IMG/VR virus record: IMGVR_UViG_3300022689_000178
Span: 1 to 64,000 of that record
Direction: 5' to 3' (one strand)
From: a virus
Length of the DNA stretch: 64,000 nt
In this document: piece by piece, positions 1 through 64,000 of the stretch
Position numbering within the stretch: the stretch's first letter is position 1
Layout of the letters: every line of letters begins with the position of its first letter
The notes under the pieces: generated by a model
Database searches by the model: none
Seen by the model: only the letters and a program-made list of their open reading frames with translations
Told to the model about the DNA's origin: nothing
Made by a program: the position numbers and the translations under genes

Positions 1-132
1 GATAGAATAATTACTTGCTATATTCAAGAATTTGATGTAAATACAGGAGCAGGAATATTAGCAGATTCTAATATTACTGTTACTGATATTATTAGTGATG
101 AAGGAATAACTGATTTTTATGATAGAATTTAG
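1..132 (+). CDS. C-terminal end of a truncated tail/baseplate-region gene
   Basis: An open frame runs from the first base to a TAG at 130-132, giving 43 residues that end in FYDRI. The start lies outside the window. The fragment is rich in Thr, Ile and Asp and shows no diagnostic motif. The structural genes that follow suggest a virion protein, but this is inference from position only. Confidence 0.6.
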   Translation, partial: DRIITCYIQEFDVNTGAGILADSNITVTDIISDEGITDFYDRI

Positions 133-151
133 ATAATAAAAATAAAACAAA

Positions 152-736
152 ATGAATAAAATTGATTTTAAAATAACAAGTAATACTGATATAAAAACTT
201 TAGATGGTATACAAAGTATACCAAATACTGTTTATAAAATCAAGCAAATAGTAGTAAGAAATAACTCTCTAATTATTGAAAGTGCTGGTTATCAATCAGA
301 AGACACTATTACTACTTCTATACCACTTGAAGATGGTGATGGTTGTATTCAAAATATAAGTTTAAAAGAAGGTGTTCATCATTTAATTCCAAAGGTAATT
401 AAGAATCTTGAATCTAAAGGATATACTGTTGATATTTCTTATATGATGAAAAATATAGAATGGCCAGCAGAAGAAAAATTGGTTGATTCTGTTTATGAGG
501 ATACTATTTATAAAAATAGACATGAAAGAGTGTTAATTCTGAAAGATAATTTATTAGATTTAATATTAGATTATCCTTCTTTAGTAACTTATATTAAGAA
601 TAACAATATACCTCTCATAAAGTATGGATTTGGAATTATTCTTTATTTTGAAGAAATTTATAATACCACAGAAGCTCCTCATAGAACTATTTTAGAGAAT
701 TATACACCAGTAAGTTGTTTTGAAATAAAAAAGTAA
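152..736 (+). CDS. Hypothetical phage protein, 194 aa
   Basis: I do not recognise this protein. It begins with ATG 19 bases after the truncated upstream gene and its stop directly abuts the next ATG, so it belongs to the same transcription unit. It is soluble, with no membrane segment or signal peptide. The first half is beta-rich (alternating Ile/Thr/Val) and the second half has amphipathic helices around residues 115-150. Its place between a tail-region gene and a membrane-protein pair would fit a structural or chaperone role, but nothing in the sequence proves it. Confidence 0.6.
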   Translation: MNKIDFKITSNTDIKTLDGIQSIPNTVYKIKQIVVRNNSLIIESAGYQSEDTITTSIPLEDGDGCIQNISLKEGVHHLIPKVIKNLESKGYTVDISYMMKNIEWPAEEKLVDSVYEDTIYKNRHERVLILKDNLLDLILDYPSLVTYIKNNNIPLIKYGFGIILYFEEIYNTTEAPHRTILENYTPVSCFEIKK

Positions 737-922
737 ATGAGAATAAATAAAAGAAAGAACGGATATAAGATAAATATAATCGTATCAATGATTATATTTA
801 TCTTGTTTTCGGTATCAATGATTAGTAAAGAAATAATTATTTGTATAACTTCTTTTGATGTTATTATTGTTTTTTTATCGGTATTTTTAGTGTGTTTTAA
901 TATTTATAAAAATTTTGAATAA
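737..922 (+). CDS. Small membrane protein, 61 aa
   Basis: Two hydrophobic segments, about residues 13-31 and 34-56, follow a strongly basic N-terminus (RINKRKNGYK). The N-terminus is therefore probably cytoplasmic. The ATG abuts the upstream stop and its stop overlaps the next ATG by one base (TAATG), so translation is probably coupled. With the following three-helix membrane protein it could form a lysis or envelope pair (holin/antiholin type); that is inference. Confidence 0.6.
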   Translation: MRINKRKNGYKINIIVSMIIFILFSVSMISKEIIICITSFDVIIVFLSVFLVCFNIYKNFE

Positions 923-1266
923 TGCAAAGTATAGATAAGATAGTAATAAATGGATTTGCTGATTTTTTTCAACATGTAAATCCATTGTTTGTTGCAACAT
1001 ATTTAGTTTTAACGTGGTTAATAGTTACGTGGTTAAAAGCGGATAATGTTATGCAAGGTCAACAAACACGAATGAGAAAAAGATATATTGTTTTAATTGT
1101 GGCTATATTGTATGGTATTGCCTATTATATTTTTCAAGGAATATTTACCAAACATGAGATATTTAAAATGTTTGTAAGTATTTTATTTACTATATTTATA
1201 AATGAAATGTTTGGTATAAGTGATTTTTTTGACAGAATTTTTAAAATTACTCATAAAAAAAAATAA
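922..1266 (+). CDS. Membrane protein, holin-like, 114 aa
   Basis: Three hydrophobic stretches are visible at about residues 22-38, 54-72 and 80-98. They are separated by basic loops (RMRKRY after the first), and the tail KITHKKK is lysine-rich. Size, three-helix layout and charged C-terminus match phage holins. No endolysin was found next to it, which weakens the call. The start overlaps the upstream stop by one base and the next gene's ATG follows immediately. Confidence 0.45.
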   Translation: MQSIDKIVINGFADFFQHVNPLFVATYLVLTWLIVTWLKADNVMQGQQTRMRKRYIVLIVAILYGIAYYIFQGIFTKHEIFKMFVSILFTIFINEMFGISDFFDRIFKITHKKK

Positions 1267-2847
1267 ATGTTAGTAAATACCGGATTTAAAAATATTGGAG
1301 ATAGTTTAACCATTGTTTTAGAAGCAATAGTTGATGCAATTTCGTTTCAAGATTTTGTCGATGTTACGGATGAGGTTGTAGATAGGTATTTTGATAAATA
1401 TTTCCGGTTTTCACAAGATGATCAATTTACATATACGGATTGGATTGAATTAACACAATCTAATTTACAGGCACAAACTTTGAATTCATTGCGTATTATA
1501 TGGATGGAAGTGAAATATATAAGACAGGGAAGTAATTCGACCGGAATATTAAATTGGAATTATTTTGAGTTACAAGTAAATGTGGATATTGATCAGGTTA
1601 AAACATTATATCCTATAATCTTTACAAATAGGAATCATATTTTTGGTCATATTGAAGTGAATGATGTCGATTGGCATACATACTGTATTAATTTGGCTAA
1701 AAAGTTATGGGCTGAAGGAATTTCTGCTAATTTTATTGATAGGACTAATGAATTTTGGTATTTTATAAAAACGATTGCATGTTATTTATCATTATATTAT
1801 CGTTATGCAATAGAATATGAACGTATTTTAGATAATGTTGTATTATTAAGGGATTGGTTAAAACAACGTGGTTTATATTTTTGTGGTAAAGAGGATTTGA
1901 CAGAATTAAGAAATATGGCTGCAAATTATTATGATAAGATACGAAAAAGAGGGACAATTGAGGCAAATGATGAAATTAAAAAGGTAATTTGTTATAATGA
2001 ATGTGATGAATTTATTTTTAATTTGATAAATAATAATCATTCTGGATGGTTTGTTGATGTTACAAGTCCAAATTATTTAAGTTTGGAGGGTGTTACAGAA
2101 ATAAATAAAATGCCAGGTATAAATGAATCAGTTGGAGAATTAGATGAATATGTTTTAGTCAATAGTTCATATATAGCATTAACAACCGATATTAATCCGG
2201 AGGGCGATATAAAAACAGTAATGAATATTACAAATGAATTACAAGATTGTGGTATTTATTATGACAAAATATTTGATATTGAGGATAATTTTATAATGAA
2301 TGTTGATCCGGAATTGAATTATGAAATTTCATTCATGGTAAAACAAATCAATAATTTGACTGAAATAGATTTCGGAGTTGATGTATATGATTGTTCCGGT
2401 AATCATATAGATTGTATAGATTTAGTAACGGGAGGTAATAATAATAGTTTTATTGATTTTGCTACGTCAATTGATATATATCCTAAGAATGAATACGTAA
2501 AATTTAGAGGTATTTTATTTAATAAGGATGAATCATTAAGAAGTTTGGCGGATGCACAATTGAATATTGGAGTTGGAAATTATTTAAAGATGCCGGCAAA
2601 TGCAGCATTTATTTATCCGAGAATTATATTTAAACCTGGTACCGTCAAAGATGTGAATATATATAATGTTCGGGTAGCATTGTTAGACCATAATATTCCT
2701 ATGGCGAGTTATATTTCTTTAGCTAAATATGTTTTATCTTATATAAAAAATAATAGTGTATCAAATTCAGATATGACAGTTAAAAATATTATTGACAAAT
2801 ATTTAATACCTTTGAAGGCATATTTTGATTTAAATTTATTAAATTAA
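1267..2847 (+). CDS. Large tail/baseplate-type structural protein, 526 aa
   Basis: A soluble 526-residue protein with no membrane segment. The N-terminal 220 residues are helical and aromatic. Residues 250-470 are beta-rich and look like a carbohydrate-binding or Ig-like fold (ECDEFIFN, GWFVDV, YEISFMVK). A helical tail closes it. It is the first of three consecutive large beta-rich proteins that end at a terminator, the usual arrangement of fibre or baseplate-peripheral proteins. I cannot name a family. Confidence 0.55.
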   Translation: MLVNTGFKNIGDSLTIVLEAIVDAISFQDFVDVTDEVVDRYFDKYFRFSQDDQFTYTDWIELTQSNLQAQTLNSLRIIWMEVKYIRQGSNSTGILNWNYFELQVNVDIDQVKTLYPIIFTNRNHIFGHIEVNDVDWHTYCINLAKKLWAEGISANFIDRTNEFWYFIKTIACYLSLYYRYAIEYERILDNVVLLRDWLKQRGLYFCGKEDLTELRNMAANYYDKIRKRGTIEANDEIKKVICYNECDEFIFNLINNNHSGWFVDVTSPNYLSLEGVTEINKMPGINESVGELDEYVLVNSSYIALTTDINPEGDIKTVMNITNELQDCGIYYDKIFDIEDNFIMNVDPELNYEISFMVKQINNLTEIDFGVDVYDCSGNHIDCIDLVTGGNNNSFIDFATSIDIYPKNEYVKFRGILFNKDESLRSLADAQLNIGVGNYLKMPANAAFIYPRIIFKPGTVKDVNIYNVRVALLDHNIPMASYISLAKYVLSYIKNNSVSNSDMTVKNIIDKYLIPLKAYFDLNLLN

Positions 2848-2852
2848 ATGAA

Positions 2853-4640
2853 ATGGATTTTATAAAAACAAATATTGATCAGTTTATTGGAGGAATTGAA
2901 TTAAAACGAATTATCAGATCGCTTGGTGAAAGATATTCGCAATTGATTATACAATTTATAACGGATAATTATGGAATTGTAAAAAAAGATTCTGATAGTT
3001 CATTTGATAATTTAAAGGTGATTGCAGGTAGCAACGCAAATGATATTTCAATAAATTCCGGTTATGCTATAAATGATTCGGAAAAAATTATTCATATTGA
3101 GAATGATTTATTAGATTATTACCAAATTCCAAATACAGATACGTGGTATTATGTATATATTGAGTCCACAGAAACAAATGAAGAAGATGGAACAATTGAT
3201 ATTTCCGTTACTGGCCAAATAACAGGATTAAATACAGAATTTACAAAAGTTTTACGGGGTGGTTCAAATTTTAACATAAAAATTAAGTTTACTAATGCGG
3301 CATTAAATACAGATGAATATGAAGTTAATAGTGTTACAAGTGATATTGTTGCACAATTAGTTGGAACAAATTTTCAGGCAGAAACGGGTTTGAAATATAA
3401 AATAGTTGGAACATTTATGCAAGGTAAAATTATACCGGTATCAAAAAAGGATATTTTTCAATATGATAAATATACAATCATTATTAGTACAAATGATTCA
3501 TTGGAGGTTTTAGGCAGTAAATTTTTGTTGGCACGTGTAAAATTAAATGGAACTGTTCGTACAATAGAAGATATGCGAACACAATTATATTATTTGAATG
3601 CAGATTCAAAAATTGGCGATAGAGAATATACGGAACAAAATTATATAACAAATTATCAAAGTATAACGGATTCGTTGGATGAATTGGATATTGCTATTAA
3701 TGATATTGTGATAACATCTCCAAGTTTTGCAAATCAAACAGAGAATGAGCAGGGCGCAATTAGTGATAAAATTGTAAGTCCGTTAGGGAATCAATATCAT
3801 TATGACTATCAATTGACTCAAAATAAAACATTGACCGGTAATAGGATATTTGAGGGAAAAACTTCTTTTGATAATTTCACGGAATATGTTTATTTGGATG
3901 GGGGTAATATAAGACCGGCTGATGGCAGTCCGACTGTGGGAAGTTCACCGGAAACAATGCCTATTTTGTTTTTTAAAGATAATATAAGAGATACGGATAC
4001 AAGACGATTAATGTTTTTGATGCAAGCATCATGGGATGGGTGGAGGCATTTTTCATTCCTTAACATATATGGTATACAAACATCTACGATTAATCAATTT
4101 GATCAGGCAGGTATTGGATTTGATGGTATACGTTATTTACAATTTGTGGATAATAGTGGAATGGAAAGCGGAAAAATAGAAAGTGATGTAAATAATTTAG
4201 TCATAAAAGGATTAAAAAAAGACAATATTTCGTTTTCAATAGATGTAGCAAATGTTTCTAATGATGTTGAGGATATTCAATCGAGTACTGATTTTATTTT
4301 AACACGTTCGGGAGTTAATAGTATTTTATTGAAGGTTGTATTTATTGGTAAAATAAAATCTGGACGTGGTTCAAGTGTACGCATCAATATTGTATTAGAT
4401 GAAAGTATAAATTATCAATACCAACAAACAATAGTTGGAACAGTTGTAGATGCCGGAACAGATCCGTCCACTTATAATTTTAAGGATTTTGTGGCGTGTG
4501 CGTTTACAATAAGATCAGGAGGTAATATTAGGGCACATAAATTAGATGGGGTTAATTTTGAGGATGGTAAATATTATAGATTTGAATTTTCAGGTATGGT
4601 ATTATTGAATGGAGATAGTTATTCAGATATAACAGTATAA
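2853..4640 (+). CDS. Tail fibre-like protein, 595 aa
   Basis: The N-terminal ~130 residues could attach to the virion. The middle (about 330-400) has features common in phage fibres: a repetitive segment with TLTGNRIFEG followed by GGNIRPADGSPTVGSS. The C-terminal ~170 residues form an all-beta region (SSTDFILTRSG, IRAHKLDGVNF), plausibly the receptor-binding head. No intramolecular chaperone or peptidase motif was seen. It follows the previous gene after 5 bases. Function is inferred from composition and position. Confidence 0.5.
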   Translation: MDFIKTNIDQFIGGIELKRIIRSLGERYSQLIIQFITDNYGIVKKDSDSSFDNLKVIAGSNANDISINSGYAINDSEKIIHIENDLLDYYQIPNTDTWYYVYIESTETNEEDGTIDISVTGQITGLNTEFTKVLRGGSNFNIKIKFTNAALNTDEYEVNSVTSDIVAQLVGTNFQAETGLKYKIVGTFMQGKIIPVSKKDIFQYDKYTIIISTNDSLEVLGSKFLLARVKLNGTVRTIEDMRTQLYYLNADSKIGDREYTEQNYITNYQSITDSLDELDIAINDIVITSPSFANQTENEQGAISDKIVSPLGNQYHYDYQLTQNKTLTGNRIFEGKTSFDNFTEYVYLDGGNIRPADGSPTVGSSPETMPILFFKDNIRDTDTRRLMFLMQASWDGWRHFSFLNIYGIQTSTINQFDQAGIGFDGIRYLQFVDNSGMESGKIESDVNNLVIKGLKKDNISFSIDVANVSNDVEDIQSSTDFILTRSGVNSILLKVVFIGKIKSGRGSSVRINIVLDESINYQYQQTIVGTVVDAGTDPSTYNFKDFVACAFTIRSGGNIRAHKLDGVNFEDGKYYRFEFSGMVLLNGDSYSDITV

Positions 4641-4643
4641 ATT

Positions 4644-5762
4644 ATGTTAAAAATATTATATAGTTCGGCATCTTTTGTAAGTTTTGATTATTTAAAACAG
4701 ACTGCCAAGTCAATAGGTGGTTTACCTACTAATGTACAGGTTTCAAAAGGAATTAATCGTTTATTTGGAACGGTTGCGATGTCCGATTTATCTGGTGGGA
4801 GTGAAACGTATAGATGTGTATTTTTGAAAAATGATAGTGAATCGCAAGAAATTCAAAACTTAGAATTGTATGTAGATATATTATTAGATACGTTAGGCGA
4901 AGGATTTGATCCGCAAACATTAACTCCGGTCGATGGTGATAAATATATTGTTCCGGTAAATGCGATTAATGAATGGGAGGGATATGATGGTAAAATTGCA
5001 ATGTGGAATGATATGGAAAGTGTATGGAAATTTACATTTGATAATTTTTTTAATTTTGAATTTGCAAAAGAAATACCGGCAGATATTACCGTAAATGATC
5101 AATTGTATGAACAATCACAAGTCCAAATTGTAAATGATATATATGATTCTCCTTATGGAATTGATTTTGTGCCGGCAAATACAGATGTTAATAAATTAAG
5201 TATAGGTAATATACAAGCCGGAAAACAAGTTGCCTTATGGATAAAACGTATTGTAGAAAAATATTTAGTTCAATTAATTGATTTTAATGTTGCGGGTATT
5301 AATATAGATGAGGGAGGAATTGTTTTAGGTAATGGACAAACAGTAGTTTTGAAATTTAGTTACATTCTAAAAACTTCATACCAATTTGTATTAGATGATA
5401 GTTATTCTGTTAATGTTTCTACTCCATTAGTGATAAATACCGAAATGAAAACAAATGAAATTGGAGAAGAGGGATATACTAATTTACGATGTAATGTATT
5501 ATTCAAAAAAGATAATATTATTGTAGGTTCGGGTATTGATATGGATGTTGTATTTATGGGCGATACATACAATAATGTTCAAAGTTTAGAATATTTTGGA
5601 TTAGTTGGAGGTTTTCTTGCAGGCATATCGTTTAATGAGTCCGCCAATATTACATTATCTTTTAATAGTGCTGGTGTATATGATATTGATATTGATATTG
5701 TGGATTTATTGAATGATGAAAATATTTTATATACCGGAAATATGCATGTAATAGTTAGTTGA
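4644..5762 (+). CDS. Structural protein, probably tail periphery, 372 aa
   Basis: An all-beta soluble protein. The C-terminal 120 residues have the rhythm of an Ig-like or bacterial adhesin domain (GIDMDVVFMGDTY, then SFNSAGVYDIDIDIVDLL). It is the last gene before the terminator at 5799-5829 and lies 3 bases behind the fibre-like gene, so it may be a fibre accessory or fibre tip protein. No homologous family is recognised. Confidence 0.5.
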   Translation: MLKILYSSASFVSFDYLKQTAKSIGGLPTNVQVSKGINRLFGTVAMSDLSGGSETYRCVFLKNDSESQEIQNLELYVDILLDTLGEGFDPQTLTPVDGDKYIVPVNAINEWEGYDGKIAMWNDMESVWKFTFDNFFNFEFAKEIPADITVNDQLYEQSQVQIVNDIYDSPYGIDFVPANTDVNKLSIGNIQAGKQVALWIKRIVEKYLVQLIDFNVAGINIDEGGIVLGNGQTVVLKFSYILKTSYQFVLDDSYSVNVSTPLVINTEMKTNEIGEEGYTNLRCNVLFKKDNIIVGSGIDMDVVFMGDTYNNVQSLEYFGLVGGFLAGISFNESANITLSFNSAGVYDIDIDIVDLLNDENILYTGNMHVIVS

Positions 5763-5798
5763 AAATAATTAATATTTTATAATATTGTTTGTTATAAA

Positions 5799-5829
5799 AA
5801 AGGTTATCAAAATTTGATAACCTTTTTTT
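5799..5829 (+). terminator. Rho-independent terminator
   Basis: A near-perfect 11-13 bp stem (AAAGGTTATC paired with GATAACCTTT) is followed by a run of T. It closes the fibre/baseplate unit. The arms are symmetric, but the T tract lies on the + strand side that suits rightward transcripts. Confidence 0.85.
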
Positions 5830-5904
5830 GTGTTAATGGTAAAAATAATTTTTATAAATTTAATATGGCATGGTAATATGATGTTTAATTTTAAATTAAT
5901 AAAA

Positions 5905-6069
5905 ATGAAATTTGAATTTGTAAAGGCTACGGAAATAACTGAAATAGCTATGACAAATCCTGAATATAAGAAAAATGGTTATTTAAGGGTATTTATTTGT
6001 CCGGATGTATTGGATATATGGTTATTAAGAATATTAAGAGGATATGGTATTAATGATTTAAAACAATAA
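5905..6069 (+). CDS. Hypothetical small protein, 54 aa
   Basis: The ATG at 5905 is preferred over an upstream in-frame start at 5830, because 5830 touches the terminator and the extra residues look like translated intergenic DNA. The product is short and mixed, with a hydrophobic central part (RVFICPDVLDIWLLRIL). No family recognised. It lies 3 bases upstream of the next gene and probably shares its transcript. Confidence 0.5.
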   Translation: MKFEFVKATEITEIAMTNPEYKKNGYLRVFICPDVLDIWLLRILRGYGINDLKQ

Positions 6070-6072
6070 ATT

Positions 6073-6477
6073 ATGTTTGATATACAAGAAAAAGAAGGAT
6101 TAATTGTAGTTTCGGTAAAAGATGGCAAACAATTACTGAGATTACAAAGTGATGGTACGGTTGAAAAATCTGTATCTGTGGATGAGGTGAAAGATGAAAT
6201 AAAAGAACATTTTAGGCAGGTTTTAATGATATCGCCTAAAATGTGGCAAGCCATTTTCACTTTGCGAGATATACGTGTAAATGAGAAACATGTAAAAAAA
6301 TTGTTTACAATGGATTTGTCGCGAACAATTTTATCGGAATTGTTTGAATTGGAAAGGGCAGAGTATTTATGGATAAAATATTTGGCAAATGATAAAAATT
6401 TGATTGAATTTTTGATTCGGGAATTAGAGAAAGATGAATTGCAAATATTTTTACATTATTTGAATAAAGAAATGTAA
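6073..6477 (+). CDS. Hypothetical protein, 134 aa
   Basis: A soluble protein with an N-terminal beta hairpin (LIVVSVKDGKQLLRLQ) and a long helical C-terminal half. It starts 3 bases behind the small upstream gene. No catalytic motif or DNA-binding helix-turn-helix is evident. Confidence 0.6.
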   Translation: MFDIQEKEGLIVVSVKDGKQLLRLQSDGTVEKSVSVDEVKDEIKEHFRQVLMISPKMWQAIFTLRDIRVNEKHVKKLFTMDLSRTILSELFELERAEYLWIKYLANDKNLIEFLIRELEKDELQIFLHYLNKEM

Positions 6478-6503
6478 AATAATACTATTTCCGAGTATTT
6501 GTA

Positions 6504-6611
6504 TTGCGTATAACGCAAAGCACTGTAAAAAAGATAGATGTAAAATTTCAAATATCAAGGAATGTTGGCGATGATCAAAGAAATGAAATATTAAATCAGT
6601 TAAGGTTTTAA
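6504..6611 (+). CDS. Possible very short gene with TTG start, 35 aa
   Basis: An open frame from a TTG at 6504 to a TAA at 6609 reads with phage-like codon use and ends RNEILNQLRF. The frame is open back to 6478 but has no ATG. It overlaps a short inverted repeat (TTGCG/CGCAA, about 6504-6518). It could be a real small gene, a fragment of a decayed one, or chance. Confidence 0.2.
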   Translation: MRITQSTVKKIDVKFQISRNVGDDQRNEILNQLRF

Positions 6612-6626
6612 GTAAAGTGAAAATAA

Positions 6627-6650
6627 ACATTGTATTATCAATGTTTTTTA
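6627..6650 (+). terminator. Short hairpin with T run, probable terminator
   Basis: ACATTG and CAATGT flank a 6-base loop (TATTAT) and are followed by six T. The stem is weak and AT-rich, so termination may be partial. It sits just before a TAnnTTTG box. Confidence 0.45.
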
Positions 6651-6660
6651 AAAAAAACAT

Positions 6661-6668
6661 TAAATTTG
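6661..6668 (+). promoter_or_regulatory. TAnnTTTG promoter box for the regulator operon
   Basis: TAAATTTG matches the Bacteroidetes -7 element and lies 28 bases before the ATG at 6696. No TGA-N6-TCA dyad lies at the spacing seen in the other phage promoters, so this promoter probably fires with host factors alone. Confidence 0.5.
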
Positions 6669-6695
6669 TTTATTTAAAATATAAATTAAGTTAAT

Positions 6696-7250
6696 ATGAG
6701 TTGTACGGCAATATTAGAAAAGTTTTCTATTCCAAAAAATTATACTGAGGATCAAAAAAAATGGATTACAAGAGCTATTATGGTAAAAACTGATCCGATA
6801 AAATATATGAAAAAAAAGAAAAAGCAAAGGCAGAAAAATGTAGTTAATAGTAATATTGCACCGGTCGAATGTGAAAAGGTTTTTGAAAAAGCAGTAAAGT
6901 ATTTTGAAATGTATGATTTAAAACCGGTTTTAATCACAGCCAGCATGTCAGTAAAAATACAATTGGAAAAGTCAGTAAGAAATTTAATCACATATAGACT
7001 CCCACGAATAGTTAATAATAAAATTGTAGGTAATTTGTATTTTAATGTGGTTAAAAATGATAATGATATTGAAAAACTGAAAATTGATCAGTTTGACATA
7101 AAAAGGGATAATTATGGACAGTTTAAAATTAATCGGATAACATTAGAGGATGTTTTAGAAATAATGACTGAAGAAAAGATTAGATATTTAAAAATTATCG
7201 CTAAACGAATAGATAATGAATATAGATATAATCAAAATAAGAAAACATGA
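6696..7250 (+). CDS. Hypothetical basic protein, 184 aa
   Basis: A highly lysine-rich protein with a basic cluster at about residues 44-55 (MKKKKKQRQKN), suggesting nucleic-acid contact. The remainder is mixed alpha/beta with no catalytic motif. It overlaps the Crp/Fnr-like gene by four bases (ATGA), so the two are translationally coupled. It may work with the regulator, but no family is recognised. Confidence 0.5.
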   Translation: MSCTAILEKFSIPKNYTEDQKKWITRAIMVKTDPIKYMKKKKKQRQKNVVNSNIAPVECEKVFEKAVKYFEMYDLKPVLITASMSVKIQLEKSVRNLITYRLPRIVNNKIVGNLYFNVVKNDNDIEKLKIDQFDIKRDNYGQFKINRITLEDVLEIMTEEKIRYLKIIAKRIDNEYRYNQNKKT

Positions 7251-7885
7251 AAAAATATAATGCTCAAAGAATAATTGAAATGATTAGTGATAAAGATAAA
7301 AAGGATTGTGTTATATTAAATTATGAAAAAAATGATACAATAAAAACGTTCCAGAAAATAGCAATTATAAAAAATGGAATAGTAAAATCTTTAAAAAATG
7401 ATAGAATCATAAAATTTTATAGACAAGATGATTTTATCAATTTAACCCACCTTTATAAATTTGAAAATACCCCAAAATTTATTTCTTGTAATGATTCTGA
7501 AATATTATATATACCAATATTAATAATGAAAAAATATATACAAGAAAACATATATTTTTCGGAATCTGTATTTGAATCGTATTTTAATGAAATAAATGAT
7601 TTACAAAATAGAATACAGGTTTTATCTACCAATAATGCAAAAAAACGAATGGCCGAAACATTTGTATCTATGCAAGAAAAATATCCTAATAAAGATATAC
7701 AGATGCCTATAAATGGGAATGATTGGGCGTGTTATATGGGTATGCGGACGGAAACATTTATTCGCAAATTGCAGGAGTTCAGAAATGATAATATTATTGA
7801 ATGTGAAAAACAGCAAAAATCTAATAATTATGGAGTATATCGCATCCTGAATATTGAATTTTTAAAAAAATTTATTTTGATATGA
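7247..7885 (+). CDS. Crp/Fnr-family transcription regulator, 212 aa
   Basis: The C-terminal ~90 residues follow the Crp/Fnr plan. A dimerisation helix (about 112-135) is followed by an R-M-AETF helix, a short beta segment (DIQMPINGNDW), a helix-turn-helix with recognition helix RTETFIRKLQEF near 166-177, and a closing wing (NIIECEK, then YGVYRILN). Within the recognition helix the Glu-Thr and the Arg four residues after the Glu match the E181/R185 pair of Crp and E209/R213 of Fnr, which read the TGA of each half-site. The N-terminal ~110 residues would be the sensor jelly roll but are divergent, with no cyclic-nucleotide phosphate-binding cassette or Fe-S cysteines. Matching TGA-N6-TCA sites occur at five promoters in this window, the first at the 3' end of this gene. 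Confidence 0.8.
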   Translation: MKKYNAQRIIEMISDKDKKDCVILNYEKNDTIKTFQKIAIIKNGIVKSLKNDRIIKFYRQDDFINLTHLYKFENTPKFISCNDSEILYIPILIMKKYIQENIYFSESVFESYFNEINDLQNRIQVLSTNNAKKRMAETFVSMQEKYPNKDIQMPINGNDWACYMGMRTETFIRKLQEFRNDNIIECEKQQKSNNYGVYRILNIEFLKKFILI

Positions 7886-7925
7886 TAATTGTCATAAATA
7901 TTATATATACAAAACATTAAATTTG
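7883..7925 (+). promoter_or_regulatory. Dyad-type promoter (Crp/Fnr-like box plus TAAATTTG)
   Basis: TGATAATTGTCA at 7883-7894 (TGA-N6-TCA) is followed by the -7 box TAAATTTG at 7918-7925, exactly 35 bases start to start. The dyad centre would lie near -41 from the expected transcription start. The downstream ATG is at 7944. Confidence 0.65.
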
Positions 7926-7943
7926 TCGAAAAAATAATAAGAT

Positions 7944-8369
7944 ATGGATTATATAAATGATGCAAAGGTATATATTCCTTGCAAATACAAAGATGTTGAG
8001 CCGGGTGTGTATGATATAGTAACTATTGGGCATGTAACAGATATTGGATATAATGAAGTAGAAATATTGTATAATAATTCTATTATAGAAGTAAATATAT
8101 TTATTTTTGATTGGAAAATAGACATTAAATTTCCGGTATTGGTTTATAATGGGTTTAATGGAATACCGAAAATGAAAGATACAATAATGAAAGATGAATT
8201 GTATTGCATTAATCCGAGCGAAATGACTGTTAAAGAATTTGTAGATTTTTGCGGATCGATTAAAAATGCTTATCAAAGAGCATATATAATGGAGTGGGCA
8301 ATATCTTTTGAGAATGATAAAGTTAAGGAAAAGAGATTTATAAAGTCAATTGAGAAAAAAATAAAATAA
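7944..8369 (+). CDS. Hypothetical early protein, 141 aa
   Basis: The first gene behind the dyad-type promoter. The N-terminal 70 residues are beta-rich (YDIVTIGHVTDIGYNEVEILY) like a small SH3/KOW or Tudor-type barrel, and the C-terminal part is helical and charged. Its stop overlaps the next ATG by one base, coupling it to the possible helicase loader. No family recognised. Confidence 0.55.
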   Translation: MDYINDAKVYIPCKYKDVEPGVYDIVTIGHVTDIGYNEVEILYNNSIIEVNIFIFDWKIDIKFPVLVYNGFNGIPKMKDTIMKDELYCINPSEMTVKEFVDFCGSIKNAYQRAYIMEWAISFENDKVKEKRFIKSIEKKIK

Positions 8370-8908
8370 TGGCTATAAATATAGATCAAATAGAAGATTT
8401 GGATAAATTATCCATAAAAGAACTTACTCCTTTATTTGAATATTTTTTAAAATCGGAACAGTTTAAAAAATATTTAACTAAAGTTAAAAAAAAGATAGTT
8501 AGTATACCTGCCAAATCGCATCCATCACATACTCCATGCAAAGAATTTTTCCTGCAATTCTATAAAAACAATAAACCAAATGAATTTTATTGGACACCCA
8601 AAGAGGCGGCATCTTTAAATAAATTGTTACAAAAAATAGAATATTTACTAGGTGCAAAGAAAACCGAAAAAAAGGTATTAGAGGCTTTTAAAAGATTATT
8701 AATAAAAATACCGGATGTTGATCCTTTTGTTTATAGAGAATTAAGTATTTCTTTAATTAATTCAAGGTTTAATGAGATAATATCAAAAATTAGACAGCAT
8801 GGAAATTATAAAATGGTCAAAGTTCGGCCAATGGATGGTGGCAAGGTGATATATATATCGTTAGATGATTATAAGGCAAAAAAACATTTTTATAAAATTG
8901 TTCCATGA
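8369..8908 (+). CDS. Possible helicase-loader/replication-organiser protein, 179 aa
   Basis: Residues ~70-150 carry a pattern seen in phage and plasmid DnaT-like or replication-loader proteins: FYWTPKEAASLNKLL, a helical block, PDVDPFVYRELSISL, then NSRFNEIISKIRQ. The N-terminal half is basic and helical. It lies upstream of the primase-helicase in the early block, which fits a loading role. The assignment rests on pattern similarity, not on a catalytic motif. Confidence 0.4.
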   Translation: MAINIDQIEDLDKLSIKELTPLFEYFLKSEQFKKYLTKVKKKIVSIPAKSHPSHTPCKEFFLQFYKNNKPNEFYWTPKEAASLNKLLQKIEYLLGAKKTEKKVLEAFKRLLIKIPDVDPFVYRELSISLINSRFNEIISKIRQHGNYKMVKVRPMDGGKVIYISLDDYKAKKHFYKIVP

Positions 8909-8924
8909 AAAATATAAGATTGAA

Positions 8925-9035
8925 ATGAGGCAAGGCAAATACGTTGCTGTTGCTTTTAGATGGATTCATAGCGTAGAAGAGTTAACTCAAATTTACGAGA
9001 GCATAACACGAAAGAAAATAGATGAGTCGATTTAA
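8925..9035 (+). CDS. Tiny cassette-type gene of foreign composition, 36 aa
   Basis: ATG 8925 to TAA 9033-9035; the product contains VAVAFRWIHSVEEL. Base composition is richer in GC than the neighbours, and codons such as gtt-gct-gtt and gcg occur. It is followed at once by an inverted-repeat element (9033-9092), the same gene-plus-repeat arrangement seen at 16.8-19.8 kb. No family recognised. Confidence 0.45.
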   Translation: MRQGKYVAVAFRWIHSVEELTQIYESITRKKIDESI

Positions 9036-9092
9036 CGCTTGCAGTTAGTTTGCATTGTTGGCGTTTTAATGCCGTCCAACGCCCTGTTATGT
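9033..9092 (+). repeat. Inverted-repeat element, cassette-separator type
   Basis: Contains GCAGTTAG, then a stem GTTGG(CG)...(CG)TCCAAC with one unpaired T and loop motif GTTTTAATG, and ends CCTGTTATG. The GCAGTTAG start and the GTTTTAATG loop recur in the element at 16996-17050 with a different stem sequence. The outer TAAC/GTTA pair resembles an attC core, but arm spacing is asymmetric. Confidence 0.5.
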
Positions 9093-9118
9093 TTATATTT
9101 TTTTTATTCAATAGAAAT

Positions 9119-9232
9119 ATGAAAAAAGACTATATTACAAATCCTACATTATTTGGTAAACCTGAAATTATTGGTTTTGGCTCAATGGATTTTCATATAA
9201 AAGAAGTGGAAGAAAAAAAGCTAATCGGATAA
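9119..9232 (+). CDS. Tiny hypothetical protein, 37 aa
   Basis: The ATG at 9119 follows the inverted repeat. An upstream in-frame ATG at 9050 would place the start inside the repeat and is rejected. The product (MKKDYITNPTLFGK...) is short and without known motif. It looks like a second cassette gene or the remnant of one. Confidence 0.35.
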   Translation: MKKDYITNPTLFGKPEIIGFGSMDFHIKEVEEKKLIG

Positions 9233-9312
9233 TCGTAAAAAATTATTATTCAAAAAAGTTTTATAATAAACTTGAATAAAAGATAAATAGATTAATTATA
9301 ATTTTAAAGCTT

Positions 9313-9642
9313 ATGTTTTTATTAAAAAGTATAATACAGATAATAAAAGATATTCCAAATGTGAATGATATGGCAAAGATGAAGGAATCTGATGTTTATA
9401 GTGCAATAAATAAGGCGGTTAATCTTTGTTTTGTTACTTTGAACAATAATATAAAAAAATTATGTGATGGAAAAGTAATTATAGGCCATTATGAAAGAAT
9501 GTTTATGATTTGGGATCAGGCAGTTTATAAATTAAACAAAGATGGAATATATATAATTAAAAAAGATGGTTTGAAAGATTTTATTTTGCATGAAAAACCA
9601 ACATTAAAGGCATTTTTTGATAATAAAAATTCAAAAGTTTAA
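9313..9642 (+). CDS. Hypothetical protein, 109 aa
   Basis: A soluble, mostly helical protein with an aromatic central segment (IIGHYERMFMIWDQAVYKL). It stands alone, with 80 bases before and 68 bases after it. Codon use is phage-like, in contrast to the two tiny genes upstream. No family recognised. Confidence 0.5.
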   Translation: MFLLKSIIQIIKDIPNVNDMAKMKESDVYSAINKAVNLCFVTLNNNIKKLCDGKVIIGHYERMFMIWDQAVYKLNKDGIYIIKKDGLKDFILHEKPTLKAFFDNKNSKV

Positions 9643-9710
9643 TTAATATGTCAAAAATTAGATAAAATTATAAAGAAAATTGGTCATGATTGAATAATTA
9701 ATAAAATAGT

Positions 9711-10367
9711 ATGATAAATAATAAAACTCTATTTGGATATGTTCAAATCCCATCAATCGCATATACCAATACAGAAATAATAAAAAATATTATGGTATTG
9801 CATGGTATTGATAGATTTGATTTGGATTGTACATATTCAATTGGTAATTTTTGGAAAAAATTGCCACAACCAAAATTTAAAAGTGATATTGAACCGCAAA
9901 GAGAAAATATAATTAAAGCAGATAGCAAAAACTTACCTTTTGAAAATATATCATTGAAAAGTATTATGTTTGACCCTCCTTTTATAATTGCAGGTACAAC
10001 TTATATGCAAAATAAAAAAGGGAGTAGTATAATTGCTAAACGGTTTGGTGCATATAAAAATTTTGATGATTTAAGAAGTCATTATAAAGAATCATTGAAA
10101 GATATTTATAGGGTATTAAAAAACAATGGTATATTGGTGTTTAAATGCCAGGATATTGTTTCAAATAGTAGAAATTATTTCACACATTGTATAGTTATGA
10201 ATATGGCCGTAGAAATTGGATTTTATCCTAAAGATTTATTCATTTTAATAACACGAAATAAAATAAATTCTTTTAATGGTGGAAGATGGAATAAACAATA
10301 CCATGCAAGGAAATATCATAGTTATTTTTGGGTGTTACAAAAGACTAAATGTAAAGTAATATATTGA
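9711..10367 (+). CDS. SAM-dependent DNA methyltransferase, DPPF type, 218 aa
   Basis: FDPPF near residues 87-91 is the motif IV of N6-adenine/N4-cytosine methyltransferases. The segment after it (LKDIYRVLKNNGILVFKCQD) is the usual helix-strand following motif IV. The C-terminus has the ARKYHSYFWVLQK signature common in small phage DNA methylases. A glycine-rich motif I is not obvious, so the SAM site is divergent or the protein is a short variant. It lies next to a Dam-like gene, so the phage may protect its DNA with a pair of modifications. Confidence 0.65.
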   Translation: MINNKTLFGYVQIPSIAYTNTEIIKNIMVLHGIDRFDLDCTYSIGNFWKKLPQPKFKSDIEPQRENIIKADSKNLPFENISLKSIMFDPPFIIAGTTYMQNKKGSSIIAKRFGAYKNFDDLRSHYKESLKDIYRVLKNNGILVFKCQDIVSNSRNYFTHCIVMNMAVEIGFYPKDLFILITRNKINSFNGGRWNKQYHARKYHSYFWVLQKTKCKVIY

Positions 10368-10385
10368 ATTTATAATTTGAATTTA

Positions 10386-10856
10386 ATGAAAAACAGGAAT
10401 CTTGATCATAAAGACCATTGGGCTACTCCTCCGGTATTCAAAGATAAAATTTATAAACAGTATAATATTGATTTTGATCCGTGTCCATATATGCACGATT
10501 TAACAAAATGGAATGGATTATATATAGAGTGGTGCAATAGAAATTATATTAATCCTCCATATTCTCGAAAGTTAAAAGAGGCATTTATAATAAAGGCATT
10601 AAAAGAAAGTAAAAAAGGAAAATTATGTGTATTATTATTGCCGGTTTCAACCAGCACAAAAATTTTCCATGATATTATTTTATATAATGCAACAAAGATC
10701 GAATTTATCAAAGGCCGTATACCATTTATCGGAATTAATTCTAAAGGACAGTATGTAAATTGGCATTTATGGAATAAGCCTGTACCTAAAAATATGGAAC
10801 AAATAAAAAATAGTGGTATGCACGATAGTATGATTGTTATATTTGGTAAAATATAA
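10386..10856 (+). CDS. Phage DNA N6-adenine methyltransferase, Dam-like, 156 aa
   Basis: The protein follows the small phage Dam family: DHWATPPVFKDKI near the N-terminus, FDPCPY, then NPPYSRKLKEAF as the catalytic motif IV and LLLPVSTSTKIFHD. ATG at 10386 is preferred to an in-frame TTG nine bases upstream. Members typically methylate the adenine of GATC, and GATC is common in the window, so it is not avoided. The length (about 155-160) matches the family. Confidence 0.75.
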   Translation: MKNRNLDHKDHWATPPVFKDKIYKQYNIDFDPCPYMHDLTKWNGLYIEWCNRNYINPPYSRKLKEAFIIKALKESKKGKLCVLLLPVSTSTKIFHDIILYNATKIEFIKGRIPFIGINSKGQYVNWHLWNKPVPKNMEQIKNSGMHDSMIVIFGKI

Positions 10857-10868
10857 AATATAAAATGT

Positions 10869-12719
10869 ATGAAAAAAGAAATTAATGGTTTTGAGATAGA
10901 TAAATATAATGTTCATGGTTTTGATTTATCCAATAAAGAGGAGGGTAAAACAACGTCAATATGTGTTTTTTGTTCTAAAGATAGAAAACCACAAAATCAA
11001 AAGCAAAAATGTGTTGAAATTGATTTGAATATTGGATGGTTTACATGTCAGCATTGTGGCGAGTCTGGTCAATTGCATACATTTAAAAAAAAGAAAATAG
11101 ATTCAAAAAGAAAAGTATTTAAAAAGCCGGAATGGAAAAATATAACGAATTTATCCGAGTCAGTTGTAAAATGGTTTGAAAATGAACGTAAAATATCACA
11201 AAATACATTAAAGAATGCAAGGGTGGGTAGTGGTATAAAAAAAATGCCGCCTGAATGGAATAAATCAAAAGTGATATGTTTCACATATTTCCGGTTCAAT
11301 GAATTGATAAATATAAAATATCGTTCACGTTCTAAGGATTTTATGTTATATACCGGAGCGGAATTAATTTTATATGGCTATGATAATATAATTCAATCAA
11401 CAGAATGTATTATTGTTGAGGGTGAAATTGATCAATTGACTTGGCTTGATGCCAGATATAATTATTGTGTATCTGTTCCAAATGGTGCTACTTTAAAACG
11501 TATAAATACTGAATATTTAGATAGTGCCATAGAAGATGGCATTTTTGAAAACAAAGAAAAAATATATATAGGAACGGATAATGATGAGGCCGGAATAATA
11601 TTGAGGGATGAGCTTGTAAGAAGGTTAGGTGCGGAACGATGCTATAAATTGGATTTTGGAGATTATAAAGATTCTAATGCTTTATATGTAGATAGTTGTA
11701 ATAAATACGGAAAGGAAAAAGCAAGAGAAATATTATTGGAGGTAAAAAATAATGCAAAAACTTTTCCTATACAGGGTGTAATTGAATTGTCAGACGTTGA
11801 GTCCGATTTGGACGTATTATATGAAGAAGGATTAAAAAAAGGCCTTAGTTTGCCATTTGAGGATTTATCCATAACGGTCGATTTGGGGAGGATTTTAACG
11901 ATTACAGGCATACCCGGACATGGTAAAACCGCAGGGGTGCATCAAATTTTATCCTATTTTTCTACTGTTTATGATTATAAAGCTGGCATATTTACTCCAG
12001 AATCATATCCACCAAAATTGTTTTTTTCATTAGCTATTGAAATAATATGCGGTTGTAAATTTAATAGCAAATATTTAAAAAAACAGGATTATATACAAGC
12101 AAAAGACTTTATAAAATCATATTATAAGTTTATATATCCAGAATCATTTTATTTGGATGATATATTAGAATCTGCCAGACAGCTAGTATATAGAGTAGGT
12201 ATTAAAATATTGGTGATAGATGCTTATAATAATGTTTTACACAAAATGCAAAAGTTTGAACGTGATGATTTATACGTTGAACGGTTTTATATTAAATTGC
12301 ATGAATTTGCTAAAAGATATAATATTTTAATAATTCTTGTCGCTCATCCGGTTAAGATTGAAAGGAGAAAAGATGGTTCATTTAATATTCCTACTGCTTA
12401 TGACATAAAAGGTGGTTCGGCTCATTATGAGAAAAATGATTTTATAATGTGTTTTTATCGGAATTATAAAGAGAAATTAACCGATGTAATAGTACAAAAA
12501 ATAAAATTCAGACATCTTGGAGAGGTGTGTTCAAAAAGCTATAAATTCAATGGATATAATAGTAGGTTTTATTTATCTACAATGGATAAAGATAATAGTA
12601 ATTGGATAAAAAATCCACCGATATTAGAAAGTGAAAACATGGAATTTGATGGACATTTAATTAATAATAATGATGGAGACATATTTGATAGAATGGAAGG
12701 AGATGAAGCTCCATTTTAA
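10869..12719 (+). CDS. Primase-helicase, T7 gp4 type, 616 aa
   Basis: An N-terminal zinc-binding domain has Cys pairs at 32/35 and 60/63. A TOPRIM domain follows, with IIVEGEID near residue 181 and GTDNDEAG near 237. The C-terminal RecA-like helicase has Walker A (GIPGHGKT near 348), Walker B (ILVIDAYNN near 447) and LIILVAHP as a DnaB-type motif. All core catalytic residues appear present, so primase and helicase activities should both work. The extreme C-terminus (GDEAPF) is acidic and ends in Pro-Phe, like an SSB tail. It is the main replication enzyme recognised here. Confidence 0.9.
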   Translation: MKKEINGFEIDKYNVHGFDLSNKEEGKTTSICVFCSKDRKPQNQKQKCVEIDLNIGWFTCQHCGESGQLHTFKKKKIDSKRKVFKKPEWKNITNLSESVVKWFENERKISQNTLKNARVGSGIKKMPPEWNKSKVICFTYFRFNELINIKYRSRSKDFMLYTGAELILYGYDNIIQSTECIIVEGEIDQLTWLDARYNYCVSVPNGATLKRINTEYLDSAIEDGIFENKEKIYIGTDNDEAGIILRDELVRRLGAERCYKLDFGDYKDSNALYVDSCNKYGKEKAREILLEVKNNAKTFPIQGVIELSDVESDLDVLYEEGLKKGLSLPFEDLSITVDLGRILTITGIPGHGKTAGVHQILSYFSTVYDYKAGIFTPESYPPKLFFSLAIEIICGCKFNSKYLKKQDYIQAKDFIKSYYKFIYPESFYLDDILESARQLVYRVGIKILVIDAYNNVLHKMQKFERDDLYVERFYIKLHEFAKRYNILIILVAHPVKIERRKDGSFNIPTAYDIKGGSAHYEKNDFIMCFYRNYKEKLTDVIVQKIKFRHLGEVCSKSYKFNGYNSRFYLSTMDKDNSNWIKNPPILESENMEFDGHLINNNDGDIFDRMEGDEAPF

Positions 12720-12732
12720 AAAAAATGATATT

Positions 12733-13614
12733 ATGGAATTAACAAAACAAGATAAAATAAAAGCATTGAAATATTTCAAAGATATGGAGTATGACAAAAA
12801 AAAGTCATATAACGAATTATCAATGGTAGAAAAATTGAAGTGTGCGGCAAAATTAATGAATAGTTCTGTTTTTGTTAATACATTTAAAATACAGTTAGAA
12901 AAAGACTGTTTTGTGAAAAAAGAAAAGGATTATTGGACAGATGATTTATATTTATTTTTGCTTGATTTGAAATATGATAAGGATATTAATTTTAATTTGT
13001 TTTGCGATCATGATAAAGCATTGAATTATTTTAAGAAAATAGAAGCGAAAGATTTATTTTTCCCATATTTTAGAATTGAAGTAAAAGAAGGATTAATTCG
13101 GGGTGTTTGGTGTATAAGGGCAATAAAAAAGAAAATAAAAGGTGCTGATAAAATAGATAAACGAACATTAGAACAATTAGAAGATGAATTGTCCCAAAAA
13201 GCAATTGATATAAATATGGTTTATAATTATAAACAAATTAGATTAAAAAAATTAGCCAATTCATTTGTTTGTTATGATTATAATAAACAATTAAATAGTG
13301 GCATATATGAAAACATGTTAATACCGGAAGATCATGAAGTGGGTATGTGTTTTAAATATTTAGGGTATGTTCATACAGTTAAAGAATTAAAGACAAAAAA
13401 AGGAAATCCGTATCAAAGAATTGATGTAGAAGGGAAAACGGATAATCATAAGTTTATGATATGGGATAACATGGGTTTAAAGTTTAAGCCAAATACTGCA
13501 TATATATTTTTTATGAAAATTATATCAAAAAAAAACAAAAGAACTGGTATTGCTGGTAAAGAATTGAAAATTGTCGATGCAAAAAGAATATTAAAAAACA
13601 CAGAGGTATATTGA
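12733..13614 (+). CDS. Hypothetical replication-block protein with OB-like C-terminus, 293 aa
   Basis: ATG 12733 is chosen; an upstream in-frame ATG at 12670 would overlap the primase-helicase by 50 bases. The N-terminal 170 residues are helical and basic. The C-terminal ~110 residues (VGMCFKYLGYVHTVKELKTKKGNPYQRIDVEG and onward, in pieces) have the strand order of an OB fold, like the fold near the C-terminus of bacterial DNA polymerase III alpha. That suggests DNA binding. The function is not established. Confidence 0.45.
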   Translation: MELTKQDKIKALKYFKDMEYDKKKSYNELSMVEKLKCAAKLMNSSVFVNTFKIQLEKDCFVKKEKDYWTDDLYLFLLDLKYDKDINFNLFCDHDKALNYFKKIEAKDLFFPYFRIEVKEGLIRGVWCIRAIKKKIKGADKIDKRTLEQLEDELSQKAIDINMVYNYKQIRLKKLANSFVCYDYNKQLNSGIYENMLIPEDHEVGMCFKYLGYVHTVKELKTKKGNPYQRIDVEGKTDNHKFMIWDNMGLKFKPNTAYIFFMKIISKKNKRTGIAGKELKIVDAKRILKNTEVY

Positions 13615-13654
13615 TAATTGTCATAAAATATTATATTTAATTAATTTAATTTTG
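13612..13654 (+). promoter_or_regulatory. Dyad-type promoter (Crp/Fnr-like box plus TAATTTTG)
   Basis: TGATAATTGTCA at 13612-13623 overlaps the stop of the previous gene. The -7 box TAATTTTG starts at 13647, again 35 bases after the dyad start. ATG of the exonuclease gene is at 13675. Confidence 0.65.
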
Positions 13655-13674
13655 TAGTATAAAAAAAAGGAAAT

Positions 13675-14253
13675 ATGGATTTAAAAAGATGTTATATAGA
13701 TGTTGAAACAACCGGTGTAAAGCATTGGAAAAATTGTGTCATACAATTAGCTGGCATTATTGAGATAAATAATAAAATTAAAGAAATATTTGAGTTTAAG
13801 CTTGCCCCTCATCCTAAAGCTAAAATTGAACCTTCCGCATTAGAAGTGAGTGGTTATACATTAGAACAAATAAAAAAATTTCCTGATAGATTTATTTCAT
13901 TCAATCAATTTACCGACATATTAAATAAATATGTTGATAAGTATAATAAAAAAGATAAATTCTTTTTTGTTGGATATAATTCATCTTTTGATGTTAATTT
14001 CATACGGGGTTTATTTAAGCAATGTAATAATGATTATTATGGTGCATATTTTTGGTCAGGGAGTATTGATATAATGGCATTGAGTTTATATGGATTAGCG
14101 AATGAAAGATATAAAATGTCAAATTTTAAATTAATGACAGTTGCAAGGCAATTAGGGATTCAAATAGATGAATCAAAATTACATGATGCCTTATATGACA
14201 TTCAAATTACACGAGATATATTTTTAATATTTGAACGATCTATAATTAAATAA
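13675..14253 (+). CDS. DnaQ-like 3'-5' exonuclease, 192 aa
   Basis: The three exonuclease motifs are intact: IDVETTG at residues 8-14 (Asp9, Glu11), YNSSFDVNF near 101-109, and HDALYD near 170-175 with the catalytic His and Asp. This is the DEDDh arrangement of the DnaQ/RNase T family. As a free-standing protein in the replication block it may proofread, degrade host DNA or process ends. It heads an operon with the SSB-like gene. Confidence 0.85.
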   Translation: MDLKRCYIDVETTGVKHWKNCVIQLAGIIEINNKIKEIFEFKLAPHPKAKIEPSALEVSGYTLEQIKKFPDRFISFNQFTDILNKYVDKYNKKDKFFFVGYNSSFDVNFIRGLFKQCNNDYYGAYFWSGSIDIMALSLYGLANERYKMSNFKLMTVARQLGIQIDESKLHDALYDIQITRDIFLIFERSIIK

Positions 14254-14279
14254 AATTTATAAATTAAAATTTTAATACC

Positions 14280-15107
14280 ATGAATAAAGAATCACGTAGA
14301 GAAAGAAGGCGTAAAAATTTATCAGGCCAAACTATTCCAACACTTGATATAATATCACGGTTTTCTGTAAAGGAAAATGGAGGAAAACCCAAATTCCGTT
14401 ATTGGAATAGAGATAATGGCGATAAGGGGGAAGAGGTTTTTTTTAATAATCAAATTGAAGGAATATTAATAGGTGAGGCGATGCAATTTAGCGCTTATGA
14501 TAATGAAAATGAAGTAATGTATAATAGTTCAATGTATTTACGGAAAAACAATAAAATTGCTTTATTTAAAAAAGGTAATAAGGTTGCAAGTGGTACATTG
14601 GAAAATTTGGAGAAATATCTTGTTAGTGAAGGGGTTTCACAAATAAAGAAAAGATGGATATATATAATTTTAACAAAAACCGGATTAATATCAGTTGAAA
14701 CAAATGTATCTATTGCCATTGATCAAATAAAGCAAATTAAGAAAAATAATAAAGATGCTTTTATTGATAATTTCATTGTTTTAAAACCGGATGTATATGA
14801 TCCTGATGATAAATATTTCTCACAGGGATTACATAAAAGAATGAAAATTACAAAGGCTAAGAAAAACTATCCATTTTTTGCACGTATTGAAGTTGGCGAT
14901 GAAATTTCGGAAAATGATTTTGATGAGTATAATGAAGAGTTTTATGCGGAACAATTTACCGAATGGACGGATTTTATCATGGCCGATGGATATGAAAAGG
15001 TAGATAATGATGGTGAAACTTATAATGAAAATAGTAAGTCGAAAGATTCTTTTGTAGAAAATGGAGATGATATGGAATCAGACGAGACGGATGATTTGCC
15101 ATTTTAA
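14280..15107 (+). CDS. Probable single-stranded DNA-binding protein (SSB-like), 275 aa
   Basis: The C-terminus is a long acidic linker ending in ETDDLPF, the hallmark of SSB tails (acidic stretch plus Pro-Phe) that recruit replication partners. The N-terminus is basic (ESRRERRRK) and residues ~50-200 are beta-rich, compatible with one or more OB folds. It differs from cellular SSB in length. Its position between exonuclease and recombination-type genes supports the role. The call depends mainly on the tail. Confidence 0.6.
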   Translation: MNKESRRERRRKNLSGQTIPTLDIISRFSVKENGGKPKFRYWNRDNGDKGEEVFFNNQIEGILIGEAMQFSAYDNENEVMYNSSMYLRKNNKIALFKKGNKVASGTLENLEKYLVSEGVSQIKKRWIYIILTKTGLISVETNVSIAIDQIKQIKKNNKDAFIDNFIVLKPDVYDPDDKYFSQGLHKRMKITKAKKNYPFFARIEVGDEISENDFDEYNEEFYAEQFTEWTDFIMADGYEKVDNDGETYNENSKSKDSFVENGDDMESDETDDLPF

Positions 15108-15119
15108 TTTTATGCAAAT

Positions 15120-15398
15120 ATGGTAGAGGCAGTTGCAAGATTCATAAAATTATACTTTCAAGAGTTTAATGGTGGAAAAAATAGCAGAGTATTAATTCGG
15201 TTATATATAAAAGATTTGAAATCATTTATATTAACTAATAAATGCGATAATGAATGGATGGATGTGGATATGTATGTTTCTTTTAATTTGCGGTATCATA
15301 TAAAATTGTTCAAGAAAAATGATCCGGTTAAAGTGCGATTTATGTTTAGTCATAAATATAAAGATTTTCAATTGTTGAATATTTCTATTTATAATTAA
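15120..15398 (+). CDS. Hypothetical protein, 92 aa
   Basis: A small soluble protein made mostly of strands (RVLIRLYIKDLKSFIL, VDMYVSFNLRYHIKLF, VKVRFMF), consistent with a small barrel such as an OB or SH3-like fold. It lies between the SSB-like gene and a possible NinB-like gene in one operon. No family recognised. Confidence 0.5.
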   Translation: MVEAVARFIKLYFQEFNGGKNSRVLIRLYIKDLKSFILTNKCDNEWMDVDMYVSFNLRYHIKLFKKNDPVKVRFMFSHKYKDFQLLNISIYN

Positions 15399-15399
15399 A

Positions 15400-15819
15400 A
15401 TGATTAAAGAATATTTTGCAGTTAGAAATGAATCGGAAAAACGGAATTTATACAGATCATTGAAAAATACAGAATTTCCTTTTTGTGTTGTCATTCGGAA
15501 TATAGAGAATGTACGATCAGTAAAAGAAAATTCTTATTTGTGGGGAGTTGTTTATGCTTATATTTCAGATTATACCGGACATACTATAGAATTTATTCAT
15601 AAATTTTATAAAAAATTGTTTTTACAAAAACTTGAAGTATTGTCCGGTAAATTAGTTTTAACGAATGCAAGCACTAAAGATATAAGTACATATATGTTTA
15701 ATTATTATATTGAACGTGTAAAAGCACATGCGTTATTGGAGTTGGATATATATATACCTGATCCAAATGAATTATTAAATGATAGTGAAACATTGAGCTT
15801 ACAGTTAAAATATGAATAG
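15400..15819 (+). CDS. Possible NinB/Orf-like recombination protein, 139 aa
   Basis: The segment RSVKENSYLWGVVYAYISDYTG followed closely by EFIHKFYKKLFL resembles the core of phage NinB/Orf-type and similar recombination mediators, where a polar -N--W- motif precedes a His-containing helix. It starts one base after the upstream stop. Identification is by pattern only; another small helical phage protein is possible. Confidence 0.35.
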   Translation: MIKEYFAVRNESEKRNLYRSLKNTEFPFCVVIRNIENVRSVKENSYLWGVVYAYISDYTGHTIEFIHKFYKKLFLQKLEVLSGKLVLTNASTKDISTYMFNYYIERVKAHALLELDIYIPDPNELLNDSETLSLQLKYE

Positions 15820-15837
15820 AAACTAAAATTGATTAAA

Positions 15838-16440
15838 ATGCAAAAAAAAGATTTTTATTTTAAGGGAGTTAAATTATTGCAAGAAAAAGGCAAATCGGTA
15901 GTATACTATGATGAACGGATTGTAATAAAAAATGAAAGTGGCGAGAATGAAGAGAAGTATATTTACACTACTTGTATGCCACCGTATTTCCCACACGATG
16001 ATTTAAAAATGGAATTTAAACGATTAATTCCGTTGTATGCTAAAATGTGTAAAAGGCACGAATCTGAAGTAAGAGTTACATATTTAGGCATAGAGAAAAA
16101 GAAGGAAAATATGATTTATGTTTTACGTGGTGTGGTAAGAGAACCGGCTGGATACTATAATTCTTATAATCCGCATAAATTAAATGAAAAACTTAGAGAA
16201 TATTATGATGAGAATAATATTTTACATAAGATTGCAGAAAAAATCATTAAGGAAACATTTGATTGGGTAACAGGCAAGAAAAATAGTAATTCAAATATTC
16301 AACGATTGTGGGAAGAAGAGGATTTAAAAATAGCTCATGAAGGTATTCCAATTGAAGGTATATCGGATATTTTAATGGAAGAAGATGTAAGTTTTGAAAC
16401 TGAAACTCAAATTGAATCTGAACCTGAATCCGAATCCTAA
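15838..16440 (+). CDS. Hypothetical protein with acidic tail, 200 aa
   Basis: ATG 15838 is preferred to an in-frame TTG at 15829. Residues 1-120 are mixed alpha/beta with many basic residues. The C-terminus is a repetitive Glu/Ser stretch (ETETQIESEPESES). It is the last gene of the replication operon, before a strong terminator. The company of SSB-like and recombination-type genes suggests DNA metabolism, but no family is recognised. Confidence 0.45.
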   Translation: MQKKDFYFKGVKLLQEKGKSVVYYDERIVIKNESGENEEKYIYTTCMPPYFPHDDLKMEFKRLIPLYAKMCKRHESEVRVTYLGIEKKKENMIYVLRGVVREPAGYYNSYNPHKLNEKLREYYDENNILHKIAEKIIKETFDWVTGKKNSNSNIQRLWEEEDLKIAHEGIPIEGISDILMEEDVSFETETQIESEPESES

Positions 16441-16452
16441 ATTGAAAAATAA

Positions 16453-16484
16453 AAAAACCGTCTTTATTTATAAAGACGGTTTTT
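16453..16484 (+). terminator. Rho-independent terminator
   Basis: A stem of about 14 bp (AAAACCGTCTTTAT with its complement) is followed by T-rich sequence. It ends the replication operon. The arms are symmetric and could work both ways. Confidence 0.85.
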
Positions 16485-16558
16485 AATGCTCTTTGAATTT
16501 GAACGATTAATACAATACAAAAATAATAAATAATTTTCAATAAAACAAAGTTTTAATT

Positions 16559-16825
16559 ATGGAATTAATTCATGTATCAATTATCGTTTTAATTTTAGTT
16601 GTTATTAATATGATTGTATATAAATTATTGAAAACAACAAATAAAAAATGGAAAGATAAAAATTCGTGCGAAGTAAGTAAAATAAAAAGAGAATTTGGAC
16701 ATAACCATACAGCATATATGCCGGGTTATCATAGGATAGAAAGTATTTGTGTATATTTTAATTTTTTTGGATTTATATTATTTATCATTTTATTGATTTT
16801 ACAGATTGTTAATTACATTATTTAG
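16559..16825 (+). CDS. Small membrane protein, 88 aa
   Basis: Hydrophobic segments at about residues 4-22 and 66-86 flank a basic central loop that contains His and Cys (SCEVSKIKREFGHNH). Two helices with a cytoplasmic loop are likely. It carries a CCGG site and phage-like codons, so it probably belongs to the phage backbone. The foreign segment begins just downstream. No family recognised. Confidence 0.5.
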   Translation: MELIHVSIIVLILVVINMIVYKLLKTTNKKWKDKNSCEVSKIKREFGHNHTAYMPGYHRIESICVYFNFFGFILFIILLILQIVNYII

Positions 16826-16833
16826 TTATAATT

Positions 16834-16983
16834 ATGGACAAAGAAAAGATACAAAAACAGATTGACAAGAACAGGGCACTGATTGAGAAAGCTCTTGAAA
16901 TGAACGATACCGAAATGATGTACTACATAGTGCGAAGATTAGCCAAAGACAATGAAAGATTAATAGAAAAGCTAAAGAAATAA
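16834..16983 (+). CDS. Small coiled-coil protein of foreign composition, 49 aa
   Basis: ATG 16834 to TAA 16983. The product is a charged amphipathic helix pair (KIQKQIDKNRALIEKALEM and RRLAKDNERLIEKLKK), so a small dimeric coiled coil is likely. Codon use (gac, aac, ctg, gcc) differs from the backbone. The inverted-repeat element at 16996 follows it, the pattern of a gene cassette. No family recognised. Confidence 0.55.
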   Translation: MDKEKIQKQIDKNRALIEKALEMNDTEMMYYIVRRLAKDNERLIEKLKK

Positions 16984-16995
16984 TTTTTTATTATT

Positions 16996-17050
16996 GGTAG
17001 CAGTTAGTATAACACACCGTTTTAATGTGTGTTATACATTGTTAGCTGAC
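16996..17050 (+). repeat. Inverted-repeat element, cassette-separator type
   Basis: A perfect 11-bp stem, GTATAACACAC at 17007-17017 and GTGTGTTATAC at 17027-17037, encloses the 9-base loop CGTTTTAAT. It is flanked by GGTAGCAGTTAG and GTTAGCTGAC. Loop and left flank match the element at 9033-9092, while the stem sequence is entirely different. Confidence 0.7.
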
Positions 17051-17090
17051 TGGTGCGGATAATTTAGTACAAATCTTAATAAATGAACGA

Positions 17091-18074
17091 ATGATAGTAA
17101 AAGAAAAAATAGGGAGGGGGTTTTTATATTTTATGGACGTATTGGAGGGTTTAAAATTACTACTTGACAATAGCCAAGATTTAATAATAGTTGACCCACC
17201 TTATTACAAGACTGTAAATGAGAAATGGGATAAACAATGGAAGACCGAAAAAGAATATTTAGACTGGTGTAGATTATGGTTTGCTGAATGCGTAAGAGTA
17301 CTGAAAGACACAGGTAGTTTTTATTGCTATGGAAACTTTGACATACTGAGCAAACAAAAAGTATTGATATTTGATGATGCGCTGAACTTTAGGCAAAACA
17401 TTACATTAAACAAAGGATTGAAAAGTATTGCTGGAAGAACAAGCGACAAACTTAGAATGTTCCCGACTGCAAGTGAATACTTGGTGTTTTACACTAAACA
17501 AGAAATGTGGTTTGAAACACCCTTTTCAATTATTATGAAAAGACAAATGAAAGAAAAGGGATTAACTCAGATTGATATTTCTAAACTTATACTTTCACGA
17601 AATGGTAATTTAACTGGATGGGTGCATAATAAGATTAAGGGCATACAATTGCCAACAGCAGAGCAATGGAACAAAATATGCAATTTGTTTGAAATTAAAA
17701 ATGAATATGATTTATTGTGTGAAAGCTACGAAGAACAAAGGTTTACTTTTAACCTACCAACAGGACAAACCGATGTTTGGGATTTTACGCCCGACAAAGT
17801 TAGATTTGGAAATAAGACACAGAAACCACAAGACATAAGTAGAAGAATTATAAAAGCAAGTAGTAACGAAGAACAAAGTGTATTGATACCATTTGCAGGG
17901 AGTGGAAGTGAATGTGAAGCTTGCGAAGTATTGGGTAGAAATTGGACTGCGTTTGAGAATGACCAATTTAGCATTGACATTATACACGAACGATTTAAAA
18001 ACCTTAAAGCTTTTGAAAAAAGCAAAGAGCGTGGGCTTTTTTCTTTTACGGATGAACAGAACAAAGCTGATTAA
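17091..18074 (+). CDS. DNA methyltransferase, beta class, with internal HTH-like segment, 327 aa
   Basis: Motif IV DPPY at residues 35-38 comes first and motif I FAGSG near 267-271 comes last. This order (IV, target-recognition region, I) marks the beta group of N6-adenine/N4-cytosine methyltransferases. The intervening region holds a helix-turn-helix-like stretch (KGLTQIDISKLIL, then LPTAEQWNKICNLF), reminiscent of a Cro/C1-type domain. Composition is clearly foreign: GC richer, with no CCGG tetramer although the backbone is full of them. It lies between two inverted-repeat elements, so it may have arrived as a unit. It may modify phage DNA against host restriction. Confidence 0.8.
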   Translation: MIVKEKIGRGFLYFMDVLEGLKLLLDNSQDLIIVDPPYYKTVNEKWDKQWKTEKEYLDWCRLWFAECVRVLKDTGSFYCYGNFDILSKQKVLIFDDALNFRQNITLNKGLKSIAGRTSDKLRMFPTASEYLVFYTKQEMWFETPFSIIMKRQMKEKGLTQIDISKLILSRNGNLTGWVHNKIKGIQLPTAEQWNKICNLFEIKNEYDLLCESYEEQRFTFNLPTGQTDVWDFTPDKVRFGNKTQKPQDISRRIIKASSNEEQSVLIPFAGSGSECEACEVLGRNWTAFENDQFSIDIIHERFKNLKAFEKSKERGLFSFTDEQNKAD

Positions 18075-18222
18075 ATGCACCAACGTAGCACTTGCAGCTA
18101 ATGAAAATACACTTGCATAGTTTGATTTTTTGTGTAGTGCAACGGAACAAAAAACAAATTATGTCAAGTGTAATGTTATGAGTATTTTTATTTATTTTTC
18201 CGTTGTGCCATATAATATCAAA
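18075..18222 (+). repeat. Inverted-repeat element with shared loop sequence
   Basis: CAACGGAA at 18140-18147 pairs with TTCCGTTG at 18198-18205. The left part has CTTGCAGCTAATG, like the other elements. Bases 18177-18197 are identical to 19738-19758 in the element after the fifth small gene, while the arms outside differ. Confidence 0.55.
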
Positions 18223-18447
18223 ATGAAAAATACAATAACGATAAATAATATAGAATTTGAAATAGGAACTATAAGTATAAATGAATTTGGCGGGCAAACA
18301 GTGTCCTCATTAATTGTTGGTGTTTATGCTGAAAACAAGGATCAGAATATATTTGTAAAACATAATGTATTCAACAGTACAATAAAAAACTTAGAATTAT
18401 TGAAAGATATTTTAACCGTTTTAACTACAAAAAAATATGATTTTTAA
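18223..18447 (+). CDS. Hypothetical protein, 74 aa
   Basis: ATG 18223 is chosen because upstream in-frame starts (18130, 18178) fall inside the inverted-repeat element. The product has an N-terminal hairpin (MKNTITINNIEFEIGTI), a Gly-rich turn and a C-terminal helix. It belongs to the foreign segment. No family recognised. Confidence 0.5.
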   Translation: MKNTITINNIEFEIGTISINEFGGQTVSSLIVGVYAENKDQNIFVKHNVFNSTIKNLELLKDILTVLTTKKYDF

Positions 18448-18508
18448 AACAGGTTTTTCAAATAAATTAATGTCGAAAAAGAAAATATAAACTTTTAAAT
18501 AAATAAAA

Positions 18509-18853
18509 ATGGAAAGTATAAAAATAGAAATTGATAGAAAAAACATTCTTGATATTGTAAATAATAAAGTGTCGGAAAATATTTTATCTTATATGGACAA
18601 AAATATGGAAGATATTAATAAAAGTATTGAGAAATATTTTAAGTTATCTTTTTTTCAGGATAAAAAAACACAGTTTGAAAATGCACTCGATTGGACAATT
18701 GAAGATGCTTTTAGAGAAGGAATAAAGACAGCTATGGAGGATTTAAAATTCAAAGAACTTATTGCCGAAAAAGCAAAAGAAATTTTAACAAATGATGATT
18801 TTATTAAAGAATTAGCTGTTGCAAAAGTCAAAAGTTCGCTTGGTTTACATTAA
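18509..18853 (+). CDS. Hypothetical helical protein, 114 aa
   Basis: A soluble, charged, almost wholly helical protein (for example AFREGIKTAMEDLKFKELIAEKAKEIL split over two helices). Similar small proteins occur in phages and integrated elements, but I cannot name a family. An inverted-repeat region follows it. Codon use is between that of the backbone and of the clearly foreign genes. Confidence 0.5.
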   Translation: MESIKIEIDRKNILDIVNNKVSENILSYMDKNMEDINKSIEKYFKLSFFQDKKTQFENALDWTIEDAFREGIKTAMEDLKFKELIAEKAKEILTNDDFIKELAVAKVKSSLGLH

Positions 18854-18931
18854 CCATAACGGCTACTTGTAAGAATAGTAGCAGAATTGAAACACGAATA
18901 TTGAAATAATTACAAACTTAAATACAATGGT

Positions 18932-18990
18932 AGCAGCTAAAAAGACCCTATAACCTGCTATTATTTTTACAAATTGTTATAGGGCGTTTA
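18932..18990 (+). repeat. Inverted-repeat element, cassette-separator type
   Basis: CCCTATAAC at 18946-18954 pairs perfectly with GTTATAGGG at 18976-18984, with a 21-base loop. The left flank GGTAGCAGCTA resembles GGTAGCAGTTA of the 16996 element. The preceding gene-to-element stretch (18854-18931) has no gene that I can support. Confidence 0.55.
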
Positions 18991-19001
18991 TTTTAAAAAT
19001 T

Positions 19002-19199
19002 ATGATTGCAAAAAAAAAAGGAATAGAAATATTTCACAAACATTGGGATGAAGGATTATCTGATAGACAAGCAAAGGAATGTGCCTTAATAAGTGTTGGT
19101 GAAATTATTAAAGAATATGACGAAGAAATATTGGAATCTAACGATGTATATCGACAGCAATATTGGATAGAAGTAAGGGATTATTTAAATGCCCTATAA
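19002..19199 (+). CDS. Hypothetical protein, 65 aa
   Basis: A small helical acidic protein (HWDEGLSDRQAKECALISVGEII). The stop overlaps the first bases of the next inverted repeat, as in integron-type cassettes where the gene runs to the edge of the recombination site. Composition is foreign. No family recognised. Confidence 0.5.
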   Translation: MIAKKKGIEIFHKHWDEGLSDRQAKECALISVGEIIKEYDEEILESNDVYRQQYWIEVRDYLNAL

Positions 19200-19296
19200 C
19201 GACAGGGGTTGGAGGCGGTTTTTTGCTTTGCAATTTTGCGAAGTGAAACGAGCAAATGTAAAGTTTAAAACTGACTTCCAAACCTCTGTTAGCAAC
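19195..19296 (+). repeat. Large attC-like inverted repeat
   Basis: The left arm TAACGACAGGGGTTGGAGGC (19197-19216) pairs imperfectly with the right arm GACTTCCAAACCTCTGTTAGC (19273-19292, given here up to GTTA). Unpaired bases are scattered through the stem. The ends TAAC and GTTAGC match the R-box pattern of integron attC sites, and total length (~100) fits. No integron integrase is in the window. Confidence 0.5.
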
Positions 19297-19343
19297 ACTT
19301 TTTTTTATCTTATCGAAATACAAACATTTTAAATATAAATATT

Positions 19344-19670
19344 ATGAATACAGAATTGTACGATAAAGCATGGGAATTACTTGAAAGAAAAGGCTTAAAA
19401 CTTGGCGAAAGAATAATGGTAAGAAGTTGTTTTGCAGGTGCTTACAAAAATGATTATCCTTTCATTGCCGCTAAACATAAAAAAGGCGAAGTTGAATATT
19501 ATCATTCTCAAATAAAAGAAATAAACAATTTAATGTTTAAATCTAAAAATGAAGTAATAATGGCAAATGCTATTTATGAAAACACAAAAGAGAATTTCAA
19601 TCAAAATGATTTTATTCAGCATTTAAAATTTACTTTTAGAATTTTGGGTGTTAGTAGCGACTGGTGTTAG
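19344..19670 (+). CDS. Hypothetical protein, 108 aa
   Basis: A soluble protein with an N-terminal helix (ELYDKAWELLERKGLKLGE), a Cys in MVRSCFAGAYK and a helical remainder. It lies between two inverted-repeat elements and has no CCGG tetramer. Its C-terminus runs into the next element. No family recognised. Confidence 0.5.
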   Translation: MNTELYDKAWELLERKGLKLGERIMVRSCFAGAYKNDYPFIAAKHKKGEVEYYHSQIKEINNLMFKSKNEVIMANAIYENTKENFNQNDFIQHLKFTFRILGVSSDWC

Positions 19671-19770
19671 TTGTTGCTAACGTAATTTGCTTTATTTCTG
19701 TTTTTGATGTATGAAAAAATTAAATTAAAGCAAATGATATGAGTATTTTTATTTATTTCATTTGCAAGTT
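19671..19770 (+). repeat. Inverted-repeat element with shared loop sequence
   Basis: TAATTTGCTTTA at 19683-19694 pairs with TTAAAGCAAAT at 19725-19735, and GCAAATGA at 19730-19737 pairs with TCATTTGC at 19758-19765. The 21 bases 19738-19758 equal 18177-18197. It is the last element of the array; CCGG-bearing backbone sequence resumes at 19801. Confidence 0.55.
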
Positions 19771-19793
19771 TTAAAAATAAATAAATTTCGTAA

Positions 19794-20339
19794 ATGGATA
19801 TACCGGAAAAAATAAAGGCATCCGATTTTCAAGAAATGATTAGTAAGGGAATCATTAATGTAGATGGCAAAAGAATAACACAAACTAAATTATTGCCCGA
19901 ATATGAAAAGTATATTGAAAAAGAAAATCAATGTAAACAATCAGAAACAAATAAATACTTATTGATTGAATTTGAGGTATATCTTGAAAAAAAATATGAA
20001 TGGAAAAAAAAGAAAGGACAAACAGTTGAAGTATTATTTAACGTCTTAGGTAATACAAAAAGAAAATTTAGAGCAGATTATTACATTCCAGAAATAAAAA
20101 CAATTATTGAAATAAATGGTGGAGAATTTGGTTACCCGGTTGTATGTAATAATTGCGGAAATCATGTTAAAAATAAAAAAGGGAAACAAGTATTTTCTCA
20201 AGGTGGACGGCATACCAGAGGTGGCGGAGGCTATGAGAATGATTTATATAAAATGAATTTGTCTCAAAAAATGAATTTAAAGTATTATCAATTTACATAT
20301 AAGCAATTAAAACAACGAATTTATAAAAAATTTATATAA
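19794..20339 (+). CDS. VSR-like phage endonuclease with inserted zinc knuckle, 181 aa
   Basis: The fold signature is that of small phage VSR/PD-(D/E)XK nucleases: FRADYYIPEIKTIIEINGG holds the catalytic Asp and the E-x-N (canonical E-x-E/K) strand, and GGRHTRGGGYENDLYKMN is the strongly conserved second half, followed by YYQFTYKQL. Between the two halves lies an insertion with CNNCGNH, one Cys-x2-Cys pair plus His, which suggests a metal-binding loop. Such proteins may resolve branched DNA or nick mismatches. The first ~75 residues are specific to this protein. Confidence 0.7.
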   Translation: MDIPEKIKASDFQEMISKGIINVDGKRITQTKLLPEYEKYIEKENQCKQSETNKYLLIEFEVYLEKKYEWKKKKGQTVEVLFNVLGNTKRKFRADYYIPEIKTIIEINGGEFGYPVVCNNCGNHVKNKKGKQVFSQGGRHTRGGGGYENDLYKMNLSQKMNLKYYQFTYKQLKQRIYKKFI

Positions 20340-20379
20340 TGATTAGTGATGAATATTTAGACAAATTTTTTAACAAGAA

Positions 20380-21138
20380 ATGGCAAGAACAATCATAACT
20401 GATCCATTTTATACGCCTAAAGGTAAGGCACGGGAATATACAGGAAAAGATAATATAGGGCTAAATGTATATAAATATTGTCCAAATGGATGTATTTATT
20501 GCTATTGTCCTTTTATGTTGTGTAAAAAACCTATTGAATTTTATAATGAGCCGGATTATACCGATAATATAATCGCACGTGTAAAATTATATGCTTATAG
20601 ATATGCCAGAAAAGAAGTATTTTTAAGTTTTATTGGCGATATTGGAATTATCGATAAAAATAATTATTTTGTGCAAATATTAGAAATATTTAAAAATCAT
20701 AATATAAGACCAAGAATTTTAACGAAATCAAATATTCATAATTTATTACCATTGTTGAAAGAATGTAATGCTATATTAGGTTGTACAATTGTTACTATAA
20801 AAGAATCAATAAGGGAAAAAAATGAGCCATTTGCATCCACAATTTCAGAAAGATTACAATTATTGAATGAAGCGAAATGTAATGGCATAAAAACATGGAT
20901 TAGCATTGAACCAATTATAGATGTTTATGAAATTTTAACAATTGTAAGATATACACAGAAATATATTGATTATTATTTTATCGGAAAAATGAATTATAAT
21001 GATATTGGAAGTAATGAAACTAAATTAAAGGAAGTTTTGCCAATGGTATATGAATTTTTATCTATGGCAAAGATATCTTTTACTTTTGGAGAAGATACGA
21101 AATTATTAATAAATAAGTGTGGATATACCAAAGTTTAA
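20380..21138 (+). CDS. Radical SAM protein, SplB/Rv2578c-like, 252 aa
   Basis: Cys34, Cys38 and Cys41 in CPNGCIYCYCP form the CxxxCxxC motif that binds the 4Fe-4S cluster and SAM. The following layout (FLSFIGDIG, RILTKSN, TWISIEPIID) matches the partial TIM barrel of the SplB-like or Rv2578c-like radical SAM group. It overlaps the sigma-like gene by 20 bases. The substrate is unknown; DNA photoproduct repair and nucleotide or tRNA modification are possible. Such enzymes are uncommon in phages. Confidence 0.75.
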   Translation: MARTIITDPFYTPKGKAREYTGKDNIGLNVYKYCPNGCIYCYCPFMLCKKPIEFYNEPDYTDNIIARVKLYAYRYARKEVFLSFIGDIGIIDKNNYFVQILEIFKNHNIRPRILTKSNIHNLLPLLKECNAILGCTIVTIKESIREKNEPFASTISERLQLLNEAKCNGIKTWISIEPIIDVYEILTIVRYTQKYIDYYFIGKMNYNDIGSNETKLKEVLPMVYEFLSMAKISFTFGEDTKLLINKCGYTKV

Positions 21139-21757
21139 ATATAATGAAAAATTAATATGTGAATTGATTTTTTATAATCGTAGGAAATTTGGTTATATTA
21201 CCAAATATACAGCATTAGTAATATGGCAAATGTGCCAGAAAATTATTCAAAGGGGTGTATATTTGTATAAAAAAAATGAATACAAGCATAAAACGAAATC
21301 AATATTTACCGAAGATGATATAAAAATTGATTTATATGAGTCAGTATTTTGTAATGTATTAATAAAATTTGATAAGAATAAAGGAACTTTTAGATATTTG
21401 TTAAATAAGTCTATAAATTACAGAATACTTCGCTTAAAAGAATTAAATAGGGTAAAAAATAATATATCCGTAAAATTAAATGGACAGGATGAAACAAAAG
21501 GTAATGAAAGTATATTAAACGAAGATTATAGAGTTTTATCCGGAACTGATTTTAATAGGGATTTAATAATATTTGGTTTAAAGAATTATGGTTTTACGGA
21601 TAATGAGATTAATGTGATAAATGATATTATAGATGGGTATAAAACAAGTAAAGAAGACAATATAAATGATGATATTTGTATACGAAATAATATTAGTTAT
21701 TTTGAATACCAACAAATTAAAAAAAAATTTAAAAAAATTATACATAACTTAATTTAA
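21119..21757 (+). CDS. Possible sigma-factor-like protein, 212 aa
   Basis: Starts with GTG at 21119, inside the radical SAM gene. The segment YESVFCNVLIKFDKNKGTFR with YLLNKSINYRI resembles sigma-70 region 2 (the KFDP-KG-F motif before the helix that melts the -10). Residues ~155-205 (FTDNEINVINDIIDGYK, then NISYFEYQQIKKKFKKII) resemble region 4 with a helix-turn-helix. Spacing and size fit small ECF-like or phage sigma factors. It is a candidate for reading the CAGTAATATT promoters. Motif matching is by eye and divergent. Confidence 0.5.
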   Translation: MDIPKFKYNEKLICELIFYNRRKFGYITKYTALVIWQMCQKIIQRGVYLYKKNEYKHKTKSIFTEDDIKIDLYESVFCNVLIKFDKNKGTFRYLLNKSINYRILRLKELNRVKNNISVKLNGQDETKGNESILNEDYRVLSGTDFNRDLIIFGLKNYGFTDNEINVINDIIDGYKTSKEDNINDDICIRNNISYFEYQQIKKKFKKIIHNLI

Positions 21758-21763
21758 AGAAAA

Positions 21764-22420
21764 ATGGATAAAGAATCAATACGTAAAGAATTAGAGAAAA
21801 AAATATATTTTCATAAACAGTTTAATATGGTTTCCATGAAAGCATATTCTTTAAATGGAAATTTGTCAAAAGAATATGAATATTTATGCGAAATCTATGC
21901 CGATACTGACAAGTATTATATTGGTAATTGGTATAAAGAACCAGAAATATCTGTTTTGTTTCCTAAAAAAGTTACTTATCCGGTAACTGAAATGTTTAAA
22001 TATAAAGTAAAAAAAGCAATTAAAAAAAATGATATTAATTATATAAATTTGGTGGGAATAGAATATAAACCCATGCCGGAAATAGAGGTAATTTATAAAA
22101 AATTAATTGGTCTAAAAGCAGCCGATCAAAAAGATGTACTTAGTTTATCATTTGAAAAATCAAATGAATATTTTAAGTATGTATATCGACAAAAGAATAA
22201 CATTGATTTATTATGGGTATTGAATAACTGGGAGCAAAAAATATCGTGGCGATTATTGGACGTAAATTCATTATTATTTGGACAATATTTAAAGGATTGT
22301 ATAGATAGAGAAAAAATAGATATAAGAACTAATACAATAAAACAGATGCATGTTGAACGAAATAAAATAATATTATTATTAAAAGAAAATATCCATGATA
22401 AGCAAACAGCAAATAATTAA
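21764..22420 (+). CDS. Hypothetical protein, 218 aa
   Basis: A soluble, basic and largely helical protein, with aromatic clusters (NIDLLWVLNNWEQKISWRLL). It starts 6 bases after the sigma-like gene and overlaps the next gene by 26 bases. No motif or family recognised. Confidence 0.5.
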   Translation: MDKESIRKELEKKIYFHKQFNMVSMKAYSLNGNLSKEYEYLCEIYADTDKYYIGNWYKEPEISVLFPKKVTYPVTEMFKYKVKKAIKKNDINYINLVGIEYKPMPEIEVIYKKLIGLKAADQKDVLSLSFEKSNEYFKYVYRQKNNIDLLWVLNNWEQKISWRLLDVNSLLFGQYLKDCIDREKIDIRTNTIKQMHVERNKIILLLKENIHDKQTANN

Positions 22421-22676
22421 GATTATTCCAAAATGTTTTTCATTGATTATAGTATCAATGTTATCAGCAAATAAAGATAAAGAATATTGGATTGGAACAT
22501 TAATAGCTAAAACAGATTATACTGATTTTTATCAAGTAGATGGTATTGATATTTCGGATATTGTATATAGTTCATTGAGTCATGTAGAACAGGAGGCCAG
22601 AATATTAAAATTATTGACAGAAGAGGAGTATTTAAGTGTTAAAATTTATGGTTATGTGCAATTGCAAGAGTATTAA
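22395..22676 (+). CDS. Hypothetical protein, 93 aa
   Basis: The ATG lies inside the end of the upstream gene and the stop lies 22 bases inside the next, so three genes are tightly nested. The N-terminal half has a hydrophobic stretch (IIPKCFSLIIVSMLS) that may be a buried strand rather than a membrane helix. No family recognised. Confidence 0.45.
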   Translation: MISKQQIIKIIPKCFSLIIVSMLSANKDKEYWIGTLIAKTDYTDFYQVDGIDISDIVYSSLSHVEQEARILKLLTEEEYLSVKIYGYVQLQEY

Positions 22677-22920
22677 TAAATTTAAAGTTGGACAAAAAGT
22701 GATAGCTAAAAAATTAGCTTGGTCGGGAGATGGCAATCAAACACCATTTCATAAAATTGATGTTGAGGGTGAAATAACATCAATAAAAGGAATATCGGAT
22801 AAACATAATAGTATGTATAAATATGAATTTACTTGGCATAAAGGACGGATGTATACAAATGGAAATCCACATAATTCGGGTGAAATTACAGGCAAATTAA
22901 TTCCGGCAAATAATAAATAG
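22654..22920 (+). CDS. Hypothetical small beta protein, 88 aa
   Basis: In-frame ATGs occur at 22636, 22648 and 22654; the last gives the least overlap with the upstream gene and is chosen provisionally. FKVGQKVIAKKLAW and the paired EGEITSIKG / YKYEFTWHKG strands look like an SH3-type barrel. No family recognised. Confidence 0.45.
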   Translation: MCNCKSINKFKVGQKVIAKKLAWSGDGNQTPFHKIDVEGEITSIKGISDKHNSMYKYEFTWHKGRMYTNGNPHNSGEITGKLIPANNK

Positions 22921-22946
22921 TAATAAATTAATAGGGAGAATTGAAA

Positions 22947-23162
22947 ATGAGAATTAAGATTAATTTTAAAATAATTCAAGCAGGAAAAAATGAGGTGGGT
23001 TCTGTTGAATTAGATTTAAGCAATTATGCAATTACTAAAAAAGAATGGAATATGATACGTGAAGATCAAAAAAAGAAATTACTTGAGGATTATATAGTGC
23101 TATGTTATGATACGATAGATTATGATTCAATAGATAATATCAATTATTATGAAATTAAATAA
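22947..23162 (+). CDS. Hypothetical protein, 71 aa
   Basis: ATG 22947 is preferred over TTG 22941. AGGGAG lies about 10 bases upstream, one of the few Shine-Dalgarno-like stretches here. The product has an N-terminal strand pair and an acidic C-terminus (YDTIDYDSIDNINYY). No family recognised. Confidence 0.5.
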   Translation: MRIKINFKIIQAGKNEVGSVELDLSNYAITKKEWNMIREDQKKKLLEDYIVLCYDTIDYDSIDNINYYEIK

Positions 23163-23168
23163 AAAAAT

Positions 23169-23594
23169 ATGGATATATGTATTGATTTTGATGGAACATG
23201 TGTATCACATGAATTTCCAAAAGTAGGTAAGGATATTGGAGCAGTTCCGGTATTGAAAAAATTACTTAAAAATGGACATAGATTAATTCTATATACCATG
23301 CGAAGTAATATTAGTAAAGTTAAGACAATAGATAATAATATTTGTGATAAGCCAGATAATTATTTAACTGATGCTGTAATGTGGTTTTGTGAAAATAAAA
23401 TTGAATTGTATGGAATAAATAAAAATCCTACTCAACATGGATGGACTAATAGCCCAAAGGTATATGGGCAATTATATATTGATGATTCAGGGTTAGGTAT
23501 TCCATTAACATATAATTCTGAAATTTCATTAAAACCGTATGTTAATTGGAAAATTGTTGAAAAAATGCTAATAAATAAAGGTTTAATAAAATAA
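23169..23594 (+). CDS. HAD-superfamily phosphatase, BT0820-like, 141 aa
   Basis: The catalytic loop CIDFDGT (Asp6, Asp8) opens the protein, LILYTMRS is HAD motif II, and YIDDSG near residue 109 supplies the acidic motif IV. The cap-less size (~140) and the NKNPTQHGWTNSPK stretch match the BT0820-like family found in Bacteroidetes and their phages. All catalytic acids are present. A nucleotide or sugar phosphate is a likely substrate; its role in infection is unknown. Confidence 0.75.
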   Translation: MDICIDFDGTCVSHEFPKVGKDIGAVPVLKKLLKNGHRLILYTMRSNISKVKTIDNNICDKPDNYLTDAVMWFCENKIELYGINKNPTQHGWTNSPKVYGQLYIDDSGLGIPLTYNSEISLKPYVNWKIVEKMLINKGLIK

Positions 23595-23603
23595 TATTAA
23601 TTT

Positions 23604-24365
23604 GTGAAAGATAAAAGAAATAAATTAGATAAATTTTATACTCCTAAAATAGTAGCTAAAAAATGTATTGATTTGACTTATGCAATATTTAATAATTTTT
23701 CTGAAATTATTGAACCATCGGCAGGGAATGGAAGTTTTAGTTTACAAATAAAAGATTGTATAGCTTATGATATTGATCCAGATCATGAAACAATTATAAA
23801 GCAGGATTTTTTAAAATTAAATTTATTATATAAAAAGGATAGGCTTGTAATTGGAAATCCTCCATTTGGAGAAAGAAGTAATTTAACACGAACGTTTTAT
23901 AAAAAATGTATTCATATATGCGATTATATTGGTTTTATATTATCTATTGGATTTTTAAATAATATAGATAGTTTATATGAATTTGATTTAATTAAAAGTA
24001 TTGATTTGGGTATTTTGAGTTATTCAAATATAAAAGTTCATTGTTGTTTTAATTTATATAAAAGGCCAAAACAATTAAATAGAAAACCTGTTTATGACAA
24101 AAAAGTTATTATATATGATGAAAGGCAAAAAAATTATGCGAATGTAAATTATGATTTTGCTATTTATAGGCGTGGTAGTAGTGTTGGTAAATTAAGAAAT
24201 AAAAATTTACATACACAAACTTATAAAATTTATGTCAAAAATCGTTCGGAAGTGGAAAATATTAAAAATAAAATTTTATCTACTGATTGGTTAAATTATA
24301 GGCTTTTCCCTTCTATTCCTTATATTACAAAAAATGATATATATAAAATGTTAAATAAAAATTAA
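23604..24365 (+). CDS. N6-adenine DNA methyltransferase, 253 aa
   Basis: Starts with GTG. Motif I is EPSAGNGSF at 37-45 (SAM binding) and motif IV is NPPF near 85-88, the order of gamma-class enzymes. FYTPKIVAKKCIDL at the N-terminus is the usual lead-in. The C-terminal 120 residues probably recognise the target. Unlike the methyltransferase at 17091 it has backbone-like composition. It is the fourth methyltransferase-type gene in the window. Confidence 0.75.
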   Translation: MKDKRNKLDKFYTPKIVAKKCIDLTYAIFNNFSEIIEPSAGNGSFSLQIKDCIAYDIDPDHETIIKQDFLKLNLLYKKDRLVIGNPPFGERSNLTRTFYKKCIHICDYIGFILSIGFLNNIDSLYEFDLIKSIDLGILSYSNIKVHCCFNLYKRPKQLNRKPVYDKKVIIYDERQKNYANVNYDFAIYRRGSSVGKLRNKNLHTQTYKIYVKNRSEVENIKNKILSTDWLNYRLFPSIPYITKNDIYKMLNKN

Positions 24366-24809
24366 ATGAAAATTATGAAAAACTTATTTAAAAGAAAAAG
24401 AACGTGTGAAAGCTTAGACAGAAAGCATAAAGCATATTTTATTAATATGGCATTGCAAAATATGGGATTAATGGAACGTATGGATTCTGTATTTAGGAAT
24501 TTAGATAAAATGGCCGGACAGTTTAGAAAAAATAATATGAGCCGGGATAAATTACAAAAAGTATTAATAGAGTATGTAAAAAAAATCGATCCTATATTAA
24601 ATGAATTTGATGCAATTAAAAAAGAAACTCCTAATTTATTGTTAATTACTCTTAGCTTAATGGATTCAAAATTCATTAAAAATAATGTAGTACATGAAAA
24701 TCCTAAAACGGATAGACAGAATTATGAAAATTTTGAAGCAATAAGAAATTTTGCCTTACAATATGTAGAAGAAAATATGCCTAAAACTCTAAAATTGAAA
24801 AAAGTTTAA
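24366..24809 (+). CDS. Hypothetical helical protein, 147 aa
   Basis: Begins one base after the methyltransferase stop; a second in-frame ATG is at 24375. The protein is basic at the N-terminus (MKNLFKRKRTCESLDRKHK) and helical throughout. It is the last gene before a 327-base gap. No family recognised. Confidence 0.5.
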   Translation: MKIMKNLFKRKRTCESLDRKHKAYFINMALQNMGLMERMDSVFRNLDKMAGQFRKNNMSRDKLQKVLIEYVKKIDPILNEFDAIKKETPNLLLITLSLMDSKFIKNNVVHENPKTDRQNYENFEAIRNFALQYVEENMPKTLKLKKV

Positions 24810-25136
24810 AATTGATCAAATCAAATTAAGTATATATATTTTTCCGATCAATCGGTATTTTATGTATAGTTTATATTAAAGCAGATTTTATAATATTTTT
24901 TTGTACAAAGAATTATACAAATATAGAATCAAAGAGTATTTTCCATAACATTATTTTTTTTATTTTCGTTAAATGTAATGTAATTAGGCTTTTAATCAAT
25001 ATGTCTTTGATCAATATTTGATTTTTCTTTGTACAAAAAAGTATGGTATATGTTTGTAAGTTAGAATTTTATAAATTTAATTTGGTGATAATTTTGGGCA
25101 ATAATGGATATGTGGTTTAACTAAAAGTTATTAAAA
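24810..25136 (+). promoter_or_regulatory. Intergenic control region before the packaging genes
   Basis: No gene is supported here. It holds a CCGAT-CA-ATCGG palindrome (24844-24855), two TTTGTAC(A)A palindromes (about 24900 and 25028), several TTGATCAA-like words, and a possible promoter TTTG (25028-25031) with TATGTTTG at 25049-25056 (17-base spacer, shorter than usual). The terminase genes follow. Confidence 0.4.
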
Positions 25137-25793
25137 ATGTCAAGATGTAAAGAAGAGGCAAAACAATATGCAAAGGAGTTGTATATGACATTAGATGAGT
25201 ATGGAAATCCCGCATATACGCAAACAGATATAATAAAACGTGTACAAAAAAAGTTCGGTAGAAAGAAAGGAATTACACGAGGAACATTGGTAGGATTGAT
25301 CAGGAGTGAGGACTGGCAATTGAAATTAAATAATTTACGGGCTGCCATTCAATTAAAAGGTTTTGCTTCTTTTGAAAAGATTGTAGATAGTGATGGTTGC
25401 GAGATAGATGACGCTTTATTATTATCAAAATTAGATTCTGAATTAAAGGTAGCAAATGGAGAAAGTTTTAATGAGATTGTAAAAGAGATTATACAAAATA
25501 GGAGTAATTTAGTTGTTAATGCCGGTATGATAGCTACTGAAATGAGTCATGTGGGAATGATTATAATACGTGTTCAGTTAGTCCGGTTTTTACAAGAATT
25601 ACAAAAAAAACCTATTGAGGAGGTTGATCCAAATAAATTCTTTAAAATACCGGATGCAATTAATATGATTGGTCAGTTGAATAATTTTGTAACTAAAATT
25701 AATCAAATTAATGTAAATCAAACTAATTTGCAAATATTACCATCCGAGCAAAGAGAACAATTATTGGATATGATTAAAGGATTTGATATATGA
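25137..25793 (+). CDS. Probable small terminase subunit, 218 aa
   Basis: The N-terminal ~70 residues form a helix-turn-helix-like region (YTQTDIIKRVQKKFGRKKGITRGTLVGLIRSEDW), the usual DNA-binding domain of small terminases. A helical central part (oligomerisation) and a C-terminal helix follow. It lies two genes upstream of the large terminase. No sequence family can be named with confidence, so the call rests on position and domain order. Confidence 0.6.
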   Translation: MSRCKEEAKQYAKELYMTLDEYGNPAYTQTDIIKRVQKKFGRKKGITRGTLVGLIRSEDWQLKLNNLRAAIQLKGFASFEKIVDSDGCEIDDALLLSKLDSELKVANGESFNEIVKEIIQNRSNLVVNAGMIATEMSHVGMIIIRVQLVRFLQELQKKPIEEVDPNKFFKIPDAINMIGQLNNFVTKINQINVNQTNLQILPSEQREQLLDMIKGFDI

Positions 25794-26128
25794 TAGATAA
25801 AGACAGCATATTAACACAAATAGCAAATGATATTCATAAAAAACAAATTGAAAAAGGATTTTGGGACGAACCAAAAACATTTGAATTTTTAATAATGTGT
25901 TGTATTATAGAATTGTCTAAATTATCAGAATCGCATTATGAACAAAAATATGTAAATGATTTTAGCAATAAAAAAGATGAATATAAAAACCAAGAATGGT
26001 TCAAAGAAAAAATAAAAAATAGTTTTGAAAGCAGGATAGCTAAATTGTTTATAAGGTTATTTGACATTTGTGGTTTTTTAGGAATAGATATAGATTTTTA
26101 TATTGAGTTGGAAATATTTAAAAAATGA
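25790..26128 (+). CDS. MazG-like protein with substituted metal ligands, 112 aa
   Basis: The whole length follows phage MazG-like NTP pyrophosphohydrolases: IHKKQIEKGFWDEPKTFEF, then ELSKLSES, then SRIAKLFIRLFDICGFLGID. In active members the metal site is ExxE (ELSE) plus ExxD (ELAD). Here these read E41-L-S-K44 and R82-I-A-K85, so three of four acids are Lys or Arg. Catalysis is therefore unlikely; binding of a nucleotide or a regulatory role is possible. It overlaps the small terminase by four bases. Confidence 0.65.
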   Translation: MIDKDSILTQIANDIHKKQIEKGFWDEPKTFEFLIMCCIIELSKLSESHYEQKYVNDFSNKKDEYKNQEWFKEKIKNSFESRIAKLFIRLFDICGFLGIDIDFYIELEIFKK

Positions 26129-26151
26129 TATTAAGAAAAAATTGGAAATAA

Positions 26152-26339
26152 ACGAAAATTGATGCTTATTCGGAGTTTAATAACCCTGTTATAATTGAAG
26201 AAGTAAAAAAAGGGAAAGATTAAATGTAATTATTGTAGAAGAACGGGTAAACATCAAAAATCGTAGAGTAGAAATATTAATTAGAAATTATAATAATAAA
26301 TTAACTTTATTTGATCAAAAATTTAATGGAAATAAATAA
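26152..26339 (+). pseudogene. Possible decayed reading frame before the large terminase
   Basis: Two adjoining open stretches in different frames (26152-26223, containing YSEFNNPVIIEEVKKG, and 26223-26339, containing VIIVEERVNIKNRRVEIL) read like one small protein interrupted by a frameshift. There is no good start codon. It may be a gene remnant or chance coding-like sequence. Confidence 0.25.
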
Positions 26340-28386
26340 ATCAAATATATCACAAATAAAAGATGTTGAATTATTAAGATTATTAAAGGGTGAGGTTTCT
26401 AAAAGTTTATATGTGTTTGTACAATTTGTTTTCCGGATATTACTTCCAAATGAGAAATTTCAAACAAACTGGCATATAAAATATATTTGTGATATTTTGC
26501 AAAAAGAAACTGAGCGAATTGTACAGCAAAAACCAAAAGATAAAAATATACTTATTAATGTGCCCCCACGTAGTTTGAAATCAATTATATGTAATGTAGC
26601 ATGGCCAGCATGGAGTTGGATAAAATCACCTTCGTTAAAATGGATTAGCTCATCTTGCCGTAAAGATTTATCCTTAAAAATGAATGTAGATTGTAGAAAA
26701 GTAATAGAAAGTACATTATATAGAACATTGTTTCCGGATTTAATGATTGCACACGGCCAAAACCAAAAATCAAGATTTGAAAATTTATATGGAGGCAGTA
26801 AATTAGCATGTTCAACGGAATCCGGTGTTGTAGGTGAAGGTGCTGATATTATAATTTTTGATGATCCATTAGAACCAAAAAAACGAAGATCAGATTTGGA
26901 ACGTGAAAAAGCAATTGAACATGTAAAGCAATTGTCAACACGTTTAAATGATTCAAAAGTTGGATTAATAGCCGGTATAATGCAGCGATTACATGAAACT
27001 GACCCATCCGGTTATTTGTTGAAAAATAAAAGTGATTCATGGTTTCATATATGTATACCGGCTGTTCTGACAAGTAAAGTAAAGCCTAAAGAATTAGAAA
27101 AAAAATATATAGATAAATTATTTTTTCCGGATAGGTTTCCGGAGCTTGTATTGAAAGAAAAGGAATATGATTTGGGAGTGGTAGATTATGAAGGACAATT
27201 TTTGCAAAACCCATCTCCGGTTGCTGGTAATATAATAAAACGTGAATGGTTTCCTTTTATATCGTATGAGAAATTCACTGTATTATTAAAAAAAGCAAAA
27301 AATGCACAAAAGATATATATTACTGATAGTGCTTTAACAGAAGAAAAAGAAAATGATGCAACTGGAACAATAGGAGGAGTATTAATAAATGGATATTGTT
27401 ATATATTTTGTGCCGAAAAAGTTAGATTAGAATTTCCTGAATTAATAGAATACATTCCGCTTTTTCTTGAAAGAAATGAATATGATTATAAAAGTATTTT
27501 ACAAATAGAACCTAAAGTAAATGGCCATTCTATTGTCCAACAATTAAAAAAAGATACAACTATTAATGTAATGAAGTTAAAAGCTCCTACCGATTCAAAA
27601 GAAGAACGGTTGCAAACAAGGAGTTATGTGATTAAAACAGGGCGAGTTATTATAGTAACGGGCGTGTGGAATGAAGAATTTATAGATGATATTGTAGGTT
27701 TCCCATATAGGGATGATAAAGAATTTGTAGATTGTTTATGTTATTTAATAGATGCTTGTTTTGATGAATCATTGAAAAAAATATTTACGTATGATACATT
27801 AATTATATCATTATTTGGAATGGATAATGATATATTTTATAATATTATAAAAGATTGTCCGAGATGGGATAGTTTTGAGTATATCATAATGTCAATTTAT
27901 GAAGGTTATGATGGTTCAGATTATAATATTATATCTGTATTTGGAATTGATAAAGATAATACGTTTTATTTAATAGCATTTAAACGTATTAAATGTAATC
28001 CATTAGAATTTTCAAAAAGAATTATGGCATTATATACCAATTTTCAACCAAATTATGTAATTACATTAAATAACAGTTTAATGCAAATACAAGATTATTT
28101 TAAAAACCAAGAAATTCGTATAATATCTGAGAAAGAAAGTAGATATAAATTATCATTAATTGAAAGTTTAGATGTAATTGCTGTTTGGTGGAAACAAGGC
28201 CGGATAAAATTACCGAATGGTAGTAAATATGCACGGGAACAAAGTGAAATTATAATGCAAGAATTTAATCAATTAAATTATATTGATATAAAAGATAAAA
28301 AACTGTTTATAAAGAAGGGTATTATAAACACATTCTGGCTTGCATTTAAAGGTTTATATATAGTTAATAATGACATACAATTTTAA
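26326..28386 (+). CDS. Large terminase subunit, 686 aa
   Basis: ATG 26326 is preferred to TTG 26311. The ATPase has a Walker A of the PPRSLKS type (residues ~81-88, a known variant of PPRxGKS), Walker B IIIFDDP (~175-181) and the coupling motif GIMQRLHETD. The first nuclease domain follows (ITDSALTEEKENDATG, LQIEPKVNG, FVDCLCYLIDACF). A further ~190 residues at the C-terminus resemble a second, degenerate nuclease-type fold (SIYEGYDGSDYNIIS), making the protein longer than usual (480-560). It cuts and packages phage DNA. Confidence 0.9.
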   Translation: MEINKSNISQIKDVELLRLLKGEVSKSLYVFVQFVFRILLPNEKFQTNWHIKYICDILQKETERIVQQKPKDKNILINVPPRSLKSIICNVAWPAWSWIKSPSLKWISSSCRKDLSLKMNVDCRKVIESTLYRTLFPDLMIAHGQNQKSRFENLYGGSKLACSTESGVVGEGADIIIFDDPLEPKKRRSDLEREKAIEHVKQLSTRLNDSKVGLIAGIMQRLHETDPSGYLLKNKSDSWFHICIPAVLTSKVKPKELEKKYIDKLFFPDRFPELVLKEKEYDLGVVDYEGQFLQNPSPVAGNIIKREWFPFISYEKFTVLLKKAKNAQKIYITDSALTEEKENDATGTIGGVLINGYCYIFCAEKVRLEFPELIEYIPLFLERNEYDYKSILQIEPKVNGHSIVQQLKKDTTINVMKLKAPTDSKEERLQTRSYVIKTGRVIIVTGVWNEEFIDDIVGFPYRDDKEFVDCLCYLIDACFDESLKKIFTYDTLIISLFGMDNDIFYNIIKDCPRWDSFEYIIMSIYEGYDGSDYNIISVFGIDKDNTFYLIAFKRIKCNPLEFSKRIMALYTNFQPNYVITLNNSLMQIQDYFKNQEIRIISEKESRYKLSLIESLDVIAVWWKQGRIKLPNGSKYAREQSEIIMQEFNQLNYIDIKDKKLFIKKGIINTFWLAFKGLYIVNNDIQF

Positions 28387-28387
28387 A

Positions 28388-28410
28388 CAGTAATATTTTT
28401 TATAAATTTG
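28388..28410 (+). promoter_or_regulatory. Late-type promoter CAGTAATATT, portal gene
   Basis: CAGTAATATT at 28388-28397, followed by TTTTATAAATTTG, which also contains the -7-like TAAATTTG (28403-28410). It lies directly after the terminase stop and upstream of the portal gene. Confidence 0.55.
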
Positions 28411-28474
28411 TAGCGATTAGATAAAAAAACAAATTAAATCCAATGAAAAAAAAAAGAATATACTAAAACGATTT

Positions 28475-30154
28475 GTGAGTCTTTTCAAAAAATCAAATAA
28501 GTTTTATACTCCTACGTATACACCCACATTAAAAAAAACAATTATTACACCGGAACAGCGAATAGTTGAAGAGGAGATGGTATTACAAAAAGCAATTAAT
28601 AGCCAAAATCCTGAATTAATTGCAAAAGCATTACAAAATATAGAAAATAATTCCAATTTACAAGTAGAATCTAAAGGTAAAAAAATCAATCCTTTAGATT
28701 TTATTACTTTTTCCGGCTATAAAGAAAAATGGCAAGAACCATCATGGGAATTATTAGATGTAATGGGCAGACAAGAAAATGTTAATGCCATTAAAAAAGT
28801 AAGGAAAAATCAAACAATTCCTTTTACTCAAAGACAAAAGGATAAATTCAGTATTGGCTACACAATTAATAAAAAAGATAATTCAAAAATTACAAAAGTA
28901 GAAGAAAAACAAATTGAACAATTATATAATTTCTTTGACAATTGTGGTTTTAATGAATATTCTGTATTGATTGGAAGTAAATTGGTTAAGAAAAAAAGAA
29001 GAGCTAAATTTTCAGATTGGATGAAAACAATGGTAGATAATAGTTACACTTATGATCATGCTCCCTATGAAATTGTTTTAAATAGTTTAGGTGAACCGAT
29101 TTATTTTACAACTCTTGATGCAAAAACTATTAGACAAGCGGATTCTTATTTTGAAGAAATTTATTCAGGTTCAAGGGAACAGAAAAATGGAGAATATCCT
29201 AAATGGATTCAAATTATTAATGATGTTGAAGTATCGGCTTTTTATGAGGATGAAATAGATGTTGTTATCCGAAATCCACAAGAAAACATATATAATTATG
29301 GATATGGCCGATCTGAATTGGAGGATTTAATTAAGGTAGTTACTAATTTGATAAATGCTTATAAACATAATTCACGGGCTTTTTCTGAAATATTAGCTGA
29401 CAGAATAATTAACATAAAAGGCAATACCACTACTCCCCGTTTAAATGAATTTAGACAATTAGTTAGAGCTACTTTAATGGGTACAAATAATTCTCATGGC
29501 AATTTAATTACTGCAAGCGAGAAAGGAATGGAAATAATTAAATTGAATGAGAATAATAAAGATATGGAATATAGTCAATGGATTCGGATATTAGTATCTT
29601 TATTGTGTTCATTATATACCATTGCGCCTGAAGAGATAAATTTTGAATCCGTAAAAAGTGCCGCCGCCCCGTTAAATGAAAAAAATAATGAAAAATTATT
29701 AAAATATTCTAAAGATTTAGGTTTACGCCCCATTCTTAAAACATTAGAAGATAGTTTAAATAATAAAATAACATGTAAATTTTTTGATAGCAAATATCAA
29801 TTAAATTTTGTTGGATTGGATGCGGATTCACCGGAACAATACTTGCAAAATCAAAAATTAAAATTAGAAACTACCTATACAATTAATGAAATAAGGGCTG
29901 AGGATAATAGACCACCGATTGAGGGCGGAGATATTATATTAAGTCAAGTATTTACAGGTTATTTACAAGGATTACAACAATCACAACAAAATGACAATCA
30001 AGACCAGCAAAATAAAGAAGGTGAAGAACAATTGAAGGAACAAAATATAGAAACAGAACAGCAAGAAAAAGCATATAAAGCATTTAATACCGAAAATATA
30101 TATCAAAATCTAATTGTTAATTATTTGAATAAAATTGAAGAAAATAATGTGTGA
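28475..30154 (+). CDS. Portal protein, 559 aa
   Basis: The order and content match HK97-type/DUF935-like portals: an aromatic N-terminal region, FSDWMKTMVDNSYTYDHAPYEI, NPQENIYNYGYGRSELEDLI as the conserved portal core, and a disordered Gln/Glu-rich tail. It forms the dodecameric DNA channel. The frame begins with GTG 28475. An ATG at 28443 is well placed behind the promoter but reads out of frame after a run of ten A (28446-28455); one more A would give a lysine-rich N-terminus joined to this frame. Confidence 0.85.
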   Translation: MSLFKKSNKFYTPTYTPTLKKTIITPEQRIVEEEMVLQKAINSQNPELIAKALQNIENNSNLQVESKGKKINPLDFITFSGYKEKWQEPSWELLDVMGRQENVNAIKKVRKNQTIPFTQRQKDKFSIGYTINKKDNSKITKVEEKQIEQLYNFFDNCGFNEYSVLIGSKLVKKKRRAKFSDWMKTMVDNSYTYDHAPYEIVLNSLGEPIYFTTLDAKTIRQADSYFEEIYSGSREQKNGEYPKWIQIINDVEVSAFYEDEIDVVIRNPQENIYNYGYGRSELEDLIKVVTNLINAYKHNSRAFSEILADRIINIKGNTTTPRLNEFRQLVRATLMGTNNSHGNLITASEKGMEIIKLNENNKDMEYSQWIRILVSLLCSLYTIAPEEINFESVKSAAAPLNEKNNEKLLKYSKDLGLRPILKTLEDSLNNKITCKFFDSKYQLNFVGLDADSPEQYLQNQKLKLETTYTINEIRAEDNRPPIEGGDIILSQVFTGYLQGLQQSQQNDNQDQQNKEGEEQLKEQNIETEQQEKAYKAFNTENIYQNLIVNYLNKIEENNV

Positions 30155-31322
30155 AATTTGTAAAGCATATAAGGATTTTGAACATTCTATTAAAATACAT
30201 AATGCAAATAAGCAAAAGGAACATTTATATCAAAGCGAATTTCCGGTTGTTAATGAATATGAACGTAAATTTAAAAATTATTTCGCAAATTTAGCCGGCA
30301 AAATAATGGATGATTTGGTTAAAGAAGCATTCAAAATAATAAAGGAAAAGAGTAAAATAAAAAAAGCATTGGTAATGGATATAAACGAAATTGACAGATT
30401 AAGACAAATAATAGATAAAAATGTATTGTCTTTTATATCCCAAAATTTTGGGGTAGAACAATTAACTGATAGTGAAAAAGAATTTTTGTTAAAACATAAC
30501 ATTAATCCCTATGAATTATCAAAAGAACAATTATCTATTATTGATATTGCTTTTAAACACGGGATGTATCTACAAGATGCCGGCAGAGATAATGCAAAAA
30601 AAATTAACTTACATACATTTGAACAAAAATTGAAAAGCAATAAATTCTTACCTTTAAGTGAAAAAGAAAAAGCGGCATTAAATTCTGTTAAATTAGAGAG
30701 TGCAAAACATATTAAAGGTTTAGGAAATAGATGGAATGATCAAACTCAATCTATATTAATTGAGGCGGATAAAAAGAAACGTAAAGAATTAGAACGTGTT
30801 ATTACTGATAAAACAAAAGAGGCAATTGTTAACAGATCGACTGTACAGGAATTTGCAAGCGATTTGGGACATGCAACTGGTCAATGGAGCAGGGATTTAA
30901 TCCGAAATTCTCAATATATATTGCATGATGCACATGAACAGGGTTCGGCACATGAGGCCGAAAGACTAAATGGAGGTGATGCTAAAGTATATAAAAGAGT
31001 ATATACAGGTGCATGTAAACATTGTGAACGATTATTCCTTACGAATGGAATAGGTAGTAAGCCAATTGTATTTACATTATCTAAATTGAGAGATAATGGT
31101 AGTAATATAGGGAAAAAAGTAGACCAATGGCAGGCAACTATTTCTCCGGTACATCCTTATTGTCGTTGTGAATTGGTAGTATTAGAAGATTGGGAAATAT
31201 GGGATGAAGAAAAAGGCAAATTTGTTACTAAGAAAAAATCTAAAGATGAATTGGAACAAAAAAAGCAAGAAATAAGAAGGAAAATACTTGAAAAAAGAAA
31301 AAAAGAGAGATTAAATGTGTAA
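30147..31322 (+). CDS. Head morphogenesis protein, Mu gpF-like, 391 aa
   Basis: The C-terminal third holds the minor-head signature: YTGACKHCERLF with a Cys-x2-Cys pair, then SPVHPYCRCELV. The rest is helical, with a basic, coiled C-terminus. ATG 30147 is preferred to TTG 30135; the start overlaps the end of the portal gene by 8 bases. Members of this family are present in small numbers at the portal and are needed for head assembly. Confidence 0.8.
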   Translation: MCEICKAYKDFEHSIKIHNANKQKEHLYQSEFPVVNEYERKFKNYFANLAGKIMDDLVKEAFKIIKEKSKIKKALVMDINEIDRLRQIIDKNVLSFISQNFGVEQLTDSEKEFLLKHNINPYELSKEQLSIIDIAFKHGMYLQDAGRDNAKKINLHTFEQKLKSNKFLPLSEKEKAALNSVKLESAKHIKGLGNRWNDQTQSILIEADKKKRKELERVITDKTKEAIVNRSTVQEFASDLGHATGQWSRDLIRNSQYILHDAHEQGSAHEAERLNGGDAKVYKRVYTGACKHCERLFLTNGIGSKPIVFTLSKLRDNGSNIGKKVDQWQATISPVHPYCRCELVVLEDWEIWDEEKGKFVTKKKSKDELEQKKQEIRRKILEKRKKERLNV

Positions 31323-31385
31323 AATAGTATATTATATTTTACGAAATTAATATAGATATAAATTTAAAACTAAACTATATTAATT

Positions 31386-31694
31386 ATGAAAACTAAAGCG
31401 ATTTGTTATCGCCCAAATGATAAAGACAATTTATTAAATGTTCCAAATTCATTAAATTTAGGACAAATAGAAGTAAATAATAAGGAAATAAGGATTGAAA
31501 CATTTGACAATAAAGTCGTGGGATTTGCTTATGTATTTAAACACAAAGATCAATTAACAACTGTAATTGAATATAAAGATGATATTGAATTAAATGAATA
31601 TGATATAATTTTAGATTTTGAAATAAAGGATAGAAAGTATATTTCTAAAAAAATATATTTGACTCATAAGAAATTTTACAATATGACATTATGA
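31386..31694 (+). CDS. Hypothetical protein, 102 aa
   Basis: A small beta-rich protein (IEVNNKEIRIETFDNKVVGFAYVF). It overlaps the next ATG by four bases. It lies among head genes, but no family is recognised. Confidence 0.5.
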   Translation: MKTKAICYRPNDKDNLLNVPNSLNLGQIEVNNKEIRIETFDNKVVGFAYVFKHKDQLTTVIEYKDDIELNEYDIILDFEIKDRKYISKKIYLTHKKFYNMTL

Positions 31695-33667
31695 ATAGAA
31701 TTTATATAACAAAAGGCAGAAAACCATCGCCGGAAGGAACTATTAGTGGCAATTTTAAAAAAGTTAAAGGTAAATGGATTCGTATATCAGGCGGAAATGG
31801 AAAAAGTAAAAGCACAAAGAAAAAAGAAAACCGGCCTAAAAAAAATGAATTATTAGAACTTCATAAGGATAAACCGGAATTGGTTAGTATAATGAAATTG
31901 CCAAAAACGGAATGGGAACAAATAGAAAAAAAGGATGATATTACAAATAAAACAAGAAAGGTTTGGATATTAAAAAATAAAAGTATTCAAAATGAAATCA
32001 TAGATAAATATTATCCGATTTTTTTACATAAATCGGATAATATTGCCGGTGAAATTGGATTATCTAATGAAGATGTAATAGAGCTAAAAGCAGTCGCAAT
32101 GTCATTATTAATTAATGGTATTGGAACGTATGGTAAAACACATGATCCTGATAACCCTAAAGATATATTAAGACATATTCATCAACAATTATTGCCTATT
32201 CGTTATGAGGCTACAAAATTAAAAAATGGTGATATAACCTTACCACAAAATATAATCCGATATACAAATAAATATAAAAAAGCAGTAGAAAAAGCTAATA
32301 GTACAGACCCACAAGAAGTATATAAACAAATAAATTGGACGATAGGCGATATACATCCGGATTTAAAAAGTTATGATATTGGTGCAATGAAAGTACCATA
32401 TAAAGATTTTCAATTATTTGAAATAAGCCTGGCCGTAAAAGCAAAAAAAGAGAAACAAATAAAAAAAGTGAAAGATAGGTTTCAGGAGATAAAAGAAATT
32501 GTATCAAAAAAACAATCAAATAGTAAAACAGATAATCAAAAATTAATCAATTCAAAAAAAAAGCTAAATAGTGCTTTAGAATCAGAAATAAAAAAAGAAC
32601 AAAAAATAATACAAGAAAGAATTGATAAGAAAAAGAGTCTATTTAAAAAAGAGATTCCACAAATAATACAAAATGATATTAAAAAATTAGAAGAGCAAAA
32701 ATCAAATCCAACAAACCCGAAAATTAAGCAAATCATAGAAAATTTAAAGGATATTGATAAACAATTGCAGCGAGGAGGAGGCATTACTAATATTTATGAT
32801 AAAGTAAATGATTTTTTAGATACTAAAGAATCTGAGTTTTTAAATAAAATTGAAGATCAATATAAATTAGAAAAAAAACGTAGGGGGGCAAATTCTGTTT
32901 TTAAAGAGCTTGATAGCTATATAAACAAAAGAAAAAAATCAATAGATGATGGTACATATACTAAAGATGGTGAATTTATTCCATCTTTTACAATACATGA
33001 TACCGATTCTATTATTTCTGACCCGGATTATATGGAGGTAAATATAACACATGCAAATAGATTAAATTATTTAATAAATGAGATAGTGCCTGAACAAAAA
33101 GATGTAATGAAGCTATTTTTTGGCACAAGTGAAAAAAGTCCGGATTTAGGTTTTGAGGAAAAAGTTAATTATGGAGAGCCTTTAAATAAAGTAAGTGAAA
33201 TAATAAATCAATTATCGGATGATTATTTCACAAGAAAGGATGACAAGCCAAAAACAAGTTATTTGTTAGATAGGGTAGATGCAAAACAATGGTTTAAAAA
33301 TCCAAATTATCAAGCAGAAAAAAAGAAATATGAAGAGAAAAAAGAAGCGATAAAAAATAAAGGCATTAATTTAAAAGAATGGAAAAAGAGTAATCCCGAA
33401 CCATTGAAAACGTTTCATAAAACATCTAAGGAGGGACAAAAATTGTATAAAAAAGAACGGGATGAGGTGTATAAAAAAACGGTCAAAGAGGCAAAACGTA
33501 AAGGAAAACCATTATCCGAAAAAACTAAAGCAGCAAAAGTATTATCGGATATACGAACAGCAAAGAAAAAGATATATAAAAATATACATTTGTTTATAGA
33601 TAATCCATTCTTTTATGAACAAAATGAAATATTAAAAAAATCATTTAAAGTTGTTTTTAGAAAATAA
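31691..33667 (+). CDS. Large basic protein with sigma-like stretches, head module, 658 aa
   Basis: Opens with KKVKGKWIRISGG, a phrase shared by several phage virion proteins. Residues ~120-220 (DVIELKAVAMSLLINGIGTYG, then ITLPQNIIRYTNKYKKAVEKA) resemble sigma-70 regions 2 and 3. Residues ~455-505 (LINEIVPEQKDVMKLFFGTSE) resemble region 4. A long Lys-rich coiled coil separates the two parts. A terminator follows. It may be a virion-carried transcription factor, or a head protein with chance similarity. Highly basic, so DNA or RNA contact is likely. Confidence 0.4.
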   Translation: MNRIYITKGRKPSPEGTISGNFKKVKGKWIRISGGNGKSKSTKKKENRPKKNELLELHKDKPELVSIMKLPKTEWEQIEKKDDITNKTRKVWILKNKSIQNEIIDKYYPIFLHKSDNIAGEIGLSNEDVIELKAVAMSLLINGIGTYGKTHDPDNPKDILRHIHQQLLPIRYEATKLKNGDITLPQNIIRYTNKYKKAVEKANSTDPQEVYKQINWTIGDIHPDLKSYDIGAMKVPYKDFQLFEISLAVKAKKEKQIKKVKDRFQEIKEIVSKKQSNSKTDNQKLINSKKKLNSALESEIKKEQKIIQERIDKKKSLFKKEIPQIIQNDIKKLEEQKSNPTNPKIKQIIENLKDIDKQLQRGGGITNIYDKVNDFLDTKESEFLNKIEDQYKLEKKRRGANSVFKELDSYINKRKKSIDDGTYTKDGEFIPSFTIHDTDSIISDPDYMEVNITHANRLNYLINEIVPEQKDVMKLFFGTSEKSPDLGFEEKVNYGEPLNKVSEIINQLSDDYFTRKDDKPKTSYLLDRVDAKQWFKNPNYQAEKKKYEEKKEAIKNKGINLKEWKKSNPEPLKTFHKTSKEGQKLYKKERDEVYKKTVKEAKRKGKPLSEKTKAAKVLSDIRTAKKKIYKNIHLFIDNPFFYEQNEILKKSFKVVFRK

Positions 33668-33690
33668 TAGTATTCCATTTATAATAATTT

Positions 33691-33719
33691 AAAGCCTGTT
33701 ATTAAAGACAGGCTTTTTT
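33691..33719 (+). terminator. Rho-independent terminator
   Basis: AAAGCCTGT and ACAGGCTTT form a 9-bp stem with an 8-base loop and a T run. It ends the terminase-portal-head unit. Confidence 0.85.
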
Positions 33720-33774
33720 GTTTTGTGTTAAATAGATTTATTTATTTCACAAATTTATAATATAGTGCAATAAA
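33720..33774 (+). repeat. Direct repeat copy A, possible promoter
   Basis: This 55-base stretch is almost identical to 34231-34285. It contains TTTATAAT just downstream of CACAAA. Both copies lie directly behind a terminator and upstream of one gene, so they may be duplicated promoters. On the - strand the same sequence reads TAAATTTG. Confidence 0.55.
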
Positions 33775-33861
33775 ATTATAAGAGTAACCCGAAAATCTTA
33801 TATTAAATAGAGTAAGGTATTCGTTAAAGCTGTAAAACGAAGAAAAATAAACAGCGACATT

Positions 33862-34173
33862 ATGACAAATTTAAAAGTTTATGAATTTTCAGGATTTGGA
33901 AATTATTCTCAATCTTTTGGTTGGGATAACGGTTTGAGTTGTTCTCTTGGCGAAAGTACAACTCTTAAAAGAGCATTGGAAGCCGAAACCGCCTTATCGG
34001 CGTATAATGGATGGTCTTATGGTTTGCCAGAAAGACCAGTACGTGGGGTTTATTACACGCTCAATGAGCATGGTGGAAGCCGTGAAGTTGAAGGGTTTGT
34101 TATAACTCGCTCACGCAGGGATGCGAGGCGTTTATTAGCCTCGTTAGAAGCATCCTTTATGGTTGTTGACTAA
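33862..34173 (+). CDS. Hypothetical protein of higher GC content, 103 aa
   Basis: A soluble protein with aromatic and Gly-rich segments (YEFSGFGNYSQSFGWDNGLS) and an Arg-rich C-terminal helix (TRSRRDARRLLASLEASF). GC content and Arg/Ala codons differ strongly from the neighbours, and the gene is flanked by terminators and direct repeats. These are the marks of a moron acquired as an independent unit. No family recognised. Confidence 0.55.
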   Translation: MTNLKVYEFSGFGNYSQSFGWDNGLSCSLGESTTLKRALEAETALSAYNGWSYGLPERPVRGVYYTLNEHGGSREVEGFVITRSRRDARRLLASLEASFMVVD

Positions 34174-34186
34174 AAGGAGGTTAAAT

Positions 34187-34235
34187 AAATAAACAGTTTG
34201 TATCTTTTATTTTGTATAGACTGTTTATTTGTTTT
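34187..34235 (+). terminator. Probable terminator with long loop
   Basis: AAATAAACAGT (34187-34197) pairs with ACTGTTTATTT (34220-34230), followed by GTTTT. An AT-rich stem with a 22-base loop; it ends the single-gene unit. Confidence 0.5.
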
Positions 34236-34285
34236 ATGTTAAATAGATTTATTTATTTAACAAATTTATATAATAGTGAAATAAA
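34231..34285 (+). repeat. Direct repeat copy B, possible promoter
   Basis: Second copy of the 33720-33774 repeat, with about seven differences in 55 bases. TATATAAT is present two bases out of register relative to copy A. It precedes the DUF932-like gene. Confidence 0.55.
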
Positions 34286-34349
34286 TAAATTTATTAATCT
34301 TAAAATTATTATTATTATAAAAAAAAAAATTAAATGGGATGTTGAAGAA

Positions 34350-35126
34350 ATGAAAATTTTCAACAAAAACGGTAACCCAATCCCAGGTTACAAACAATTG
34401 AGCCGTTCAGATAACGGCAATTTATTGAATGTTTGCAAGGAGTCATATACTCCGATGCCAAACGAAATTTTTGAAGAGAGTGTTGAAAAACTTTCAGAGA
34501 TTACCGGCTACAAAATTAAAGAATATCACGATTTAGTTGGCGGCAATATTATACTTGCATATTTAGATGCCAGTATAGTAAAATGGAATGGAGAAAAGGT
34601 ACAAAGATTTATGGTCGTAGGTAACAGCCATAATGGGAAAAGTGCTTTTTTTATCGGTGAACATACAGTTATGATCCGATGCGAAAACCAATTCAACTTG
34701 ATTAGACAAGGGCTTAAAGTATACCATACGCAGAACTATCAGGTGAATACGAATTCACTAATGACAAATATTAATGAATTTAAAAAATTGACAAAATCCA
34801 CTGACAAAAAGATGTTGGATTTTGCAAGGGTGAAAATTACCCCCCAAATGATAGATGCCGGAATAAAGTATTTACTGCAATTACCACAAAACGAAACACA
34901 GAAAACCATTAGCACCCGTAAAAGAAATATTTGGGGTGAGATGGAAAGCGCAATTAATAAAGAAACTAAAGCGCTTGGTAGGAATTTATTTGGTTTCTTT
35001 AACGGTGTTACATATTACACCAGCAATATCCGAAAAGTTAAAGACTCTAATTATAACAGCTATTTTGGGAGTAACGCACGTTTAAATAACCATGCCATTG
35101 AATATTGTGAAACGGTAATGCAATAA
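34350..35126 (+). CDS. DUF932 phage/plasmid-like protein, 258 aa
   Basis: ATG 34350 is preferred to an upstream in-frame ATG (34212), whose extra residues translate promoter-like repeat DNA. FEESVEKLSEITGYKI, FMVVGNSHNGKSAFFIGEHTVMIRC (in part), and KRNIWGEMESAINKET follow the DUF932 family (TIGR03299), common on phages and plasmids but of unknown function. It forms its own unit, between terminators at 34187 and 35137. Confidence 0.65.
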   Translation: MKIFNKNGNPIPGYKQLSRSDNGNLLNVCKESYTPMPNEIFEESVEKLSEITGYKIKEYHDLVGGNIILAYLDASIVKWNGEKVQRFMVVGNSHNGKSAFFIGEHTVMIRCENQFNLIRQGLKVYHTQNYQVNTNSLMTNINEFKKLTKSTDKKMLDFARVKITPQMIDAGIKYLLQLPQNETQKTISTRKRNIWGEMESAINKETKALGRNLFGFFNGVTYYTSNIRKVKDSNYNSYFGSNARLNNHAIEYCETVMQ

Positions 35127-35136
35127 TTGATAATTT

Positions 35137-35175
35137 AATAGCAGGGTAAAAAAATATAATTTATCCTGCTATTTA
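35137..35175 (+). terminator. Rho-independent terminator
   Basis: AATAGCAGG and CCTGCTATT form a 9-bp stem around an AT-rich loop, followed by TATTTTAAT. Closes the DUF932 unit. Confidence 0.7.
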
Positions 35176-35269
35176 TTTTAATAAACAATAAAAAAATTAT
35201 TTTAATATATTATTTTGTGATTATAAGATATTATCAATTCACAAATTTAATGGATATAAAAAAAGCATT

Positions 35270-35557
35270 ATGGAAGTACACCAATATATAATAAAACACA
35301 ATTTAGACTCATCAATCGAATTTAACAAAATAGCTAAAACAGCATTTTGCAATGATTTGAATGATGAATTTAATGAAAAAATTGTATTTTGGGACGCAAA
35401 AAATAGCTATATTAATTTCCAAATAGCTGTTCAGAGCATCCGGAATAAATGGGATGCAATTAACAAAAAAACTGGAAAATTATCTGAGCTGTTTTGGGGA
35501 TATTTTTATGCAAGCAATATAGTCCCTAAAAGAAAAAAGTTCTTTGGAAATTATTAA
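35270..35557 (+). CDS. Hypothetical protein, 95 aa
   Basis: A soluble helical protein (NSYINFQIAVQSIRNKWDAINKKTGKLSELFWG). The 94-base gap upstream has CACAAATTTA, a fragment of the direct repeat seen at 33720 and 34231. It begins a run of small accessory genes. No family recognised. Confidence 0.5.
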   Translation: MEVHQYIIKHNLDSSIEFNKIAKTAFCNDLNDEFNEKIVFWDAKNSYINFQIAVQSIRNKWDAINKKTGKLSELFWGYFYASNIVPKRKKFFGNY

Positions 35558-35575
35558 TCTTAATTTTATTTGAAA

Positions 35576-35758
35576 ATGGAGAAAGTAGCAAAAATAATAA
35601 TAATATCTTCATGGATATTAAGTCTTCTATTGTTAATGATTAGTATAGGACAATACATAATGTTAAAACAAGTTGAATGGATATATATCAGTATATTTGT
35701 ATTATGTATCAATACAGCAATATTAAATTGGATTTATAAACTTAAAAAACATAAATAA
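35576..35758 (+). CDS. Small two-helix membrane protein, 60 aa
   Basis: ATG 35576 is preferred to TTG 35570. Hydrophobic segments lie at about residues 6-26 and 34-52, and the C-terminus is basic (KLKKHK). Its stop overlaps the next ATG by one base. No family recognised. Confidence 0.5.
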   Translation: MEKVAKIIIISSWILSLLLLMISIGQYIMLKQVEWIYISIFVLCINTAILNWIYKLKKHK

Positions 35759-36129
35759 TGTATATAGTAGCATATCAGTATGGAAAAACTCATTGTAAGG
35801 GAAATAATGGTCATGAAAATTGTATTTATTGGCCGGTTAAAAAAACAAGTTTAGAACTTGCAGAACTTGAATTGTTGAGGGCAGCTAACAGAACAAAACA
35901 TTTAATTCCTATAATGGACGAAGATTGTTCAAAGGAATATAAAGTTAAATGGAAAGATTTATATATGATATATGATAAAGAAAAAAATTATATTGTATGG
36001 ACGAGTGGTAATGAAAAATTGCCATTATCCAAAGATATAGATGTTGTGATAATACCTGAGAATAAATTTAAAAAATACAATTTAAAACCAGATAAACTTC
36101 ATCAAAATTTAGGAGCATATAAAGAATAG
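35758..36129 (+). CDS. Hypothetical protein, 123 aa
   Basis: A soluble protein with a Cys/His-containing N-terminal stretch (YGKTHCKGNNGHENCIYWPVK) that might bind a metal. A beta-rich middle follows. Translation is coupled to the membrane protein upstream. No family recognised. Confidence 0.5.
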   Translation: MYIVAYQYGKTHCKGNNGHENCIYWPVKKTSLELAELELLRAANRTKHLIPIMDEDCSKEYKVKWKDLYMIYDKEKNYIVWTSGNEKLPLSKDIDVVIIPENKFKKYNLKPDKLHQNLGAYKE

Positions 36130-36155
36130 ATTTATTAACTTTAAAAATTATTATT

Positions 36156-36647
36156 ATGAAAAAAAGAATAGTGTTTAGACAAGGAAGCAAAGATCGATTA
36201 ATTTCAGAAATAATCACAAATCGCATTAAAATAATTATAATTGCGGATTCTGAAATAAAAGACAGTATAGAAATCGGACGTGTATATGAAACTGAATTAA
36301 AACCTATGCGAAATGGCAATGGATATATCGCAAAACAAGTTAAATTAATAACAAAAGATGAAATTTCATTTATCCAAAGTAAAGATGAAATAAATATTTT
36401 AATAAACAAAAAAGAAACCGGAATTAAATGGAAACCGGAACAAAGTGATGAGTATATAAAAAAGTTAATTGCCGAAATAAAATATTATATCAAATATAAT
36501 AATATCATAATACAAGGTAATGAATTTGATATATTTAGACAATCATTAACTGCTGCAATTAATGAAATGTATGATAAATATACAAGGAAAATTATTAAGT
36601 CATATACAAAACAAAAAAAAGAAAGAAAAATTGGAGTACTATGTTAG
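36156..36647 (+). CDS. Hypothetical protein, 163 aa
   Basis: The N-terminal half has alternating strands (IVFRQGSKDRLISEII, RIKIIIIADSEI, GRVYETELKPM) like a small beta barrel. The C-terminal half is helical and very basic. It overlaps the exonuclease-like gene by 7 bases. No family recognised. Confidence 0.5.
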   Translation: MKKRIVFRQGSKDRLISEIITNRIKIIIIADSEIKDSIEIGRVYETELKPMRNGNGYIAKQVKLITKDEISFIQSKDEINILINKKETGIKWKPEQSDEYIKKLIAEIKYYIKYNNIIIQGNEFDIFRQSLTAAINEMYDKYTRKIIKSYTKQKKERKIGVLC

Positions 36648-37342
36648 TAATTAATAAAAATAAAATATTGTTCCTTGCAATAAAAACTTGCCCTATATAC
36701 CAATATGAAAACTTACCTAAAGTATTAAGCATAGATTGGGATAGGGAAAGTAAATATATTGCTAATGAACAAAATTTATCCAAGAAAGAAATCTATGATA
36801 AATTTGCATCATATAATTCAAATTTTGCTAAAGTGATATTAATTTCATTAGCAAAATGGGAAGATGATAATATTGTTGTAAAAAATTATCACGGTTCGGA
36901 TAAATTAAGCAGATTTGGGAAGGACATAAGACATATATCATTAAAGCAATATGATATTTTAGCCTATAACGGATTTACGTTTGAATATCCTTTTTTAGCG
37001 CAAAGAATGTTAATGAATAAAATCCGTATACCGGAGGTTTTAAATTTATTTGGATTGAATATATGGCAATATCCGAAAAGATTATTAGATTTGCATAATT
37101 GGTTTAGCTGTGGTAATCATAAAAACAAATATAGTCTGCTATCATTATGTAATAATTTCGGTTTAAATATTGAAAACTATAATATTTTACAACAAGATTG
37201 TATAAATGAATTTTACTTTAATAAAAAAGAAAATTCATTCAAAGCAATTGTTCAAAGCAATATAATAGAATTACAATTGTTAGTAAAATTGCTCTTAATA
37301 ATAAATCGGAAAAACATAAATTTCAACATAACGTATAAATAA
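36641..37342 (+). CDS. PolB-type 3'-5' exonuclease homologue, probably inactive, 233 aa
   Basis: The protein aligns by eye along its whole length with the Bacteroidetes PolB-like 3'-5' exonucleases (DNA_pol_B_exo2). Landmarks are FGKIV-like FAKVILISL, LAYNGFTFEYPFLAQRMLMN, then LLDLHNWFSCG and KYSLLSLCNNFGL. The catalytic acids are gone: motif I, normally DIE, reads A13-I-K15; the FD of motif II is F-E; and the final KD of motif III reads N-I-I. The fold is kept but nuclease activity is unlikely. A DNA-binding decoy or regulator is possible. An intact DnaQ-type exonuclease is encoded at 13675. Confidence 0.65.
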   Translation: MLVINKNKILFLAIKTCPIYQYENLPKVLSIDWDRESKYIANEQNLSKKEIYDKFASYNSNFAKVILISLAKWEDDNIVVKNYHGSDKLSRFGKDIRHISLKQYDILAYNGFTFEYPFLAQRMLMNKIRIPEVLNLFGLNIWQYPKRLLDLHNWFSCGNHKNKYSLLSLCNNFGLNIENYNILQQDCINEFYFNKKENSFKAIVQSNIIELQLLVKLLLIINRKNINFNITYK

Positions 37343-37389
37343 TCGTTTCATATAATAGTTTTTTTTTCATAATAATAATTTTAAAGATA

Positions 37390-37427
37390 AAAGGTCGAAT
37401 TTTAATATTTGGCCTTTTTTTATTTTT
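37390..37427 (+). terminator. Probable rho-independent terminator
   Basis: AAAGGTCGAAT pairs with ATTTGGCCTTT (two G-T pairs) and is followed by a long T run. It separates the accessory genes from the next late unit. Confidence 0.7.
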
Positions 37428-37443
37428 TATATATAAAATTTAT

Positions 37444-37465
37444 CAGTAATATTTAAATTAAATTG
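37444..37465 (+). promoter_or_regulatory. Late-type promoter CAGTAATATT
   Basis: CAGTAATATT at 37444-37453 with TAAATTG at 37459-37465. It lies behind a terminator and 27 bases before the ATG at 37471. Confidence 0.6.
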
Positions 37466-37470
37466 ATACT

Positions 37471-37545
37471 ATGCAATTAGTGAAAGTTATAAAAGAAGGT
37501 AAATTTTATGAATTACCGGAAATAATAGCTACAATATATTTATAA
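37471..37545 (+). CDS. Possible leader peptide gene, 24 aa
   Basis: ATG 37471 to TAA 37545 encodes a 24-residue peptide (begins MQLVKVIKEGKFYELPEI). It lies at the position expected for the first gene of the unit and just upstream of the DUF1353-like gene. It may be a real micro-gene or only a leader. Confidence 0.35.
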   Translation: MQLVKVIKEGKFYELPEIIATIYL

Positions 37546-37560
37546 TAATCCTTTTTTATT

Positions 37561-38004
37561 ATGAATAAGTTTAAATTGACGCATTCATATACTTTATTGT
37601 TTATTAGTTTATCATATAAATTACAGGCATATATTTGTAATGAAATTAATAATAAATATATAGTCGGTAAAAATTATGTATTAACAAGTACTTATATAAA
37701 AATAGATAAAGGTTATAAATGGGATGGTTGTAGTCCTAAATGGAAAATTGGCAAGTATATCATAGGTACACCGGACGGTAAAATAAATAAACAAGATAAT
37801 TTACCTAAATTGTATTATCCAAGTTTAATTCACGATGTTTTATATGATAGTTTTGAAAAACATGGATTAACAAGGAAAATATGTGATTTATTATTTTATG
37901 AATTAGCAAAAGAATATGATTTTCATTTTGCAAAGATTTACTATATTTTTGTGCAAATTTTGGGGGGAGTTTATCATAAATTAAGAAAAAAGAGAATAGC
38001 ATGA
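37561..38004 (+). CDS. DUF1353-like protein, 147 aa
   Basis: The pattern YIKIDKGYKWDGCSPKW, SLIHDVLYDSFEKHGLTRKICDLLFYEL and IYYIFVQILGGVYH follows DUF1353, a small family frequent in phages of many hosts and often near lysis genes. The conserved His-Asp of the LIHDVLY helix is present. Biochemical function is unknown. It overlaps the next gene by four bases. Confidence 0.6.
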   Translation: MNKFKLTHSYTLLFISLSYKLQAYICNEINNKYIVGKNYVLTSTYIKIDKGYKWDGCSPKWKIGKYIIGTPDGKINKQDNLPKLYYPSLIHDVLYDSFEKHGLTRKICDLLFYELAKEYDFHFAKIYYIFVQILGGVYHKLRKKRIA

Positions 38005-38522
38005 ATATTTTATATATATTATTAGAGGTAGGAAAACAAGCGGTAAAAGCAATTGAAGGTACATATAATCCAGATAGTACTTCTGATGTATTTAAGTTAG
38101 TTATAATTGTGATTAGTTCTATTATTAGTGGTTTAATAGGATTAAATATGTATTGGACAAAAAGATATATCAATGAAAATAAAAAATTTAATGAAACATT
38201 AAACGGTAAATTTGAAATATTTGCCGATAAAATGAAAACTGATATATTTGGAGTAAAATTGGATAGTAAACAGTTAGAAAAAGAGATAGAAAGAATAGAC
38301 AAACAAAATAATGTGGATAGGCAAAATAGTACTGAGAGAATAAATAGACATTCAAACGAAATAAAAAAGTTATTATCCAATTATGCTGTTTTACAAAATA
38401 TATTGGAACGGGTAGAAACTACAATTATAAACGTATCTAATGATATTAAACATACCGGAATACTTTCAGAATCTATACGATCACTTCAAGAGCAAATAAA
38501 AGAGTTGAAATCAAAACAATAA
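38001..38522 (+). CDS. Membrane-anchored coiled-coil protein, 173 aa
   Basis: One clear hydrophobic segment (about residues 31-50, KLVIIVISSIISGLIGLNMYW) is followed by ~110 residues of predicted coiled coil (KQLEKEIERIDKQNN, RVETTIINVSNDIKH). The soluble domain could face either side. This layout occurs in phage spanin- or holin-associated proteins. With the DUF1353 neighbour it could belong to a lysis module. No lytic enzyme was seen. Confidence 0.45.
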   Translation: MNILYILLEVGKQAVKAIEGTYNPDSTSDVFKLVIIVISSIISGLIGLNMYWTKRYINENKKFNETLNGKFEIFADKMKTDIFGVKLDSKQLEKEIERIDKQNNVDRQNSTERINRHSNEIKKLLSNYAVLQNILERVETTIINVSNDIKHTGILSESIRSLQEQIKELKSKQ

Positions 38523-38537
38523 TCAATTACATAGATA

Positions 38538-38897
38538 TTATTTTGTAATATCATTTAAAATAACTTTTGGTTTCCAAATTCTTTGTGATGAATGTTGGTT
38601 TTCTTGCCAATGAATAGTACAATTTTTAGTTATTCGTATTGAAATAAATCTAATGAATTTAATAATATCTGAATCTTTTTTCAATTCTATTGGTGGCCAT
38701 AACCAATTTGATTTGTTTTTTATATATGGATTATAATATCCTGCAATAATTTCATTATCCCTTAAAGTAATTATTAAATCATATTCAAAATTATTATAAA
38801 TTATACTTTCATATAATCTTTGTTTTAATTCTCGGATTATATCAAAATTTGTTTTATTATAAGTAGAATAAGATTTGTGTTTAAATAAATGAAACAT
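38538..38897 (-). CDS. Leftward accessory protein, 119 aa
   Basis: Encoded on the opposite strand to nearly all other genes, behind its own dyad-type promoter (38929-38971). The product is soluble, aromatic-rich and mixed alpha/beta (YDLIITLRDNEIIAGYYNPYI). Its orientation, size and separate promoter suggest a moron. The function is unknown. Confidence 0.55.
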   Translation of the reverse strand: MFHLFKHKSYSTYNKTNFDIIRELKQRLYESIIYNNFEYDLIITLRDNEIIAGYYNPYIKNKSNWLWPPIELKKDSDIIKFIRFISIRITKNCTIHWQENQHSSQRIWKPKVILNDITK

Positions 38898-38928
38898 TTT
38901 AATTAATTATTAATTTTTCTAATTAACA

Positions 38929-38971
38929 CAAAATTAAAATAAATATTTATTTGCACTTATGATAATTGTCA
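38929..38971 (-). promoter_or_regulatory. Leftward dyad-type promoter
   Basis: Read leftward, TGACAATTATCA (38971-38960) is followed 35 bases later by TAATTTTG (38936-38929), the same spacing as the rightward copies. It overlaps the rightward late promoter at 38970. Confidence 0.65.
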
Positions 38972-38990
38972 GTAATATTTTAATAAAAAT
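38970..38990 (+). promoter_or_regulatory. Late-type promoter CAGTAATATT, polyvalent protein gene
   Basis: CAGTAATATT at 38970-38979, then TTAATAAAAA. It lies 29 bases upstream of the ATG at 38999 and shares two bases with the leftward dyad. Confidence 0.6.
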
Positions 38991-38998
38991 TTTATAAT

Positions 38999-41900
38999 AT
39001 GAAAAAATATATGGTTAAATACATTAATGAAAAAGTAATACTTTGTCATACTACATTAAATAAATCCTTTTTTTTATCACATGAATTAGAAGTAGTTGAA
39101 ACGAATAATAAAATAATTTCAACTATAAAAAAAGCAAATGCACCCACTAATATATCTACCCCCAAACAAGGTTCTTCATGGTCAGTTGAATTATTGAGAA
39201 ATAATCCAGGTTCAAGATGGATTACATTCAGGGGACATAAAGTATTAATAAGGGGTAATGCTGATGGTACGGCCACAGTCGTATATAGTGGAAATCCTTC
39301 ACATGAACATTTACGAATTATTCCTAAAGAACATAAAGAATATGCAAAAATAAAAGAAGCAAAACAAAAAAGTAATGAACAAAAAGCCGGTGATAGTACA
39401 GAAGTTAAAAGAACAATTACAGAAGTAGGTAAAAAAATTACCAAACAAAAACAAAATTTAATAGTAAATAAAATTACCGAAGGTGAACCATCGGGTGTGG
39501 AAAAAGACATACCAAAAATAGGTAATGAAAAAATTGATATACCAAGCATAAAAAAAGAGGATATACCAGAAAAAAATAAAAATTTTACAAAAGAATTTGA
39601 TAAACTCAATGATAAAGAAAAACAGAAAACTCTCGATGAGTTATTAGATCATGCTAAAAATAAAATAACACAAGATCATGAAGATTCTGTAAAATATTCG
39701 GATTTTGATTCACATAAAAAAGTGAATATTAAAAGTCAAAATCCTTTATTAGATGGAATGGAGATTGACAAGGAAACTGCAATAAATATTGTGGGACATG
39801 AGTTAGCTGCAAAACAAATAAAAAAAGAAGCTGTAAAAGACATCAAAAAAAATGATATTACAAGTCTTGGCAATATAGGTATTACTGATTATGACTTGGA
39901 GGCATTACCATCTGATCCGGTTGCAATAACAGAAACCGTTTTACGTGAAAAGGAAAACAGGATTCGTGCAGAAAAAAATACACAATTTTATAATAATTTA
40001 GATAAAAAATTAGAAGGCCGGTCTAAGCAAATTTCAAATGAAATTACAAAAGGCGCTCATGCCGAATTATATGCGATGTCCAGTTTAATAATGGATGGAA
40101 ATGGTTTTTCTAAAGATATGTTAAAATTTTTGGGTATTGATAATGCCACAAAAATTTTAGCTTCATTAATAGATAAAAAAACAGATAGAGATAAAATAGA
40201 AAAAGATTTAGAAAAAGTTTTATCTAAAAAAAATCAAATTATTGTTAATAACACCTTAGATGCCTACCAACAACAAAATGATATTATTAATGCTTATAAA
40301 GAACAATCAAAGGATATTTATGACGAAAACGGAAATTTAGTATCAAAAAAAATGTTAGCGGCTGCAACTGCTAATGCTAATATTGCGCGTGTTACTAAGG
40401 AACAAAATAAAGAATTAGGAAACGCAACCGGATCGCTACAAACGGCTGCAAGTTTATTAGAAAACATACGTGAAATAAAAGATACTGGTTCTAACGACAT
40501 GGTTTTAGATGGAGGATTAAGCAAAAGAAGTTTGATTCATAAATTGAAAAAATTTGGATTAATAGATTCAGTTAATATAGAAAAAGGAGAAGATGGCAGA
40601 TATAAAGTAACAATCCCAAAAAATCAATTTAATAAAATACTTTCTAATAATACAACAAATGCTAAAATAGATGAAAAAGTAAAAAAAATAAAGGAGGGTG
40701 CAACAGTACGATATGGTAAAGATAGTTTGGCTGCCGGTCAACCTGATTCATTTATTGATTTTATGACTGAAAAAGAATTTAATAAGAACAATGACAAATT
40801 AAATCAAATAAGGCGCAAACAAGCTAATGGAACAAATTTGACAGAAGAAGAGGAGAAATTTTATAATAAATATAATGGATATAATAAGTATGTTAATACA
40901 AAAGGTGAGGAGGGATATACAAGTTCTCAAAAAGAAGGAACAATATTATATGGTAAAAAAATGAAGGCAAGGCTTGATCCTCACCAACAGAAAGCTGTTG
41001 CTATGGCTAATAGTCAAAAACGTTATATAATGGATTTTGGTGCTGGTACTGGGAAAACAATTGCACATTTAGCTTCAATTTCAGATTTGAAAGCAAAAGG
41101 AAAATTGCATAGTGTTGCTGTTATGAGTCCACCATCAAGATTAGTAAAAGAGTTTTTTAAAGATCAAGAAAAATTTTTCCCAAATTTAAAAATGTTAAAT
41201 TTAGATGAGGTTAAAGGAGGGATCGAGGCTAAAAGAAAAGCGATTGAAGATGTTAAAAAAAACGGATATGATATAATAATATCTGGTCATGATTCAATTA
41301 AAAGTGGCATGTTAAAAAATGACAATCCTACTGATTTTGTCGATAATAAGATGAAAGAATTAAGTAAAGCAATAAATACAAATCATGTAAGGAGAACTAA
41401 AAAACAAAAAGAATTGGTAAGTAAATATAAAAGCATTTATTCTAAAAAAGATGGAATAAATCAAATGCGAGAATTATTTAATAAACAATTTGAGGATAAT
41501 AAAGGTTTACCGGAAATAATAGCAAATGTAAAACCATCTTATTTGGGAGTAGATGAGGCACATGAAGTATGGGGTGAAAAAACACAAAGTCAAAAATCTG
41601 AATCTTTACGAAAAATGGCTGATAGTGCAAATCATTTTGTTCCATCGACCGGTACATTAATGAGATCGGGTATAGGAGATTTTGCTAATATTATGAATTT
41701 AACACGGCCAGATTTAGTTCCGGATGTTGATGAATTTAAAAATAAATATGCGCAAGGTATAACCGGAAATGTAACAGAAGGCATCATTAATAATGAAATG
41801 GCAAAAGAAGTAGATGCTGGCATATTAACACATAAAACAGATATTACTCCACAAAAAAAACGAAATATTGATAATCCAGAACATGAAAAATTAGACTTAT

Positions 41901-43795
41901 CATTAAATCAAAAAATTGCGTATGCAAATAATGAAAATATGTATAGGCAAGACAGAAATTTTAATAAAAAAAATGGATTAAATAGAAGTTTTGGTGTATG
42001 GGATATTGAAAAGAATAGATTAATTACACATCCAAACGGAAATATTAAAGATATTAAAGAATTGCGAAATCATGATACATTACAAGTAAATGAATCGGAT
42101 AGTGCAAATCAAACAAAAGAAGCATTACAAGAATTAAAAAAAGCAGGTTATAAAAATGCAGATAAATATAAACTAGTTGAATTGGGTGGTACAGGTGCGG
42201 CTGCCCGGAGAGATTCAATGCACGATAACATTATTAATAACGGTGATTATAAAAATAATGTTAAAGTTCAAAATATGCTACAAGATATTGAGGAGAATCC
42301 AGATCATAATCACGGTGTATTTTATACAAATAGGAAAACAAAAAATACAATTACTGATGCCTTATTGTCTAAAGGATACAAAAGAGAAGATATTGCATTC
42401 ATAGATGCCGATAATAATAAAAAACAAAATAATCAAATATTATCGGATTATATGACAGGCAAGAAAAAAATATTAGTTGGTTCACAGGTTGCAATGACAG
42501 GTTTAAATATTCAAAAAATGGATACTATACATTTTATCGGAGTACCTAAAACATATAATCAGGAGCAACAGGCAGAGGCACGGGCACACAGAAAAGGCAG
42601 AGAAAATTATGCAAATGAATCTAATCCGGCGGCTGATGTAAGAATATTACACCATGAAACAAATACAGTAATTGACAATAATGCAAGAAAAAATATTACA
42701 AGGCAAAAAAAAGAGGCTGCAAAAATAAAACAATATGAAGAAAATTATGGACTGAAACAAGAGGCGCAAGTAAGTAAATCTTATATAAGTAAATCAATTA
42801 TAAATAAAAAAAGAAATATTAAATACATAATAAAAGGAAGAAAGGCTGCTTCCATAGGAGCTAAAAGTCCTGATGGAAAACGTATTAAAATTGCTAATGA
42901 ATGGATTCCTGTTAAAAATGTAAAATTAACAAAAATTGATTATAATAAACTTTTAAATGCGAAAAAAGCAATACAAGCTCAACCAGTATTAAGAAATGAC
43001 CCGAATGCAAAAGGACAAACTGCATTAAAAAAAGAATCATTACCTGAAAAATATGTTTTTCGGAAAACAACCGGAAAAAAGAAAGTTGAACGAGTAATGC
43101 AAGAGTTTAAAGAAGGTAATTTGAAAGATAAATATGGTAAAATTATTACTAATAGAAAACAGGCAATTGCTATTGCACTAAACGAAGCCGGGTTATCTAA
43201 AGATATTGTAAATGAATATGAACAATGGCAAAATGATAATTTAGACAAAAATATAATAGATTTTATCGATCAACGAAACAATCAATTATTTATAAAAAAT
43301 ATTGCTATTGGTCGTAAATACAAAGATGGTCAAAATATAAAAACATTACAAGGCCGGAAAAAAATAAATCCGTTAAAACAAGAATTAAAAAAATACACAG
43401 CTAATAGTAATGTTAATATAAAACAATTGCCAGAAAACATAAAAAATCAAATTATTGATATAATGGCAAAAAATCCATTTTTAACACCACAGCAAGCATA
43501 TAATAAATTAAAGATTACTAAAGGTCATAAAGATCAATTTCAGGGACAAATTTTGCAAACCGGAATTATTGATGGATGGGATATTAATAATATATTCAAA
43601 TTTGATTCTAATGCAATAGATTGGAAAAATATTAAGGTATTAAATACGCAAGAAAATAATAGTTTAAAACAATTTATTGATAGGATAAAAAATATTAAAG
43701 ATTGGAATAAGCTCAAAGATATTGCAAGAAAAATGATTAATAGGAATGATTGGTATAAATTCATAAAACTATATTTTAATTATGGCAAAAGATAA
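38999..43795 (+). CDS. Giant polyvalent protein with SNF2-type helicase, 1598 aa
   Basis: The N-terminal ~110 residues hold a small barrel-like domain (GSRWITFRGHKVLI). A long charged helical region follows. Residues ~660-1210 form a complete superfamily 2 helicase: GAGTGKT (~681), VMSPPSRLV, VDEAH (~851), STGTLMRS, then the second lobe VFYTNRKTKN, VGSQVAMTGLNIQ and QAEARAHRKGR. A second barrel-like segment (SPDGKRIKIANEWIPV) and a DUF6496 block (KKVERVMQEFKEG, RKQAIAIALNEAG, ~1360-1405) lie near the C-terminus. Its size and place in the head module recall injected DarB-like or other polyvalent proteins that enter the cell with the DNA. The anti-restriction role is inference. Confidence 0.7.
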   Translation: MKKYMVKYINEKVILCHTTLNKSFFLSHELEVVETNNKIISTIKKANAPTNISTPKQGSSWSVELLRNNPGSRWITFRGHKVLIRGNADGTATVVYSGNPSHEHLRIIPKEHKEYAKIKEAKQKSNEQKAGDSTEVKRTITEVGKKITKQKQNLIVNKITEGEPSGVEKDIPKIGNEKIDIPSIKKEDIPEKNKNFTKEFDKLNDKEKQKTLDELLDHAKNKITQDHEDSVKYSDFDSHKKVNIKSQNPLLDGMEIDKETAINIVGHELAAKQIKKEAVKDIKKNDITSLGNIGITDYDLEALPSDPVAITETVLREKENRIRAEKNTQFYNNLDKKLEGRSKQISNEITKGAHAELYAMSSLIMDGNGFSKDMLKFLGIDNATKILASLIDKKTDRDKIEKDLEKVLSKKNQIIVNNTLDAYQQQNDIINAYKEQSKDIYDENGNLVSKKMLAAATANANIARVTKEQNKELGNATGSLQTAASLLENIREIKDTGSNDMVLDGGLSKRSLIHKLKKFGLIDSVNIEKGEDGRYKVTIPKNQFNKILSNNTTNAKIDEKVKKIKEGATVRYGKDSLAAGQPDSFIDFMTEKEFNKNNDKLNQIRRKQANGTNLTEEEEKFYNKYNGYNKYVNTKGEEGYTSSQKEGTILYGKKMKARLDPHQQKAVAMANSQKRYIMDFGAGTGKTIAHLASISDLKAKGKLHSVAVMSPPSRLVKEFFKDQEKFFPNLKMLNLDEVKGGIEAKRKAIEDVKKNGYDIIISGHDSIKSGMLKNDNPTDFVDNKMKELSKAINTNHVRRTKKQKELVSKYKSIYSKKDGINQMRELFNKQFEDNKGLPEIIANVKPSYLGVDEAHEVWGEKTQSQKSESLRKMADSANHFVPSTGTLMRSGIGDFANIMNLTRPDLVPDVDEFKNKYAQGITGNVTEGIINNEMAKEVDAGILTHKTDITPQKKRNIDNPEHEKLDLSLNQKIAYANNENMYRQDRNFNKKNGLNRSFGVWDIEKNRLITHPNGNIKDIKELRNHDTLQVNESDSANQTKEALQELKKAGYKNADKYKLVELGGTGAAARRDSMHDNIINNGDYKNNVKVQNMLQDIEENPDHNHGVFYTNRKTKNTITDALLSKGYKREDIAFIDADNNKKQNNQILSDYMTGKKKILVGSQVAMTGLNIQKMDTIHFIGVPKTYNQEQQAEARAHRKGRENYANESNPAADVRILHHETNTVIDNNARKNITRQKKEAAKIKQYEENYGLKQEAQVSKSYISKSIINKKRNIKYIIKGRKAASIGAKSPDGKRIKIANEWIPVKNVKLTKIDYNKLLNAKKAIQAQPVLRNDPNAKGQTALKKESLPEKYVFRKTTGKKKVERVMQEFKEGNLKDKYGKIITNRKQAIAIALNEAGLSKDIVNEYEQWQNDNLDKNIIDFIDQRNNQLFIKNIAIGRKYKDGQNIKTLQGRKKINPLKQELKKYTANSNVNIKQLPENIKNQIIDIMAKNPFLTPQQAYNKLKITKGHKDQFQGQILQTGIIDGWDINNIFKFDSNAIDWKNIKVLNTQENNSLKQFIDRIKNIKDWNKLKDIARKMINRNDWYKFIKLYFNYGKR

Positions 43796-44048
43796 GAATA
43801 CTATACGGTTAAATAATGTAATGCGGGTAACAGCGGCACATGATATAAAAACTAAAAAACATATTGACGATATGATTGCGCAAAATGAATTATTTACAAA
43901 AGAATATGATAAAAAAATGAAACAATTAAAACAAATTGATTCAAAACAATATCCAAAAGAATATTTAAGGTTAAGTAATGAAATTACAGATATGGCTGTT
44001 GCTATTAAAATGAATGAAAATACTATTAAAGAATTACAATTAACATAA
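43782..44048 (+). CDS. Hypothetical coiled-coil protein, 88 aa
   Basis: Overlaps the end of the giant gene by 14 bases. The product is helical and charged (YDKKMKQLKQIDSKQYPKEYL). The position between the polyvalent protein and the protease suggests a head-assembly accessory, but no family is recognised. Confidence 0.5.
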   Translation: MAKDKNTIRLNNVMRVTAAHDIKTKKHIDDMIAQNELFTKEYDKKMKQLKQIDSKQYPKEYLRLSNEITDMAVAIKMNENTIKELQLT

Positions 44049-44059
44049 TACAATTTGAT

Positions 44060-44968
44060 ATGAATACAACGGCACAATTTATAAATCCTGAAAGTGAATT
44101 TAATTTTAATGTTAATGCTGATATAATTAAATCGGATGGCAATAAAATTGAGAAAGAAGCGGATTTGGATTATAACAATATGTGGATTCAGGGTGTGGCA
44201 TCCGATAATACTAATGATGCGGAGGGTGAATCCTTATCACCAAAAACTTTTCAATTAGATTATTTTATGAAAGTTGGTAAAATAACCTATGAACATGGAC
44301 ATAAAGAAACTCCGACAAAAGCAATTGGTGAACCAAGAAAAGCAATTATAACACCACAAAATCAATTTTTCGTAAAGGCTATATTGTATTCAAGTAGTGA
44401 TTTGGCCAAAGATGTATATAAACAAACTTGGATATTACAAAATGACCCAAACTCAACACGAAGAATGCAATGGAGTATTGAAGGAAAAAGAATATGGGAA
44501 AATAACAAAGTCGTTGGTGCAATTATCACTCATGTTACTTTAACACAAAATCCAATTAATTATAAAAATACCTATGCAGAGGTTGTGAAAAAAGCATTTA
44601 ATATAAATTCAGATAAACCGGAACAATTAAATACTGATGATGAAATTCAAAAATCAATTAAAGAATCTGAATTAATGTTATGGTTACATAGTATTGATTC
44701 AAATATTTATAGTCAAATACAAAAGGCAGAAAAATATTGTGAAATATTAATGTACTGTGAAAAATATCCAAATTATAAACAATATTTTACAAATAATACA
44801 ATTGATAAATTAAATCAATTGGTACAATTAAATGATATTAAAAAAAGCTATCAATATATTGATATTATATTCGGATTAATAAATAAATATCCCTCCGCAA
44901 GTGATTATTTCAATAAAGATATTGTCAAAAAAACAAATGAAATAATTACACGGGCAGAAAATCAATAA
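44060..44968 (+). CDS. Prohead protease, XkdF-like, 302 aa
   Basis: Residues ~30-180 follow the XkdF-type phage protease family: NNMWIQGVASDNTNDAEGESLSPKTF, YEHGHKETPTKAIGEP with a His in the active-site strand, and MQWSIEGKRIWENNKVVGA with a Ser, then ITHVTLTQNPIN. The His/Ser pair fits the herpesvirus-like prohead protease fold. The helical C-terminal ~120 residues may act as a scaffold part. Placement directly before scaffold and capsid genes agrees. Confidence 0.7.
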   Translation: MNTTAQFINPESEFNFNVNADIIKSDGNKIEKEADLDYNNMWIQGVASDNTNDAEGESLSPKTFQLDYFMKVGKITYEHGHKETPTKAIGEPRKAIITPQNQFFVKAILYSSSDLAKDVYKQTWILQNDPNSTRRMQWSIEGKRIWENNKVVGAIITHVTLTQNPINYKNTYAEVVKKAFNINSDKPEQLNTDDEIQKSIKESELMLWLHSIDSNIYSQIQKAEKYCEILMYCEKYPNYKQYFTNNTIDKLNQLVQLNDIKKSYQYIDIIFGLINKYPSASDYFNKDIVKKTNEIITRAENQ

Positions 44969-44974
44969 AATAAA

Positions 44975-44995
44975 CAGTAATATTTTTTTAAAAAT
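44975..44995 (+). promoter_or_regulatory. Late-type promoter CAGTAATATT, scaffold gene
   Basis: CAGTAATATT at 44975-44984, followed by TTTTTAAAAAT. It lies 39 bases upstream of ATG 45014. Confidence 0.6.
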
Positions 44996-45013
44996 AATTA
45001 AAAATCAAGAATC

Positions 45014-45814
45014 ATGAATTTAGAGGAAAAGATTGAAAAAGCATTTGCAAATATAATTGATGAGAACATCAAAAAAGCAGAGGATGGAGAAAACATAGAA
45101 AATCAAAATGTTGAAAATCCCGAATCTGATGAGGATAAAAATGTCGAAATGGCTTTATCTTTTTTGAAAAAAGGCAATTATAAAAATGAAAATGAAATGA
45201 TTGCTGCAATGAAAAAAGAAGGTTATGATAAGGCTATTTGTAAAAAAGCCATTATGAAGTATAATACCGGTAAAATGAAAAAATCAATTGATGAAAATTT
45301 ATCGGTACAAGAAACAAAAGAAGATATTAAAAAATCTTTTGATTCGGAAAAAGATTCGGAAATAGATGTTACTGAATATCTGGAAAATTTGCCCGGCTTA
45401 TTTGACAATTTTGAAACAAATATTGTTAAATCAATGCAAGAAGGTCGTGATGTTAATATTGCAATTGCTAAAGGAATGAAAATTATTGGCCATGCCATTG
45501 CAGACATTAATGAAAGGATAAATGAAGTGAATGATATTGTAAAAGCATTTGCCAAACAGCCTATACAAAAAGGAGTTAAAGGTGGTATAATTGAAAAAAG
45601 TTTTGATAAATCCGAAAAGGATGATAAAGAAGTAAAAGATGATAGCATTTTAAAATCATCTGATTCCATAGAAATTCAACAAGCATTACTAAAAATTAAT
45701 ACTCCGGAATCACGTGAAACATTACGAAAATTTTCCACTAATGCAAATTTTGAATTATTGAAAAATTTCCGTAATGAAATAGAAAGCCATACCGGAAAAA
45801 AAATGCCGGCATAA
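45014..45814 (+). CDS. Probable capsid scaffolding protein, 266 aa
   Basis: Acidic, highly charged and helical, without aromatic core: the usual character of scaffolds. A coiled-coil region spans about residues 120-190 (LFDNFETNIVKSMQEG, ADINERINEVNDIVKAF). It lies between the protease and major capsid genes, the expected place. A basic C-terminus (HTGKKMPA) may bind the capsid protein. Confidence 0.65.
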   Translation: MNLEEKIEKAFANIIDENIKKAEDGENIENQNVENPESDEDKNVEMALSFLKKGNYKNENEMIAAMKKEGYDKAICKKAIMKYNTGKMKKSIDENLSVQETKEDIKKSFDSEKDSEIDVTEYLENLPGLFDNFETNIVKSMQEGRDVNIAIAKGMKIIGHAIADINERINEVNDIVKAFAKQPIQKGVKGGIIEKSFDKSEKDDKEVKDDSILKSSDSIEIQQALLKINTPESRETLRKFSTNANFELLKNFRNEIESHTGKKMPA

Positions 45815-45830
45815 TTGCAAACAAATAAAA

Positions 45831-45849
45831 CAGTAAATAAAGTAATAAA
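45831..45849 (+). promoter_or_regulatory. Variant late-type promoter, capsid gene
   Basis: CAGTAAATAA followed by AGTAATAAA is a one-to-two-mismatch version of the late consensus, 37 bases before the capsid ATG. Weaker evidence than for the exact copies. Confidence 0.4.
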
Positions 45850-45867
45850 CACTAAAATATTAAAAAA

Positions 45868-47430
45868 ATGGATTACAATAGCTTTAAAAAATTAGTACTC
45901 AGCAAAAATAATTCAGAAGATATTGATCAATTATTGAAAGCAGTTGAAACTGAATATGAATTGGGGAGTAGTACAAGTGCGACCGGACTTGACCCGTTAA
46001 AACTTGAAAATTTATCGGCATACATGGCATCTATTGTTGCCGATAATGAAACAATTAAATTATCAAAATCATTAAAACGAATTCCATGTACATCAAATAT
46101 GTACGAAGTACCAAGACATTTAACACATGGAACTTGGTTTGGTAATTATGGTAATTTCGGAGAACAATTAGGGCTTGGTGATAACCAAGAAACCGATCAT
46201 GATCGTGCATTAGTTAAAATTAAATATCAGGTTGAAAATAGAGAAGTATCAATTGCTGCAAGTTTAATTAATTTATACGGTGGACAGGGAACAAATAAAA
46301 CAAGTGGTGGCCGAATTGATGGAAAAGCATATAATCAGGCATTGGAAATTGAAACAACCAGTGGTTTGCAAGAAATGGCTATTAATGAAAATAAAGGATT
46401 ATGGTTTGGTAATTCAAGTGTTGATCCTCGTGCTTTTGATGGCATATTAGAATTACATAAATACAAAAAACAAGGCGATCCTACATCAAAGCATACACCG
46501 GAAGAATATAGTCAATTGAAAAATGTATTTGACTTGCGGGGTTCTAAATTAACGTATGGCAAATTAAATGAAGTACAACGTGCAATTATGAGTCAATGGG
46601 GTATGGCCAATTCATTCTTTGGCGCACCTTCAATAATTGACGATTTATCCAGTGCTGATTTAGAATTGATTCGTAGGATAAATCAAAATGAACCTAAACA
46701 ATTAGAAAATTTAACAGTTGGACAAAGTATTTCGGCATTTAATAGTCAACTTGGAGGTAAGATAGCATTAAATTGGGACTTTCATTTAGAACGGCATGTT
46801 GAAGGCACAGGTACAGGTGAAAATTATGGGGATAGTTGGAAAATAAATGATCCAAATCAAAACATTAGAACCAATGCACCTGCAAGTCCTGGTACTACTT
46901 CAAATACAGCCGTTGGTGATGCATTATCTAAATTTGGAGCTACTGATGCCGGCGATTATTTTTATGCGGTTGCCGCCGTTGGAGATTATGGATTATCAAA
47001 ACTTGTATTAATGAATGCAACTGCCGTAACAGTAGCGGCTGGACAATCAGTTGATTTAGTATTTGCTGATGGTGCTGGCACCTATCCGACCAGAGGTTAT
47101 GTAATTTATCGTTCGGAAAAAGATGCACCAGACGCAACAGGTTATTTTTATCCAATTTTTGAAATTAGCACTTCTGAACTTGCCGCAGGTTATGATGGAG
47201 GCGCTGCAACAGTAGTGAGAGATAGGAATAGAACGTTAGTACATACCCAGGATGCTGTAATGTTTTATAATGATCCTCGCATTATACATGTACCGGAATT
47301 ATTGCCATTAACACGTATTCCATTAGCACGTACTCAATTAAGTGATAAATTTGCATTAGCCCATTTTTACGCTTTAGCAATGCCAACACCACAAAAAATT
47401 GCGATTATACGAAATGTTGGTAATTCCTAA
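45868..47430 (+). CDS. Major capsid protein with inserted Ig/Fn3-like domain, 520 aa
   Basis: The N-terminal half has typical capsid character: a charged N-arm, LTHGTWFGNYGNFGEQLG, REVSIAASLINLYGG and ETTSGLQEMAINENKGLWFG. Residues ~350-450 form a beta sandwich-like insertion (YFYAVAAVGDYGLSK, GYVIYRSEKDAPDATG), similar to the Fn3/Ig domains that decorate some phage capsids. The C-terminus returns to the core (RIPLARTQLSDKFALAHFYALAM). It lies after the scaffold gene and is followed by a strong terminator. Confidence 0.8.
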   Translation: MDYNSFKKLVLSKNNSEDIDQLLKAVETEYELGSSTSATGLDPLKLENLSAYMASIVADNETIKLSKSLKRIPCTSNMYEVPRHLTHGTWFGNYGNFGEQLGLGDNQETDHDRALVKIKYQVENREVSIAASLINLYGGQGTNKTSGGRIDGKAYNQALEIETTSGLQEMAINENKGLWFGNSSVDPRAFDGILELHKYKKQGDPTSKHTPEEYSQLKNVFDLRGSKLTYGKLNEVQRAIMSQWGMANSFFGAPSIIDDLSSADLELIRRINQNEPKQLENLTVGQSISAFNSQLGGKIALNWDFHLERHVEGTGTGENYGDSWKINDPNQNIRTNAPASPGTTSNTAVGDALSKFGATDAGDYFYAVAAVGDYGLSKLVLMNATAVTVAAGQSVDLVFADGAGTYPTRGYVIYRSEKDAPDATGYFYPIFEISTSELAAGYDGGAATVVRDRNRTLVHTQDAVMFYNDPRIIHVPELLPLTRIPLARTQLSDKFALAHFYALAMPTPQKIAIIRNVGNS

Positions 47431-47461
47431 AGATTAAATTCATTTTTTTAAAAATATTTTG

Positions 47462-47494
47462 GCCTTCAATTTTTTAATTGAAGGCTTTTTTTTT
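47462..47494 (+). terminator. Rho-independent terminator
   Basis: GCCTTCAAT and ATTGAAGGC form a 9-bp stem with a 6-base loop, followed by eight or more T. Closes the capsid unit. Confidence 0.9.
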
Positions 47495-47506
47495 ATCATT
47501 TATTTA

Positions 47507-47527
47507 CAGTAATATTATAATAAATTA
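47507..47527 (+). promoter_or_regulatory. Late-type promoter CAGTAATATT, head-tail connector unit
   Basis: CAGTAATATT at 47507-47516, followed by ATAATAAATTA. It lies directly after the capsid terminator and 43 bases before ATG 47550. Confidence 0.65.
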
Positions 47528-47549
47528 TTAATTTTTAAAATTTAACACC

Positions 47550-47789
47550 ATGCTAATTAAACGAAAAAGTACATATTTGCGAAAAAAATCAATTATTGGA
47601 AATCGTGAAATAAATTGGTTGAATGAACCGGTAGAATTTTCTGCTAAAGAGGGAAAAGAATTAATCAAAAATTTTCCGGATCGTTATGAAGAGGTTATAT
47701 CTAAAGATATTAAATCTAATGAAAATGAACCTAAAAAAATAACACAAAAAACTTTGAAAAAAAAGACATCTAAAAATTTTACTGAATAA
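47550..47789 (+). CDS. Small basic hypothetical protein, 79 aa
   Basis: The N-terminal part resembles small head-tail joining proteins that sit before connector genes (KRKSTYLRKKSIIGN, then LNEPVEFSAKEGKELIKNFPDRYEEV). The C-terminal tail is Lys-rich. It is followed 3 bases later by the connector-type gene. No firm family. Confidence 0.5.
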   Translation: MLIKRKSTYLRKKSIIGNREINWLNEPVEFSAKEGKELIKNFPDRYEEVISKDIKSNENEPKKITQKTLKKKTSKNFTE

Positions 47790-47792
47790 AAT

Positions 47793-48557
47793 ATGGAATT
47801 AGATTTAGAAATAACATGTAAAATTGATAATACTCTTGCAATGAGTTGTGATGAGTTAAAAACAACTTATGCAACAGATATTGCTTTTGAGGGATTAGGT
47901 GGACAAAGATTGACATGCTCAACAGTTGAAAATAAAATTAAAACTGAGCAAGTCAAATTGGAAAACATGTTGGATATAAAAATTGTAAAACAACAATTAA
48001 AAGAACAGCAAGAATACTATCGAGAACAATTCCGAGAATGGGGCTATATAAAAGTGCATAATAATATATCCGAAGTTATTTCTGTTAATGGTTATGTAAA
48101 TAATAACAAAGTAATTGAATTAGAATTAACTGATTTATCAATTAAACAACAAATTGATAAATTCAGGAATATATATATAATGCCGGCGGGTATTGGATTA
48201 TGGCAAACTACATTATGGCCATTTATATTCCGGTATGGTTACCGGACAGATTATATTCCAAATTTTTGGCATATTGAATATATATCCGGTTTTGACCAAA
48301 TACCGGAAGATATAAAAGAGGCAATTGGAAAAAAAACAATGTTACAAGTATATAATATTTTAGGTAACATATTATTTGGAACTGGTATCGCATCAACCTC
48401 CAAATCAATAGATGGATTAAGTCAATCAGTCGGTACAACACAATCGGCTACAAATGCTTTATTCGGAGCATCTATTAATCAATTTCAAGATGAATTAAAG
48501 CAAGAAATCCCTGCTTTAAAAGATAAATATAGAGGTATCACCGCACTAAAATTATAA
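47793..48557 (+). CDS. Probable head-tail connector/adaptor protein, 254 aa
   Basis: A mixed alpha/beta protein with a hydrophobic aromatic middle (GLWQTTLWPFIFRYGYRTDYIPNFW broken by glycine) and a helical C-terminus. HIEYISGFDQIPEDIKEAIGK resembles the gp6/adaptor type seen behind capsid genes, where YxxGxxxxPxDI is followed by a long helix. The call rests on this phrase and on position. Confidence 0.5.
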   Translation: MELDLEITCKIDNTLAMSCDELKTTYATDIAFEGLGGQRLTCSTVENKIKTEQVKLENMLDIKIVKQQLKEQQEYYREQFREWGYIKVHNNISEVISVNGYVNNNKVIELELTDLSIKQQIDKFRNIYIMPAGIGLWQTTLWPFIFRYGYRTDYIPNFWHIEYISGFDQIPEDIKEAIGKKTMLQVYNILGNILFGTGIASTSKSIDGLSQSVGTTQSATNALFGASINQFQDELKQEIPALKDKYRGITALKL

Positions 48558-48562
48558 AACAC

Positions 48563-49318
48563 ATGCGAAGTAAGCAACAATTAAGGAGCGATTTTGATAC
48601 TATTGGTTTTGAAAATCTTGTTTATCAAAATGCAGCCAAAATAAAACTTGAAAAAGCTATACTTTGTCCATGTGGACGAAAAGATAACCAACATTCAAAA
48701 CGTTGCATTAATTGTAATGGTACAGGATTTTTCTTTGATGAGTATTCTCAAAATATTTGGGGTATGATAACAAGTTTAAATTATAACCAAATATTAGGGT
48801 TAACACGTGAGGAGCTTAATGCAACGGCTAATTTAACATTATCTAAAACTTATGATGCACGGTTACAAGTGTATGACAAATTAACTATATTAGATGGAAA
48901 AGGAATTACCACCTACAAACAAATATTCCCTGAAATAAGGGAGAATAATTTAGGAATTGATGTATTGGATGTGCAAGTAAATCAAAAGATACAATCTATT
49001 GAAATGATTTATTTATATATTGATGATAAAACACCACTGCAAAAATTAAATGAATCCGATTATAGTTATTATAACAATATCATTCAATTTTCAGATGTAT
49101 TAAAAAATCAATTACAACAATCCGGAAATGATTCTTATAGTATGACTGTACGATATAGATATTTGCCTACATATCAAGTTATGCGAACAGAACATAATAT
49201 AAGACAAACAAGAATTTTGCAAACTGGTGGAATAGAAGCATTAGAATTTTTACCATTAATGTATTTAATTCAAGAATCATGGTATTTTGCCCAAAATACC
49301 GGATATGAAAATAATTAA
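48563..49318 (+). CDS. Head-completion-type protein with zinc ribbon, 251 aa
   Basis: CPCGRKDNQHSKRCINCNGTGFFF near residues 33-55 holds four Cys in two CxC/CxxC pairs, like the CxxCxGxG zinc knuckles of DnaJ. The rest is beta-rich. Genes of this type lie next to connectors in several Bacteroidetes phages, which fits a neck protein. It converges with the leftward gene at 49315, overlapping by four bases. Confidence 0.5.
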   Translation: MRSKQQLRSDFDTIGFENLVYQNAAKIKLEKAILCPCGRKDNQHSKRCINCNGTGFFFDEYSQNIWGMITSLNYNQILGLTREELNATANLTLSKTYDARLQVYDKLTILDGKGITTYKQIFPEIRENNLGIDVLDVQVNQKIQSIEMIYLYIDDKTPLQKLNESDYSYYNNIIQFSDVLKNQLQQSGNDSYSMTVRYRYLPTYQVMRTEHNIRQTRILQTGGIEALEFLPLMYLIQESWYFAQNTGYENN

Positions 49319-49497
49319 ATATTTTCCATATCAATATTACCTTCACATTTAGGACAAAGTAATTTATCAAATTTTTTATCTGTCAATAAATTTTCAATAT
49401 CATTTGTTTCAAAATCACAATTCAAACAATAAAACGTAAAATTAATATTAGCATCCTGTATGCTACCATCTATATTAATTATTATATCATTTTCCAT
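49315..49497 (-). CDS. Small zinc-ribbon protein, leftward, 60 aa
   Basis: CLNC near residue 24 and CPKC near residue 48 form two Cys-x2-Cys pairs about 24 residues apart, typical of a rubredoxin-like zinc ribbon. It lies 5 bases behind the leftward gene at 49502 and shares its promoter. Such ribbons bind nucleic acid or protein. Function unknown. Confidence 0.55.
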   Translation of the reverse strand: MENDIIINIDGSIQDANINFTFYCLNCDFETNDIENLLTDKKFDKLLCPKCEGNIDMENI

Positions 49498-49501
49498 GAT
49501 C

Positions 49502-49846
49502 TCAATATTTAAAATTATTTTTTGTTTTCATTACTACTTCAAAAAATTCAGTAAATCTATTTTGTAATTCAGTAAATAAATATTGTTTCAATCGTGCATT
49601 AATATCATGCGAAATCATAGCAAAAATGGACATATTAAATTCAATTGTATCTTCTGTAATAACATTTTTTGTAAAAATATTATTTAATTGGGTTTCATTA
49701 ATCCGTTTACGTTTTATTTCAGGATGGTTAATATGAATCCATTTTCCTTTATGAATTACTTCAACCGGATTAATAATATTAATGATACAATTAGAATCAT
49801 TTAAAGTTATTTCACCATACACTAAATTATATTTTTTTTCAGTCAT
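49502..49846 (-). CDS. Leftward accessory protein, 114 aa
   Basis: A soluble protein with a beta-rich first half (NLVYGEITLNDSNCIINIINPVEV) and a helical second half. It is the first gene of a two-gene leftward unit inside the late rightward module, behind a dyad-type promoter. No family recognised; probably a moron. Confidence 0.55.
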   Translation of the reverse strand: MTEKKYNLVYGEITLNDSNCIINIINPVEVIHKGKWIHINHPEIKRKRINETQLNNIFTKNVITEDTIEFNMSIFAMISHDINARLKQYLFTELQNRFTEFFEVVMKTKNNFKY

Positions 49847-49877
49847 TATATATTATTATTTATTGTTAATAATAAGG

Positions 49878-49920
49878 CAAAGATATTAATAGTAATATTA
49901 AATATAAATGACAATTATCA
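49878..49920 (-). promoter_or_regulatory. Leftward dyad-type promoter
   Basis: Read leftward, TGATAATTGTCA (49920-49909) is followed by TATCTTTG (49885-49878), exactly 35 bases start to start and a full match to TAnnTTTG. ATG of the first leftward gene is about 30 bases further on. Confidence 0.7.
49890..49909 (+). promoter_or_regulatory. Variant late-type promoter, neck gene
   Basis: TAGTAATATT at 49890-49899 followed by AAATATAAAT is one mismatch from the late consensus and lies 44 bases before ATG 49934, within the span of the leftward promoter. Confidence 0.45.
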
Positions 49921-49933
49921 TAAACTTAAAATT

Positions 49934-50818
49934 ATGGTTATACAAGAAATAAATTTAGGAGATTATATATATGATATTGGTTTAAATGCGCAAGAAATTG
50001 AAGAAATTACTAAATTAACAGTACAACAAATAACCAATAAAATAAAAAAGAATATTGTAGAAAAAGCCAGCAATGAATTATTTAGAACTAAATCCAATTA
50101 CATAAAAAATGTAAACACTCAATTTTCAAATGATGGATTAAAGGGATATATTTTTCTTGCAAATAAAAAAGCATTAATGATTGAAGAAGGATTATCTCCT
50201 TTTGATATGAAAACCGGTTTTGCTAATTCTGAAAAAGCAAAAAGGACTGAAACAAATAAAGAAAAATTGCAAAAAAAAGGTAAACAAAAATGGATGGAAA
50301 AAGGATGGCATCTAACCATTCCATTTAGATTAGGTGTACCGGAATCAATTGGTGAAGAATTTTCCGGTAATTTGAATGATAGTATATACAATATTGCTTT
50401 ACGTGATTTGGAAAAAAAAGTATCACAACGGGCAGAAAATACGAAAACCGGAGAATCATTTATAAAAAATAAATATAGTGGAATAGGTATAAATCAATTA
50501 GCGAACTTAAATAAAGGATATGAAATTCCTTCAATAAATAGGAGGGACAAATGGACATCACCTGCTCCTCCTATATATACACATAAATCCGCAATGTTTG
50601 AGGGTGTAACTAAAATAGAAGAGGTTTATAAAAAAACAGTACAAAGTACATATTTAAAATTTAGACGTGTAAGTAGTAATTCCGATCCGAATTCATGGAT
50701 GCATCCTGGCATAAAAGCTCATAAATATTTTGATAAAGTAATGCAAGAAATAGATTTTGACCAAGAAACATCAAATTACATAGATAAAGTATTGTTACAA
50801 TTAGGATTTATTGAATAA
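49934..50818 (+). CDS. Neck/tail-completion protein, gp10-like, 294 aa
   Basis: The C-terminal part SWMHPGIKAHKYFDKVM is typical of HK97 gp10-like tail-completion proteins, here with an enlarged middle. Residues ~60-90 (GYIFLANKKALMIEEG) follow the same family's strand layout. Position between connector and tail-terminator genes agrees. It converges with the leftward membrane gene and overlaps it by 11 bases. Confidence 0.6.
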   Translation: MVIQEINLGDYIYDIGLNAQEIEEITKLTVQQITNKIKKNIVEKASNELFRTKSNYIKNVNTQFSNDGLKGYIFLANKKALMIEEGLSPFDMKTGFANSEKAKRTETNKEKLQKKGKQKWMEKGWHLTIPFRLGVPESIGEEFSGNLNDSIYNIALRDLEKKVSQRAENTKTGESFIKNKYSGIGINQLANLNKGYEIPSINRRDKWTSPAPPIYTHKSAMFEGVTKIEEVYKKTVQSTYLKFRRVSSNSDPNSWMHPGIKAHKYFDKVMQEIDFDQETSNYIDKVLLQLGFIE

Positions 50819-51518
50819 TATTTTTATCCTTAAAATGTTCTAATGTCCATGTGTCAAAATCAAAATTGATATAATCATTTTCTTGTAAATATGTTTCAAT
50901 TATTTGAGCAATTTGTTTCCGATTCCCATCTTTAGTTTTATTAAATCTGCCTTTTATATAATAATAATAAGCAATTTTATATATTTGACATTCCTTATCA
51001 TTATATTTATTACTATTAGTTACTTTTTGTAATTCATTATACTTTTCAGTTAATTCTATTAATTGATTATTCTTTACTTTAATCAAACTATTTAATTTAT
51101 CAATTTCATATTTACTACTATTATTTACTTTTTTTGTTTTTTGTCTAACAAAACCAACACCTAAAGTAACTAATATAGTAAAAAATGAGTACAATATAGA
51201 TACATATTCAATTCGTTTAGTTTCTTCTATTAATGTATTGTACCATAAAAAAATTACTAATCCATCAAATATGGCAAAACAAAATTTCAATAAAAAGTCA
51301 TTACTTCTTTTTTCAAATATTTTATTTTGTGCGATTACATAAATTGTTGCTGCCGAATAACAAAAAGCAAATATAGCATTTGCAATATTTTCTATTAAAT
51401 CGTTGACCGTTTCAAAATTTGCAGCCCAAAATATTAATCGTGTATTACTGATTAATAAATGAAACAATAAGGAAATTAAAATGATAATTGAAAAGTGTTT
51501 TGTCATAAAATTTTTCAT
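50808..51518 (-). CDS. Leftward membrane protein with coiled coil, 236 aa
   Basis: Four hydrophobic segments lie in the first ~125 residues (about 8-28, 44-62, 78-97, 104-122). A coiled coil follows (about 130-165), then a soluble C-terminal domain of ~70 residues. This two-part layout (membrane sensor plus cytoplasmic domain) recurs in superinfection-exclusion and anti-phage membrane effectors. It is a single-gene leftward unit with its own promoter in the middle of tail genes. Role is inferred from context. Confidence 0.5.
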   Translation of the reverse strand: MKNFMTKHFSIIILISLLFHLLISNTRLIFWAANFETVNDLIENIANAIFAFCYSAATIYVIAQNKIFEKRSNDFLLKFCFAIFDGLVIFLWYNTLIEETKRIEYVSILYSFFTILVTLGVGFVRQKTKKVNNSSKYEIDKLNSLIKVKNNQLIELTEKYNELQKVTNSNKYNDKECQIYKIAYYYYIKGRFNKTKDGNRKQIAQIIETYLQENDYINFDFDTWTLEHFKDKNIIQ

Positions 51519-51567
51519 AATAATAGTATTTGAAAAGTTATTAATTATATTTAAAAAACAACATTTG

Positions 51568-51610
51568 CAATAATAAAGTAATTTAAAACTAATCTTTATG
51601 ACAAAAATCA
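51568..51610 (-). promoter_or_regulatory. Leftward dyad-type promoter, weaker match
   Basis: Read leftward, TGATTTTTGTCA (51610-51599) keeps TGA-N6-TCA, and TATTATTG (51575-51568) lies 35 bases later, one mismatch from TAnnTTTG. It shares bases with the rightward late promoter at 51609. Confidence 0.5.
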
Positions 51611-51629
51611 GTAATATTGAAATAAATAA
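51609..51629 (+). promoter_or_regulatory. Late-type promoter CAGTAATATT, tail-terminator gene
   Basis: CAGTAATATT at 51609-51618, followed by GAAATAAATAA. ATG is 37 bases downstream of its first base. Confidence 0.65.
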
Positions 51630-51645
51630 TAAATTTTAAAAAAAT

Positions 51646-52632
51646 ATGATAGTATTACCGGAAATTGCAATAAAGAAAAATTTAGATATATTATTAAAAA
51701 AGTATTATACTGAATATAAAGATACTAATCAAGCTAATCAAATAGGTACAATATCATTGAAAAATGGATATGATTGGAGCGCAAATAATGAGGCAATTAA
51801 TATTAATGGTACAGATATTATATTCAATCAAAATAATGGTTCTATAACAGATGTAATTACACATTTCAATACTCAATTATCATTAGCAGGTATAAATAAT
51901 ATTTATGTATATGATGCGGGTGTTGGTCGTGTTGGATTACAAACTAATGTAAAAACAGAAAGTGTTCAATCATATACTCTATCCGATCCAATATCTGGAA
52001 ATTCTGCTATTAGCACATTTGGTTTTAGAGTAGGAACATTTACCGGAACATTGGACAAATATTATAGTAGATTGTATTTATTATTTGCAGGGTTAGAATA
52101 TGATAATTATATATGGTTAGATGAAATTGTCAAAATTTTAAAAGATACATATACAACTAAAAAACGACCAATAAAAATTTATCAAAACTATAATCGTATA
52201 CCTAAAGAATCGCCACCATTAATTATTATTACTTTTTCAGGCGAACAGCAAGATCAAAGGAATATTGGTATATCCGCTCGTGCTATACATTCACAAGATA
52301 AATCAATAAGTGAATGCTATTTTGAACATTACAAGGCAAATTTCTCATTACATATAATATCCGATAATAACAATGAATGTGCTTTATTATATAATTTTTT
52401 AAAATGTGTTATTAGGTCTAATCTTGCACAATTTAGAAGGGATGGATTACATGAATTTGAAATTAGCGGTGGAAATACAAATGTAGAAACCCAAATGCCA
52501 AATTTATTTGATTGGATAATAAATTTATCATTCAGTTATGATTATAATATTCCATTTGGTTTTGAAAGAAATATATCACCGGAAACATTTGAACAAAATT
52601 TTGACAAAATCAATGGACAGGTGATTATATAG
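51646..52632 (+). CDS. Probable tail terminator/completion protein, 328 aa
   Basis: Mixed alpha/beta with YYSRLYLLFAGLEYDNYIWLDEI and PPLIIITFSGEQQDQRNIG, the latter resembling the strand region of tail-terminator proteins. It lies between the neck protein and the sheath, the usual place. The N-terminal ~120 residues form an extra beta domain not usual for the family. Confidence 0.5.
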   Translation: MIVLPEIAIKKNLDILLKKYYTEYKDTNQANQIGTISLKNGYDWSANNEAININGTDIIFNQNNGSITDVITHFNTQLSLAGINNIYVYDAGVGRVGLQTNVKTESVQSYTLSDPISGNSAISTFGFRVGTFTGTLDKYYSRLYLLFAGLEYDNYIWLDEIVKILKDTYTTKKRPIKIYQNYNRIPKESPPLIIITFSGEQQDQRNIGISARAIHSQDKSISECYFEHYKANFSLHIISDNNNECALLYNFLKCVIRSNLAQFRRDGLHEFEISGGNTNVETQMPNLFDWIINLSFSYDYNIPFGFERNISPETFEQNFDKINGQVII

Positions 52633-52643
52633 TTTTAAATAAA

Positions 52644-52664
52644 CAGTAATATTTTAATAAAATT
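52644..52664 (+). promoter_or_regulatory. Late-type promoter CAGTAATATT, tail sheath unit
   Basis: CAGTAATATT at 52644-52653, followed by TTAATAAAATT. ATG 52671 starts 27 bases after its first base, a very short leader. Confidence 0.65.
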
Positions 52665-52670
52665 TTTGTT

Positions 52671-52841
52671 ATGGCTAATACTCCAAACAAGTCTAAAAAG
52701 ACAGAACGTAAATTTACTCATATTGATTATATTGATACATTAAATATACCGATTGAAAAAAGAAATATGTTTAAACGACAATATAATTATTTATCAAAAG
52801 AAGTTAAAACTTTAACTGAATGGTCTAAAATCATAAAATAA
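52671..52841 (+). CDS. Small hypothetical protein before the sheath, 56 aa
   Basis: ATG 52671 to TAA 52841, placed directly behind a late-type promoter and 7 bases before the sheath gene. The product is basic and helical (MANTPNKSKKTERKF at the start, RNMFKRQYNYLSKEV later). Position, coding-like composition and a good start argue that it is real. No family recognised. Confidence 0.55.
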   Translation: MANTPNKSKKTERKFTHIDYIDTLNIPIEKRNMFKRQYNYLSKEVKTLTEWSKIIK

Positions 52842-52848
52842 TTGAATC

Positions 52849-54498
52849 ATGCCACAAATAGTAAATTTTGACAATAAAACATTTATAGAACCGGTTGTAT
52901 ATTCCAGAATTATTTCCGGTATTATTAATCCTCCAATTCCGCAAGAGTATGGAACAATTTTAATTATAGATACTGGTTTGGGGGCAAATTATGGAGGCGG
53001 CAAAGGTGTAAAAACAGGAGGTTCTGTTAATACTTTACAAGATTTTATTTACCAAATTAATAATGTGCAAGAAATATTGTCATTATTTAAAGGTGGAGCG
53101 CTTTATGACATATCTAAGAAATTTTACAATCCTGTACCAGGTGTGGCCGGTGCAAATAAAATTTTTGTTGCCCGTGCATCAGATACAACACAGGGCACTC
53201 TTACGTTAACCTTCACAGATACAAAACAAATAGTACAAAAAACAAGAGATGAGGGTATTATCGCAAATGGAGATATTACTACTATAACAGCGAAATTGTT
53301 AAAAGGATATGCCTGTAAACTTGTGGCTGGTACAATTGATCCTACTAAATTTAAAATCCAATATTGGATTGGCACATATAAAGGCAAAGATACAAACGGA
53401 TATTATTACAGTAAAGAAGATGAAAATACTGCTGCCGATAGCCCTCAATTATTAATAGAAAGTGATGAATTTACAGATTTTCAAGATTTTATTGATTGGG
53501 CAGTAAACAATGAAACATATAACGAATGGTTTGAACTTGATACATTAAATACAGATACGGATGGGGTTGTGGCAACCGCCGATTTAACTTTATTAGCTGG
53601 ATTTAATGTATTTGCAGGAGGGACGGAAACTTATGATGCAAGTGCTTTAACCGCTGTATTAAATGCTATTGAAGAACTGGAATATACTTTCATTTTTTCT
53701 ACTGAAATTGGAGCTACTACAAATAATATTACAATTTTAAATCATATCCTTAATGATACCAAAAACTACAAGAAATTTTTGTATGTTGGAGGTTTTGCGA
53801 CTAAAGATGAACGGGGTAATGCAAGTTCTACTGGCAATACTACAAGTATTGGAGCAGCAAAATTATTTGATTCTGAATATGCAAGCGTTGTTCATGGAGC
53901 TATTTATGAACCAGATTACAGAAATCAATCTGCTTTTCCTACGATTAAAGTACAAAAGAATGCAATGTATAAAACCGCAATGTTGGTAGGGAGAAAGGCC
54001 GGAGCAAATCCAAATACAACAATGACTTATAAAACGTTAGGTATTTTAATGGAAGTTGATCCATTAGAAAAACAAACAGATAGGGAATTGTTGTTATTAT
54101 ATGGTGTATTACATACAAGACAAATATCGGAAGGTAATGTTGTTAACATGGACATTAACACATTACAAGGTAATAAAAACAAATACTTGTTTAATCCTAA
54201 TGGTAGTTCTTATCAAAATTCAGTAATGCAAATTGAAGAACAAGTTAATAAAACATTAGTATTCAATTTGACTCCTAAAATTATTGGTCAATCCCGATCT
54301 TCTTTATCAAAAGCAGAAATTATTGAGGCTGTAAATTTAGAACTTACAGCATTATCTAATATTAATTTGATTATTGCTTTTGGTAATATAACAGCGGAAC
54401 GAAATGGCACAAAATGGTTTATTAATTATGAATTAGAAGTAGATACACCGTATGATGGTGCATTCATTACTGGCGTTGTATTAGATACTGGAAACTAA
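52849..54498 (+). CDS. Tail sheath protein, 549 aa
   Basis: The contractile sheath layout is recognisable: an N-terminal strand that leads into EYGTILIIDTGLGANYGGG, a variable middle domain, NAIEELEYTFIFSTEIGAT, and a conserved C-terminal domain (QNSVMQIEEQVNKTLVF, LSNINLIIAFGNITAERNG). It is followed by the tube gene at 15 bases. It shows that the phage is a myovirus. Confidence 0.85.
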   Translation: MPQIVNFDNKTFIEPVVYSRIISGIINPPIPQEYGTILIIDTGLGANYGGGKGVKTGGSVNTLQDFIYQINNVQEILSLFKGGALYDISKKFYNPVPGVAGANKIFVARASDTTQGTLTLTFTDTKQIVQKTRDEGIIANGDITTITAKLLKGYACKLVAGTIDPTKFKIQYWIGTYKGKDTNGYYYSKEDENTAADSPQLLIESDEFTDFQDFIDWAVNNETYNEWFELDTLNTDTDGVVATADLTLLAGFNVFAGGTETYDASALTAVLNAIEELEYTFIFSTEIGATTNNITILNHILNDTKNYKKFLYVGGFATKDERGNASSTGNTTSIGAAKLFDSEYASVVHGAIYEPDYRNQSAFPTIKVQKNAMYKTAMLVGRKAGANPNTTMTYKTLGILMEVDPLEKQTDRELLLLYGVLHTRQISEGNVVNMDINTLQGNKNKYLFNPNGSSYQNSVMQIEEQVNKTLVFNLTPKIIGQSRSSLSKAEIIEAVNLELTALSNINLIIAFGNITAERNGTKWFINYELEVDTPYDGAFITGVVLDTGN

Positions 54499-54512
54499 AA
54501 AACTTATAAAAA

Positions 54513-55019
54513 ATGACTGAAGTAGATGTTTTACATAGTGCGCTTTTAAAAATCAAAATTGACAATGAAGTTGTAGGCGCTGCAACTGGTCTTACCTTCA
54601 ATGAAGGTTTTAATATTATTGAAGCTAAAGGAATTGGTGATTTTTACCCTCAAGAATTAATTAAAACAGGTGGAACTATTCGGGTAACTGCAAATGTTTT
54701 TTATATTGAAGCATTGGAGAATCATCCATTTACCAAAAAATCTTTAAAAAGAGATACGGGTTTGGGTAGAGAAGGTGTGGAAAAATTTATAAATAATCAA
54801 TTATTTAATACAAAAAATGTTGCTATTGAAATTTACCGGAAAATTGGTGAAGAAATTGATGCCGATGGAAATGTTATTGCAGAAGAAGAATCACTTTTCA
54901 CAATTGACGGTTTGATTATGGAAAGTAATGATTGGTCAATAAATGTTGATCAAATGATTACTGGCAGTTGTACATTCAGGGGTAAAAATCCAATTGTTCG
55001 ACCAGTGGTGAAAGAGTAA
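54513..55019 (+). CDS. Tail tube protein, 168 aa
   Basis: Size, position after the sheath and strand order fit phage tail tubes: LLKIKIDNEVVGAATGLTFNEG, ELIKTGGTIRVTANVFYIEAL and LIMESNDWSINVDQMITGSCTF. The last phrase is the conserved beta-hairpin end of the family. A terminator follows. Confidence 0.8.
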   Translation: MTEVDVLHSALLKIKIDNEVVGAATGLTFNEGFNIIEAKGIGDFYPQELIKTGGTIRVTANVFYIEALENHPFTKKSLKRDTGLGREGVEKFINNQLFNTKNVAIEIYRKIGEEIDADGNVIAEEESLFTIDGLIMESNDWSINVDQMITGSCTFRGKNPIVRPVVKE

Positions 55020-55048
55020 TTTTTTCATATAATTATAATTTTTAGATA

Positions 55049-55080
55049 AAAAGGAATATATTTGTATATTCCTTTTTTTT
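55049..55080 (+). terminator. Rho-independent terminator
   Basis: AAAAGGAATATA and TATATTCCTTTT form a 12-bp stem with a 4-base loop, followed by T. Ends the sheath-tube unit. Confidence 0.85.
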
Positions 55081-55114
55081 CATGTAGAATATTTACAAAT
55101 TAAAACATAATAAA

Positions 55115-55567
55115 ATGAATGAGAATGAAAAAATAAAAATCGTATTTGAAACGAATGGGGCAAAATGCGAATTTAATTTAACATTAGGAACAAAAATAAA
55201 AGATGTACGGAATATTGAATTAAATACAGTAAGAATTGCACCGGATTTACTTCAATATCCTACAACGAATGAAGGTAATTTTCTTTTTAGATTATTAAGA
55301 GGTTGCGTGGTATTTTATTCATTAACAAAAAATGAAAAATCACAAGAAAGTGAATTTAGTAGTTTTTTTTGGACTAACAAAGATGCAATGATTAAATGGC
55401 TTCAAGATGGCGATTTTGATATTACAGATACAATAGCGAATCAAATTGTCAAACAATATGATTCATATTCTATACATAGAAGTAAAATTATAGAAACTGA
55501 TGGATTGTATTTTTTTCGTAGACAGCCGGACAAATCAAAAACAAAGATTGATAAACCCGGCAAATAA
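55115..55567 (+). CDS. Tail assembly chaperone, first frame, 150 aa
   Basis: Lies between tube and tape measure, where tailed phages place the chaperone pair. The protein is acidic in the middle (LRNIELNTVRIAPDLLQYP in part) and ends with a basic tail. The 3' end overlaps a second open frame (55500-55862) by 68 bases, as in G/GT-type pairs that share an N-terminus through a programmed frameshift. Confidence 0.65.
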   Translation: MNENEKIKIVFETNGAKCEFNLTLGTKIKDVRNIELNTVRIAPDLLQYPTTNEGNFLFRLLRGCVVFYSLTKNEKSQESEFSSFFWTNKDAMIKWLQDGDFDITDTIANQIVKQYDSYSIHRSKIIETDGLYFFRRQPDKSKTKIDKPGK

Positions 55568-55862
55568 AAAAGAATCAATTGCATATTTCAATAAAAAATT
55601 TGTAAGACAAATAAATCGGTTTGTTGAATATTGGAATAAATTGTATTATTTTGATTATTTTTATCGTAAAGAATTTAAAATACCAGCGTTTTGTAAAAAA
55701 CATTTAAAAACAGATATACGAAATATTTTGTTTTGGTATAAAGAAACATTGTATTATAAAGAGATTGAAAATAGAAATAATCCAAACTATATAACTGATG
55801 AGCAAAAAGAATCAGCGTTAAATGAAGCCAAAAGACTAATAGGAAACAAAAAAAAGGGATAA
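55500..55862 (+). CDS. Tail chaperone second frame, probably made by frameshift
   Basis: Frame +1/-2 relative to the first chaperone gene. An ATG exists at 55500, but the more likely product is a fusion. A six-T run (55511-55516) allows a -2 slip, and AAACCCGG (about 55553-55560) would allow a +1 slip. The unique part is basic and aromatic (FVEYWNKLYYFDYFYRKEF) and would contact the tape measure. A fusion by the T-run would have about 248 residues. Confidence 0.55.
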   Translation: MDCIFFVDSRTNQKQRLINPANKKESIAYFNKKFVRQINRFVEYWNKLYYFDYFYRKEFKIPAFCKKHLKTDIRNILFWYKETLYYKEIENRNNPNYITDEQKESALNEAKRLIGNKKKG

Positions 55863-55875
55863 TATCCCTTTTTTT
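55851..55875 (+). terminator. Rho-independent terminator
   Basis: AAAAAGGGAT and ATATCCCTTTTT form a tight stem with a run of T. It overlaps the end of the chaperone frame and precedes the tape-measure promoter. Confidence 0.75.
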
Positions 55876-55880
55876 GTTTT

Positions 55881-55901
55881 CAGTAATATTGATATAAAAT
55901 A
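55881..55901 (+). promoter_or_regulatory. Late-type promoter CAGTAATATT, tape-measure unit
   Basis: CAGTAATATT at 55881-55890, followed by GATATAAAATA. ATG is 28 bases from its first base. Confidence 0.65.
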
Positions 55902-55908
55902 AAACAAT

Positions 55909-58179
55909 ATGGCAGAAAAAAAAATAAATATTACCGGAGATTCGCAACAATACCAACAAGCAATAAAAGATGCTCAAAATGCACAAAAACAAGCATCGGA
56001 AAGTTACGTAAATGAAACTAATAAAAGAATACGTAAATTATCGGAGGAGCAAAAAATTTTAGATGATCAAAAAAAAAATTCACAAGATTTACAAAACACA
56101 CAACAAAATTTAATAGGCAAATTAGATAATGATACTACTAAAAGAATTGATAGTTTACAAAAAGAAAAACAATTAGTATCCGATATAACAAGAGAAAATC
56201 AAAAATTATCGGATTCTTTGCGTAAAAATATGTCTATTGAAGACAAAGATAGATCTAAAACAGCATCGGATAGAATCAAAGAAAGTAATTATAATGCACG
56301 TAAAAAGGTACAAGAAACTGAAACAAGTGAACAGCAAAAAGAGATACAAAAACAAACAAAAGAAGAAATACAGAATAAAGAAAAATTACAACAAATAGAA
56401 CAAAAAAAACAAAGACAAAGAAGAAGGGAACAGCGGAGCGGAGGAGGTGTTGGTCAGGTGGCCGAAACCGGATTAAATACTACTATTGCACGAATGGGGC
56501 AAGCCATACAAACAGGAAAACCGGCTGAGGCATTAATGGGTGCAATGGGGGGTATGACAGGTTCATTATTAAGTATGATACCGGGTGTTGGTGGTTTATT
56601 AGGTGGAATTACCAATACTATTACAAGTGTGGCAACATCCGCAATGGGAGCAGCATCCGAACGTTCAATGCAAAATTTATTAACAAAAAATTTAACTGGT
56701 GAATCATTAGAAGGAATATCCGGTTTAATGACTGCTACTGATGCAGCACCTTATATACGTAGTATATCAAAAGAGCGAGGACGTGCTGGTCAAGGTGAAA
56801 TACAAGAACAATTACTTTTAGAACGAAGGACAGGGCAAGATTTTGGAACATTCAGTCCATTAAATCGTTTTGAACAAATGTATGAGACGGAAGATATGAG
56901 TGCCGCAAGGTTAATGCAAAAGTTTTTAGAAAATGCCGCTAATAGTAAATTATGGAATATTGATAAAGGAGATTTTTCTGCTTTAGGTGATAAATTACAA
57001 ATACAAGCTCAATTAATGCAAAGAGAAGCGGAATTGTCTGAAAATATAACAGGTGATAGAGCAATGGCAATTCAGATGGCTTTTGGTGCAATAGGTGGAG
57101 GTTTTGCAGATAATAGGTCTCAAGAACGTATTAGGAATATTGACGAGGCAATAAGAAATCCTACAAATAAATATATGCAAAATGTTGTACGTAGTGCAAT
57201 AATGGCAGAAAATCCGGATGTTAGTTTATCTGAATTAAAAGATATACAAGCCGGAGGATTATTAAGTCCCCGTGTATTTGGTCGTGTATTACAAAATATT
57301 AGTACTTTGCCGGCCGAACAGCAACATTTATTTTTACAAACTATGATACCATCTTTTGTAGGTAACAGAGAGGCACGGGAATTATTATTAGAAAATAAAG
57401 ATTTATTTATGGGTGATTTTACACCGGAAGAAATCACAGAAAAAATTACTGCAAGGGTAGGAGGTGGAGAAAAAGAAAGAAAAAAAATTGAGGATATTGT
57501 AAGTAAAACAACATCTACTCCCGCCGATGATTATCGTAGAAAAATGGTAACATTATTAGAACGGATTGGATTTTACCTTAATGATAAAATTTATCCAATT
57601 TTAGAATCCGTTCTACGTGTTGTTACTGTAATTGGTGAAATGTCAGGAGAAGATTTTATTCATAAATTAATTGGCAAATCAAGTTTAGCCGGGTTTGGTT
57701 TTGAATCTGTTAGAGATTGGGTGGGTGATAGAGATTTTGGCGATGCTATGTATGAAGCAGTTTTTGGAGAAAGAGCACCAAGTTTTAAAGGAACACCCAC
57801 TAAAGAAGAAACTGAAAAAATGGCCGGAAGTATAACCGGAGGTAAAGTAAATATGGTATTAGACCCTGAAACAGGATCGTATATACCTGAACATTTAGTT
57901 AATGTATTAATACCTGAAGCAATGGGAATAAAAGACCCAGTAGGTCGTAAAAAAGAATTATCACAAACATTAAAAAAAGGTTTTGAAGGTTATTCTGAAT
58001 ATGAATCTATAAAACTTGAAAAAGAATTAACAACTATCAAAGATGTATATAAAGAAAATACAGAATTAACAAAATTAATTAGTAAATTACTTATAAAAAT
58101 TGATGGATATATGGAAAAACAAAAATTTGACGAGACTAAAGGAAAAACAGATATGGGTACACCAAATATATATAGATAA
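55909..58179 (+). CDS. Tail tape-measure protein, 756 aa
   Basis: Long coiled coil in residues ~15-185 (KRIRKLSEEQKILDDQK, EIQKQTKEEIQNKEK), then a Gly/Ala/Ser-rich hydrophobic segment (SLLSMIPGVGGLLGG) typical of the membrane-active part of tape measures. A helical C-terminal half follows. It comes after the chaperones. At ~1.5 angstrom per residue, 756 residues would give a tail of about 110 nm; that ruler rule is general knowledge. Confidence 0.8.
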   Translation: MAEKKINITGDSQQYQQAIKDAQNAQKQASESYVNETNKRIRKLSEEQKILDDQKKNSQDLQNTQQNLIGKLDNDTTKRIDSLQKEKQLVSDITRENQKLSDSLRKNMSIEDKDRSKTASDRIKESNYNARKKVQETETSEQQKEIQKQTKEEIQNKEKLQQIEQKKQRQRRREQRSGGGVGQVAETGLNTTIARMGQAIQTGKPAEALMGAMGGMTGSLLSMIPGVGGLLGGITNTITSVATSAMGAASERSMQNLLTKNLTGESLEGISGLMTATDAAPYIRSISKERGRAGQGEIQEQLLLERRTGQDFGTFSPLNRFEQMYETEDMSAARLMQKFLENAANSKLWNIDKGDFSALGDKLQIQAQLMQREAELSENITGDRAMAIQMAFGAIGGGFADNRSQERIRNIDEAIRNPTNKYMQNVVRSAIMAENPDVSLSELKDIQAGGLLSPRVFGRVLQNISTLPAEQQHLFLQTMIPSFVGNREARELLLENKDLFMGDFTPEEITEKITARVGGGEKERKKIEDIVSKTTSTPADDYRRKMVTLLERIGFYLNDKIYPILESVLRVVTVIGEMSGEDFIHKLIGKSSLAGFGFESVRDWVGDRDFGDAMYEAVFGERAPSFKGTPTKEETEKMAGSITGGKVNMVLDPETGSYIPEHLVNVLIPEAMGIKDPVGRKKELSQTLKKGFEGYSEYESIKLEKELTTIKDVYKENTELTKLISKLLIKIDGYMEKQKFDETKGKTDMGTPNIYR

Positions 58180-58182
58180 AAA

Positions 58183-60375
58183 ATGAAAACAAAAATACTA
58201 CATACAAAATTAATTATTGACTCATTAGAAAATCAAATTATTGCTGAATATGGAGTTAATTCAAATGATTTAGATAAAATTGATATATCCGTTGATGATA
58301 TTTTTAATTTAGAAATCAATGGTATTAAAGTTAATCAACAAAATATTTTAGCAAAATATAATGAACGTGAAAAAAAACAAAACAATCAACAGGCACAACC
58401 AGAATATATAAAAAGTGGGAGTACAATAACTATTCCGGCTGATTTTGATAAAAAAATAAAAACAATACAAAAACAAAAAACAGACACAGAGTGGCAATTA
58501 AAACAATATGGTTCAGTTTCGGAATTTTTACCACAAAAAATAAAAGATTTATTAGAAGATCAAAAAAATAGACCTATTTATGATCAATCTGAATTTTTAT
58601 CTGGTTCAAGTAGAAATTTATCATTCGATGTAAAAAATATTTCTATTAGAATATTTGCAATATGTAAAAGTTTAAATGAAAAAGTAGTTAATATAAGTCC
58701 ATATATAATAACTTGTAATTGGAATACTACAATGGAAGGGGGTAATTTTTCATTAACAATAGCAAGTCCAACAGCCAGTTATGATAATCCTAAAACAAAT
58801 GCAATACTAACTAATAGGGCGCATTGGCAAAAAAATAATACTCAAACATATATAGCAAATAATGAATTAAATTTTCAATTTACAGATAGTGTTAATTATT
58901 CACAAGATGTCGATGGTCAAAATCGGAAAACTAACAGATATAAAAATTTTTATTTTGAGAAAATATTGCAATGTAATGATATTGTATTTATACGTGGTGA
59001 ACGTATGTTAAACGAAGAAATTGAGAATACCGAAAATATTGATATATTAGAATATTGTGAACCAAAAGATTTAAAAGGGCGTGTTTGGGATATGATTGGA
59101 TTAATTGATACAATTACAATTAGTCAAAATAATGCTGCCGGTGTTGTTACAATAAATGTAACTGGAAGAGATTTAATGAAAATATTAATTGAAGATAATC
59201 AATTGATATATCCAGAACTAATTAAATCAGATGGCACTACCGATATTGAAGCATTTTTACCCAATAAAATAATCAATTCACAAAACATGAAACAATCACA
59301 GGTATATAAACGATTGTTAGGTGAAATAATGGATATTACATTACAAACAAAACAAACAGTCAATAGATTAATTAATTATATTTTTGATGTGATGGCTAAT
59401 ATTCAAGTTACATATAAACCAGAAACATTAAAAGCATTTGAAGAAGATCAAATATTTGTTTCTTATAATGAAAGACAAAATATATCAAAACGTATTGGAA
59501 TATGGAATTTACATGAAGTATTCATAGATGAAAGTGTGAAAAATAGATATGTACAAGATAGTTCAATTGGTACGGCGGGGGGTAATATACTTTCATTTAT
59601 AAAAAAAGTATGTATGCCACCATTAGTTGAATTTTATACAGATACGTATAATGATAGATTTTATTGGATAGTAAGACAAACTCCGCATGATTACAAAAGT
59701 TATAAAGAAAATTTAAATTATGAATTTCAAACAATTACTGATAAACAGGTATTAAATTTTGATATAAATATGAGTGGTGAAGATTTTTATTCTTTGTATA
59801 AATTTGATCCAAAAACATATATTTTCGGAGATGAGGATGAGGCTATTTATAAATTTCCTGCTGTATTTTTTAAAGAAATTGCAGAAATATACGGTATACG
59901 CTCATTAGAAATACCAAGCGATTACATGATAAATGATGACCAAATTGCAAATTCAGAAAAACAAGCTATAAATGATTTACGTTACTTAATAGAAACATAT
60001 TTATATAAACCATTTACCCGAAAAGGTTCTATAACACTAACAGGTGATAGGAGATTCAAAAAAGGAATGAATTGTTATTTTGAGGCTACTGATGAAATGT
60101 TTTATATTACAGGTGTATCTAATCAATACAATATATCAAATTCAGAAACAAGTAGAGTAACGGTTTTAAATGTTGAACGTGGTATGATAATAAAACATTA
60201 TGATAAATATTTTAATATTGTAGATTTTTCCGGTAACCCGGCCAATAATCCTATTACTAAAAAACAACAAAAAGAATGGAAAATAAATACACCGATTTGG
60301 GAATTTTTTCTGCAAAAAAAACAATTTGATCCAATAAATTTATATAATGATTTACCATTACCAAATAAAAAATAA
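58183..60375 (+). CDS. Baseplate hub-type protein, 730 aa
   Basis: Residues ~150-330 (VKNISIRIFAICKSLNEKVVNIS, TCNWNTTMEGGNFSLTI, NNAAGVVTINVTGRDLMKILI) have the barrel pattern of gp27/gpD-like hub proteins. YLIETYLYKPFTRKGSITLTGDRRFKKGMN later gives the second barrel. The first ~110 residues are an added charged domain. It follows the tape measure by 3 bases. Some hub proteins carry peptidoglycan-lytic domains; none is evident here. Confidence 0.6.
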   Translation: MKTKILHTKLIIDSLENQIIAEYGVNSNDLDKIDISVDDIFNLEINGIKVNQQNILAKYNEREKKQNNQQAQPEYIKSGSTITIPADFDKKIKTIQKQKTDTEWQLKQYGSVSEFLPQKIKDLLEDQKNRPIYDQSEFLSGSSRNLSFDVKNISIRIFAICKSLNEKVVNISPYIITCNWNTTMEGGNFSLTIASPTASYDNPKTNAILTNRAHWQKNNTQTYIANNELNFQFTDSVNYSQDVDGQNRKTNRYKNFYFEKILQCNDIVFIRGERMLNEEIENTENIDILEYCEPKDLKGRVWDMIGLIDTITISQNNAAGVVTINVTGRDLMKILIEDNQLIYPELIKSDGTTDIEAFLPNKIINSQNMKQSQVYKRLLGEIMDITLQTKQTVNRLINYIFDVMANIQVTYKPETLKAFEEDQIFVSYNERQNISKRIGIWNLHEVFIDESVKNRYVQDSSIGTAGGNILSFIKKVCMPPLVEFYTDTYNDRFYWIVRQTPHDYKSYKENLNYEFQTITDKQVLNFDINMSGEDFYSLYKFDPKTYIFGDEDEAIYKFPAVFFKEIAEIYGIRSLEIPSDYMINDDQIANSEKQAINDLRYLIETYLYKPFTRKGSITLTGDRRFKKGMNCYFEATDEMFYITGVSNQYNISNSETSRVTVLNVERGMIIKHYDKYFNIVDFSGNPANNPITKKQQKEWKINTPIWEFFLQKKQFDPINLYNDLPLPNKK

Positions 60376-60378
60376 ATT

Positions 60379-60684
60379 ATGTTTGCTCAAGTAAAAATAA
60401 TATTAAATTACAGGGAAATAGATGATGCCAGAGAACAAAAAGAAATCAATAATATTAATATAACAATACCAAAACCATTATACGATTATGATGATTTTTA
60501 TTTTAATATCATAGATGTTCATTCATTCCGAATAAACGAAAAAAGAAAAGAAATTATTATAAAAATGAATAATAATGATATTCATATATGTAAATATAAT
60601 AAACAATTAAAAAATTCATTAATTGAATTTTTTAAAAAAAATGATCCGGTTGTAATAAATGAAATCAAACTAAATGGAAACTAA
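60379..60684 (+). CDS. Baseplate-region protein, 101 aa
   Basis: A small mixed protein (FAQVKIILNYREIDDAREQKE) between hub and spike-type genes; its stop shares one base with the next ATG. It could be a DUF2577-like baseplate component, but no motif proves it. Confidence 0.45.
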   Translation: MFAQVKIILNYREIDDAREQKEINNINITIPKPLYDYDDFYFNIIDVHSFRINEKRKEIIIKMNNNDIHICKYNKQLKNSLIEFFKKNDPVVINEIKLNGN

Positions 60685-61580
60685 TGAATACGTATGAATC
60701 ATATATAGTAATACCAAAAAATGTAGATAGAAATGATTTTGTTAAACGTTGTTTAAATAACAATGAAGTAGCGATCGGAAATCCGTATGGTTCATATCGT
60801 ATTGCAAAAGATGCTGCAAGCATGGTTAATGATAATGATGGTATTATATCTACATTGGATTTTCCGGCCACATATAAAGAAATTGGTTCAAAAGTTATTG
60901 TTTTAGAATTACCATATTTCAAAATTCCGCTTGTATTTTTAACCGGAAATGTAAAAAATCGATTTACTGCAAGTGAAGAAAAACAAATTAAATTATTTAA
61001 GCAAGGTGATGACAATAATAATGGATTAATTGATATACGTGGCTTAAAAGGTATAATGGATTTGTCAGTATTATCCAATGTGGAAAATGGAGGTAAAATT
61101 AATATTGAGGCAATAAATAATAATAAAGATATTGATAGTGAAATTAAAATAAAAGCAAATGTAGTTAATCATATTGTAACAATACTAAATACAACAGTAG
61201 AAAATTATTATTCATTAATAATTCGGAATAGTGAAAAAAAAGATGGATTCATGGAGTTGAAATATGAATTGGAAACCGGATTATCTTTTATAGATGAATT
61301 TAATAATCAAATTATTCAGATTGAGGATTATTTACAATTATTGCATCAAAAAAAAATAATATTTGGAGATGGAAATGAACCTTTATTATTAGGTGATACA
61401 ACGGTAGATTTTATGAAAGACTTTTTAGAAACAATTAGAGACACTTATGCGGCTTGTACTGTTCCAACTGCTTTAGGTTTATCCGGAACTCCGGTAAATG
61501 CTCCTACTTTTGTAACGAAAATAAATGATTTATTAGCACAAATTAATGAAATTAAATCACAATATACATTTACAGACTGA
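60684..61580 (+). CDS. Baseplate/spike-type protein, 298 aa
   Basis: The N-terminal ~110 residues hold an OB-like barrel (GIISTLDFPATYKEIGSKVIVLELP, PLVFLTGNV), the domain of gpV/gp5-type spike proteins. After it come DIRGLKGIMDLSVLSNVENGG and IEAINNNKDIDSEIKIKANV, like the start of a beta helix. The C-terminus is helical. It would form or hold the cell-puncturing tip. Confidence 0.5.
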   Translation: MNTYESYIVIPKNVDRNDFVKRCLNNNEVAIGNPYGSYRIAKDAASMVNDNDGIISTLDFPATYKEIGSKVIVLELPYFKIPLVFLTGNVKNRFTASEEKQIKLFKQGDDNNNGLIDIRGLKGIMDLSVLSNVENGGKINIEAINNNKDIDSEIKIKANVVNHIVTILNTTVENYYSLIIRNSEKKDGFMELKYELETGLSFIDEFNNQIIQIEDYLQLLHQKKIIFGDGNEPLLLGDTTVDFMKDFLETIRDTYAACTVPTALGLSGTPVNAPTFVTKINDLLAQINEIKSQYTFTD

Positions 61581-62047
61581 TGCCATTAGATTTTAAAAAA
61601 ACAAAAATAGAATTAAGAAAATTTATGGATAATGAATATGAAAATTTTGTAGATTATCCAAGATCGGATGAAGAGGCAGCCGAAAAATGGGCTAATGCTG
61701 TAAATGAAGGCGCAAAAGGTGTTATACCAATTTCATTAAATAGTGAAATAGCAAAAGAATCTTTTTATACAGCATTATTAGCTGCAATAAAAAGTAAAAC
61801 AGTTTTAACGTTATTTCCAAGTATTTTTCAAATATATGCAGTACAATTGGCGGCGGGTATGACAACACCGGATAAAACAGGAAATCCACCACCAGTAGCA
61901 ATTGTTTTTATGCCTGTATATATTTTAGGTTTTGCAGGTGCAAAACAAATAGATTGTATTAATGCAATGATTCCGATCATAGATACATGGTTTAAAACTG
62001 GCTTTGTGGTTAATAATAGTACGGGTGTAACTATAATATGGCAATAA
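61580..62047 (+). CDS. Hypothetical baseplate-region protein, 155 aa
   Basis: A soluble Ala-rich protein with a hydrophobic middle (PVAIVFMPVYILGFAGA). Its ATG overlaps the upstream stop by one base. Conserved position between spike and distal baseplate genes suggests a virion role; no family recognised. Confidence 0.45.
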   Translation: MPLDFKKTKIELRKFMDNEYENFVDYPRSDEEAAEKWANAVNEGAKGVIPISLNSEIAKESFYTALLAAIKSKTVLTLFPSIFQIYAVQLAAGMTTPDKTGNPPPVAIVFMPVYILGFAGAKQIDCINAMIPIIDTWFKTGFVVNNSTGVTIIWQ

Positions 62048-62060
62048 AATAAATAATAAT

Positions 62061-62777
62061 ATGGCAACAATAATACAACAAGCGGAAGATACAAGGCAAG
62101 CTTTATATAATGTTGGAGAGGCATTTGCACATGCTTTGTTTCCAAACCAGTTTGAATATTACTTTTTTGCATTTGAATTGGAGGATGATAAACAAGTTAC
62201 GGATAGATTTATTTTTCCTATTTCACCTAAAAGTATAAGTATATCTGAATCAAAAATTGCAAATGTTCAAAAAACAAGTGGAGGTGTGGTAAATTTATTT
62301 AATACAAGTTACAATCCTTTAACTATTACAATACAAGGTAATTTCGGAAGAGACTTTAAGTTATTTTATGCAAACAAAAAAAATGCAGATACTAACTTAA
62401 TTTCAAATGAAAGTGAGTCAACATGGGTAGATATATTTAATTTTATTAAACCGTTTGTAAATGAATTTTTATATACAGGTTTTGGCGCTTTTAATGAATT
62501 AAAAAGAATCATTAGAAAAAGTACACAATTAACTCCGACCGGTAAACCTTACAAATTAATATTTTATAATTTAGCTTTTTCGGAAATATATTTAGTTCAA
62601 ATATTGAATTTTAATCCTACTATGACAAATGAAAATAATTATATACATGAATTTTCATTAAGCATGCAGGCAATTTCATATTATAATTTTTATGATGCCA
62701 TAACTGAAAAATATAATAATTTATCTAATAGTATTAAATCAGTAGCTACACGGCTAAAAACTGCAATAAATAGTTAA
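62061..62777 (+). CDS. Baseplate protein, hub-associated type, 238 aa
   Basis: FIFPISPKSISISESKIANVQ near residue 50, followed by PLTITIQGNFGRDFKL and NYIHEFSLSMQAISYYNF, matches the short proteins that carry the tail hub in Bacteroidetes and other phages (the strand pattern before LysM in gp53-like proteins). No LysM is present. Lies between two baseplate-type genes. Confidence 0.5.
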   Translation: MATIIQQAEDTRQALYNVGEAFAHALFPNQFEYYFFAFELEDDKQVTDRFIFPISPKSISISESKIANVQKTSGGVVNLFNTSYNPLTITIQGNFGRDFKLFYANKKNADTNLISNESESTWVDIFNFIKPFVNEFLYTGFGAFNELKRIIRKSTQLTPTGKPYKLIFYNLAFSEIYLVQILNFNPTMTNENNYIHEFSLSMQAISYYNFYDAITEKYNNLSNSIKSVATRLKTAINS

Positions 62778-62780
62778 GAT

Positions 62781-63695
62781 ATGTTAGCAAATGAGACAAT
62801 AGAAACATTTAAGAAATTTATAAATTTTGACATTGAAAGTTATTTTAATGACTTTATAAATTTCAATGAATCAGAATTAATAAAATTAGAATCTTTTTAT
62901 TTAGGAAAAAGTGAAACAAAAGATACTAAGGCACAAACTGAATTAAATAGATTGTTGAAATTAGGTATTGAATTAGATACATTATGTCAACAAAAATTAC
63001 ATAACTTTGAAAGAGGTGATTATGTGAATTTAATGGAATATATTGATGAGGTTTTTTATACTTTAAAAAAAATAAATTTATTGTCAGTATTTTTACGCTC
63101 TGTATTAACTGAAAAAATGCAAAGTAGTACAATTGTTTCGGATAGATTTGTTCGGAATTATGAAACTCCGGAAAAAGTGGTTGAAAAAGAACAAAATGAT
63201 TGGATGGATAGCTGGGTAGATATTTACATTAAAAATCGTAAATTAGAAACTGACTATAAAGTAAATGAAGGTTACTATATTCAATTAAATAAGTCAATAT
63301 TTACAAACTTTAATCTAAATTCAGTCATTGATAATTTAATAGGTGAAAATTTATATGGTAAGGATATTCGTAAAAATATTGATATTGAAAATAATGATTT
63401 TATTACTTTAAATGGAAAGGAAACATTATTACAATCAGTTGAGATATTATCAAATTTAAAACGTGGGGATATTCCACAATATCCAAATATTGGTATTGAT
63501 GAGACATTATTGAAAGGTAATTTTGAGATAAATTTTCCTTTAATTGTCCGGTCTAAACAAAAAGATTTTTCAATAGATGATACATTATTGGGATTTTCAA
63601 TAACTGATATACAAAAACAAAATGGTCAATTAAAAATCACATTTGAAGTTCAATCATTTTATTCTACGATAGTTAACGAAGAAGTGGTTTTATAA
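62781..63695 (+). CDS. Baseplate wedge-type protein, gp25-like C-terminus, 304 aa
   Basis: The first ~170 residues are helical. The C-terminal ~110 residues (QSVEILSNLKRGDIPQYPNIGID, then NGQLKITFEVQSFYS) follow the gpW/gp25-type baseplate wedge fold, in which a short strand before PxxG is conserved. It lies last in the tail unit before a terminator. Confidence 0.5.
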   Translation: MLANETIETFKKFINFDIESYFNDFINFNESELIKLESFYLGKSETKDTKAQTELNRLLKLGIELDTLCQQKLHNFERGDYVNLMEYIDEVFYTLKKINLLSVFLRSVLTEKMQSSTIVSDRFVRNYETPEKVVEKEQNDWMDSWVDIYIKNRKLETDYKVNEGYYIQLNKSIFTNFNLNSVIDNLIGENLYGKDIRKNIDIENNDFITLNGKETLLQSVEILSNLKRGDIPQYPNIGIDETLLKGNFEINFPLIVRSKQKDFSIDDTLLGFSITDIQKQNGQLKITFEVQSFYSTIVNEEVVL

Positions 63696-63723
63696 TTTGT
63701 CATAGTTTTATATTTTAATTAAT

Positions 63724-63754
63724 AAAAGCTGTATTTATGTTACGGCTTTTTTTG
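63724..63754 (+). terminator. Rho-independent terminator
   Basis: AAAAGCTGTA pairs with TTACGGCTTTT (one G-T pair), loop of 6, then T. Ends the baseplate unit. Confidence 0.8.
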
Positions 63755-63822
63755 TGATAAATAGCATATTATATTTTACATTTTCAATGTGCAATAAATG
63801 TTAAACTTAAATTGTACTAAAA

Positions 63823-63972
63823 ATGAGAACTACAACGATTTATTTTAATGATTGCACGACTATTAGTATGAGTGCTAATAGTAAATATAAAAGCAAAATA
63901 TTGGATTTTCTATTGCGGTTATATAAAGGGCGGGTAAAAAAAGTGGAAAATAATTGCAGTAATAAGAAATAA
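63823..63972 (+). CDS. Small hypothetical protein, 49 aa
   Basis: ATG 63823 to TAA 63972; the product is basic at the C-terminus (LLRLYKGRVKKVENN). It stands alone after the terminator. The 305 bases from 63696 to the window end hold only the terminator and this frame. No family recognised. Confidence 0.45.
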   Translation: MRTTTIYFNDCTTISMSANSKYKSKILDFLLRLYKGRVKKVENNCSNKK

Positions 63973-64000
63973 TTATTTACATAAAAGGGAACAAAATTAA

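Follow-up and report, generated by a model that had tools for sequence, protein, structure and literature searches.

Five promoters in the genome of phage IMGVR_UViG_3300022689_000178 are probably copies of a promoter class used by its probable host group: a dimer of the FNR type would recruit the RNA polymerase there, and a mimic of this regulator encoded by the phage would bypass the sensing step. The operator of this class, ATGAY-N4-RTCAT, would lie over a Bacteroidota -7 box, with its centre at about 41.5 bases before the start, which is the class II position.

The window (the whole stretch of DNA that was analysed, 64,000 nucleotides, positions 1 to 64,000 of the record) contains all five of the TGA-N6-TCA dyads that were originally noted, and in all five, on the strand of the gene concerned, the box starts 35 bases after the start of the dyad. 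The 12-mer TGATAATTGTCA is common to four of the dyads (on either strand) and the fifth differs from it at 2 of the 12 positions, again as noted originally. The sites and their genes are as follows.

7247..7885, + strand: predicted Crp/Fnr-family regulator, 212 aa (PF13545; AlphaFold2 model; PDB fold matches)
7883..7894, + strand: dyad of site 1, TGATAATTGTCA, overlapping the stop codon of the regulator gene 7247..7885
7918..7925, + strand: -7 box of site 1, TAAATTTG
7944..8369, + strand: first gene after site 1
13612..13623, + strand: dyad of site 2, TGATAATTGTCA
13647..13654, + strand: -7 box of site 2, TAATTTTG
13675..14253, + strand: first gene after site 2, DNA-polymerase-type exonuclease (PF00929, 57.4 bits; phrog_192, 96.9 bits)
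38960..38971, - strand: dyad of site 3, leftward reading TGACAATTATCA
38929..38936, - strand: -7 box of site 3, TAATTTTG
38538..38897, - strand: leftward gene after site 3
49909..49920, - strand: dyad of site 4, leftward reading TGATAATTGTCA
49878..49885, - strand: -7 box of site 4, TATCTTTG
49315..49846, - strand: leftward unit after site 4 (genes 49502-49846 and 49315-49497)
51599..51610, - strand: dyad of site 5, leftward reading TGATTTTTGTCA
51568..51575, - strand: -7 box of site 5, TATTATTG
50808..51518, - strand: leftward gene after site 5 (product of 236 aa, hydrophobic over its N-terminal half on visual inspection)

A fixed dyad-to-box distance is a feature of class II promoters. Assuming that TAnnTTTG begins at -12, the centre of the dyad would be at -41.5, that is about 41.5 bases before the transcription start. 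The reading of these elements as Crp/Fnr-type sites with a fixed, class-II-like spacing is supported at the level of the sequence. At the box distance from the dyad at 38960 the + strand reads TAATATGA, without a fitting box, and this dyad therefore serves the leftward gene 38538-38897. A sixth site was absent from the 12.8 kb of the record beyond the window, and no site of this kind precedes the regulator's own gene. Behind the first gene after site 1, and ahead of site 2, are genes for methyltransferases and primase-helicase. Two rightward units (after the regulator gene and at the exonuclease gene) and three leftward accessory units would belong to the class; control of the leftward units, as claimed originally, appears to hold for the three that were accepted as real. 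Comparison of 41 of the 104 filter-kept phage ORFs with PHROGs or Pfam revealed no integrase, and the phage could still lead a temperate life.

With a G + C content of 27.6% over its 76,824 bases and 368 TAnnnTTG boxes on both strands, the record might be expected to produce such an AT-rich pattern repeatedly by chance. The bare dyad was not enriched (26 in the window versus a shuffle mean of 20.2; 12 of 100 shuffles were as high). The combination of dyad and box gave a different result. In the whole record, 5 of the 62 dyad readings had a TAnnnTTG box at 35, and at each of the other distances from 14 to 60 at most 2 pairs were present. The proposed comparison with shuffled sequence came out in favour of the sites, as 200 dinucleotide shuffles contained a mean of 0.115 and a maximum of 2 pairs, and a second set of 200 a mean of 0.13 and again a maximum of 2. 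None of the 200 shuffles in either run reached five pairs, which, together with the bacterial spacing rule described below, makes chance recurrence a negligible explanation.

The same operator and spacing were found in bacteria. At least 118 genome stretches contained TGATWWTTGTCAT with the 35 spacing, and all 80 matches listed by title were from Bacteroidota or Chlorobiota/Ignavibacteria. In spacing searches that allowed 21 distances, 70 of the 87 forward matches in Flavobacteriaceae-type genomes (n = 199) were at spacing 35, with 3 at the next-best spacing; in the reverse orientation this was 110 of 150 among the matches listed, with 7 at the next-best. Forward matches at all spacings were present in 70 of these 199 genomes. 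Phylum-wide, the strict forward site was present in just 14 of 296 genomes, so that the rule is most pronounced in a subset of the phylum. Four of the five phage sites fit TGATNNTTGTCAT, which occurs at the phage spacing in bacterial genomes, and the fifth is its reverse reading, which bacteria use as well. At 90 loci the site was followed by a gene at no more than 150 bases, and these downstream genes included those for Usp (13), cytochrome-like proteins (12), HemN (11), CcoS (4) and Fnr-type regulators (2), suggesting that in bacteria this operator class marks an FNR-type regulon for low oxygen and stress. A captured host regulon, which the original prediction had offered as its second option, is well supported by the identical site and spacing before FNR-type genes in Flavobacteriaceae-type genomes.

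All 14 site-bearing genomes also encoded a Crp/Fnr protein related to that of the phage, versus 95 of the 296 overall (P 6e-8), although common descent of the genomes confounds this co-occurrence. A site was located 0.1-11.1 kb from the gene for such a relative in 8 of these 14 genomes. The site lies just behind the gene in 11 distinct REC-Crp loci and before the gene in three Fnr-type loci, most of these loci having themselves been found via the site. Of 49 aligned rows, one of them a duplicate, 39 have T-E-S-x-I-R as the host recognition helix. Dyads resembling TGA-N6-TCA are used by other families too, and the sites might belong to a factor from one of those families that recognises TGAY-N4-RTCA. 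We consider this very improbable in view of the Crp/Fnr genes beside the bacterial sites and the FNR-like content of the regulon.

The product of 7247-7885, which had been proposed as the regulator, is predicted to have a Crp/Fnr fold with a fitting recognition helix. Its C-terminal part matched the Crp-type winged helix (PF13545 HTH_Crp_2, 34.3 bits versus a cut-off of 27). The AlphaFold2 model (pLDDT 85.4), a prediction built from a 16-row alignment and not a solved structure, shows a putative N-terminal beta-roll, with few strands in this part, followed by a long dimer helix (102-128). In Foldseek, with TM normalised by query, the model matched 2gau (0.80) and FNR 9qll (0.80), and CRP was also matched. 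The recognition helix of the phage protein reads T-E-T-F-I-R; in the 16-row alignment R173 is invariant and E169 nearly so, and we take this Glu and Arg to be the DNA-contact residues. No PF00027 cNMP_binding match was found in the phage protein at E up to 1. It also has no N-terminal CxxC and no cysteine at the VC[FY]IPK column, which presumably corresponds to C122 of E. coli, whereas both cysteine features are kept in five host Fnr-type proteins.

Identity of the phage protein to the aligned host proteins is just 15-26% and its branch in the Crp tree measures 3.14 changes per column; its DNA specificity could have drifted. Placement with either the REC-Crp or the Fnr-type group by this tree failed (support 88/70, with a long-branch warning from the program). 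Relatives of the regulator were found neither in IMG/VR by sequence search nor in INPHARED by tblastn. A search of IMG/VR by alignment also yielded none, with a confirmation step via the divergent phage sequence that could miss distant Fnr genes borne by phages. These searches thus brought up no related phage in which gene and sites occur together. The long branch and the few N-terminal strands of the model could mean that activating surfaces have been lost, so that the protein would act as a competitor or repressor, occupying FNR-type sites without activation and silencing the five units, or genes in the FNR regulon of the host, during part of the infection. A lone site near -41.5 is, however, the usual position for an activator, and no result obtained here favours repression; we regard this role as unlikely.

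Sites were also found in two unrelated phage contigs, the only ones among the 25 rows of the pattern-match listing whose records had multiple sites. One (G005) contained 3 sites and the other (L150, 9.7 kb) 4, with at most 1 in shuffles of either, and no Crp-like gene was detected in the examined parts of the two. In G005, three sites were at spacing 39, above 200 shuffles; the bacterial peak in the reverse orientation, however, is at 35 and not at 39, and this case is treated as an oddity and not as a second spacing rule. From the first eight IMG/VR pattern matches G005 alone was retained: in G006 and G007 the site lies beside repressor-type HTH genes of temperate phages (by eye) and these were set aside, G001 and G008 are nearly one sequence around the site, and in G002, G003 and G004 the matches are inside ORFs. 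The terminase had no relatives in IMG/VR and a best identity of 40.3% in cultured phages. From three terminase-related cultured Bacteroidota phages 188 kb were scanned, and no TGAY-N4-RTCA dyad there had a box at a distance of 25-49.

Sites in two contigs without a Crp-like ORF in the examined parts, together with a bacterial rule of identical spacing, are compatible with promoters driven by a host Fnr-type or REC-Crp protein alone. The phage would then have borrowed them to sense low oxygen or stress, its own protein being targeted elsewhere or decaying. Such an arrangement is possible, if somewhat doubtful, as the phage retains a full-length predicted Crp/Fnr fold with an intact helix, the regulator gene abuts site 1 and the contact residues suit the site.

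In the preferred reading, that of host-class promoters with a phage mimic, an FNR-family dimer on the operator would recruit the host RNA polymerase, and a host Fnr-type or REC-Crp protein would probably be able to activate. The phage protein, fast-evolved with the same contact residues and no sensing parts, would most likely fire the promoters at any oxygen or stress state. From the sequence evidence it is plausible that it runs the five sites; its binding and activation there are what we infer. A tentative extension, which we think rather unlikely, is an oxygen-blind and signal-blind FNR mimic that not only keeps the five phage units switched on at any oxygen level but also drives the low-oxygen regulon of the host (hemN, cbb3 oxidase, universal stress proteins) during infection, a single small protein of the phage thereby reprogramming the respiration of its host.

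Through the pattern in this orphan phage, the control of phage genes can be linked in a testable way to the oxygen or stress physiology of the host in Bacteroidota; the phage may tap a control circuit of the host or take it over. In addition, the pattern defines a precise candidate operator and spacing for an FNR-type regulon in Flavobacteriaceae-type genomes, ATGAY-N4-RTCAT with TAnnTTTG beginning 35 bases after the start of the dyad. In the part of one open-access library that was consulted, no account was found of this motif or of an FNR regulon in these bacteria; a prior description is quite possible.

The system resembles FNR and its class II promoters in the predicted Crp/Fnr fold, the Glu and Arg of the helix, a dyad with a TGAT half-site and a constant spacing between dyad and -7 box; the bacterial site regulon also recalls the FNR regulon in that it includes hemN and genes for assembly of the cbb3 oxidase. 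The FNR box is given as TTGATnnnnATCAA in PMC1274295. Here, in contrast, the half-site is ATGAY instead of TTGAT, the -7 box is that of Bacteroidota and the phage protein does not have the cysteines retained in five host Fnr-type proteins. HcpR2 of Bacteroides and Porphyromonas is likewise a Crp/Fnr-family protein of Bacteroidota; the same source describes a consensus, GTAACnnnnGTTAC, that differs from the sites found here, and a regulon of hcp only (PMC1274295). Closest to the phage protein is flavobacterial REC-Crp, its best match (the two highest-ranking genome matches are 28-30% identical to it), with the same order of gene, site and next gene (usp in bacteria). The REC-Crp protein L101 has receiver and cNMP_binding domains, neither of which was matched in the phage protein. 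In T4, MotA/AsiA redirect the host polymerase to the phage's own promoter set, whereas the promoter class described here is that of bacteria.

The original prediction was that a phage Crp/Fnr-type protein acts on five TGA-N6-TCA dyads, each with a -7 box starting exactly 35 bases after the dyad start in the direction of the gene. Direct inspection of the sequence located all five dyads and boxes as predicted. The dyad alone was without enrichment in the window. Its combination with a box exactly 35 bases away occurred five times, against a maximum of two in both sets of 200 shuffles. The features concerned are:

7247-7885, plus strand: regulator gene, 212 amino acids
7883, plus strand: site 1, overlapping the regulator stop codon, upstream of 7944
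13612, plus strand: site 2, upstream of the exonuclease gene at 13675
38960, minus strand: site 3, leftward function only, before unit 38538-38897
49909, minus strand: site 4, before unit 49315-49846
51599, minus strand: site 5, before unit 50808-51518

Every one of the three accepted leftward units is preceded by a site. Three other leftward ORFs obtained with a simple filter (6451-6660, 37805-38380 and 43769-44077) overlap rightward ORFs and were regarded as spurious. The 236-aa product of 50808-51518 looks like a membrane accessory protein; its N-terminal half is hydrophobic by eye, and it has a weak AI-2E-transporter match below the cut-off. The TGATAATGATCA dyad at record position 65278 (plus strand) is followed by TAAATTTG at a distance of 36 bases and falls within ORF 64106-65740, which encodes a second phrog_62 helicase; this pair is probably due to chance.

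The record measures 76,824 bases, most of it covered by the window, with a G + C content of 27.6%, and nearly all phage genes are oriented rightward. Profile matches in the window identified a large terminase, portal, major head protein, primase-helicase and exonuclease. The nearest terminases are those of vB_RanS_PJN03 and of Chryseobacterium and Croceibacter phages (identity at most 40.3%). Together with the TAnnTTTG boxes, the -7 box of Bacteroidota, these relatives point to a phage of Bacteroidota. The genome also encodes a 1598-aa helicase (38999-43795) with DarB-like antirestriction and DUF6496 matches, and four DNA methyltransferases (9711-10367, 10377-10856, 17091-18074 and record 71782-72765), two of which match phrog_67. 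Among the rightward genes, 20380-21138 encodes a radical SAM protein and 23169-23594 one that resembles phosphoheptose isomerase.

The pattern TGATWWTTGTCAT, N22, TANNTTTG was scanned over the GTDB genome collection and found in at least 118 genome stretches. Among 80 matches listed by title, 76 were from Bacteroidota, some assigned there by their genus or family name, and 4 from Chlorobiota or Ignavibacteria. In 199 genomes from the family of one site-bearing genome, with 21 spacings allowed, exactly this spacing accounted for 70 of 87 matches (runner-up 3); the reversed pattern gave 8 matches over all spacings. In the other orientation (TGACANNNATCA) the same distance was seen in 110 among 150 matches listed (runner-up 7), and a sum by eye over all spacings came to 51 for the reversed pattern. 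The strict forward site was present in only 14 of 296 phylum genomes and is therefore concentrated in part of the phylum.

A same-strand ORF lay within 150 bases in 90 among the 118 stretches listed. Grouped by similarity and named from one representative per cluster, these comprised 13 Usp, 12 c-type-cytochrome-like lipoproteins, 11 HemN, 4 CcoS, 4 without Pfam match, 3 pyridine-nucleotide oxidoreductases, 2 each of Fnr-type regulators and hexose kinases, three more pairs and 33 singles; one of these pairs and one single were also Usp-like. The HemN and CcoS representatives scored above NCBIfam cut-offs; for the Fnr-type L073, Fnr was the nearest family but below cut-off (104 of 228 bits). 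From this gene content we read the set as an FNR-type regulon. The phage sites are very probably FNR-class operators of bacterial type, and the spacing alone suggests that an FNR-family protein would activate from them at -41.5.

Such sites also occur on two other phage contigs. On G005, of 41 kb, three lie at 35 bases and another three at 39. L150, of 9.7 kb, encodes a DnaB helicase and an ERF recombinase and carries four sites at 35 bases, including one upstream of the ERF gene. Shuffles gave at most one at 35 and two at 39. The 39-base sites (G005 positions 4931, 9856 and 33566, all leftward, before three different genes) have TGACA-N3-ATCA before TAAATTTG, the dyad lying four bases farther out than in the bacterial rule. 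Between G005 and the phage there are only four protein matches, all weak; 20 ORFs of L150 match neither of the two, and the sequenced parts examined of both contigs contained no Crp-like ORF. No such dyad with box was found in three terminase-related cultured phages (188 kb scanned).

The regulator has a Crp-type winged helix above the Pfam cut-off. Searches of Pfam and PHROGs gave neither a cNMP_binding nor a receiver-domain match for it, and no match to any PHROG. Its predicted structure (pLDDT 85.4, pTM 0.77, 16-row alignment) matched Crp/Fnr proteins over the full length in a PDB search, best a Porphyromonas gingivalis Crp/Fnr protein (2gau), then CRP, with A. fischeri FNR at rank 12. The recognition helix reads T-E-T-F-I-R. 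Among 49 host rows, 48 of them distinct sequences, T-E-S-x-I-R occurs in 39 (38 distinct); the exceptions are L117, L049, L196, L167, L180, L181, L188, L095 and two of L113. Given this helix, the gene position and the predicted kept fold, the protein probably binds the sites. Two features common to five host Fnr-type proteins, the N-terminal CxxC and the VC[FY]IPK cysteine, are absent from it; with sensor parts missing, it may bypass host oxygen or stress sensing. Shortly upstream, 4644-5762 matches DUF2793, a tail-type domain, just above cut-off, so the regulator may stand at the late/early gene border.

A match to the regulator at E 0.001 or better was present in 95 of the 296 phylum genomes, including all 14 site-bearing ones (P 6e-8, uncorrected for ancestry); the reversed pattern was found in none of the 296. 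The site lay 0.1-11.1 kb from the matching gene in 8 of the 14. The best host matches by sequence were fusions of a receiver domain with Crp (REC-Crp; 28-30% identity; domains checked in L101 only), and a Crp tree gave the phage protein no placement.

From titles and summaries, literature searches gave nothing on point about phage-borne Crp/Fnr regulators. PMC8510549 predicts MalR-like, carbon-sensing roles for Flavobacteriales and Ignavibacteria Crp/Fnr proteins, PMC1274295 gives HcpR2 and FNR boxes of which none equals the phage or bacterial site, and PMC13370916 has HcpR in Bacteroides as its subject.

In 11 distinct loci (twelve rows, one a duplicate fetch), retrieved via the site so that the count is not a frequency, the site stands just behind a REC-Crp gene; six other REC-Crp rows had no such site within 500 bases. 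A usp gene follows in ten of the 11 (L101, L106, L100, L122, L097, L068, L124, L046, L033 and L080), and L105 ends at the site. Through this arrangement a two-component system may feed into the FNR-type regulon. These REC-Crp loci, running from gene to site to next gene, have the same order as the phage regulator, site 1 and the gene that follows.

Follow-up and report, generated by a model that had tools for sequence, protein, structure and literature searches.

What assembles a run of small genes, separated by hairpins, in a phage genome? The question is raised by positions 16,995-19,738 of the window, our term for the whole 64,000-base stretch analysed here, which spans bases 1-64,000 of a linear virus record of 76,824 bases. 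Five imperfect attC-like hairpins with small genes between them occupy this segment. In our view the segment is, with high probability, a row of integron-type cassettes without an integrase, carried by a Bacteroidota phage and recombined most likely by a host recombinase. An earlier, sequence-only reading had proposed attC-like sites, single mobile units and a host enzyme; the results support it, although action of an enzyme on the phage sites has not been shown.

The record carries phage-type genes, with a capsid-like protein of at most 27% identity to known phages and a helicase whose relatives are only 31-43% identical. A PF00589 search of all 76.8 kb gave no tyrosine recombinase match, in agreement with the earlier statement that none is visible; the record is classed as linear, and a missing part is possible. 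For window proteins 19344 and 20380 the search gave no viral relatives, and no close relative of the phage with an empty site was found.

Five attC-like sites in the window

To describe the sites we used a covariance model, R1, made from 15 aligned short sites of Tenacibaculum phage JQ, other viral contigs and one Bacteroidetes MAG, with the window excluded. Stem covariation in this alignment was 0.550, against 0.167 ± 0.028 in shuffles, and doubly changed cells numbered 43 as opposed to 14; one stem position held a G.T pair in 13 of the 15 sites. Site lengths were quantised at about 41-58, 84 and 118-124 nt. With filters off, the three best R1 matches in the part of the window from 15 to 22 kb were W1, W3 (rank 2) and W4 (rank 3). 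An Rfam search at gathering threshold gave no match.

All five sites lie on the plus strand. W1 (16995-17047), of the short type, scored 46.6 bits with R1 (E = 2e-7 in a search over 278 kb and 6e-8 in another R1 search); its 5' box is degenerate and lacks AAC. W2 (18100-18177), identified by its fold, reads AAT...GTT around the stem TACACTTG/CAAGTGTA, with AAT as its first box where the homologue of the cassette in viral contig L130 has AAC. W3 (18858-18978) is of the long type, 121 nt, with both boxes intact and a scanner score of 40.5. W4 (19198-19290) also has both boxes intact, and W5 (19679-19738) ends in GAT rather than GTT. Compared by blastn with 50,697 phage records, the window array gave two matches, one between W3 and a homologue in Cellulophaga phage phi19:3 (75% identity) and the other between a 38-bp core of W1 and an intergenic site of phage JQ (95% identity). 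Array DNA had no match in a search against plasmids.

Plus-strand folding z-scores from W1 to W5 were -2.5, -3.6, -0.35, -3.3 and -4.0, the last for 19645-19790. By folding energy alone W3 is not special, and its support comes from homology and cassette arms. W4 folds better on the plus strand than on the minus strand (-19.0 versus -11.0 kcal/mol; z -3.29 versus -0.06). This strand bias and the conserved G.T pair are no more than hints of single-strand action. Recognition of the sites by shape, as the sequence-only reading suggested, is an inference that leans on the covariation and on analogy with attC; recognition as a single strand is likewise inferred.

The five elements placed earlier at 16996, 18075, 18932, 19195 and 19671 all exist, but some of their limits were wrong: the second is a real site that extends over 18100-18177, and the third is merely the 3' half of the 121-nt W3. 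The TAAC/GTTAGC ends of the fourth, W4, are as described. A shared GGTAGCAG(T/C)TA is a genuine match, yet the homologous phi19:3 site (TAGCCACTA) lacks it, and it may be due to chance. The 21 bases common to 18177-18197 and 19738-19758 lie directly 3' of two sites, at the start of the next cassette or flank. They include a 20-nt plus-strand sequence (18178-18197) immediately after the W2 box, of which a second copy (19739-19758, repeat family D1) follows W5. A third copy of the cassette arm, inside W3 (CCCTATAAC at 18946), at first seemed meaningful, but we set it aside, as it is confined to W3 and its phi19:3 homologue.

Cassettes and the inferred exchange of single units

The genes of the array all lie on the plus strand. 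Cassette A (17042-18099), between the W1 and W2 boxes, encodes an N6_N4 DNA methyltransferase of 327 residues (17091-18074; PF01555, E = 2.1e-28). Cassette B holds open reading frames of 74 (18223-18447) and 114 residues (18509-18853), cassette C (18977-19199) one of 65 (19002-19199) and cassette D (19289-19680) one of 108 (19344-19670). A 49-residue frame upstream of W1 (16834-16983) is a possible cassette gene, and a 181-residue frame after W5 (19794-20339) could be either another cassette gene or an ordinary gene of the phage. Apart from the methyltransferase, no array frame belonged to a known family in Pfam; the frame after W5 had no Pfam family either, and the frame upstream of W1 had none above the cut-off.

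An integron site takes its outer bases from two different cassettes, and it is the start and the end of a single cassette that are complementary. To examine this, sites were called from stem and boxes only and the arms of 45 cassettes were compared afterwards. Start and end arms of the same cassette paired at a mean of 5.27 of 7 positions, with at least six paired in 25 of the 45, while the two arms of one site paired at 2.57, like random or unrelated arms (2.52). Among 20,000 arm permutations, at most 8 of 45 cassettes reached six (P = 5e-5). In the window the fit is full for C (TTATAGGGC/GCCCTATAA) and D (TTAGCAACA/TGTTGCTAA), takes the form TTAGCTG/CAGCTAA for A and is just 5 of 7 for B. 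Neighbouring units meet at an AAC/GTT box whose outer bases come from different cassettes. The differing stems with perfect pairing in the earlier description were correctly seen, and mostly reflect these cassette-specific arms. A first scan for perfect arms missed the sites, since each site has its two arms from different cassettes. Of the other patterns tried, CTATATACGGTGTT gave mostly chance matches in viral contigs (about a dozen true arrays among 120 stretches), and a gapped pattern gave no match in genome contigs.

The array has the features that define an integron array and CALIN: at least two folded sites of attC type whose outer and inner boxes are complementary, outer box halves from different cassettes with the boundary at G|TT (AA|C in the complementary strand), short tandem genes in one orientation, and no integrase beside the cluster, PF00589 being absent from the linear 76.8-kb record.

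Where homologous cassettes occur in unrelated contigs, the similarity does not extend past the AAC/GTT boxes. Cassette A has a homologue in L130 with 85% identity over 17040-17332 and 91% over 17847-18101; the homology (17,040-18,101) is limited by both boxes, starting at the GTT of the site in front and stopping at the AA of the next one, and the sites on either side are unrelated, so that the cassette pairs with different sites in the two contigs. The middle of the methyltransferase, probably its target-recognition part, is also replaced. Another pair of viral contigs (L091/L109) has 313 bases in common at 91% identity, starting at AACG in one site and finishing at AAC in the one after it, and the segments shared by JQ and L025 and by L038 and L064 have the same 3' limit, AAC. 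In these three pairs the site preceding the gene travels with it. A mobile phage unit made of a gene and its following site, together with the polarity reading attached to it, was dropped, since the shared segments include the preceding site. Across viral contigs, then, individual units reappear among different neighbours, with their breakpoints at boxes, as the proposal of single mobile units had envisaged; that recombination produced this pattern is our inference.

Could the elements be ordinary intergenic hairpins, either terminators or mRNA-stabilising structures, that converged in AT-rich phage DNA? Every element does lie between co-directional genes, and some sites might also act as terminators. 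Such hairpins would not account for the conserved boxes (AAC/GTT), the breakpoints at them, the quantised lengths or the covariation, which includes a conserved G.T pair, and the arms pair across the gene rather than within the hairpin. The permutation test of cassette arms already contradicts this explanation, and we regard it as very improbable. The units might also have moved with no site-specific enzyme, by homologous recombination at similar hairpins, given that short site sequences are common to phages and that phages recombine readily. It too seems unlikely to us: the unit exchanged between the window and L130 has unrelated sites on both sides, and arms follow cassettes, not sites.

We prefer recombination of integron-type cassettes, in which each unit consists of a small gene and a folding recombination site, and units such as the methyltransferase could be gained, lost or exchanged one at a time. 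Whether the array is still mobile is less certain. One box is damaged in each of W1, W2 and W5, three of the five window sites, and the record has no recombinase; units A, B and D, each bordering a damaged box, may now be fixed. It is possible, though we are inclined to doubt it, that all the cassettes are relics, captured once by integron-type recombination and now fixed, immobile genes for expression or counter-defence. Against this, W3 and W4 are intact, and units are common to other phages at 77-91% identity. The record also has a second, larger array outside the window, at 67.5-76.8 kb, with R1 sites at 67.5, 67.9, 71.2, 73.2 and 74.5 kb, more found by the scanner, and intact boxes (67.5-76.4 kb).

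Arrays and recombinases in Bacteroidota genomes

The sequence-only reading had recommended a search of host Bacteroidetes genomes for the same elements, and these were found, in long chromosomal arrays. With strict filters, R1 matched 18 of 247 Bacteroidota genomes at E <= 0.01. Genome G199 has 15 sites over 46.6 kb, G135 has 9 over 16.5 kb and G235 has 7, with shorter arrays in G089, G141 and G159. A tyrosine recombinase lies at the end of the G135, G199 and G089 arrays, on the opposite strand from the sites, and on Rufibacter tibetensis plasmid NZ_CP012644 a recombinase is followed by six or seven sites. Two outcomes named beforehand as refuting the earlier proposal, a segment fixed in related phages and repeats absent from hosts, both failed to appear. 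Integrons have scarcely been reported from this phylum: an earlier survey had only In0, the next one complete integron, in Salinibacter, and IntegronFinder 2.0 found them nearly absent (PMC9024848). We found no published account of the host arrays and their recombinase, in a search that did not extend to subscription journals and preprints.

Homologues of the G135 recombinase were found in 80 of the 247 genomes at E <= 1e-40. Among the 30 best loci, 18 have an opposite-strand site 3' of the gene within about 1.5 kb; 12 have no convergent site within 1.5 kb, though some loci are cut short by contig ends, and one locus has its site on the 5' side instead. Scanner background was 0-2 sites per 30 Markov-shuffled loci and one site in 146 kb of array-free G135 DNA. 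The site beside the recombinase, in the position that attI takes in a complete IntI integron, is itself attC-like. In one genome pair (G077/G112) this site is conserved together with the recombinase, and divergence on the cassette side sets in exactly at its AAC. That sites adjoin a recombinase also speaks against ordinary hairpins. The enzyme acting on the phage array remains an inference; most likely, a host tyrosine recombinase of this family would recombine the folded single-stranded sites.

The solved structures that best match the recombinase are XerA/XerC-like proteins and IntI4. Array-side recombinases scored 218-237 bits with NF040815 (cut-off 220) and 196-228 bits with the IntI family TIGR02249 (cut-off 265). 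Their scores lie around the cut-off of the XerA-like NF040815, 'site-specific tyrosine recombinase/integron integrase', a family name that gives neither a cassette array nor a partner site. In a tree of 43 proteins they stand apart from the XerC/D-like recombinases of the same genomes (support 100/100); the two other G135 recombinases found with TIGR02249 have XerC/D-like scores and group separately, and two long branches leave the placement of phage G396 and of the G199 solo copies unsure.

Host arrays resemble IntI chromosomal integrons in having a cassette array, folded AAC/GTT sites, a G|TT boundary and a recombinase at one end. They differ in that the recombinase, which points towards the array, is extended by about 100 residues at its N terminus and is about 42 residues short where IntI has its additional domain: residues 182-241 of IntI4 (2A3V) face just 18 residues of the recombinase, so that the domain is missing. 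The IntI-specific additional-domain criterion for a complete IntI integron is thus not met. This domain has been reported to be needed by IntI (PMC9668308), and its absence counts against our reading. The host recombinases also call into question its necessity for cassette recombination. On plasmids, TnpF, a member of the same recombinase clade, is a neighbour of tet(X3), and this may be relevant to the way in which tet(X3) moved; no believable sites were found near tet(X3)-TnpF.

Other phage arrays and the polarity of genes and sites

In kind, the window array is known, being another integrase-less phage array. Tenacibaculum phage JQ has an array of small genes with related sites between them, and in Polaribacter phage P12002L R1 matches five sites around methyltransferases (E = 6e-10 to 4e-5). 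Orphan methyltransferases carried by phages guard the phage DNA against restriction; no function is assigned to the other genes in the window. Qi et al. (2023, PMC9892861), who likewise assign methyltransferases to shielding phage DNA, reported CALINs in virulent phages, including P12002L with its methyltransferases, and recombination of P12002L_attC2 with attI1 by IntI1. Both the window and P12002L have tandem small genes and DNA methyltransferases with attC-like sites between them, no integrase and a flavobacterial phage as carrier. Qi et al. described the P12002L sites as integron components recognised by IntI, whereas we tie this site type to Bacteroidota host arrays and a different recombinase. 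If the arrays work, the cassettes of Bacteroidota phages, including methyltransferases, would be movable counter-defence genes, and a large phylum would have overlooked platforms for cassette exchange; benefit to the phage and the direction of transfer are both inferred.

The sites have a polarity. All 33 cassettes of the phage arrays and of one MAG contig have their genes along the site strand used here; of 27 in host arrays, 25 have them in the opposite direction, which is that of the recombinase. This opposite orientation of genes relative to sites also distinguishes the present account from that of P12002L by Qi et al. On the strand used here, unit limits lie at AAC (G|TT in its complement), and the host order is therefore that of an ordinary integron: recombinase, gene, site. 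Read from the sequences alone, phage cassettes would hold the gene inverted relative to the site. Treponema integrons, in which intI is transcribed towards the array (PMC3607928), resemble the host arrays in that integrase and cassette genes have the same direction, but they use IntI, and both the recombinase family and the sites differ.

We lean slightly towards the view that Bacteroidota have an integron class of their own, in which the tyrosine recombinases lack the IntI additional domain and cassettes are inserted at an attC-like hairpin beside the recombinase, and that phages hold a separate cassette pool with the gene inverted relative to the site and the start codon sometimes inside it. 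A start codon within the loop, opening a frame of at least 25 codons that continues past the box, occurs in 10 of 35 long phage sites versus 3 of 38 host sites. The best-folding strand would correspond to the classical bottom strand, an inference that has one clear case, W4.

Recombinases beside and apart from arrays

The catalytic part of TnpF, the recombinase adjoining tet(X3) on plasmids of Acinetobacter and others (L285, pHH1107, 5052-5717; also L284), is 53% identical to the recombinase at the end of the chromosomal site array of the Bacteroidota genome G135. TnpF was placed within the clade of this array recombinase (support 99/97), with the array-side recombinase of genome G077 as its sister. 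Near TnpF and tet(X3) on L285 and L284, no believable sites were found.

A phage-like record also carries a cassette array (L291; G396:C1 28010-39872), directly followed, in the same direction, by a tyrosine recombinase gene (274 aa) that the record itself encodes. Solo tyrosine recombinase genes, of 298-305 aa, occur in the Bacteroidota genome G199 (C1 2683592-2699000, and other copies) and start just past sites whose end reads GTT|GAACTAAA. They possibly represent an element targeting the sites, in the manner of IS1111-attC elements.

Methyltransferase cassettes and a second array

Between the methyltransferase genes of the window and of viral contig L130, the two ends are 85-91% identical and the central part (window 17332-17847) is replaced, which suggests, from sequence comparison, a putative swap of the target-recognition part. 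Separately, the cassette start TTGTATGTCTGGTGCGACTTTAAAGCACAAAA is identical in Polaribacter phage P12002L (L283, minus strand) and a Bacteroidetes MAG (L125 1200-1290), where it precedes different methyltransferases.

Beyond the window, the virus record from which the window comes holds a second, larger array of approximately nine or more sites (66.5-76.8 kb; locus L192), which extends to the record's end and contains a second methyltransferase-like gene. A 308-aa protein in this cassette region (L192 4467-5393) may resemble proteins with the Fibrobacter succinogenes major paralogous domain.

A cassette arm within W3

The arm CCCTATAAC of cassette C, the unit between sites W3 and W4 (18977..19199), occurs at window positions 18946, 18976 and 19192; the occurrence at 18946, additional to the cassette's two ends, lies inside the long-type site W3 (18858-18978). 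The W3 homologue in Cellulophaga phage phi19:3 has a matching arrangement of the repeated arm, with different letters.
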